Source: a virus. From it: a stretch of DNA of 20,789 nt. Of this stretch, positions 1 to 20,789 are shown piece by piece. Made by a program: the position numbers and the translations under genes. Positions within the stretch are counted from its first letter, which is position 1. Every line of letters begins with the position of its first letter. Under the pieces are notes generated by a model. That model was not told the origin of the DNA and did no database searches. It saw only the letters and a list, made by a program, of their open reading frames with translations. Location of the stretch: the IMG/VR virus record IMGVR_UViG_3300020469_000323, positions 1-20,789 of that record. The stretch is one strand, 5' to 3'.

Positions 1-848
1 ACATCTGGACGGTCAGGGATGGGTGCAGATGCAGGGTTCTTGATAATGTCATCAACATCACCAATCTCATCATATACCGCGAGAAAAGCAAAAAACTCTG
101 CCGCCACAGACGCGCCAACCAACCCTGCTACAGCATTCCTGCGTTGTGCTAGTGGTAAGCTAGCGTAGATTATCATGGCAGTGCAGACCTTATCCCATGA
201 TCTGGGCGTAGGCCAAACATCCTCATCAGGGTTGAACGCATGTAAGGCAGTAGGCTTGAAGCCAATAAAAGCACAGACCTGTTCACCTCTTTTGCGTGAC
301 ATCATATGACTGATCCAATCCCAGTGATTGGCCTCTACAGGTAAGAACATCAGCCTGTCTTTGAGATGGCTAGGCATCTGATTTGTACCTGCGCGGTCTG
401 ACGTTCTGTTACCTGCGGCAACAATTACCCATGTGTCAGGTATAATCCAATCACCAACACGACCATCATTGATAATCTGAGCTGATACGTTTTGATTTGC
501 AACGATACCTTGGGGTAGCTCATCAAAAAACAGAACACCGTATGTACCTTCTTCAGGCATCCAGTCGGGCTTGACTCTGTTCATTTTGGTTTTGTCTTCA
601 TTTGGCAAAAGCCATCCTGCAATATCCTCTGGAGAATATTGAGCTAGGCTGAAAATTTTACAGCCAAATTCAACACCGCGCATCTCGCCAAGACGCACCG
701 CTATTGCCTTGACCGCTTGGGTTTTCCCAAGCCCTGCCGCCCCAATCCAATAGGGTACAAGTATTTCTGACTCCGCAACTTTACCGCGATTGTCTAATTG
801 ATGTATTAACGCATTCTCTGAAAGAATGCTTGCTTCTGATAATCTCAT
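1..848 (-). CDS. MoxR-like AAA+ ATPase, C-terminus beyond window edge
   Basis: The reading frame is open from an ATG at 848 to the window edge, giving about 282 residues without a stop. An AAGGAAG ribosome binding site precedes the ATG. Visible AAA+ signatures are Walker A GAAGLGKT (residues 36-43), Walker B VLFFDE (105-110), sensor-1 Asn in VAAGN (about 147), an arginine-finger candidate in LKDR (about 165) and a sensor-2-like WPTPRSW (about 212-218). This layout fits the MoxR/dynein-related AAA_5 group. Members of that group usually remodel or activate a partner that carries a VWA domain, often encoded next door. Such a partner could lie just left of the window, but that is inference. It is the last visible gene of the leftward operon, 55 bp after the 40-aa gene. 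Its role in the phage is unknown; it is not a terminase or helicase by these motifs. Confidence 0.85.
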   Translation of the reverse strand, partial: MRLSEASILSENALIHQLDNRGKVAESEILVPYWIGAAGLGKTQAVKAIAVRLGEMRGVEFGCKIFSLAQYSPEDIAGWLLPNEDKTKMNRVKPDWMPEEGTYGVLFFDELPQGIVANQNVSAQIINDGRVGDWIIPDTWVIVAAGNRTSDRAGTNQMPSHLKDRLMFLPVEANHWDWISHMMSRKRGEQVCAFIGFKPTALHAFNPDEDVWPTPRSWDKVCTAMIIYASLPLAQRRNAVAGLVGASVAAEFFAFLAVYDEIGDVDDIIKNPASAPIPDRPD

Positions 849-903
849 TCTGAACTTCCTTATATGAGACGGCCTGATCGACCGCGAAATTTAATACGAA
901 TAA

Positions 904-1026
904 TCATGATAGATACATACTTATCCAAGTGACGATAAGCACGAGCGACATTGAAGCGCCCATGCCATGTGCGAAGCCAAACGCATAACCTACACGTTTG
1001 GCCTCTTTTTGTTGTCGGATACTCAT
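904..1026 (-). CDS. 40-aa predicted membrane microprotein
   Basis: This short gene starts with an ATG whose first bases overlap the TGA of the 235-aa gene (ATGA junction), so translational coupling is likely. The product has a basic N-terminus (MSIRQQKEAKR), a Gly/Ala/aromatic stretch, and a hydrophobic segment at about residues 24-39 (ASMSLVLIVTWISMYL) long enough for one membrane span. It ends four residues before a TGA at 904-906. I do not recognise a family. The tight ATGA overlap and the codirectional operon are the main reasons to call it real. It could be a small inner-membrane protein made early, or a lysis or superinfection-exclusion factor; nothing in the sequence decides. Confidence 0.6.
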   Translation of the reverse strand: MSIRQQKEAKRVGYAFGFAHGMGASMSLVLIVTWISMYLS

Positions 1027-1730
1027 GCCGCTAAAGCATCTAATGATGCGTTAACTGTATCGTTCTCGACACCGACCTTAGCACCTGCTTTTTTGGCGGC
1101 TTCAGCATCGCGGTATGCAAATCTCTCTGCAATAGCTACCGCCAACTGATCCTGAAAAGATTGCAGATCCTCATCTGATAAGCCGTCTTTGTATACTGGC
1201 TGATCTAGATCAACTTTCTTTCCCTTCACAGTTTTCTGTGTAACCAAGTTACCTGATACCTTGCGTACCAACGCGGCTACAGCATCAACTTTTTCTTTGC
1301 CAAGTGCGGCTAGATTTGATTCTGTGGTCACGTTCATAATTGCTAAGTGTTCGCGTATAGCTGACGCGGTTGCGTTGTCGCCTGAAGGGAGCTTGTCCTC
1401 ATCTTTTGATACGACATTGAAGTGTTTGACAGCTTTGAAACTGTTTTCATAAAGACGTTTTGCTTTAGCATCAGCGCCCTTGCCGTTGCCAAGAGCAACA
1501 CCAATTTCGCCTTTGATTGCAAGTGCATCCTCACGGTACAGCTTGTTCTTTGCGTTAAGCTTACAGCCGTTCATGACAGCAATGACTTCAGAGTACATTG
1601 CTAGGTTGTAACTTTCGCCTTTTTCTTTCTCGACACCGATTGCGTCTTTGGTTGCAGAATAAGCAACATAAGCGTCTGTGATGTTGTTTGTTGCTTCGAT
1701 TGAGAAAGATACGTTTGATACTTTAGCCAT
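1023..1730 (-). CDS. Conserved hypothetical protein, 235 aa
   Basis: I chose the ATG at 1730 because a perfect AGGAGG lies about 7 bases upstream. The frame stays open further upstream to 1892, but that extension has no binding site and covers a hairpin region. The protein begins MAKVSNVSFSIEATNN, is largely alpha-helical and Ala/Lys/Glu-rich, and has one cysteine near residue 56. No catalytic motif or membrane segment is visible, and I do not recognise the family. The strong binding site suggests high expression. Its position just before the microprotein and the MoxR-like ATPase makes it a possible partner or substrate of that ATPase, which is inference from gene order only. The gene downstream overlaps its stop codon (ATGA). 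Confidence 0.8.
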   Translation of the reverse strand: MAKVSNVSFSIEATNNITDAYVAYSATKDAIGVEKEKGESYNLAMYSEVIAVMNGCKLNAKNKLYREDALAIKGEIGVALGNGKGADAKAKRLYENSFKAVKHFNVVSKDEDKLPSGDNATASAIREHLAIMNVTTESNLAALGKEKVDAVAALVRKVSGNLVTQKTVKGKKVDLDQPVYKDGLSDEDLQSFQDQLAVAIAERFAYRDAEAAKKAGAKVGVENDTVNASLDALAA

Positions 1731-1770
1731 TGTGTGGCCTCCTATTGATTGATTGAAATATTGGGGTTGT

Positions 1771-1817
1771 CGGCATACTGCCGCCATTGCACCATCCATG
1801 ATAGTTGGACGGTGCAA
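1771..1817 (-). promoter_or_regulatory. Two tandem hairpins in the leader of the 235-aa gene
   Basis: Two inverted repeats sit in the 100-bp gap before the AGGAGG of the 235-aa gene. The first has 12-bp arms at 1787-1798 and 1806-1817 (TTGCACCATCCA with TGGACGGTGCAA); its single mismatch becomes a G:U pair in the minus-strand RNA. The second is a 5-bp stem at 1771-1783 (CGGCA/TGCCG). No U-tract follows, so they are not ordinary terminators. They may stabilise or process the mRNA, or control expression of the gene. Confidence 0.45.
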
Positions 1818-1830
1818 GTGAAGCATTATG

Positions 1831-2103
1831 TTACCACTTGAAGTTGTGCAGTATTTTGTCTTTGAAAACGTTTTTTTCAAATCTTCCGTCATCTAGGAAG
1901 CATCTCTCTACTGCCATGTTAATCCAGAGGCTAGGCTCCCACCCTTCCTCTTTGGCATCCGTGTACATGTCAGCATTAATATAGTTCCAATTAATACTGC
2001 CATCGTCACAGTAATTTTCTAATTTTTCCATAGCTTTTTGATAAAGCTTTTTAATCTGATTAGCTTCTAGATAATCTCTAGATGATGGATATTTTATACT
2101 CAT
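1831..2103 (-). CDS. Small hypothetical protein, 90 aa
   Basis: The start ATG at 2103 shares one base with the TAA of the upstream 59-aa gene (TAATG) and has a GGAGGTGA binding site inside that gene. The product is soluble, acidic to neutral, begins MSIKYPSSRDYLEANQIKK, and carries Trp/Tyr-rich stretches (INWNYINADMY, WEPSLWINM). I recognise no domain. It is the third gene of a tightly overlapping set of three (77, 59 and 90 aa), which indicates co-translation and perhaps a shared early function such as host takeover. The stop is at 1831-1833. Confidence 0.75.
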   Translation of the reverse strand: MSIKYPSSRDYLEANQIKKLYQKAMEKLENYCDDGSINWNYINADMYTDAKEEGWEPSLWINMAVERCFLDDGRFEKNVFKDKILHNFKW

Positions 2104-2282
2104 TAAAAATCACCTCCGATTACTCTAAATTTAGAAAAGGTTTCTTTTCCTGTTTCTATTCTTAACCTTAAAGTTGCTTCTCGAACTATCTTGATTGCTT
2201 CCTTGCGATTGCTTGCGTTCACTTCGACATAGTGCCTTGTGTTACTTTCAGTGTGCCAAACGGTTACAGAAAATGTTTTCAT
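2103..2282 (-). CDS. Small hypothetical protein, 59 aa
   Basis: The gene runs from an ATG at 2282 to a TAA at 2103-2105. Both ends share one base with the neighbouring genes (TAATG at each junction), strong evidence for a real cistron. The protein starts MKTFSVTVWHTESNTRHYVEV and contains SNRKEAIKIVREA. This resembles the short beta-beta-alpha pattern of many small phage proteins whose N-terminal strands are followed by an 'A-x-x-x-x-E-A' helix. No function can be assigned. Regulation is presumably that of the operon starting near 2515. Confidence 0.75.
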   Translation of the reverse strand: MKTFSVTVWHTESNTRHYVEVNASNRKEAIKIVREATLRLRIETGKETFSKFRVIGGDF

Positions 2283-2515
2283 TATGCCGCTTCCTTTTCT
2301 TTTCTTTGATCTGCTTCGTAAGTGCGAAAGAATTTTGCTACTGCTAATTCTTTTATTCTGTTTTGTATTTCTACAAGCTCTGCCAGTTCGTTGGCATCTT
2401 TACTTAGCCAACCGATTTGACCAACGCCCCAAGTCCAACGTTCGACAAATTCATCTAAGCCTATTTGTCTATCGCCATTGTAGTCTGAAACTTTCACTGT
2501 AATTGAATTGCTCAT
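2282..2515 (-). CDS. Small hypothetical protein, 77 aa
   Basis: The ATG at 2515 is preceded by AAAGGAACC at a normal distance. The product begins MSNSITVKVSDYNGDRQIGLDEF, contains a Trp-rich stretch (ERWTWGVGQIGW) and ends in a charged helix (RTYEADQRKEKEAA). The D-Y-N-G-D-R-x-I-x-x-D-E segment looks superficially like an EF-hand loop, but the spacing is not canonical, so I do not call one. It is the first confident gene of the leftward operon and is followed directly by the 59-aa gene (TAATG). Confidence 0.75.
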   Translation of the reverse strand: MSNSITVKVSDYNGDRQIGLDEFVERWTWGVGQIGWLSKDANELAELVEIQNRIKELAVAKFFRTYEADQRKEKEAA

Positions 2516-2546
2516 GATGGTTCCTTTCTAAATTAAACCAAGACTA

Positions 2547-2562
2547 TAGCCCCAAAGGGCTA
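2547..2562 (-). promoter_or_regulatory. Leader hairpin TAGCCC/GGGCTA upstream of the leftward operon
   Basis: A perfect 6-bp stem with a 4-base loop lies about 30 bp before the start of the 77-aa gene. A short inverted repeat GTTAATTTAAC (2568-2578) is adjacent. In the minus-strand transcript no U-run follows, so a terminator is unlikely. It is probably a leader structure or mRNA-stabilising element. Confidence 0.35.
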
Positions 2563-2581
2563 CACTCGTTAATTTAACTTT

Positions 2582-2731
2582 TTATATTTCAGGGTTGATC
2601 CTCGTATCGAGCGTGTCGGGTGATCGAGCAATTTCGTCTGCCACCGTGAGCCTATTGGCGTAGCTTGTGAGCCTATGATGAGTACGAAGGGGTGGGGACG
2701 AATCAACCCGAATCAAAAACCCTCGGTACAT
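2582..2731 (-). CDS. Possible 49-aa protein (weak)
   Basis: An ATG at 2731 with AAGG nearby opens a 49-codon frame ending in TAA at 2582-2584, codirectional with the leftward operon and 66 bp before it. The product starts MYRGFLIRVDSSPPLRTHH and ends DTLDTRINPEI. Composition is plausible for a protein (DEIARSPDTLDTR) but no family is recognised. The region also contains repeats and may simply be noncoding leader. Treat as tentative. Confidence 0.3.
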   Translation of the reverse strand: MYRGFLIRVDSSPPLRTHHRLTSYANRLTVADEIARSPDTLDTRINPEI

Positions 2732-2781
2732 GACCTTAATGACACTTAATGAAACCTATTGCAACCCTAAAGATTAAAGAA

Positions 2782-2795
2782 AGTTCAATTGAACT
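2782..2795. repeat. Palindrome AGTTCAATTGAACT, copy 1
   Basis: This is the first of five exact copies of a 14-bp perfect palindrome in the window. It lies in the intergenic control region, upstream of the leftward operon and about 300 bp upstream of terS, and downstream (leftward) of a minus-strand TATAAA-like box at 2820-2825. That placement would suit an operator for a dimeric DNA-binding protein. Confidence 0.75.
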
Positions 2796-2835
2796 AATCG
2801 GGGTTCGAGCGTGTATATATTTATACGGTGTATTG

Positions 2836-2873
2836 TGGGGGGCAAACGTACCTTTTGGGGGGCAGACGTACCT
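2836..2873. repeat. Tandem 18-bp repeat TGGGGGGCARACGTACCT (two copies)
   Basis: The copies are at 2836-2853 and 2856-2873, with a period of 20 bp and one A/G difference. Each has a run of six G followed by CARACGTACCT. They lie in the control region between divergent genes. They could be iteron-like binding sites or regulator sites; the G-runs also allow G-rich secondary structure. Confidence 0.7.
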
Positions 2874-2920
2874 AATGTAATGAAAACAATGACTTAGCAG
2901 AAAGAAGTGCCAAAAAGTGA

Positions 2921-2942
2921 GAACATATGCGGAACATATGTG
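2921..2942. repeat. Tandem 11-bp repeat GAACATATGYG (two copies)
   Basis: GAACATATGCG at 2921-2931 is immediately followed by GAACATATGTG at 2932-2942. The 11-bp period places both copies on the same face of the helix, as expected for cooperative binding of a regulator. It lies just upstream of the mini-ORF and terS. Confidence 0.65.
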
Positions 2943-2965
2943 TACATTTTAGCAAAGGAAGTTTT

Positions 2966-2983
2966 ATGAACTATACCCCATGA
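2966..2983 (+). other. Leader-peptide-like mini-ORF (MNYTP)
   Basis: A good AAGGAAG binding site (2955-2961) precedes a five-codon frame ending in TGA. A small GC hairpin follows 10 bp later. The arrangement looks like a translated leader ahead of terS, but chance is possible. Confidence 0.3.
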
Positions 2984-2992
2984 AACCTTAAA

Positions 2993-3006
2993 CCCTCTTC
3001 AGAGGG
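2993..3006 (+). terminator. Weak hairpin CCCTC-TTCT... before terS
   Basis: A 5-bp stem (CCCTC with GAGGG) encloses a short loop (TTCT-A region) and is followed by GGCTTATATT, which is only partly T-rich. It may be a weak terminator or attenuator of transcription reaching terS from further upstream. The second promoter-like box lies downstream of it at 3047. Confidence 0.3.
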
Positions 3007-3046
3007 GCTTATATTGGCTGTTAGAGCTATTTCTTGATTTGTTCTG

Positions 3047-3052
3047 TATAAT
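3047..3052 (+). promoter_or_regulatory. Candidate -10 box TATAAT for terS
   Basis: A perfect TATAAT lies 39 bp before the terS ATG, preceded by TTGTTCTG. The same TTGTTCTG precedes the TATACT box in front of the portal gene. No clear -35 hexamer is seen at 16-18 bp, so the upstream conserved TTGTTCTG may be what the polymerase or an activator recognises. Confidence 0.45.
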
Positions 3053-3090
3053 GGCTATGTTTGTTCCAAGTTAATTAAAAGGTTTGAGCA

Positions 3091-3612
3091 ATGCCAAAAG
3101 ATCAAGATCAAAACCACGATAAGGGCCAAGCGCCTAGCGTAGTTGTACCGATTACAGGTAAGAGTAGACAAAGAACCCCAAAGAACAATAGAGGGGTAAC
3201 AGATAAACAACAGGCATTTATTGAAGCCATAATAGAGGGTAACAATATAAGTGATGCTTATCGGCTGGCATATGATGCCAGTAATATGAGCAATGCAAGC
3301 ATACATGTAGAAGCGTGTAGGTTAGCAAAGAACCCTAATGTGTCACTAAGCTTAGATAGATATTATAATGATATAGAGGCGAATAACCGCTTGATGTCGC
3401 TCTCTCGAAGGGATCGTGTGATTTCAAAACTTGAACAAGTCGCACTGCGAGACGGTGAAGCTGACGGCACACAAGTTAGAGCTTTAGAACTGTTGGGTAA
3501 ATCTATGGGGCTATGGATTGATAAGGTAGAGACTGAGGATAAAACAGAACGTAATGAACAACAGCTAGAAAAAGATATTCAAAACAAATTAATTGCTCTA
3601 GGGATTAAATAG
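3091..3612 (+). CDS. terS: Terminase small subunit
   Basis: The 173-aa product has a disordered, charged N-terminus (1-35). A helix-turn-helix type domain follows, starting GVTDKQQAFIEAIIEGNNIS and continuing with DAYRLAYDASNMSNASIHVEACRLAKNPNV. This is the classic Terminase_2-like pattern: T-x-K-Q-x-x-F, then A-x-R-x-A-Y, then a conserved x-L-x-x-N-P-x-V. The C-terminal half is helical and charged, suited to oligomerisation. Small terminase subunits bind the packaging site and present DNA to the large subunit. Gene order supports this, with the large subunit next on the same strand. The distance to terL (about 600 bp, with an opposite-strand gene between) is unusual. The start ATG at 3091 has an AAGG some 10 bases upstream. 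The stop codon overlaps palindrome copy 2. Confidence 0.85.
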   Translation: MPKDQDQNHDKGQAPSVVVPITGKSRQRTPKNNRGVTDKQQAFIEAIIEGNNISDAYRLAYDASNMSNASIHVEACRLAKNPNVSLSLDRYYNDIEANNRLMSLSRRDRVISKLEQVALRDGEADGTQVRALELLGKSMGLWIDKVETEDKTERNEQQLEKDIQNKLIALGIK

Positions 3613-3624
3613 TTCAATTGAACT
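3611..3624. repeat. Palindrome AGTTCAATTGAACT, copy 2
   Basis: The palindrome starts on the second base of the terS stop codon (TAG), so it lies exactly at the 3' end of the gene, flanked by A/T on both sides. It is an exact copy. Confidence 0.75.
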
Positions 3625-3756
3625 TTATTGATTTATGGCAATACCCATTTAGTCTGGCTAGTATGTCGTGACCCCACCTACCCCCATGATAGTATATACT
3701 CGGTCGCACATACAACTTACATACATGGTGTTTCACACAAACAATTACTAAAAACT

Positions 3757-3849
3757 TTCAAATACCCCCCCCTTAGTTTTTGAGTGCCAATATCACTATT
3801 GAGAAATATATTTGGTTTTTTAGAAAAGGGGTAGGTTCACATACCCCCC
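3757..3849. repeat. Two TTCAMATACCCCCC repeats in a noncoding gap
   Basis: Copies are at 3757-3772 (run of eight C) and 3836-3849 (run of six C). A related C-rich stretch (ACCCCACCTACCCCC) lies near 3672-3687. The region from 3625 to 3850 shows no supportable gene on either strand. On the minus strand these are G-runs. The position between terS and terL makes this a candidate part of a packaging (pac/cos) or replication site, which is speculation. Confidence 0.45.
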
Positions 3850-3854
3850 TATTA

Positions 3855-4004
3855 TTATTTTTGAGCTTTTTTCCAAGCCTCTATGCGTTCCCAGTCTCTT
3901 TCGGCTTTTAGTGAGTTTGCTTTGCTATTGCTGTGTCGGCAATCATCATTCGGGCTTGCTCCGCATTTGGGACAGGGTTCGTTTAGTTGTCTTAGACTAT
4001 TCAT
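3855..4004 (-). CDS. 49-aa zinc-ribbon-like protein
   Basis: The gene has an excellent binding site (GGAGATGA) before the ATG at 4004 and ends in TAA at 3855-3857. The product begins MNSLRQLNEPCPKCGASPND and contains C11-x2-C14-x7-C22-x-H24, a plausible metal-binding set, followed by a charged helix with two Trp (about residues 33-48). It resembles the small C-P-x-C-G-A-x-P-x-x-x-C-R zinc-finger proteins known from many phages. It sits alone on the minus strand between terS and terL, divergent from terL across an AT-rich inverted repeat. A nucleic-acid-binding regulatory role is possible but not shown. Confidence 0.7.
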   Translation of the reverse strand: MNSLRQLNEPCPKCGASPNDDCRHSNSKANSLKAERDWERIEAWKKAQK

Positions 4005-4018
4005 AATTTCATCTCCCT

Positions 4019-4124
4019 AGTATATATATATATTATATTATATATATTATATATTAATATATCTCTCTCTTAAAGAGAGAGATTATATATATATTAATTA
4101 TTATATATATATTATATATTACAC
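4019..4124. repeat. AT-rich inverted repeat between divergent genes
   Basis: About 105 bp is almost pure A/T, mostly alternating TA, centred on a perfect inverted repeat with 11-bp arms ATCTCTCTCTT (4061-4071) and AAGAGAGAGAT (4073-4083) around a single A. The flanking TATATAT and TATTAATAT tracts extend the symmetry imperfectly to both sides. It lies upstream of terL (start 4209) and of the minus-strand zinc-ribbon gene (start 4004). It is easily melted and could extrude a cruciform. It may serve as a divergent promoter region, a replication origin, or part of the packaging site. The 80 bp from 4125 to 4208 hold only the terL leader with its GGAGG. Confidence 0.7.
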
Positions 4125-4208
4125 GCGGATGTTTATTTATCCCATTTTCATCCACGGTAGGCACTGTCTCCCACCCGATCAGTGTCTACCATTTGGGTGG
4201 AGGATACG

Positions 4209-5714
4209 ATGAAGCACGAGAAGATACTTGAACAACTTAAAAAGCTTCCATTGGAAGCTCAGGCAGATTTGCTTGCTGATCTCGAACAGCTTGAAGAGCT
4301 TAAGAACAAGAAGAAGGCTAAATCAGAGTTTTTGGCATTTACCAAAATGATGTGGCCTAGCTTTATTGGTGGTCGGCATCACAAAGTTATGGCTGAGGCA
4401 TTCGAACGTGTGGCTAGGGGAGAGTTGAAAAGGCTTATCATCAACATGCCACCCCGTCACACCAAGTCAGAGTTTGCGTCTTATCTTCTTCCCGCTTGGT
4501 TCTTGGGGCAGTACCCAGAGAAAAAAGTTATTCAGACAGCCCACACTGCAGAACTGGCTGTGGGCTTTGGTCGTAAGGTCAGGAACCTGATACAGGGCGA
4601 AGACTTCAAGAAGGTGTTTCAGGGAATAGATCTATCGTCAGACTCAAAAGCTGCGGGTCGTTGGAACACAAACAAGCGAGGTGACTACTTCGCGATTGGT
4701 GTCGGCGGTGCGGTAACGGGTAAAGGTGCGGATCTATTGATCATAGATGACCCTCACAGCGAACAGGACGCCCAACAAGGGCAGTTTAACCCCGAAGTGT
4801 ACGACAGGGTGTACGAATGGTATACATCTGGCCCCAGACAGCGTCTACAGCCCGGAGGGGCAATCATCATTGTGATGACCAGATGGTCAAAAAGGGATCT
4901 GACTGGACAGATTGTGAATAAATCTGCTGAGAGGATAGGTTCTGACGAATGGGAAGTCATAGAGTTCCCTGCACTTATGCCTTCTGGTCAACCATTATGG
5001 CCTGAGTTTTGGAAACAGGACGAACTAGAGGCGATTAAGGCCGAAATCCCTGTTGGGAAGTGGTCTGCACAGTACCAACAAGACCCCACATCGGAAGAAG
5101 GGGCGTTAATTAAGCGAGAATGGTGGAGAAATTGGGAAAAAAGCCACCCACCTGCTTGCGAAGCCATCATCCAGTCGTGGGATACTGCGTTTTTGAAGAC
5201 AGAACGCTCTGACTACAGCGCTGTAACCACATGGGGGGTGTTTTATCACCCAGATGACACGGGAGAGATGGCTCCTAACCTGATTATGCTAGACGCATAC
5301 AAAGAAAAGCTAGAGTTTCCAGAATTGAAGAAGGCTGCATACGACAAATACTGGGAATATGAGCCAGATCAGCTTGTGGTGGAGAAAAAAGCGTCTGGTG
5401 CGCCTTTGATATTCGAACTTAGAGCTATGGGATTACCCGTTACAGAGTTTACTCCATCAAGAGGACAAGATAAGATAGCTCGTGTAAACGCAGTTTCTGA
5501 CTTATTTGCCAGTGGTATTGTCTGGTGTCCAGATACTAGGTTTGCAGACGAGGTGATTGAAGAGGTGGCTTCTTTCCCTGCGGGAGATCACGATGATTAT
5601 GTTGACTCGATGTCACAAGCATTGATACGTTTCCGCCAAGGCGGTTGGATTAGATCTCCAACTGATGAATGGGATGACGAGCCAAGTTACAGAAGACCAG
5701 TAGAATATTATTAA
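4209..5714 (+). CDS. terL: Terminase large subunit
   Basis: The start is the ATG at 4209, preceded by GGAGGATACG; an in-frame GTG at 4182 lacks a binding site. The 501-aa product has both terminase halves. The N-terminal ATPase has a deviant P-loop NMPPRHTKSE (about 79-88), Walker B LLIIDDP (about 176-182) and the VMTRW coupling motif (222-226). The C-terminal RNase H-like nuclease has SWDTA with D325, VVEKKASG with E392, and an acidic DDYVDSMSQAL (462-472). The protein cuts concatemeric DNA and pumps it through the portal. In most relatives the P-loop reads R-H-G-K-S; here Thr replaces that Gly. Length is normal for the family. A short N-terminal coiled coil (1-40) may contact TerS or the portal. 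Confidence 0.96.
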   Translation: MKHEKILEQLKKLPLEAQADLLADLEQLEELKNKKKAKSEFLAFTKMMWPSFIGGRHHKVMAEAFERVARGELKRLIINMPPRHTKSEFASYLLPAWFLGQYPEKKVIQTAHTAELAVGFGRKVRNLIQGEDFKKVFQGIDLSSDSKAAGRWNTNKRGDYFAIGVGGAVTGKGADLLIIDDPHSEQDAQQGQFNPEVYDRVYEWYTSGPRQRLQPGGAIIIVMTRWSKRDLTGQIVNKSAERIGSDEWEVIEFPALMPSGQPLWPEFWKQDELEAIKAEIPVGKWSAQYQQDPTSEEGALIKREWWRNWEKSHPPACEAIIQSWDTAFLKTERSDYSAVTTWGVFYHPDDTGEMAPNLIMLDAYKEKLEFPELKKAAYDKYWEYEPDQLVVEKKASGAPLIFELRAMGLPVTEFTPSRGQDKIARVNAVSDLFASGIVWCPDTRFADEVIEEVASFPAGDHDDYVDSMSQALIRFRQGGWIRSPTDEWDDEPSYRRPVEYY

Positions 5715-5716
5715 TT

Positions 5717-5729
5717 GTTCTGCTATACT
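5717..5729 (+). promoter_or_regulatory. Candidate extended -10 promoter GTTCTGCTATACT
   Basis: TGC-TATACT matches an extended -10 element and sits 30 bp before the portal ATG, in the 44-bp gap after terL. The preceding TTGTTC is shared with the terS box at 3038-3052. No good -35 is visible, as is usual for extended -10 promoters. Confidence 0.45.
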
Positions 5730-5758
5730 GATGAAAGAACTTTTGCAAAGGACAGATC

Positions 5759-8203
5759 ATGGCAATCGAAAAGCAAATGACACCCTTCGAATTAGAGGAT
5801 GATGATCAGGAAGAGGCAGTGCAGGTTGAAATAGTCAATCCTGAAGCCGTTTCTATGGAGACAGAGGATGGCGGCATCATTATCGATTTTGAAGGAGACA
5901 TTAGCGAAGAGCTTTTAGGGGGCGAAGGCCATGATCAAAACCTTGCGGAGGTTATTGATGAGGATGTTCTCCAGTCAATGGCAAGCGATCTTGTTTCTGA
6001 CTTTCAGTCAGATCAGGAAAGCAGGTCAGATTGGGCGAGGGCATACGTCAAGGGATTAGATCTTCTAGGAATGAAGGTCGAGGACAGACAGCAGCCGTGG
6101 GCGGGTGCTTCAGGGGTGTTTCACCCGATACTTACGGAAGCTGTTGTCCGTTTCCAAGCACAGGCTATGGGAGAGATATTCCCTGCTTCAGGGCCAGTGC
6201 GAACTAAAATTGTTGGAAAGAGTGACACCGAAAAGAAAGATCAGGCATTTCGTGTAGAAAACGAGATGAACTATTTGCTTACCGAAGAAATGTCTGAGTA
6301 CCGCGATGAGATGGAGCAGATGCTATTCAAGCTCCCCATTGCAGGTTCTGCATTTAAGAAAGTTTATTACGATCCATTGATGGAAAGACCATGCTCTATG
6401 TTCGTTCCATCAGAAGATTTCGTTGTGTCTTACGGGGCATCAGATTTAAAAACATGCCCAAGATACACGCATGTGATGAAAAAAACATCGAATGAGGTTC
6501 TACAGCTACAGGTAAACGGCTTCTACCGTGATGTAGATCTTCCAGACCCTGAACCAGACTACTCTGATATTAAGCAAAAGTACGATGAGTTGGATGGCGA
6601 AGAGGCGGTCATTGATGATGATGACCGCCATACAATTCTGGAGATGCATGTCGATATGAACATGCCAGAAGAGTTTGATGATCCTGATGGGATTGCTCGG
6701 CCTTATGTGGTCACAATCGATAAGTCATCAAGAGAAGTATTATCCATCAGAAGAAACTGGTACGAGGACGATGAAAAGAAAAAGAAACGTATGCATTTCG
6801 TACATTACCGATACCTACCGGGCTTGGGATTTTACGGCACAGGACTTATTCACCTCATTGGAGGCTTGGCGAAATCAGCCACCTCAATACTTCGACAACT
6901 TATTGATGCGGGTACGCTATCGAATTTACCTGCAGGTCTTAAAGCTCGCGGTCTCCGTATCAAAGGTGATGATACGCCTCTCATGCCGGGTGAGTTCAGG
7001 GATGTGGACGTACCGGGCGGTGCTATCCGTGACTCAATTACATTTATTCCTTATAAAGAGCCATCAAGCGTACTCTACTCGCTACTCGGAAATATCGTTG
7101 AAGAAGGGCGCAGAATAGGTTCTGTTGCCGATGTACAGGTAGGCGATACAAACCCACAGGCTCCAGTAGGAACAACCCTAGCTCTCATGGAAAGATCCAT
7201 GAAAGTGATGTCTGGGGTGCAAGCAAGACTACATGCTGCACTTAAGCAGGAACTAAGAATACTCGCTAAAATAATTCACGACAATATGGCTTCAGAGTAT
7301 TCCTATGAAATTGAAGGCGAGTTCAACAGAACAGAAGACTTTGATGGTCGTATTGATGTTATTCCCGTTTCAGATCCAAATGCAGCAACAATGTCACAAA
7401 GGGTGATGCAGTATCAGGCGGCACTTCAGCTTGCACAGCAAGCACCGCAACTATACGACATGGGAAAACTACACAGGCAAATGCTAGAAGTTCTGGGAAT
7501 TAGTGAAGCAGCCGACATCATTAAGCTTCCAGAAGACATCAAACCAAAAGATCCAGTTTCAGAAAACATGGCTATTTTGAAACAAGAGCCTGTCAAAGCG
7601 TTTATGTATCAGGATCACGAGGCACACATCCAAGTGCATATGGCAGCAATGCAAGATCCAAAGATACAGCAGATCGTGGGTCAGTCTCCCTTTGCAGGGG
7701 CGATACAGAGCGCAATGTCATCACACATAACCGAACACGTTGCCTATCAGTATCGCAAAGAGATACAGCTACAGCTAGGTGTGGAAATGCCAAGCGAAGA
7801 TCAAGCGCTTCCAGAAGACACAGAAGAAGAGATCTCTCGTCTTGCGGCAGACGCAGCTCAGAAGCTACTCGGCAAAAATCAAGCAGAGGTTGCACAGCAA
7901 CAAGCACAAGAAGCAGCGCAAGATCCACTTACACAGATCCAACAGCGAGAGCTTGCAATCAAAGAGCAAGAGCTTAAGCACAAAATGGAAATGGATAGAG
8001 CAAGTCTTGATCTGGATGCAACAACCAAGATCGGTAACTTGGATCTACAGGCTGAAAGAATTAAATCTGAGAACAAACGTGCAGGTGCATCTATTGGTGC
8101 TAGGATTGCTACAGAGCTAGATAAGGAGCAGCGTAAAGATAAACGCGAGGGAACGAAGCTAGGATTAGAAATAGCCAGAGAGCTTGATAAATCCAGTGAC
8201 TGA
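5759..8203 (+). CDS. Portal protein (P22-like, long form)
   Basis: The 814-aa product has an acidic N-terminus (1-70) and a portal core containing RSDWARAYVKGLDLLGMK, QPWAGASGVFHPILTEAVV and GEIFPASGPVRTKI, a set typical of P22-type portals. A GLGFYGTGLIHLIGGLAK stretch near 355-375 and a TLALMERSMKVMSGVQ region follow. The C-terminus (about 680-814) is a Gln/Glu/Lys-rich coiled coil, comparable to the long barrel of P22 gp1. The portal is the dodecameric gate for DNA entry and exit and the nucleus of head assembly. Its place right after terL fits. The ATG has AAAGGA about 10 bases upstream. The last eight bases overlap the next gene. Confidence 0.92.
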   Translation: MAIEKQMTPFELEDDDQEEAVQVEIVNPEAVSMETEDGGIIIDFEGDISEELLGGEGHDQNLAEVIDEDVLQSMASDLVSDFQSDQESRSDWARAYVKGLDLLGMKVEDRQQPWAGASGVFHPILTEAVVRFQAQAMGEIFPASGPVRTKIVGKSDTEKKDQAFRVENEMNYLLTEEMSEYRDEMEQMLFKLPIAGSAFKKVYYDPLMERPCSMFVPSEDFVVSYGASDLKTCPRYTHVMKKTSNEVLQLQVNGFYRDVDLPDPEPDYSDIKQKYDELDGEEAVIDDDDRHTILEMHVDMNMPEEFDDPDGIARPYVVTIDKSSREVLSIRRNWYEDDEKKKKRMHFVHYRYLPGLGFYGTGLIHLIGGLAKSATSILRQLIDAGTLSNLPAGLKARGLRIKGDDTPLMPGEFRDVDVPGGAIRDSITFIPYKEPSSVLYSLLGNIVEEGRRIGSVADVQVGDTNPQAPVGTTLALMERSMKVMSGVQARLHAALKQELRILAKIIHDNMASEYSYEIEGEFNRTEDFDGRIDVIPVSDPNAATMSQRVMQYQAALQLAQQAPQLYDMGKLHRQMLEVLGISEAADIIKLPEDIKPKDPVSENMAILKQEPVKAFMYQDHEAHIQVHMAAMQDPKIQQIVGQSPFAGAIQSAMSSHITEHVAYQYRKEIQLQLGVEMPSEDQALPEDTEEEISRLAADAAQKLLGKNQAEVAQQQAQEAAQDPLTQIQQRELAIKEQELKHKMEMDRASLDLDATTKIGNLDLQAERIKSENKRAGASIGARIATELDKEQRKDKREGTKLGLEIARELDKSSD

Positions 8204-8384
8204 TCCATTAATTCTAGTAATCAAAGGTAAGATAGCTGAATACAAAAGTTCAATTGAACTTTTTCTTGCTGAGGGCGGTGCTAAAACGCAAGAAGATTAC
8301 GTCAAGCTAACAGGAAAGTACGAAGCTTTTAGAATTATAGAAGAAGATTTATCGGAAATTGAAAAAAGATATATTGAAAGCTAA
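8196..8384 (+). CDS. Small helical protein after the portal, 62 aa
   Basis: I place the start at the GTG at 8196, which overlaps the portal stop by eight bases; a TTG at 8184 is in frame but less likely. The product runs (M)TDPLILVIKGKIAEYKSSI and is a two-helix, charged protein containing FLAEGGAKTQEDYVKLTGKYEA. Small proteins of this pattern (I-x-x-x-L-x-x-G-x-A-K-x-x-x-x-Y-x-x-x-x-G-x-x-x) commonly follow the portal gene in short-tailed phages. Their function is unknown to me. Palindrome copy 3 lies inside the gene and encodes S-S-I-E-L-F. Confidence 0.7.
   Translation: MTDPLILVIKGKIAEYKSSIELFLAEGGAKTQEDYVKLTGKYEAFRIIEEDLSEIEKRYIES
8247..8260. repeat. Palindrome AGTTCAATTGAACT, copy 3 (inside a gene)
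   Basis: An exact copy inside the 62-aa gene. With its flanks the symmetry extends to 20 bp (AAAAGTTCAATTGAACTTTT), which in RNA is a stem of eight A/U-rich pairs followed by U residues. Confidence 0.75.
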
Positions 8385-8426
8385 AAACTTTTTAGTTAAG
8401 TTCTGATTATTCGCGGATAATCCGCG
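8381..8426 (+). promoter_or_regulatory. Paired inverted repeats before the GroES-like gene
   Basis: The 85-bp gap before the GroES-like gene holds two inverted repeats. One is CTAAAAA-C-TTTTTAG at 8381-8395, overlapping the stop codon of the previous gene. The other is CGCGGAT-A-ATCCGCG at 8412-8426. Between them is GTTCTGATTATTC (8400-8412), a weaker form of the promoter-like motif before terS and portal. The GC palindrome has almost no loop, so it is more likely a protein-binding site than an RNA hairpin. Confidence 0.45.
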
Positions 8427-8469
8427 CAAGGTAACTGTGAACCTTTAAATCACTGCAAATGGGTGCAAT

Positions 8470-8850
8470 ATGGTTGCGACAATTAAAGTCGATAATACGA
8501 AGGTAGGGGATGACCTTCACGCAAAGCTACCAGAACCTACGGGATATAGACTTCTGATAGCACTTCCAGAGATCGATGAGAAGACACAGGGCGGAGTAAT
8601 CATGCCTGATGGACTTGTCAAAGACGAATCAACAGCTTCAATTATTGGTTTTGTTATTAAATCAGGGCCAGATGCTTACTCCGACAAGGAAAGGTTTCCT
8701 AACGGGGCTTGGTGCAAAGAGGGCGATTTTGTTATTTTCAGATCGTACTCAGGCACTAGATTTAAAGTATCGGGAAAAGAGTTTCGTCTTATAAACGATG
8801 ACACCGTAGAGGGTGTTGTCGATGATCCAAGGGGGTATACAAGAGTATGA
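8470..8850 (+). CDS. GroES-like co-chaperonin
   Basis: The 126-aa product matches the chaperonin-10 layout: a first strand PTGYRLLIAL (about 23-32), then a Gly-containing mobile loop EKTQGGVIMPDG (37-48). In that loop VIM takes the place of the I-V-L tripeptide by which GroES grips GroEL. After it come I-I-G-F-V-I-K-S-G-P (58-67), KEGDFVIF (83-90) and SGKEFRLINDDTVEGVV (101-117), equivalent to the GroES V-G-D-x-V-x-F and E-x-x-x-x-x-x-D-I-x-A-x-V. It is longer than bacterial GroES (about 97 aa) because of an N-terminal extension and an insert around 68-82. T4 gp31 is a precedent: it replaces GroES so that GroEL can fold the capsid protein. The location between portal and scaffold fits that use. 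The stop overlaps the scaffold start (ATGA). Confidence 0.82.
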   Translation: MVATIKVDNTKVGDDLHAKLPEPTGYRLLIALPEIDEKTQGGVIMPDGLVKDESTASIIGFVIKSGPDAYSDKERFPNGAWCKEGDFVIFRSYSGTRFKVSGKEFRLINDDTVEGVVDDPRGYTRV

Positions 8851-9806
8851 ATAAAGCTGCAGAACAAGATATTGATTTTGATGCCACTGAAACACAAGAT
8901 GTTGAAGGGGTAGAAAAGGAAGAAGAGACTTCTTCTGAAGTAGAGGTCGAAATCGTTGACGATACCCCTGAAGAAGACAAGGGTAGAGCAAGAAGAGCGG
9001 AAGGTGCAGAGCCTGACATTCCCAATGATGAAGAGCTAGAATCTTATAGCGAGGGCGTTCAGAAGCGCCTGAAGAAAATGAAGTGGGAATTTCATGAAGA
9101 GAGGCGAGCTAAGGAAGAAGCTGCTAAACTAAAAGAAGAGGCAGTAAGCTACGCTCAAAAAATTAAAGAAGAGAACGATAAGCTTAAAGAAACTCTTGAG
9201 AAAAGCGAGGGCGTTCTTGTTGATCAGGCAAAAGGCAGGATCGATTCACAAATCGCTCAGGCTAAAGGTAAGCTTAAAGAAGCTCATGAAGTAGGTGACA
9301 CTGATGCTCTTATTGATGCACAGGAAAATCTGACAAACCTTCAGAATGAGAAGTTTAGATACGATAACTATACTCCTCCAAAAAGAAAACAAGCTGAAGA
9401 GTTTGAACCCAATCAACAACAACAGAAACAACAGCCTCCACCGCAAGCTATGGAGTGGTGGAAAAACAATACTTGGTTTGAAGGAAATTCTAAGGGGGAC
9501 AAAGCCTTAACTGGTTTCGCAATGGGTGTACACACAGAATTGCAAGCAGAAGGTGTTGTTTTAAATTCAAAAGAGTATTATGATAAGATAGACGCTGCCA
9601 TGATGGAAGCGTTCCCAGATAAATTCGGCGTTGCGGTAGAGGAGCCTACATCACAACAACCCCGAACAGGAGCCGTGGTTGCCCCTACGTCCAGAACGTC
9701 TAAAAAACCACGCAAGGTGAAGTTGACTCCGACCGCAGCCGCACTCGCGAAACGGCTAGGTCTAACTGCAGAACAGTATGCCGCGCAACTAATGAAGGAA
9801 AATTGA
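8847..9806 (+). CDS. Capsid scaffolding protein
   Basis: The 319-aa product has the scaffold hallmarks. The N-terminus is very acidic and disordered (1-65). A long coiled coil follows (about 70-170, KKMKWEFHEERRAKEEAAKL and onward), then a Gln/Pro-rich linker (about 190-200), an MEWWKNNTWFEG segment and a basic C-terminal helix pair (KKPRKVKLTPTAAALAKRLG...) suited to binding the inner surface of the capsid protein. It lies directly upstream of the head proteins and overlaps the GroES-like gene by ATGA. No protease motif is seen, so it may be recycled rather than cleaved. Assignment rests on composition and position. Confidence 0.75.
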   Translation: MNKAAEQDIDFDATETQDVEGVEKEEETSSEVEVEIVDDTPEEDKGRARRAEGAEPDIPNDEELESYSEGVQKRLKKMKWEFHEERRAKEEAAKLKEEAVSYAQKIKEENDKLKETLEKSEGVLVDQAKGRIDSQIAQAKGKLKEAHEVGDTDALIDAQENLTNLQNEKFRYDNYTPPKRKQAEEFEPNQQQQKQQPPPQAMEWWKNNTWFEGNSKGDKALTGFAMGVHTELQAEGVVLNSKEYYDKIDAAMMEAFPDKFGVAVEEPTSQQPRTGAVVAPTSRTSKKPRKVKLTPTAAALAKRLGLTAEQYAAQLMKEN

Positions 9807-9807
9807 T

Positions 9808-10251
9808 ATGACTGATAGAACTCCACGCACTACAGAAACTAGAGAAAAAACAGTTCGTAAAAAGGGATGGTCTCGACCATCTTCGCTACCTACCCCCGAA
9901 CCAAGGGATGGATTACATTTCCGTTGGATTCGCACAGCAACTTTGGGTAATAGCGACAATACTAATGTTTCGGCTCGATTTCGTGAAGGCTATACACCAG
10001 TCAAGGCTTCAGATGTTCCTGAGTTAACCGTTGTGTCTGACATCGATTCTCGATTTAAAGACAACGTTGAGGTAGGTGGACTGCTTTTATGTAGTATACC
10101 TGCAGAAATTGCTGAAGAACGTGTCGAGGTACAACTCGAACAGGCTCAACACGCACAGGATGCGGTAGATCGTAATTTTATGAGAGAAAACGATCCTCGT
10201 ATGCCAGTGTTGAACCCTGAGCGTTCCACGCGCACATCGTTTGGAAAGTAA
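9808..10251 (+). CDS. Conserved structural-module protein, 147 aa
   Basis: The ATG follows the scaffold stop by one base and has AAGGAAAATTG upstream. The N-terminus (1-30) is basic, rich in Thr/Arg/Lys (MTDRTPRTTETREKTVRKK). A compact domain with DGLHFRWIRTATLGNSDNTN and EGYTPVKASDVPEL follows, then a helical tail with EEVQLEQA-like Glu/Gln residues. The pattern F-R-W-x-R-x-x-x-x-G-x-x-D-x-x-N-V-x-x-R-x-x-E-G-Y is one I associate with hypothetical proteins next to capsid genes in marine phages. A minor head component is likely; the function is not known. Confidence 0.7.
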   Translation: MTDRTPRTTETREKTVRKKGWSRPSSLPTPEPRDGLHFRWIRTATLGNSDNTNVSARFREGYTPVKASDVPELTVVSDIDSRFKDNVEVGGLLLCSIPAEIAEERVEVQLEQAQHAQDAVDRNFMRENDPRMPVLNPERSTRTSFGK

Positions 10252-10257
10252 CCAAAA

Positions 10258-10271
10258 AGTTCAATTGAACT
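10258..10271. repeat. Palindrome AGTTCAATTGAACT, copy 4
   Basis: An exact copy in the 65-bp gap before the capsid-associated gene, seven bases after the preceding stop codon. With flanks it reads AAGTTCAATTGAACTT. It is the only notable element in that gap besides the GGAGAAAGAG binding site. Confidence 0.75.
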
Positions 10272-10316
10272 TCTAGGGAGCTTTCTTAATTTTAATTTGG
10301 TTAGGAGAAAGAGCAA

Positions 10317-10919
10317 ATGGCTACTACAGCAGCTCCCCAAGGCCTGAAGCCCGTAAAACGTGCTGATGGTATGCCCTATGCAGGGGCAACTACTGAATAC
10401 CTGATCGATCCTGCGGGCGAGGCGACCAATATTTTTAATGGTCAAGTCGTCATAATCGGGACGGATGGGTATATTGCGATTAGTACCGCTTCAGGTGCTG
10501 ACGCAACAACAAACAACTTAGGCGGTAATGGCATTGGTGCTATTGGTGTTTTTGTTGGTTGTGAGTATCAGAACGATGAAGGTCAAACAGTTCATTCGAA
10601 CTATTATCCTTCAGGTAAACTAAATGCGAAAGCTTTAGTTGTTGATGATCCAAATGTATTATTTCAAGCACAAGCAGACGCGACTATGACTCAGTCTGAT
10701 TTAGGCATGTGTACTACATTCGCAGCAGTGCAATCCTCTTCTACAGGTAGCACTGCGACTGGAAACTCTAATACGGCAATGGATGCAGACGCATCTTCAG
10801 CTACAAAAGCCTTCAAAGTTGTAGGTTTTGTATCACCGCCAACTGATGGGTTCCCGGATATTTTAGTAAAATTTGCCCCTAGTTATCATTCGATGACTGT
10901 GGACAAAGGTCAAGCATAG
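10317..10919 (+). CDS. Capsid-associated (decoration-like) protein
   Basis: The 200-aa product starts MATTAAPQGLKPVKRADGMP. It contains the sequence TEYLIDPAGEATNIFNGQVV, a beta-rich core with VGCEYQNDEGQTVHSNYYPSG, and VVDDPNVLFQAQAD (about 108-121). A Ser/Thr/Gly-rich stretch follows near 138-150, and the C-terminus contains PDILVKFAPSYHSM. Small beta-rich proteins of this type often lie just before the major capsid gene in marine phages and are thought to decorate or complete the capsid. The gene has a strong GGAGAAAG binding site and is 11 bp from the capsid gene, so the two are probably expressed together. The name is by position and pattern, not by a known motif. Confidence 0.65.
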   Translation: MATTAAPQGLKPVKRADGMPYAGATTEYLIDPAGEATNIFNGQVVIIGTDGYIAISTASGADATTNNLGGNGIGAIGVFVGCEYQNDEGQTVHSNYYPSGKLNAKALVVDDPNVLFQAQADATMTQSDLGMCTTFAAVQSSSTGSTATGNSNTAMDADASSATKAFKVVGFVSPPTDGFPDILVKFAPSYHSMTVDKGQA

Positions 10920-10930
10920 GAGACTGACTA

Positions 10931-11836
10931 ATGGCTATTTCACGCGCACAGCTCCTTAAAGAGCTACTTCCCGGCCTAAACGCATTGTACGGCTTGGAAT
11001 ACGACAAATACGAAAATGAACACTCAGAAATTTATGAGACAGAAACTTCAGACAGAAGCTTTGAAGAAGAAGTCAAATTAAGTGGTTTTGGGGCGGCTCC
11101 TGTGAAAGCAGAAGGTGCAGCAATTTCGTATGATAACGCACAAGAGCATTATACTGCTCGATACAACCATGAGACCGTTGCAATGGGTTTCTCTGTCACT
11201 GAAGAAGCGATGGAAGACAACTTGTACGACTCATTGTCTGCTCGATATACAAAAGCACTAGCTCGCGCTATGGCTTATACCAAGCAGACTAAGGCTGCAG
11301 CTTTGTTGAACACAGGTTTTACAAGCTTCAACTCAGGTGATGGCGTTACATTGTTTAGTACTTCACACCCAACTGTCGGTGGTGGTACAAACGCTAACAG
11401 GCTTGCAGTAAATGCAGACTTGAACGAAACCTCACTAGAGCAAGCAGTTATTGATATTTCAGCGTTCACAGATGAACGTGGATTATTGATCGCGGCTCGC
11501 CCTCGTAAGTTAATCGTTCCACCTGCGCTAATGTTCGTGGCAACAAGACTGCTACAGACAGAGCTTCGCACTGGTACAGCGGATAACGATACAAACGCAT
11601 TGCGTTCAAATGGATCAATCCCTGAAGGCTATCGTGTGAATCACTATCTAACGGACACAGATGCGTTCTTCATCACAACAGATATTCCAAATGGTATGAA
11701 GCATTTCGAGCGTACCGCTATGGCAACATCTATGGATGGAGATTTCGATACAGGTAATGTTCGCTACAAAGCTCGTGAGCGTTATTCTTTTGGTGTATCA
11801 GATCCATTAGGAATGTTTGGTTCCCCCGGAGCGTAA
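10931..11836 (+). CDS. Major capsid protein (HK97-fold, Mu gpT-like)
   Basis: The 301-aa product has the features of compact HK97-fold capsid proteins without a long prodomain. These are LLPGLNALYGLEYDKYENEHSE at the N-terminus and FEEEVKLSGFG; a central helix region ALARAMAYTKQTKAAALLNT; then PRKLIVPPALMFVATRLLQT (about 190-210), which corresponds to the 'P-x-x-L-V-V-P-x-x-L' strand and helix of Mu gpT-like capsids. DAFFITTDIP and ARERYSFGVSDPLGMFG close the protein. It builds the icosahedral shell. AGGAG stands 9 bases before the ATG, and a strong terminator follows, consistent with high expression. Confidence 0.88.
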   Translation: MAISRAQLLKELLPGLNALYGLEYDKYENEHSEIYETETSDRSFEEEVKLSGFGAAPVKAEGAAISYDNAQEHYTARYNHETVAMGFSVTEEAMEDNLYDSLSARYTKALARAMAYTKQTKAAALLNTGFTSFNSGDGVTLFSTSHPTVGGGTNANRLAVNADLNETSLEQAVIDISAFTDERGLLIAARPRKLIVPPALMFVATRLLQTELRTGTADNDTNALRSNGSIPEGYRVNHYLTDTDAFFITTDIPNGMKHFERTAMATSMDGDFDTGNVRYKARERYSFGVSDPLGMFGSPGA

Positions 11837-11892
11837 ACTATGGTATAGAAGAAGTGTCCCTCTAAAGGGGATATTTACTTCTCCCGGTAAAT

Positions 11893-11926
11893 AGGGGCAG
11901 CTTGCAGGAGTTGCCCCTTTCTTTTT
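11893..11926 (+). terminator. Intrinsic terminator after the major capsid gene
   Basis: AGGGGCA (11893-11899) pairs with TGCCCCT (11912-11918) around a 12-base loop and is followed by TTCTTTTT. This is a classic rho-independent terminator 57 bp after the capsid stop, separating head genes from the following small-protein operon. Confidence 0.85.
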
Positions 11927-11952
11927 AAAAAAACTATGTTATGGTCTTTTTA

Positions 11953-12032
11953 GGGGCAACATTAGCCTTGCAGACAGGACACTCCCCGACCTGACGTTGC
12001 ACAGACTGCTAGGCAAAACCTTGTGCAAGGGG
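11953..12032 (+). promoter_or_regulatory. Structured leader with alternative pairings before the 74-aa gene
   Basis: The 100 bases after the terminator hold no gene but several complementary segments. GTTGC at 11996-12000 can pair with GCAAC at 11956-11960. Alternatively TTGCACA (11997-12003) pairs with TGTGCAA (12022-12028), whose last two bases belong to the AAGGGG ribosome binding site. GGGG (11953-11956) can pair with CCCC (11984-11987). The two GTTGC pairings exclude each other. This could be a translational control element or a fortuitous fold. Confidence 0.35.
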
Positions 12033-12040
12033 TATTTATT

Positions 12041-12265
12041 ATGGCATCAACTACATTTTCAGGCCCAGTGACATCTTCTGATGGATTTGTTGGTCTTATC
12101 ACATTAACAAGCTACACAGTTGCAGCCGCACCTTCCGCTGCTACAGCAGGTGCAGGTACTATAGCGTACATTTCAAATGGCGCTGCAGGTGCTGCTATCT
12201 TGGCTTTCTCTGACGGAACAAACTGGAAGCGTTCCGATACAGGCGCAACCATTTCAGCTTCATAG
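12041..12265 (+). CDS. Small virion-like protein, 74 aa
   Basis: The ATG at 12041 has AAGGGG eight bases upstream; an in-frame GTG at 12023 is less likely. The product (MASTTFSGPVTSSDGFVG...) is Ala/Gly/Thr/Ser-rich and beta-like. It ends with the pattern I-S-N-G-A-A-G-A-A-I-L-A-F-S-D-G-T-N-W-K-R, which is common in phage structural proteins (x-S-D-G-x-x-G-x-P-x-x-A-x-x-D-G-x-x-W). Likely a minor head or fibre component; no enzymatic motif. Confidence 0.65.
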   Translation: MASTTFSGPVTSSDGFVGLITLTSYTVAAAPSAATAGAGTIAYISNGAAGAAILAFSDGTNWKRSDTGATISAS

Positions 12266-12272
12266 GTGAATT

Positions 12273-12482
12273 ATGAGTAGATTTTCACCACCAAGTGTTG
12301 AAGAACTGGCGGCTCGTGGGTTAGACCCAGATGGAAACCCACTAAAAGTATGGACTAACAAAGTTCGCGCAAGAAACAGCGATGGAACGCTTAAAGCAGA
12401 TGATCCCTCCACACCTGATGTAAATGAGGCATGGGAAGAATCACCTGTTAAAAAGCGCGGTCGCCCTAAGAAGAAAGGGTAA
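12273..12482 (+). CDS. Small protein with AT-hook-like C-terminus, 69 aa
   Basis: The start has AGGTGA upstream. Residues 1-30 resemble a short conserved phage motif (PPSVEELAARGLDPDGNP), the middle is acidic and the end is KKRGRPKKKG. The R-G-R-P core flanked by lysines is the AT-hook signature for minor-groove binding of A/T-rich DNA. This is the only part with a functional hint. It belongs to a run of very basic small proteins that may associate with DNA in the capsid (inference). Confidence 0.65.
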   Translation: MSRFSPPSVEELAARGLDPDGNPLKVWTNKVRARNSDGTLKADDPSTPDVNEAWEESPVKKRGRPKKKG

Positions 12483-12485
12483 GCT

Positions 12486-12755
12486 ATGTCTAGTGATGTA
12501 AAGGCAAAGCGTGTCACAGGAACAGGCTCACTCGCAGTTGGCCCTGCTCGCATACGGCAGATACATGTTTTATCAGGATCGGGTACACCCCGATTAACTA
12601 TCTCAGATGGTAACGGTGGGGCTACAGTTCTAGATTTGGATCTAAAAGCTTCTGACGTTCATGCTGTCAATATCCCAGACGATGGGATTAGAGTTAGTGA
12701 TATTCATGTAGCTACTGCTACGGCACTAACAGCTATAACAATATTCTTTAATTAA
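12486..12755 (+). CDS. Small beta-rich structural protein, 89 aa
   Basis: The gene lies four bases after the previous stop with AAAGGGTAAG as binding site. The product (MSSDVKAKRVTGTGSLAVGP...) has alternating hydrophobic strands and Gly/Thr turns (RIRQIHVLSGSGTPRLTISD, DLKASDVHAVNIPDDGIRVS). It looks like a compact all-beta head-surface, neck or fibre component. Proteins of this size and pattern occur in the same place in marine phages; no specific function is known to me. Confidence 0.65.
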   Translation: MSSDVKAKRVTGTGSLAVGPARIRQIHVLSGSGTPRLTISDGNGGATVLDLDLKASDVHAVNIPDDGIRVSDIHVATATALTAITIFFN

Positions 12756-12759
12756 TGTT

Positions 12760-13050
12760 ATGGCTGCTCGCAAGGGAACTATGAAGGGTCACTCCATCAA
12801 GGGGGGGCAAAAACGCCCCACCAAAAAAGGTGCGGGTATGACCGCTAAAGGTGTAGCTAAGTACCGTAGGGATAACCCCGGTTCTAAGCTTAAAACCGCT
12901 GTGACTGGCACAGTTAAAAAAGGTAGTAAGGCTGCGAAAAGACGTAAGTCTTATTGCGCTAGATCTGCAGGTCAGATGAAGCAGTTTCCAAAAGCAGCAA
13001 AAGATCCAAACAGTCGCCTGAGACAGGCTAGAAAAAGATGGAAATGTTGA
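12760..13050 (+). CDS. Very basic Lys/Arg-rich protein, DUF6321-like, 96 aa
   Basis: The N-terminus is Lys/Gly-rich (MAARKGTMKGHSIKGGQKRP). A conserved domain follows with KYRRDNPGSKLKTAVTG and KKGSKAAKRRKSYCARSAGQ, then RLRQARKRWKC at the end. I recognise the K-Y-R-x-x-N-P-G-S-x-L-x-T-A-V / K-G-S-K-A-A-x-R-R-K-S-[FY]-C-A-R pattern from phage proteins annotated as DUF6321. Two cysteines (residue 67 and the last residue) are notable. No clear Shine-Dalgarno is seen, so translation may be coupled to the previous gene. Probably binds DNA or other virion parts; unproven. Confidence 0.75.
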   Translation: MAARKGTMKGHSIKGGQKRPTKKGAGMTAKGVAKYRRDNPGSKLKTAVTGTVKKGSKAAKRRKSYCARSAGQMKQFPKAAKDPNSRLRQARKRWKC

Positions 13051-13208
13051 TGAAAGCGCAAGACGTATTAACGATTATGGAAAAGCATGAAAAAGAGTCT
13101 GATAGACGTTTTGAGCGTATCGAGAAGCAACTAGAACGTCTTGATATGCGGTTGTGGGGCATTGCCGTCTTAATCATTGCTGCGGCTGTAGCGGGAAGGT
13201 TTTTATAA
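13050..13208 (+). CDS. Tail-anchored membrane microprotein, XhlA-like, 52 aa
   Basis: The ATG at 13050 shares its A with the preceding TGA (TGATG) and has GGAA upstream; an in-frame ATG at 13044 would add two residues. The product has a charged coiled-coil helix (residues 8-34, EKHEKESDRRFERIEKQLER) and a C-terminal membrane span (about 35-50, LWGIAVLIIAAAVAG). This is the architecture of haemolysin XhlA, a phage protein that works with holins in lysis. The short length fits. It could instead be another virion membrane factor. No endolysin gene is seen in this window. The stop overlaps the next ATG (TAATG). Confidence 0.7.
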   Translation: MKAQDVLTIMEKHEKESDRRFERIEKQLERLDMRLWGIAVLIIAAAVAGRFL

Positions 13209-13711
13209 TGGCTATCTCAAGATCGAATATGAGCAAACAGATAAAGTCAGGTAAGATGAAAAAGAAAGTTGTTAAGAAAAAGAGTGGCAGCAAAGTGCTT
13301 GGTAGTATCAGTCCATTATATGGAATGATTTCGGGTGAGGGTGCTTTTGGTAAACTGGCAAGTGCAGGTTTTAGCCCTGCGGGTATGCTCGCAAAGCAAC
13401 AAAAGAAAAAGAAGCAGATGCGAGCGCAAGAAGCAGTCCCTGTTGCAAAAAATGGTGGTAGCATGATGTCTACTGGCGATGATGCAAAAGACTTAAGTAT
13501 TGTTCGCATGGGTAAAGGTGGTAGCCCCAAGAAGAAGTCTAAGAGCCGCGTCAACGAGGCAGGTAATTATACAGATCCTGCAAAGCGTAAACGTATATTC
13601 AATAGAATAAAGGCAGGTGGAAAGGGTGGCGCTCCGGGCCAATGGTCAGCCAGAAAAGCCCAAATGATGGCAAAAGCTTATAAAAAAGCAGGTGGAGGCT
13701 ACAGAGACTAA
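13208..13711 (+). CDS. Basic protein with DUF5872-like C-terminus, 167 aa
   Basis: The ATG at 13208 overlaps the previous TAA by one base, so an upstream in-frame start at 13154 is unlikely. Residues 1-30 are Lys-rich. A Gly/Ser/Pro segment follows (SISPLYGMISGEGAFGKLAS, 33-52), then a second Lys/Gln stretch. The C-terminus (about 113-167) is a compact domain with RVNEAGNYTDPAKRKRIFN, AGGKGGAPGQWSARKAQMMA and the ending YKKAGGGYRD. I know this G-x-W-S-A-R-K-A-Q-x-x-A-x-x-Y-x-x-x-G-G-G-Y pattern from phage and giant-virus proteins labelled DUF5872. Function unknown, presumably nucleic-acid or virion associated. Confidence 0.75.
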   Translation: MAISRSNMSKQIKSGKMKKKVVKKKSGSKVLGSISPLYGMISGEGAFGKLASAGFSPAGMLAKQQKKKKQMRAQEAVPVAKNGGSMMSTGDDAKDLSIVRMGKGGSPKKKSKSRVNEAGNYTDPAKRKRIFNRIKAGGKGGAPGQWSARKAQMMAKAYKKAGGGYRD

Positions 13712-14241
13712 TGGGAGAAATAGAGAGAGATCTTAGAAGTTGGTCGAGTGAGGTTTTAGAAGTACCGAACCAGAACCTAAAAGGTCTTTCTCCATGCCCC
13801 TACGCTAAGAATGCTTGGGAAAAAGATAAAGTATTAGTTGTGCAAACAGATGATATATATGCAGACAGCCTAAAACATTGTTCTGATTTTATCCTATCTA
13901 ATAAGGAGCTTGTTGTTGTCGCTTCATATGAAGTTCCAGAATTAGATAAATTTAATAAATATGTTCAAAACCTTAATATACTTTTTGATAATCTACATTG
14001 CATGGAATTTCATCCCGATTACGGTGCGGATGATGCAAACCTAGACTTTCTTTCAGATAATGACTGGGAAAGCTTAATAGATAGACACTATTGTATGGTG
14101 TTTATTCAAGACCTAGAACAGGTGGTTCGAGCAAGTGATAAGTTGCATACTTTAGGTTACTATGATGTGTATCCTGATGAAGAGTATGAAGAATTAGTCG
14201 TTAACAGAAAAAGGAGACTTGACGATGGCTATGAAACCTAG
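13711..14241 (+). CDS. Conserved hypothetical protein, 176 aa
   Basis: The start overlaps the previous stop (TAATG). Unlike its basic neighbours the protein is acidic, with no Lys/Gly tracts. It contains LKGLSPCPYAKNAWEKDKV (about 23-41), LHCMEFHPDYGADDAN (about 95-110) and a C-terminal YYDVYPDEEYEELV. The C-P-[FY]-A-K motif followed by F-H-P-x-Y recalls DUF1415 proteins, but only loosely, and I cannot confirm homology. The Cys (29) and His residues might bind a metal or be catalytic. It has low-GC codons typical of the window. Its last 17 bases overlap the start of the 43-aa repeat protein. Confidence 0.7.
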   Translation: MGEIERDLRSWSSEVLEVPNQNLKGLSPCPYAKNAWEKDKVLVVQTDDIYADSLKHCSDFILSNKELVVVASYEVPELDKFNKYVQNLNILFDNLHCMEFHPDYGADDANLDFLSDNDWESLIDRHYCMVFIQDLEQVVRASDKLHTLGYYDVYPDEEYEELVVNRKRRLDDGYET

Positions 14242-14356
14242 AGCTATGAAAAAGAAGCCAGTTGCTATGAAGCGTGGTGGAAAGAAAATGATGCGTGGCG
14301 GTATGGCTAAAAAGCCTATGGCTATGAAACGTGGCGGCAAAGCGAAGAAAAAGTAA
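14225..14356 (+). CDS. 43-aa Lys/Met repeat protein
   Basis: A strong AAGGAG lies inside the end of the previous gene, about eight bases before the ATG at 14225, and the stop overlaps the next ATG (TAATG). The product is built of short repeats of A-M-K-[RK] and R-G-G-[KM], including PVAMKRGGK and PMAMKRGGK, and contains only nine kinds of residue. There are about 17 Lys and 5 Arg in 43 residues, with no acidic residue. It cannot fold in the usual way and would bind DNA or RNA like a protamine. Short Lys/Gly/Met repeat peptides of this kind recur in marine phage head modules. Function inferred only from composition. Confidence 0.7.
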   Translation: MAMKPRAMKKKPVAMKRGGKKMMRGGMAKKPMAMKRGGKAKKK

Positions 14357-14607
14357 TGCCTCTAAAGAAGTCACAGAAAAGTCTTAAGAATTGGACTAAG
14401 CAAAAATGGCGTACCAAAAGCGGTAAGCCATCTACGCAAGGTCGTAAGGCTACTGGTGAGAGATACCTGCCTTCTGCAGCCATAAAATCCCTTAGCGCTG
14501 CTGAGTATTCAGCTACCTCCCGTGCTAAGAGAAAAGGTAAGAAGGCAGGTAAACAGCATGTGGCTCAACCCAAAAAGATAGCAAAGAAAACAAGAGGGTA
14601 TAGATAG
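14356..14607 (+). CDS. Basic conserved protein, 83 aa
   Basis: The product is a Lys/Arg-rich protein with the recognisable stretch KNWTKQKWRTKSGKPSTQG, then KATGERYLPSAAIKSLSAAE and YSATSRAKRKGKKAGKQHV, ending KKIAKKTRGYR. I know the W-x-K-Q-x-W-x-T-x-S-G-K-x-S-x-Q-G-x-x-A-T-G-E-R-Y-L-P pattern from small phage and giant-virus proteins without assigned function. The net charge is strongly positive. It probably binds nucleic acid; a role in the virion is suggested by its place between head and adaptor genes. Confidence 0.75.
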   Translation: MPLKKSQKSLKNWTKQKWRTKSGKPSTQGRKATGERYLPSAAIKSLSAAEYSATSRAKRKGKKAGKQHVAQPKKIAKKTRGYR

Positions 14608-14609
14608 CA

Positions 14610-14855
14610 ATGCCCCGAAATTATAGAAAAGAATACGATAGTTACCACAAATCTTCTACACAGAAGAAGAAAAGAGCATCTCGAAACACGGCACGATCTA
14701 AGATGGTTAAAGCAGGTAAGGCAAAAAAAGGTGATGGAAAAGACGTTGATCACAAGAATGGAAACCCTCGTGATAACTCTAGAAAAAACCTTACGATGAA
14801 AACAAAAGCTAAAAACAGGAGTTTCCCTAGAAACTCTAAAGCCAAGAAACGGTAG
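14610..14855 (+). CDS. Minimal HNH-motif protein, 81 aa
   Basis: The product begins MPRNYRKEYDSYHKSSTQKK. After a basic helix it carries KDVDHKNGNPRDNSRKNLTM (44-63), matching the HNH core: D47-H48, then N56, then N60-L61, with a following K-A-K-N-R-S-F. In HNH homing and packaging nucleases the pattern is x-D-H-x-[ND]-G-N-x-x-[DN]-N-x-x-x-N-L-x-x-x-T-x-x-x-N. No flanking Cys pairs or second domain are present, so the protein is a bare motif in a very basic scaffold. Phage HNH proteins near terminase genes assist DNA cutting during packaging; here it lies instead among head completion genes. It may be a nuclease or only a DNA binder. Confidence 0.7.
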   Translation: MPRNYRKEYDSYHKSSTQKKKRASRNTARSKMVKAGKAKKGDGKDVDHKNGNPRDNSRKNLTMKTKAKNRSFPRNSKAKKR

Positions 14856-14861
14856 GATAAA

Positions 14862-15539
14862 ATGGCAGTCGTTACACCAGATTTACCTGACATATTTGAA
14901 GAAGCTTATGAACGCGCAGGTCTAGAGCTAAACACAGGTTACGACCTTCGAACAGCGAGGCGTAGCCTTAATATCATGTTGCTCGAATGGCAGAACAGAG
15001 GCCTCAATCTTTTTACGGTTGATTCAGGTGTTTTAAATCTAAGCTCAGGAACAGCAACCTACTCTATGCCCATAGACACTATAGATGTAATCGAGCATCA
15101 AATAAGGACTGGAACAGGAACAAATCAAGTTGATGCAGCATTGCAACGCATATCTGTATCTACTTACGCAGCTCAATCTAATAAAAATACACAGGGTAAG
15201 CCTAGTCAAATATTTGTTCAAAGACTGGCTACAGAAACAAAAGTAACACTTTGGCCCGTTCCTGACACAGATTATATTTTGGCTTTTCATCGATTAAAGG
15301 GAATAGATGGCTTGGCAACGGGCGTTGGCACAACAGCGGCTATACCGCCTAGGTTTGTTCCGTGTCTTGTTGCAGGTCTTGCATATCAAATAGCTATGAA
15401 AAAACCAGAAGCAATAGCCAGAGTTGTTCCTTTAAAGCAAGAATATGAATATCAGTTTGAGCTTGCAGCAGGTGAAGATGCTGAAACAGCATCAATCAAA
15501 TTTGTGCCATACAATACATTTATGTTAGGTGGTGGATGA
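14862..15539 (+). CDS. Head-tail adaptor protein (P22 gp4-like)
   Basis: The 225-aa product starts MAVVTPDLPDIFEEAYERAG and continues DLRTARRSLNIMLLEWQNRG (about 28-47), the signature of the gp4-type adaptors that sit below the portal. A beta domain follows with GVLNLSSGTATYSMPIDTID, TLWPVPDTDYILAFHRL (about 130-146) and PPRFVPCLVAGLAYQIAMKK (about 162-181). Adaptors close the DNA-filled head and connect to the tail. The length is near that of P22 gp4 (166) plus an insertion. GTAGGATAAA supplies the ribosome binding site. The stop overlaps the next start (ATGA). Confidence 0.8.
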   Translation: MAVVTPDLPDIFEEAYERAGLELNTGYDLRTARRSLNIMLLEWQNRGLNLFTVDSGVLNLSSGTATYSMPIDTIDVIEHQIRTGTGTNQVDAALQRISVSTYAAQSNKNTQGKPSQIFVQRLATETKVTLWPVPDTDYILAFHRLKGIDGLATGVGTTAAIPPRFVPCLVAGLAYQIAMKKPEAIARVVPLKQEYEYQFELAAGEDAETASIKFVPYNTFMLGGG

Positions 15540-16390
15540 CAACTGCTAGAAGTAAATATGCTTTCGGTTTCTGCGACAGAACTGGCTTCAGGTATCCGCT
15601 GAATGAGCTTGTTGATGAGTTCAAGAATGGCGTAAAGACTGGACTAAGAGTTGGTCGGGATGTTGCTGATGGCGATCATCCTCAAAACTTTTTGGGCAGG
15701 GTTAGAATATTTGATCCTCAAAGTCTTGCACACGCTAGGCCAGATAGGTCTTTAGAAGAAAGCAGACAGTTGTTTGGATTTTCTCCTGTATGGAACCCTG
15801 CTCAATTTATGACAGGAGCTGTTGGTAGAGTTGCCATAAGTTTCGATGAGGGCGTGGTGAACGTTACAGGTTCTTCAGCCTCATCTTCTGTTGGCTCTGT
15901 TGTGGCTAATACATATAGCGCAAATCTAACTGCTCCAAATGCCGCTGTAGGTGCGGTTGGGACGGTTACCCTACTAGGCGTAGGAATAACTGCATTTCCA
16001 AATGGTGTTTCTGCCGTGGGAACTACAGGCGTAGCTACTTTATCTACCAATGTAGCACAATCTTTCGCAGTTACTGTAACTACAGGGTATAGTGGTGGTA
16101 ATAAGTTTTACATCGATGGTATAGAATCTCCTACAGGAAATCTTAGCGAAGGAAATACCTACATATTTGATCAATCACATTCGAGTAATAGTGGTCACCC
16201 ACTAAGGTTTTCAACAACATCAAACGGAACCCATTCAGGTGGTGTGGAGTACACAACAGGCGTTACAACTAGCGGAACCCCCGGAAACGCAGGTGCTTAT
16301 ACTCAGATCGTGATAGCTTCGGGCGCACCAACATTACACTACTATTGCACTAACCATAGTGGTATGGGAGGCCAAGTGAATACACCTTAA
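15536..16390 (+). CDS. Structural protein with C-terminal cupredoxin-like domain
   Basis: The 284-aa product has two parts. The N-terminal ~95 residues form a conserved head-neck domain (SKYAFGFCDRTGFRYPLNEL, then GLRVGRDVADGDHPQNFLGR), followed by a repetitive Gly/Val/Thr linker (about 96-180, for example VGTVTLLGVGITAFP). The C-terminal domain (about 188-280) carries SGHPLRFST with H221, and HYYCTNHSGMGGQV with C271, H274 and M277. His ... Cys-x2-His-x2-Met is the full type-1 copper ligand set, with the same spacing as in amicyanin. A related domain occurs in the 405-aa fibre at 19121. Copper binding in the phage protein is inferred. It is probably a neck or fibre-attachment protein; the start overlaps the adaptor gene. 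Confidence 0.75.
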   Translation: MTTARSKYAFGFCDRTGFRYPLNELVDEFKNGVKTGLRVGRDVADGDHPQNFLGRVRIFDPQSLAHARPDRSLEESRQLFGFSPVWNPAQFMTGAVGRVAISFDEGVVNVTGSSASSSVGSVVANTYSANLTAPNAAVGAVGTVTLLGVGITAFPNGVSAVGTTGVATLSTNVAQSFAVTVTTGYSGGNKFYIDGIESPTGNLSEGNTYIFDQSHSSNSGHPLRFSTTSNGTHSGGVEYTTGVTTSGTPGNAGAYTQIVIASGAPTLHYYCTNHSGMGGQVNTP

Positions 16391-16423
16391 CGGTAGATTT
16401 GAAAATTTAAACATGTTAAAATA

Positions 16424-16437
16424 AGTTCAATTGAACT
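16424..16437. repeat. Palindrome AGTTCAATTGAACT, copy 5
   Basis: An exact copy in the 61-bp gap, 34 bp after the previous stop. It is followed directly by TTTTTGGAGGGCAAG, the binding site of the 177-aa gene, so RNA folding or protein binding here could affect translation or termination. Confidence 0.75.
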
Positions 16438-16451
16438 TTTTGGAGGGCAAG

Positions 16452-16985
16452 ATGGCACAAACAGGAAGAAACTTACCAAGAACTAAGCGCACTATGGAAT
16501 CTAGGGAAGGTAAGCAAGGTAAGCGCTCAAAAAGCACAACTAAAAAAGTTGTTGATGCTGTTAAAAGAGGTATAAAAAATCAACCTATTGTTAAAGGACT
16601 TACCAATATTCGCAACAAGGCTCGCAGTAGCCTTCAAAGAGCAGCAGACAAAGGGCGTAATAATACTTTTACAAAGCTTGAGGCAGGAGCAGATACAAAA
16701 AGAAAAGCTGCAGAAGTTCGTAAGAAAAAAGATCCAAAAAATCAATCTTTGCGACCTAAAATTAGACCAAAATCAATACCCCTAACTACTTCTTTAAGAC
16801 CAAAAAAAAGACCCACAAAGAAATCAGCAGAGGGTGGAAGCCTTAAGTCGGTTCCCGAAAGCAATAATGGTTTGAAGAAACTCCCTACGGCTGTTCGTAA
16901 CAAGATGGGATACATGCAAAAAGGTGGTTCCTGTGGTGGTATGGGTAAGGCTGTTAGAGGCGGCAACTTTAGTAGAAACGGATAA
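16452..16985 (+). CDS. Basic low-complexity protein, 177 aa
   Basis: The ATG at 16452 follows TGGAGGGCAAG; an in-frame TTG at 16431 lies in the palindrome and is rejected. The product is strongly basic. It contains Lys/Arg helices (residues 1-90), a SLRPKIRP/SLRPKKRP repeat (about 105-125), and a C-terminal motif LPTAVRNKMGYMQKGG followed by GMGKAVRGGNFS. The N-K-M-G-[YF]-M-[KQ]-x-G-G ... G-M-G-x-A-x-x-G-G-x-F motif is one I associate with small proteins of marine phages. It probably binds DNA or anchors to other virion proteins; its function is unknown. Its TAA overlaps palindrome copy 6 by one base. Confidence 0.7.
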   Translation: MAQTGRNLPRTKRTMESREGKQGKRSKSTTKKVVDAVKRGIKNQPIVKGLTNIRNKARSSLQRAADKGRNNTFTKLEAGADTKRKAAEVRKKKDPKNQSLRPKIRPKSIPLTTSLRPKKRPTKKSAEGGSLKSVPESNNGLKKLPTAVRNKMGYMQKGGSCGGMGKAVRGGNFSRNG

Positions 16986-16998
16986 GTTCAAATGAACT
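16985..16998. repeat. Palindrome variant AGTTCAAATGAACT, copy 6
   Basis: The arms AGTTCA and TGAACT are intact and only the centre differs (AA instead of AT). The last base of the previous stop and the ATG of the SU10-type adaptor both lie inside the element, so it sits on a stop-start junction with no room for a Shine-Dalgarno. Confidence 0.65.
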
Positions 16999-17651
16999 AT
17001 ACAGAGTTAACACAGGCTATACAGGACTACACGGAGAACACAGAGACTTCTTTTGTGGCTAATATTCCTACGTTTGTTCGACAGGCAGAAGAAAAGATAC
17101 TTCGTCAGGTTCTTATTCCAGAGCTTCGAAAGGCTTCTACTGGTAGTACAGTTGCTAACTCTCAATATCTAGCCAGACCCACAGACATGATCGCAGTGTA
17201 TTCTATAGCCATCACAGATGGCAGTGGTAATTATAGCTATCTTCTCAATAAGAATGTTACCTATATGAAGGAGGCGTATCCTGCAGGAGATACTGGTTTA
17301 CCTAAGTATTATGGTCAGTTTGTGGGAGGAACCACTACCTCACCGGGCTTTTTTATATTAGCGCCAACGCCAAATGCTGCGTATCTTGCTCAAATAAACT
17401 ACTATTACGATCCACCATCTATTGTTACAGCAGGTACAACATGGTTAGGTGACAATGCCGAAACAGCTTTGCTTTACGGCTCATTACTAGAAGCATATTC
17501 GTTTATGAAGGGCGATACAGATCTTATGAACGAGTATAGAAAACAACATCAGCTCGCTATGCAAGCCTTTACTAAAGTGGGTGGCTTACTGCAACAAGAC
17601 GGTTATAGAGATGGCGAAGAGGGATACAGCAAAGACGAGAACAATGTTTAA
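16992..17651 (+). CDS. Tail adaptor protein (SU10-adaptor-like)
   Basis: The 219-aa product starts MNYTELTQAIQDYTENTETS, then FVANIPTFVRQAEEKILRQV, a typical start of the adaptor family named after phage SU10. A beta domain follows with STVANSQYLARPTDMIAVYS, SYLLNKNVTYMKEAYP and GFFILAPTPNAAYLAQINYY (about 118-137). A helix bundle with TAGTTWLGDNAETALLYGSL and MNEYRKQHQLAMQAF closes it. Such proteins form a ring between the head adaptor and the tail tube or nozzle. No Shine-Dalgarno precedes the ATG, which lies within palindrome copy 6. The end overlaps the next gene by eight bases. Confidence 0.78.
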   Translation: MNYTELTQAIQDYTENTETSFVANIPTFVRQAEEKILRQVLIPELRKASTGSTVANSQYLARPTDMIAVYSIAITDGSGNYSYLLNKNVTYMKEAYPAGDTGLPKYYGQFVGGTTTSPGFFILAPTPNAAYLAQINYYYDPPSIVTAGTTWLGDNAETALLYGSLLEAYSFMKGDTDLMNEYRKQHQLAMQAFTKVGGLLQQDGYRDGEEGYSKDENNV

Positions 17652-17937
17652 ATTTAATGTAGATATACCGAAAGAACCAGTAGTTAACATACAGACTACA
17701 GAGAATAGAGGGTTTACACCTGATGAGGTATCGGAGCGTTGTGTAGAGAAACTTATAAGTGTTTCTGACAGTACACATCCTGCTATCCGAGATCAGGCAC
17801 AAGCCTTCAAAAAGCACATGGAAAAAGTGGTTGCGTTTTATATGCGAGAAGCTATTCGCAGTGACCGCACAACCGTGTATAATGCCTTGAACGATGCAGG
17901 GCATCCTAAACTTGCCGAGCTTATAAGGAGATTATGA
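17644..17937 (+). CDS. Small conserved helical protein, 97 aa
   Basis: I choose the ATG at 17644 (MFKFNVDIPKEPVVNIQTTE), overlapping the previous stop by eight bases; ATGs at 17581 and 17611 would put much of the start inside the adaptor gene. The rest is helical (PDEVSERCVEKLISVSDSTH, then AFKKHMEKVVAFYMREAIRS) and ends YNALNDAGHPKLAELIRRL. The family is familiar to me from marine phages but has no known function. It may be a tail assembly factor or a small structural subunit. Confidence 0.7.
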   Translation: MFKFNVDIPKEPVVNIQTTENRGFTPDEVSERCVEKLISVSDSTHPAIRDQAQAFKKHMEKVVAFYMREAIRSDRTTVYNALNDAGHPKLAELIRRL

Positions 17938-17938
17938 T

Positions 17939-18385
17939 ATGGCGTTTTCTGGCAACTTTATGTGTACATCCTTCAAGCAAGAACTTCTTGAGGGAGCGCA
18001 TAACTTTAAAAACTCAGGGGGTGATACATTCAAGTTAGCAATGTATACAAACAGCGCCTCTTTTAATGCAGCTACAACTGCCTACACTACTTCTAACGAG
18101 GTAAGTGGGTCTGGGTATTCTGCAGGTGGTGGCACTCTAACAAGGGTAGATCCATCAGTAAGTAGCACAACAGCGTTGACTGACTTTAGTGATCTTACAT
18201 TCACAAATGCAACTGTTACTGCTCGCGGTGCTTTAATCTACAATACCACAACAGGTAGTGGATCAGGCACAACGGACACAGTGGTTGTACTAGACTTTGG
18301 TTCTGACAAGACCTCTACAGCAGGTGACTTTACTATTCAGTTCCCTGCAGCGGATGCTTCTAACGCTATCATTCGCATAGCTTAA
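17939..18385 (+). CDS. Tail-module protein, beta-rich, 148 aa
   Basis: AAGGAG precedes the ATG. The product begins MAFSGNFMCTSFKQELLEGA, then FKLAMYTNSASFNAATTAYT. It has a Gly/Ser loop SGSGYSAGGGTLTRVDP and repeated strands ARGALIYNTTTGSGSGTTDT and VVVLDFGSDKTSTAGDFTIQ. This 'S-F-K-x-E-L-L-x-G-x-H-x-F ... F-K-x-A-L-Y-x-x-x-A' pattern is widespread in phages just upstream of fibres and is usually annotated only as structural. Likely part of the tail or fibre base; no enzymatic motif. Confidence 0.7.
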   Translation: MAFSGNFMCTSFKQELLEGAHNFKNSGGDTFKLAMYTNSASFNAATTAYTTSNEVSGSGYSAGGGTLTRVDPSVSSTTALTDFSDLTFTNATVTARGALIYNTTTGSGSGTTDTVVVLDFGSDKTSTAGDFTIQFPAADASNAIIRIA

Positions 18386-18397
18386 TGGAGCCTTACT

Positions 18398-19111
18398 GTG
18401 GTAAAATTTGCAGATCGAGTTAAAGTAAGCACTTCGACCACAGGCACAGGAACTGTGACCCTTGGTTCTGCTGAGTCAGGTTTTCAGACTTTTGCTTCTG
18501 GCGGTATCTCTAATGGGGATACCGTCAGGTACGTTATAGAGGATGGAACTGCCTTTGAGATAGGACAAGGTGTATACACACATTCGGGTACTACCCTAAC
18601 AAGGGTACTATCATCCAGTTCAACAGGGTCTTTACTAAACCTATCAGGTAACGCAGTCCTGTTTATCAGCCCTAGTGCTGAAGACTTAACTCTCTCTGGT
18701 GCTGCTCACAACTTTACTAACTTTACAGCTACCGCAAATCAGACAACATTTACAGTAAACTATGCTGTTGGAAACATCCTCGTGTTCATGAACGGGGCCA
18801 AGCTAAACAGTGCAGACTTTACAGCTACAAATGGAAGTTCAGTCGTTCTTGCTTCTGGTGCAACTGTAGGTGACATTGTTGAGGTTGTGGAGTATGGTGG
18901 GGCATCAGCTAACTACTCGACAACATCTTTCACGGCAACAGCAAACCAAACTGCGTTTTCTGGAACTTATAACACAAACAAGTCAGCGGTGTACCTAAAC
19001 GGTATACTTCTACTGCCAACAACAGATTATTCGATAAGCGCATCAGCGGTGACCTTGGCGTCAGGGGCTTCATTGGGCGACATCCTGCAAGTTCAACAAT
19101 ATGCTATTTAG
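18398..19111 (+). CDS. Tail fibre-like protein with two tandem modules
   Basis: The start is GTG at 18398 with TGGAG upstream. Residues 1-100 form an N-terminal domain with [40 protein letters not shown] and [19 protein letters not shown], a pattern common at the N-terminus of phage fibres. Two homologous modules follow at about 108-167 and 177-236. Each has the form F-T-A-T-A-N-Q-T-x-F, then V-x-x-N-G, then a Thr/Ser strand, V-x-L-A-S-G-A-x-x-G-D-I and Q/E-V-x-x-Y. Such tandem modules lengthen fibres. It is probably the anchor of the fibre that follows. Confidence 0.75.
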
Positions 19112-19120
19112 GAATTTGAC

Positions 19121-20338
19121 ATGACTATAAACAGAAATTTAGCAAAGTTTGCTCCAAGTATTAACACTTCAGGAAAAGCAGCAGTTGCAACAATCACAGT
19201 TACGGTTGCGTCTGTCGGGGGTAGCAACAAATACCATATTGATGGAACAGATAGGCAAACCGTATCTCTTTCAAAAGGTATTACATATCGTTTTGATAAC
19301 AGTAATAGCACAAACAGCGGGCATCCATTTGTCTTCTCAACAACTTCAGATGGCACACATAATAGCGGTTCAGCATTTACCACAGGAATTACGACAGTTG
19401 GAACCGCAGGTTCTGCAGGTGCTTATGTAGAAGTAACACTAGAACAGGATGCAGCAGCTACCCTTTATTACTATTGTTCTAATCATAGTGGCATGGGCGG
19501 GACAGTAAAAACCGCATATGGTAATTCGAATGTAGTCGAAGATACTAGCCCTCAATTAGGCGGAAGTCTTGATGTAAACGGTAATGCAATCGTATCGGTA
19601 TCAAATGCCAACATTGCAATCACGCCAAACGGTTCTGGTAAAGTTATTCTTGACGGGCTTTCTCATCCAACAGCGGATGGTAGCGCAGGACATGTCTTGA
19701 AGACAGACGGCTCTGGTAATTTAGCATTTGCATCTGTTGGCTCCCTTTCTGGATCAGGGATTGCTAATGTAGTAGATGACAGCTCTCCACAGCTAGGCGG
19801 CAGTTTAGATATTAACGGTAATGACATCGTCTCAACATCTAATGCTAACATAGACATTATTCCTCACGGCACTGGTGACGTTAACTTAGGCGCTGATACA
19901 GTGATGGTTGGCGACAACAACGCCAATGCAACGATTACCACACAAGGTACTGGAGATTTAACTCTAAATACTAACTCAGGGACAAACTCTGGAACGGTAA
20001 CTATCGCTGATGGCGCAAATGCAAACATATCAATTACACCTAATGGATCTGGTAAAGTTGTTATCGATGGAATTAGCCATCCTATAGCAGACGGGAGCAA
20101 TGGACAGGCTCTTGTAACTAACGGTAGTGGTGTTCTTAGTTTCTCCACAATATCAGGCGGTAGTGGTGGTGGAGCCACAGGCGGTGGTAGTGACGAAGTT
20201 TTCTATGAGAACGATCAGGCTGTGACAACCAATTATTCAATAACAGCAAGCCACAACGCCATGAGCGCAGGGCCAATAACAGTAAACAACGGTATAACAG
20301 TAACAGTTCCTTCAGGAGTTAGGTGGGTTGTAGTTTAA
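19121..20338 (+). CDS. Tail fibre protein with cupredoxin-like domain
   Basis: The 405-aa product begins with a short anchor (1-30). A cupredoxin-like domain (about 35-128) follows, containing SGHPFVFST with H68 and YYYCSNHSGMGGTV with C119, H122 and M125. Next are two copies of SPQLGGSLD[VI]NGN (about 143-155 and 222-234), each followed by S-N-A-N-I-x-I-x-P-x-G-x-G. ISITPNGSGKVVIDGISHP follows near 303-321. The C-terminus has YENDQAVTTNYSITASHNAM, then PITVNNGITVTVPSGVRW, a strand repeat typical of trimerising fibre tips. The cupredoxin-like domain is paralogous to that in the protein at 15536. AGGA lies nine bases before the ATG; the stop overlaps the next gene (TAATG). Confidence 0.8.
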   Translation: MTINRNLAKFAPSINTSGKAAVATITVTVASVGGSNKYHIDGTDRQTVSLSKGITYRFDNSNSTNSGHPFVFSTTSDGTHNSGSAFTTGITTVGTAGSAGAYVEVTLEQDAAATLYYYCSNHSGMGGTVKTAYGNSNVVEDTSPQLGGSLDVNGNAIVSVSNANIAITPNGSGKVILDGLSHPTADGSAGHVLKTDGSGNLAFASVGSLSGSGIANVVDDSSPQLGGSLDINGNDIVSTSNANIDIIPHGTGDVNLGADTVMVGDNNANATITTQGTGDLTLNTNSGTNSGTVTIADGANANISITPNGSGKVVIDGISHPIADGSNGQALVTNGSGVLSFSTISGGSGGGATGGGSDEVFYENDQAVTTNYSITASHNAMSAGPITVNNGITVTVPSGVRWVVV

Positions 20339-20789
20339 TGCCTGAAATTAAAGTAGACGCAGTTGTAAATTTAGCGGGTACAGGTAAGCCAAACTTTCCT
20401 GTTAGCCCGACCCATTCTAGTGGATCTGCTTTAAGCACTTTAAATACTTACTCTTACACATCATCAGGAACAGAGCCTAGTAGCCCTAAAAACGGGGCTA
20501 TCTGGTGGGATAGCTCTAACAATAAAGTGATGATTTACATAAACAGTGAGTTTAAAGAGATTGAACTGAATACTGATTATCCTGCAGGTTCACCTCCTTA
20601 CCTTGGCTCTAGAGGTTTCACTATGGGTGGAGCGAGCGCAACTAATACTATACAATATTTTGATATTTCTGCAGGGAGTGGGAACGCTTCTGATTTTGGA
20701 GACTTGTTACTTAATTATTATGATGGAGCCGCTGTTTCTAATGGATCTAGAATTGTTCATGGTGGAGGTTATTCAAATAATAGCCCCGC
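20338..20789 (+). CDS. Tail fibre/receptor-binding protein, cut by window edge
   Basis: The ATG at 20338 overlaps the previous TAA. The frame stays open to the window edge for about 150 residues. It starts MPEIKVDAVVNLAGTGKPNF and has the fibre-like segment EPSSPKNGAIWWDSSNNKVM, then YINSEFKEIEL. The repeat-like unit RGFTMGGASATNTIQYFDIS, SGNASDFGDLL and SNGSRIVHGGGYSN follows. The T-I-x-Y-x-x-I-x-x-x-G-N-A-x-D-F-G-D-L and S-N-G-x-R-x-x-x-G-G-G motifs are the repeating units of kelch-like beta-propeller fibres of marine phages, so more copies are expected beyond the edge. It is probably a host-recognition protein. Confidence 0.75.
   Translation, partial: MPEIKVDAVVNLAGTGKPNFPVSPTHSSGSALSTLNTYSYTSSGTEPSSPKNGAIWWDSSNNKVMIYINSEFKEIELNTDYPAGSPPYLGSRGFTMGGASATNTIQYFDISAGSGNASDFGDLLLNYYDGAAVSNGSRIVHGGGYSNNSP

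Follow-up and report, generated by a model that had tools for sequence, protein, structure and literature searches.

Dispersed GTTC-N4-GAAC palindromes in a family of aquatic phages: a possible stoperator-like array

The window, that is, the whole 20,789-nucleotide stretch analysed here, is an uncultivated phage fragment with an SU10-type portal, and it carries seven copies of a palindrome made of two GTTC half-sites. They belong to an array of ~10 to 25 sites per genome found across a phage family. The sites are enriched and conserved, prefer non-coding DNA and follow half-site rules that drift from clade to clade, all of which is read directly from the genomes; dimer binding, a phage-encoded binder (protein X being the leading candidate) and an effect on transcription we infer. 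Our best explanation, for which we find the case about evenly balanced, is that the array is stoperator-like and is bound by a protein of the phage early module that acts on transcription. The literature searched gave no mention of the motif.

Each site would be a dispersed, operator-like DNA element of ~12 to 20 bp, with two GTTC half-sites 4 bp apart that in the window clade are usually A/T-flanked. A sequence-specific dimer encoded in the early module would occupy ~10 to 25 such places per genome. Since many sites lie within operons, between a stop codon and the next Shine-Dalgarno sequence, or within genes, the bound protein would most likely act as a roadblock to passing RNA polymerase in the manner of stoperators. 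Until it is removed, it would hold the phage genome quiet or divide its transcription into sections. That some of the sites are found where convergent genes end counts against the roadblock reading.

The relevant features of the window are listed below, sites without strand; conservation refers to alignment with related records, including G017, a 53-kb sister of the window.

3–848, minus strand: ATPase, PHROG 1297 (MoxR type), in the same early module as protein X; runs past the window edge
1023–1730, minus strand: protein X, 235 aa, the leading candidate site-binding protein
2782–2795: site 1, AGTTCAATTGAACT, in the divergent gap 2515–3091, upstream of TerS; kept in G017, G019 and G018, not in the G001 alignment, unaligned in G024
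3091–3612, plus strand: terminase small subunit TerS (PF03592), with sites 1 and 2 on either side; a rival candidate binder
3611–3624: site 2, AGTTCAATTGAACT, spanning the TerS stop codon; kept in G017, G019, G018, G024 and G001, with a varying centre
7320–7333: doubtful site, AGTTCAACAGAACA, within the portal gene; inner arms GTTC/GAAC intact, flanks not A/T rich; identical word in G019 at 25476
8247–8260: site 3, AGTTCAATTGAACT, within a 66-aa ORF (8184–8384) after the portal; kept in G017, G019, G018, G024 and G001
10258–10271: site 4, AGTTCAATTGAACT, in the gap separating ORFs 9808–10251 and 10317–10919; kept in G017, G019 and G024, a gap in G018, unaligned in G001
10589–10602: site 5, AGTTCATTCGAACT, within a 200-aa ORF (10317–10919), arms intact; absent from the initial annotation; kept in G017, G019 and G024, lost in G018, unaligned in G001
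16424–16437: site 6, AGTTCAATTGAACT, between ORF 15536–16390 and the next gene's Shine-Dalgarno sequence; kept in G017, unaligned in four other records
16985–16998: site 7, AGTTCAAATGAACT, containing the ATG of gene 16992–17651; kept in G017 and G018, equivalent position in G002 and G007

The initial annotation had described six places, five with exact copies of AGTTCAATTGAACT (2782, 3611, 8247, 10258 and 16424) and one, AGTTCAAATGAACT at 16985, with an altered centre. All six are present, and a seventh, at 10589, had been overlooked. Their placement is also as described: 3611, 10258, 16424 and 16985 are at gene junctions, 2782 is in the divergent gap and 8247 in the small ORF. Allowing up to three mismatches gives eight matches in the window against a mean of 1.57 and a largest value of 5 in 100 dinucleotide shuffles, the two additional ones being 10589 and 7320. 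The claim that such a word is rare by chance is borne out by base composition, which predicts ~0.00015 exact copies and ~0.02 occurrences of AGTTCN4GAACT; in 300 order-2 Markov simulations the latter occurred 0.03 times on average (maximum 3) and the exact word 0 times. Among 4-base arms at spacing 4, none is as frequent in the window as GTTC (8; runner-up 4). The flank symmetry noted earlier extends to 63 pooled sites (7 from the window), which are A-rich on the left and T-rich on the right.

The motif-bearing phages are aquatic, both marine and freshwater, and include one named isolate, Pag-Yong1. Because the compared records are akin and some are near-duplicates (the pairs window/G017, G002/G020 and G004/G005), per-record counts are not independent. 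In G017, 19 GTTC-N4-GAAC sites are spread over the full length, and A/T flanks accompany 17 of these (0.4 expected); Pag-Yong1 has 25 core sites with GTTC at spacing N5, and in eight further records (29 to 66 kb, fragments among them) the number is 7 to 14 each, hybrids excluded. By contrast, the array-less control phages CRP-901, GB2A, MW202675, MW202785, CRP-7 and pVa5, of which 40 to 50 kb each was examined (with simulation for all but CRP-7 and pVa5), hold at most three copies of any 6-base inverted repeat. In a homology-blind 16-mer scan that returned at least 120 stretches, 68 of the 80 loci listed belong to the family by protein matches; the 12 others hold a single site apiece except for one with two, and they include L444, itself a piece of the G018 contig. 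A DNA scan with the Pag-Yong1 word (at least 120 stretches) gave no locus with three or more copies among the 80 listed.

A comparison with related genomes, suggested at the outset to look at gene boundaries and orthologous positions, found the motif conserved and boundary-enriched. Arms are kept in 30 of 34 aligned site comparisons (11.4 expected): 13/13 in G019 (6.9 expected), 6/9 in G018 (2.0), 5/5 in G024 (0.9) and 6/7 in G001 (1.6). For intragenic sites the figure is 11 of 13 against 4.3 expected; the arms are under purifying selection, within genes as well. The sites prefer non-coding gaps: such DNA is touched by 10 of the 19 sites in G017 (1.4 expected) and, on the deposited annotation, by 18 of the 25 in Pag-Yong1 (2.5 expected), and contact exceeds expectation in 9/9 genomes tested with simple ORF calls. 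Many sites are nonetheless intra-operon or intragenic, with the gap from stop codon to Shine-Dalgarno sequence favoured. That the array is due to chance, or is a neutral repeat spreading by copying, has only the repetition itself in its favour; conservation and simulations contradict it, past ~4 bp the flanks of the 63 sites have nothing in common, and we regard it as negligible.

The half-sites obey rules that differ between clades. The window clade uses strict GTTC, while other clades have GTTC/GTGC hybrids, GTTA (in G011) or GTTC at N5 (in Pag-Yong1); the tolerated half-site varies among sister phages with common structural genes. Seven records contain 5 to 7 GTTC/GTGC hybrids each against 0.1 to 0.6 expected; the same records have 0 GTGC/GTGC and 0 to 2 of other single changes. 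Pag-Yong1 has 8 GTCC hybrids, other changes occurring 0 to 1 times; between its GTTCA and TGAAC, spacings besides N3 likewise occur 0 to 1 times. In three recombinant contigs with a window-like TerL and a G002-like X (G024, L236 and L237), the shift in hybrid share is non-significant (15:3 when pooled, compared with 52:3 for the window clade; p=0.16), which counts against our best explanation.

These rules bear on the proposal that the palindromes are RNA hairpins in mRNA, serving as 5' stabilisers or as processing or termination signals. The palindromes are perfect and frequently lie just 5' of a Shine-Dalgarno sequence, and a predicted intrinsic terminator lies within 35 nt of 10 of 99 sites, more than the 2.3 expected at random places. 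However, the stem does not survive in GTTC/GTGC and GTTA/GTTC hybrids: the third arm pair is broken in 32 of 116 pooled sites, and this variable pair is G-U in none. The broken stems make recognition of DNA by a dimer the better fit, and the hairpin or termination role raised in the initial annotation is now very unlikely. In Pag-Yong1 the GTCC hybrids favour neither view: of the 8, 4 break the pair and 4 give a G-U in the sense transcript.

Two other transcriptional roles were rejected. A terminator role was dropped with 10 of 99 sites near a terminator and no fixed arrangement, and a promoter-element role with no common hexamers upstream of 18 Pag-Yong1 sites. Sigma-70-like matches in window positions 1–20000 number 26, fewer than in shuffles (37).

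A serious though distinctly less probable reading than the stoperator-like one is that the sites organise, mark or segregate the genome, with a protein that compacts, protects, tethers or labels the DNA and has no direct role in transcription. The array spans early, late, coding and convergent regions, has no consistent promoter or terminator nearby, and is spaced more evenly than random in five of nine genomes (p =.015 in G017,.009 in G019,.001 in G007,.043 in G021 and.003 in G011), although not significantly in the other four (.187 in G018,.168 in G020,.113 in G002 and.277 in G022). The preference for the stop codon-to-Shine-Dalgarno gap may merely reflect free space. ParB, Noc and KorB recognise sites that are perfect palindromes, 12 to 16 bp long and present in several copies, and the array is likewise palindromic and multi-copy; its sequence, however, differs from theirs, and a ParB_N protein occurs in 0 of 13 records, some of them fragments.

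Sites for a host regulator are another, improbable, alternative. Erill et al. reportedly described in 2016 a Verrucomicrobia LexA motif, TGTTC-N4-GAACA, which has the GTTC half-site of LexA boxes and the N4 spacing seen here; the flanking base is the opposite one, however, the core-adjacent pair being A..T in 70 and T..A in just 1 of the 116 pooled sites. LexA motifs are described as changing widely, with GTTC-N7-GTTC as the alphaproteobacterial box (PMC8565304), and the earlier statement that the palindrome is not this box stands, an inverted repeat at spacing 4 being distinct from a direct repeat. Unlike LexA boxes, the array extends into late and coding DNA, and its tolerated half-site differs among sister phages with common structural genes. 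Portal homologs occur in 9 genome-collection contigs from mixed phyla, which do not single out a host; of the nine MAGs with related contigs, which may not be the true hosts, eight were searched, and none was clearly above the reversed control (largest excess, 13 versus 11).

Protein X is the leading candidate for a phage-encoded binder. It is present in all 14 motif-bearing records compared, and all 98 X-bearing loci examined have at least one site; their totals of 291 GTTC/GTTC sites and 177 hybrids compare with 6 and 8, respectively, in a single simulation. The Pag-Yong1 version of X is UMO76054. Two sites ~0.5 to 1.5 kb apart lie upstream of X in 39 of 46 loci. The association is phyletic, and TerS, the ATPase, a VWA protein and a primase co-occur with X; the G003 fragment has sites (3 + 2) yet no X within its 20 kb. 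Neither PHROG nor, for the G017 copy alone and at the thresholds used, Pfam (0 families) gave a match, nor did tblastn in the phage collection. A profile over 33 members gave weak scattered matches with no recognisable HTH profile, and three PDB sequence matches (best E 0.43). The pair of AlphaFold2 models, with mean pLDDT values of 77.6 and 84.5, had no Foldseek match in the PDB at E<=0.001; BFVD gave a single, uncharacterised phage protein, and VIA-align a best Z of 6.0 (rmsd 25.4), its lower-ranked matches being mostly to the long C-terminal helix or to helical bundles. Nothing is inferred from these.

Other candidate binders fare less well. An XRE-type HTH protein was rejected (HTH_3 in 7 of 13 records, above cut-off in 3, none in G017). 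An AlpA-like HTH protein, set aside as less likely, has tblastn homologs in 10 of 14 motif-bearing records, but none in the window, G001, G018 or G024; the HTH_17 profile also matches the array-less G004, and G002 and G007 have different putative recognition helices despite a common motif. The packaging or replication protein suggested initially is retained as a packaging reading, in which TerS, or some other protein of the packaging machinery, recognises the sites and packaging starts at many points along the concatemer. Sites flank the TerS gene in the window, TerS accompanies X in 88 of 96 loci, and the paired sites upstream of X also fit. Yet typical pac sites are single, and G004 and G005 have TerS homologs with just 2 and 1 GTTC/GTTC sites; we think this reading improbable.

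The stoperators of Cluster A mycobacteriophages such as L5 and Bxb1 are described as 13-bp, transcription-oriented sites, tens of them dispersed and mostly not promoter associated, with a motif that varies among relatives (PMC6550527), and as asymmetric and bound by a monomeric repressor (PMC9283540). The system goes with a cognate immunity repressor and a temperate life style, with an integrase or parABS. The present array resembles them in being dispersed and of the order of 20 to 30 sites (19 in G017, 25 in Pag-Yong1), and in a motif that differs among related phages. As for promoters, 18 Pag-Yong1 sites have no common hexamers upstream and many sites are intragenic or intra-operon. Unlike stoperators, the sites are palindromic and symmetric, of 12 to 20 bp. 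A search with two profiles, PF00589 (tyrosine integrase) and PF02195 (ParB_N), gave neither protein in 13 records, some of them fragments. A role in lysogeny is doubtful for this reason. Among the roles first proposed, that of operators of the stoperator kind is the best supported as far as dispersed DNA sites for a diverging dimeric protein are concerned, while a repressor or lysogenic state is conjectural.

In the literature searched, stoperator arrays belong to actinobacteriophages; what we describe in aquatic phages would be a palindromic version that diverges fast. Tentatively, and with less confidence than in the stoperator-like reading itself, X and its ~20 spread palindromes may form a new site-and-protein system that coats, silences or organises the genome of apparently non-lysogenic phages, the X-site pair diversifying from clade to clade in the way an immunity specificity does. 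The array is a handle on an unstudied candidate DNA-binding protein and on how whole genomes are controlled or organised in phages without visible lysogeny genes. Clade-specific binding can be predicted from the site sets, which are strong enough for this, so that a single purified protein and a single isolate would suffice for a test.

The five exact copies of the 14-bp palindrome and the variant at 16985 reported in the initial annotation all lie where it had placed them, and a seventh copy with intact arms, which it had overlooked, is found at 10589. Chance rarity likewise holds: composition predicts ~0.02 AGTTCN4GAACT sites and 0.00015 exact 14-mers in the window, and the exact 14-mer never occurs in 300 order-2 simulations. 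Separately, the AT-rich stretch between TerS and TerL (4018-4121) carries TATATA repeats and includes a 14-bp palindrome, ATATATTAATATAT, at 4049. The 20,789-bp record encodes an SU10-type portal, terminase, GroES-like protein and major head protein. Its TerL is 60% identical to that of phage 023Pt_psg01 and 52 to 59% to those of HTVC027P, HTVC023P and DSL-LC04; its head protein is 72.6% identical to that of Planktothrix phage Pag-Yong1.

Searching related genomes, as the initial annotation had proposed, we find that the sites recur. Among the 80 best of at least 599 portal-homolog loci, 38 contain AGTTCN4GAACT, with 63 sites in 687 kb. In an alignment of 63 sites (arms fixed by construction, flanks non-identical, seven sites from the window), the centre varies (AATT, AAAT, AATA, TATT and others), the left flank is A-rich and the right T-rich, and nothing is common past ~4 bp. 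In G017, the 53,167-bp sister of the window, 19 GTTCN4GAAC sites are spread over the whole length and fall in early and late, coding and non-coding, and convergent regions; a matrix built from them gives 20 matches of at least 12 bits vs 0 to 1 in three simulations. Viral contigs were also scanned for the 16-mer AAGTTCAATTGAACTT irrespective of homology, which gave at least 120 stretches. Among the 80 loci listed, 68 belong to the window phage family by protein matches. Of the remaining 12, eleven hold a single site and the twelfth holds two; one of these 12 (L444) is a piece of the contig of a relative, G018. GTTC/GTTC sites with A/T flanks are absent from the complete genomes of HTVC027P, 023Pt_psg01 and HTVC023P and from 50 kb of DSL-LC04, each of which has at most one hybrid (one altered half-site). 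HTVC023P (MN698239.1) has three copies of TGTAGA-N-TCTACA, slightly over five simulations (maximum 2); the text of a paper on HTVC023P-type phages (PMC9599517) lacks 'palindrom', 'operator' and 'promoter'. In the literature searched, GTTCAATTGAAC and TTCAGGCTGAAC each turn up in a single unrelated paper, and Pag-Yong1 is not mentioned.

The arms are kept at orthologous positions beyond the expectation derived from local identity to G017. Against G019 (92% identical), 13/13 aligned sites are kept with 0/104 arm bases changed (6.9 sites expected); the counts are 6/9 in G018 (2.0 expected), 5/5 in G024 (0.9) and 6/7 in G001 (1.6), the pooled 30/34 being descriptive because the records share lineages. 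Comparison with the window itself (98% identical; 7/7 kept, 6.1 expected) says little. Intragenic sites alone are kept in 11/13 cases vs 4.3 expected. Enrichment at gene boundaries is also borne out: with simple ORF calls, sites touching non-coding DNA are in excess in 9/9 genomes, and in G017 they are 10/19 vs 1.4 expected. Spacing is more even than random (p<0.05) in 5/9 genomes, which speaks for a role in genome organisation, an explanation we nonetheless consider rather unlikely.

Half-sites fall into specificity classes. In the strict class (G017, G019, G018, G001 and the window) there are 52 GTTC/GTTC sites vs 3 hybrids, summed over records of which the window and G017 overlap. Seven other relatives (G002, G020, G021, G022, G009, G007, G008) have 42 GTTC/GTGC hybrids vs 58 GTTC/GTTC sites and no GTGC/GTGC; other single half-site changes are seen only 0 to 2 times in each. 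These hybrids disrupt the middle of the stem and form no G-U pairs, which counts against the RNA hairpin the initial annotation had offered as an option; recognition of the sites as DNA by a dimer would thus explain the sequences more simply. In G011 the half-site is GTTA, at times paired with GTTC (13 sites), and part of its sites occupy the same places: the ATPase/VWA junction, the end of the giant gene and TerS. GTTC/GTTC sites are scarce in G004 and G005 (2 and 1). A different palindrome, GTAGTG-N3-CACTAC, has 11 copies in each (for G005, L111-L112); in G004 this array is confined to the early region (L098-L100 19979-32021), and it probably represents a separate group of operators under a regulator of its own.

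Pag-Yong1 (65 kb, 69% GC) carries 25 GTTCA-N3-TGAAC sites, other spacings occurring 0 to 1 times. It has eight GTCC hybrids (other half-site changes, 0 to 1), which in the sense transcript give four broken pairs and four G-U pairs and are neutral on the hairpin. By the deposited annotation, 18/25 sites touch non-coding DNA vs 2.5 expected; eight of these 18, shown with the following gene, sit 22 or 23 nt before ATG, typically in the order stop codon, site, next Shine-Dalgarno. No promoter hexamers are common to the regions upstream of the 18. Three records of exactly 65,014 bp (OL906435.1, OQ594354.1, PP438419.1), named after Planktothrix, Synechococcus and Planktothricoides, scored identically, and for two proteins the sequences agree at 100% across all three. 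Since a GC content of 69% is unusual for cyanobacterial hosts of this kind, the host name may be wrong.

The leading candidate binder, protein X, and the genes adjoining it are:
1023-1730 of the window, minus strand: protein X
3-848 of the window: MoxR-type ATPase
18456-19610 of contig locus L157: VWA (DUF2201) protein

By tblastn, X matches 14/14 motif-bearing records (G011 only with the G002 query) and 0/8 others; one of the eight, G003, has 3 + 2 sites and is a 20-kb fragment that cannot settle the exception. All 98 X loci examined carry sites, 291 GTTC/GTTC and 177 hybrids vs 6 and 8 in one simulation, and in 23/46 a site lies within 200 bp beyond X. In Pag-Yong1, the protein encoded at the corresponding position, adjoining the MoxR ATPase, matches the X profile weakly (domain E 1.4e-5, single-sequence search), and a site lies 9 bp past its stop; the Pag-Yong1 ATPase has further matches among ATPases of Schitoviridae phages, e.g. 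Vibrio phage pVa5. A pair of helices is conserved in X; it includes the stretch KEATxKRYxENS in most members, which reads DAVAKKYIENS in the GTTA group. Apart from a two-strand hairpin, an AlphaFold2 model of X (mean pLDDT 84.5) is helical, and its C-terminal helix is long. X is only a candidate: no HTH profile or PDB fold match speaks for DNA binding by it, TerS, the ATPase, the VWA protein and primase travel with it, and the hybrid share in recombinant contigs differs non-significantly (GTTC/GTTC:hybrid 15:3 vs 52:3 in the window clade, p=0.16). We would put its being the site-binding protein at somewhat below an even chance. L152, L236 and L237 are apparent recombinants, joining window-type TerL (95%) to G002-type X (56 to 65%). 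L158 9553-18300 encodes a 2915-aa protein with an LPD38 domain, and sites lie within its gene.

A role in packaging appears very improbable. The initial annotation had likened the sites to stoperators, the dispersed repressor sites of Cluster A mycobacteriophages. Set beside the stoperators described in PMC6550527, the likeness stands in that the sites here lie within operons and genes with no consistent promoter or terminator; it fails in that they are palindromic and the phages have no visible lysogeny genes. Thirteen related records, searched for integrases of the tyrosine type (PF00589) and for ParB_N proteins, yielded neither. By analogy, the sites fit a bound roadblock: a protein held at them would act in the manner of stoperators.

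Follow-up and report, generated by a model that had tools for sequence, protein, structure and literature searches.

Two virion protein genes with a related domain

The window, as we call the whole stretch of 20,789 nucleotides analyzed, is, judged by its sequence, a 20.8-kb piece of a marine phage genome like those of HTVC027P, HTVC023P and psg01. The nearest relatives of its terminase are found in phage 023Pt_psg01 (60%) and in the Pelagibacter phages HTVC027P (59%) and HTVC023P (52%), and the order of GroES, capsid, adaptor and tail genes agrees with that of these relatives. The phage encodes a GroES-like co-chaperonin (8470-8850; PF00166, E 8e-11), and a GroES-like gene is annotated also in HTVC027P, HTVC023P and psg01. 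Within the structural gene block lies a small HNH endonuclease-like ORF (14610-14855; PF13392, E 6.5e-8). Two separate genes of the SU10 adaptor family (14862-15539 and 16992-17651; PF24175, E 6e-10 and 2e-21) flank the first of the genes discussed here and form a second pair of related virion genes in the window.

Gene 1 (15536-16390, plus strand) is an open reading frame for a 284-aa virion-type protein with PHROG tail-fibre matches and a PF24175 neighbor on each side. It consists of a conserved N-terminal part (15536-15844), a Gly/Ser-rich linker and a C-terminal predicted cupredoxin domain, dom1 (approximately 16067-16384, plus strand). The AlphaFold2 model of the N-terminal part is poor past the first 50 residues and yields no fold. 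Some relatives of this part have a CxxC...CxxC arrangement resembling a zinc ribbon (L044:9605-9730, L084:3548-3670); at this position a single CDRTGF stands in gene 1 of the window, and in most relatives the sequence there is SDRSGF.

Gene 2 (19121-20338, plus strand), also an open reading frame, encodes a 405-aa short tail-fibre-like protein, recognized as such by its matches to PHROG tail-fibre and baseplate-connector families (phrog_677, 30742, 693 and 5342) and by its fibre repeats. An N-terminal cupredoxin domain is followed by TSPQLGGSLDVNGN and ITPNGSGKV repeats and then by the fibre tip. The original prediction had placed a copper-ligand domain at 19223-19504 of this gene and a second domain of the same kind in another virion protein. 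The domain is present there, and in its full extent it is slightly wider (dom2, approximately 19181-19513, plus strand); a PF00127 match of the trimmed domain, an AlphaFold2 model and PDB neighbors are the evidence for it. All four residues named as ligands in the fibre are in place, namely H68 (codon at 19322-19324, plus strand), which occupies a column conserved in 97.9% of 234 copies, and the loop C119-x2-H122-x2-M125 (CSNHSGM; 19475-19495, plus strand), which aligns with C, H and M of a Pfam Copper-bind domain. The flanking motifs GHPFVFSTTSDGTH and YYCSNHSGMGG are likewise present. The partner copy in gene 1 has the predicted ligands H221 (codon at 16196-16198, plus strand), aligned with H68 of dom2, and C271-x2-H274-x2-M277 (CTNHSGM; 16346-16366, plus strand), aligned with C119, H122 and M125, within the motifs GHPLRFSTTSNGTH and YYCTNHSGMGG.

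Predicted fold and family membership

Dom2, when trimmed, passes the cut-off of the Copper-bind family PF00127 (23.0 bits against 21.2, and 22.5 bits in a second search), while the whole 405-aa fibre stays just under it with 20.3 bits. The Pfam scan of gene 1 gave no hit at dom1. Nine of 47 family members match PF00127 (E 0.01), single members match models of sulfocyanin, plastocyanin, halocyanin and rusticyanin, and most distant members lie below Pfam detection. The AlphaFold2 model of dom2, built from a 47-sequence alignment, has a mean pLDDT of 96.4, a pTM of 0.89 and eight strands, which in prediction corresponds to the Greek-key beta-sandwich of seven to eight strands that defines the cupredoxin fold. 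Its best VIA-align match is 2dv6 (Z 9.5, 95 aligned residues, 2.4 A), the N-terminal cupredoxin domain of a three-domain nitrite reductase; rusticyanin and laccases are the other best PDB matches. Rusticyanin is also the top Foldseek match (VIA-align Z 8.8), and copper proteins of the cupredoxin fold fill 50 of the 50 VIA-align matches listed. Foldseek E-values against the PDB are at best 3.5e-3 and many VIA Z-scores are middling. Residues 171-284 of the AlphaFold2 model of gene 1 matched the same type-1 copper proteins as dom2, with a Z of 9.0. Sequence searches of the PDB found no solved structure matching any family member. Among the BFVD neighbors were "beta-sandwich proteins" of Marseillevirus-like and pithovirus-like viruses (LCMAC201/202, LCPAC302/304; E approximately 7e-6 to 5e-5).

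When profiles were compared with hhalign, plastocyanin-like domains of two cellular proteins which score over the PF00127 cut-off (L254 and L257) aligned with a probability of 95.8% (E 6.5e-9) and with H, C, H and M in register, that is, with His, Cys, His and axial Met at the positions they hold in known type-1 copper sites. Bacterial pseudoazurin-like proteins were also tried as profile partners, and there the C-H-M loop alone was aligned, with a probability of 1.5%. From the models and profiles together the domain is shown, by prediction, to be a cupredoxin.

We also considered an Ig-like domain. Neither the Pfam scans of the 47 members nor those of ten more distant ones found any Ig family, PDB sequence searches returned only weak antibody hits, and structure searches placed cupredoxins first.

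Conservation of the copper site

Viral contigs, genome contigs and phage records together supplied 234 distinct copies in which conservation was assessed. No other column of the domain is as well conserved as those of the four ligands (first H 97.9%, C 98.3%, second H 97.9%, M 98.7%), the next in rank having 97.0%. A scan of viral contigs with patterns that contain no ligand residues found 69 distinct new copies, 68 of which have all four ligands. Ligands were lost in six copies, each of which lost two, three or four of them; independent loss would be expected to affect 16.6 copies and the minimum in 20,000 permutations was 13, although this permutation ignores descent and the figure is not a formal probability. 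Such conservation, the result of the ligand-free scan and the loss of ligands in groups make up the pattern that a metal site predicts, and there are strong grounds to think that each domain binds one type-1 copper. A point against copper binding is the scarcity of copper in surface seawater, where it is strongly complexed.

One of the degenerate copies is found in gp130 of phage S-CREM2 (L260:36590-41512), a protein detected in the virion by mass spectrometry with 24 peptides. Its copy has no metal ligands, so that gp130 cannot serve as mass-spectrometric support for a metal-bearing copy in a virion; nor is gp130 clearly orthologous to the protein of S-B68, in whose copy all four ligands are kept. 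The scaffold can evidently outlive its metal. This degenerate copy, seen in a virion protein by mass spectrometry, and the few others that have lost ligands are in accordance with a view in which the domain is plain Ig-like beta-sandwich decoration that has no functional metal and merely inherited its H/C/H/M residues from a cupredoxin ancestor. The deposited Ig annotations of relatives in P-HM2 and MED4-213, the resemblance of the YYC motif to an Ig motif and the antibody chains among the weak sequence and Foldseek hits point the same way. However, no other position is as well conserved as the four ligands, no copy has lost just one of them, and cupredoxins outrank Ig chains in the structure searches, which makes plain decoration quite improbable. 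Since each of the window copies has only one Cys, an Ig disulfide is not possible in them.

Relationship between the two domains

The fibre and gene 1 share one domain, as predicted: BLASTP aligns 65 identical residues of 126 (52%), with 70% positives and an E-value of 7e-34. Because similarity of this extent spans 126 amino acids, it is not confined to short motifs, and together with the 234 copies it rules out a chance motif match. At the DNA level dom1 and dom2 also align along the whole domain, with differences scattered over it and synonymous sites saturated. The evidence supports the view that two virion-type proteins share one kind of domain, which has the ligand set of a type-1 copper site.

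The original prediction offered two readings of this similarity, an internal duplication of one domain within the phage and the shared use of a module, and of these the second stood. For a recent duplication speak the 52% protein identity, the common motifs and the distance of only about 3 kb between the copies. Trees of 151 and 50 rows, built on the 103 columns of the domain, nevertheless place the two in different clades: the companions of dom1 are C-terminal domains from further gene-1-type proteins (7 rows; 95/85 and 99/87), and those of dom2 are domains from other fibres, in a 25-row clade (99/89; 151-row tree), while in the 50-row tree each sub-family forms a single clade (99/87). Trees in which dom1 and dom2 were held together were rejected (AU p = 5e-4), as were those in which the two sub-families were (p = 2e-6). 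The two are not nearest relatives of each other, as a recent internal duplicate would be; each has closer relatives in other phages. As the domain is short, its deep branching is not resolved by these 103 columns, and a recent duplication is nevertheless excluded. Saturation of synonymous sites between the copies likewise argues against it. The two copies do not undergo gene conversion, because the identity of dom1 and dom2 is the same within genomes (59.7%) as between genomes (59.5%). Both domains are under purifying selection (dN/dS of 0.03-0.22 in comparison with orthologues). A recent duplication in the window phage thus has a practically negligible probability, and for the lineages sampled this reading is already refuted.

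All eight of the closest relatives seen (L003-L008, L014 and L017; L167 and L008 are one contig) retain this pair, with about 3 kb between its members. The window phage appears, from the trees, to be a carrier of two family members from long-separated lineages. The N-terminal part of gene 1 was found in 59 ORFs, in 25 of which the cupredoxin domain is missing, and the gene-1 homologues of the cultured phages HTVC027P and HTVC023P lack it as well, no copy being present in the scanned stretches of these two phages. Because this N-terminal part occurs both with and without it, the domain is a mobile module. Paralogy, shuffling of the module and its conservation are shown by these data.

Distribution in phages and cells

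Of 50,697 phage records, 354 carry the domain, at 793 places in all, and several copies per genome are usual. Most carriers (341 of the 354) are named Synechococcus, Prochlorococcus or cyanophages, and the other 13 are Pelagibacter, Methylophilales and "Marine" phages and two uncultured or unassigned records. Its position in the protein varies, from N-terminal to middle, C-terminal and tandem. The proteins that bear it are annotated as tail fibre, baseplate wedge tail fibre connector gp9 or virion structural protein; thus the carrier in S-ShM2 is the T4-like gp9 baseplate wedge tail fibre connector, those in Baldr, HTVC028P, Mosig, Melnitz and P-SSM2 are tail fibres, and the one in S-TIM5 is a virion structural protein encoded two genes from the portal. 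The carrier in P-HM2 (L241) is annotated "contains PF07686" (Ig V-set) and the one in MED4-213 "Immunoglobulin domain-containing"; these labels were perhaps misled by the YYC motif.

The cellular set comprises 80 genome loci, in which signals and anchors were read by eye. Some of these, of the gene-1 type, resemble phage fragments (L084, L085, L086, L088, L093 and L103), so the cellular share is below 80. Gammaproteobacterial copies (L104, L120) follow lipoprotein-type signals and cadherin repeats, those of marine group II archaea (L130, L107) follow collagen-like repeats, and two SAR86 copies (L139, L140) are small lipoproteins. A protein of Cellvibrionales (L157) has tandem copies and a C-terminal anchor, copies in Bacteroidetes (L089) and SAR86 (L123) lie inside giant Ig/FG-GAP/RTX proteins, and some cellular copies are preceded by Big/FG-GAP/RTX repeats. 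The common theme of the carriers is display on the outer surface. The possible adhesive role mentioned in the original prediction is suggested solely by the company that the domain keeps in cellular adhesins.

Comparison with known systems and possible role

Known cupredoxins carry electrons, in soluble form or linked to membranes, or are domains of enzymes. With the plastocyanin/azurin family (PF00127) the phage domain shares the predicted fold and a ligand set of His and Cys-x2-His-xn-Met in register; it differs in being located inside fibre and neck proteins and surface adhesins instead of forming a free periplasmic electron carrier, in having a long conserved FSTTSDGTH...GTxGSAGAY between the ligands, and in that most of its members lie under the Pfam cut-off. 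Amicyanin has a short type-1 loop with the spacing Cys-x2-His-x2-Met. This short loop is common to both (PDB 2vmj has the CTPHPFM loop in its title), but sequence identity to amicyanin and rusticyanin is low (approximately 15-20%) and the phage domain has no known electron-transfer partner. Plastocyanin is an auxiliary metabolic gene of cyanophages, where it is a stand-alone electron carrier gene, so a cupredoxin is encoded by marine phages there too, but as a separate gene and not as a domain of a virion protein. Ig-like domains such as Hoc of T4 are modular, displayed on the virion and present in many phages (PMC10385173). Like them the phage cupredoxin is a modular beta-sandwich on virions, but Hoc-type domains belong to a different fold family and have no metal site, whereas here the ligands are the most conserved residues. 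A metal has likewise been proposed in tail fibres of marine phages in the case of iron HxH motifs (PMC11705849), although in our case another metal is expected and the predicted type-1 site is folded within one domain.

We favor, with a probability of roughly 0.7, the reading that dom1 and dom2 are copper-binding cupredoxin modules of virion proteins. They would be members of a single family of marine cupredoxin modules whose ligand set, His and then Cys-x2-His-x2-Met, is complete and which has been shuffled among fibre, neck and baseplate proteins of phages and surface proteins of cells. In the window phage one copy closes a neck or fibre protein at its C-terminus and the other is the N-terminal domain of a short tail fibre. 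Each domain most likely takes up one copper ion, which would clamp the H...C-H-M loops of the beta-sandwich into a rigid, surface-exposed unit. On the virion such a unit may serve for spacing or docking, like the Ig-like domains of other phages; this structural or docking use is the weakest step of the proposal and we give it somewhat less than even odds.

The N-terminal end of a fibre is usually the one proximal to the virion. Since dom2 is at that end, its location argues against its being the receptor-binding tip of the window fibre. Two further uses of the copper were considered. One is a redox module in which copper would cycle between Cu(I) and Cu(II) on the virion surface, exchanging electrons with a partner on the host surface or in the periplasm or reacting with oxidants, and would thereby serve host recognition or trigger DNA ejection. 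The complete type-1 ligand set with axial Met is that of electron-transfer cupredoxins, rusticyanin and the N-terminal domain of three-domain nitrite reductase are among the nearest folds, and many hosts are photosynthetic or respiratory plankton. On the other hand, no partner protein is linked to the domain and no linked partner gene was seen within the window, dom2 lies away from the tip of gene 2, and the adhesins and lipoproteins that bear the cellular copies showed no redox domain, so that a redox module, including its service in recognition or ejection, seems improbable.

The other is mimicry of copper acquisition, in which bound copper would dock the virion to copper-uptake or copper-handling proteins of the host surface as a copper Trojan horse. 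Iron-binding HxH fibre sites and a Trojan-horse hypothesis have been published for marine phages (PMC11705849), and among phage records the carriers of the domain are almost exclusively marine, while the surface proteins that bear it belong to organisms from the same waters. We consider such mimicry highly improbable, as evidence for a receptor is absent, the domain is often away from the receptor-binding end, and it is common to phages of very different hosts.

Returning to the copper-binding module of virion proteins, the cupredoxin fold and the type-1 site are already known, while the virion-borne, marine and modular form appears undescribed; a literature search with subscription journals mostly outside its coverage found no description of one. 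So far the domain seems to have gone unrecognized, in marine phages as well as in the surface proteins of microbes from the sea, and has been labelled hypothetical, Ig-like or simply tail fibre. An annotator could also take it for an auxiliary metabolic gene, a plastocyanin or a nitrite reductase, and it should not enter the count of such genes. In its boldest and unlikely form, the proposal would be that blue-copper centres are part of the fibres, neck and baseplate of many marine phages, among them T4-like cyanophages and pelagiphages, and that the copper takes part in recognizing the host or in triggering infection, either by its redox state or by an exchange with copper proteins of the host surface. 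The question is open to direct test on cultured phages. If the copper-binding reading is true, a complete type-1 site is under strong selection in virion proteins from 354 or more deposited phage records, almost all of them cyanophages and pelagiphages, and also in the adhesins and lipoproteins of plankton that occurs together with them, and copper would become one more of the few metals that have been proposed for phage tails.
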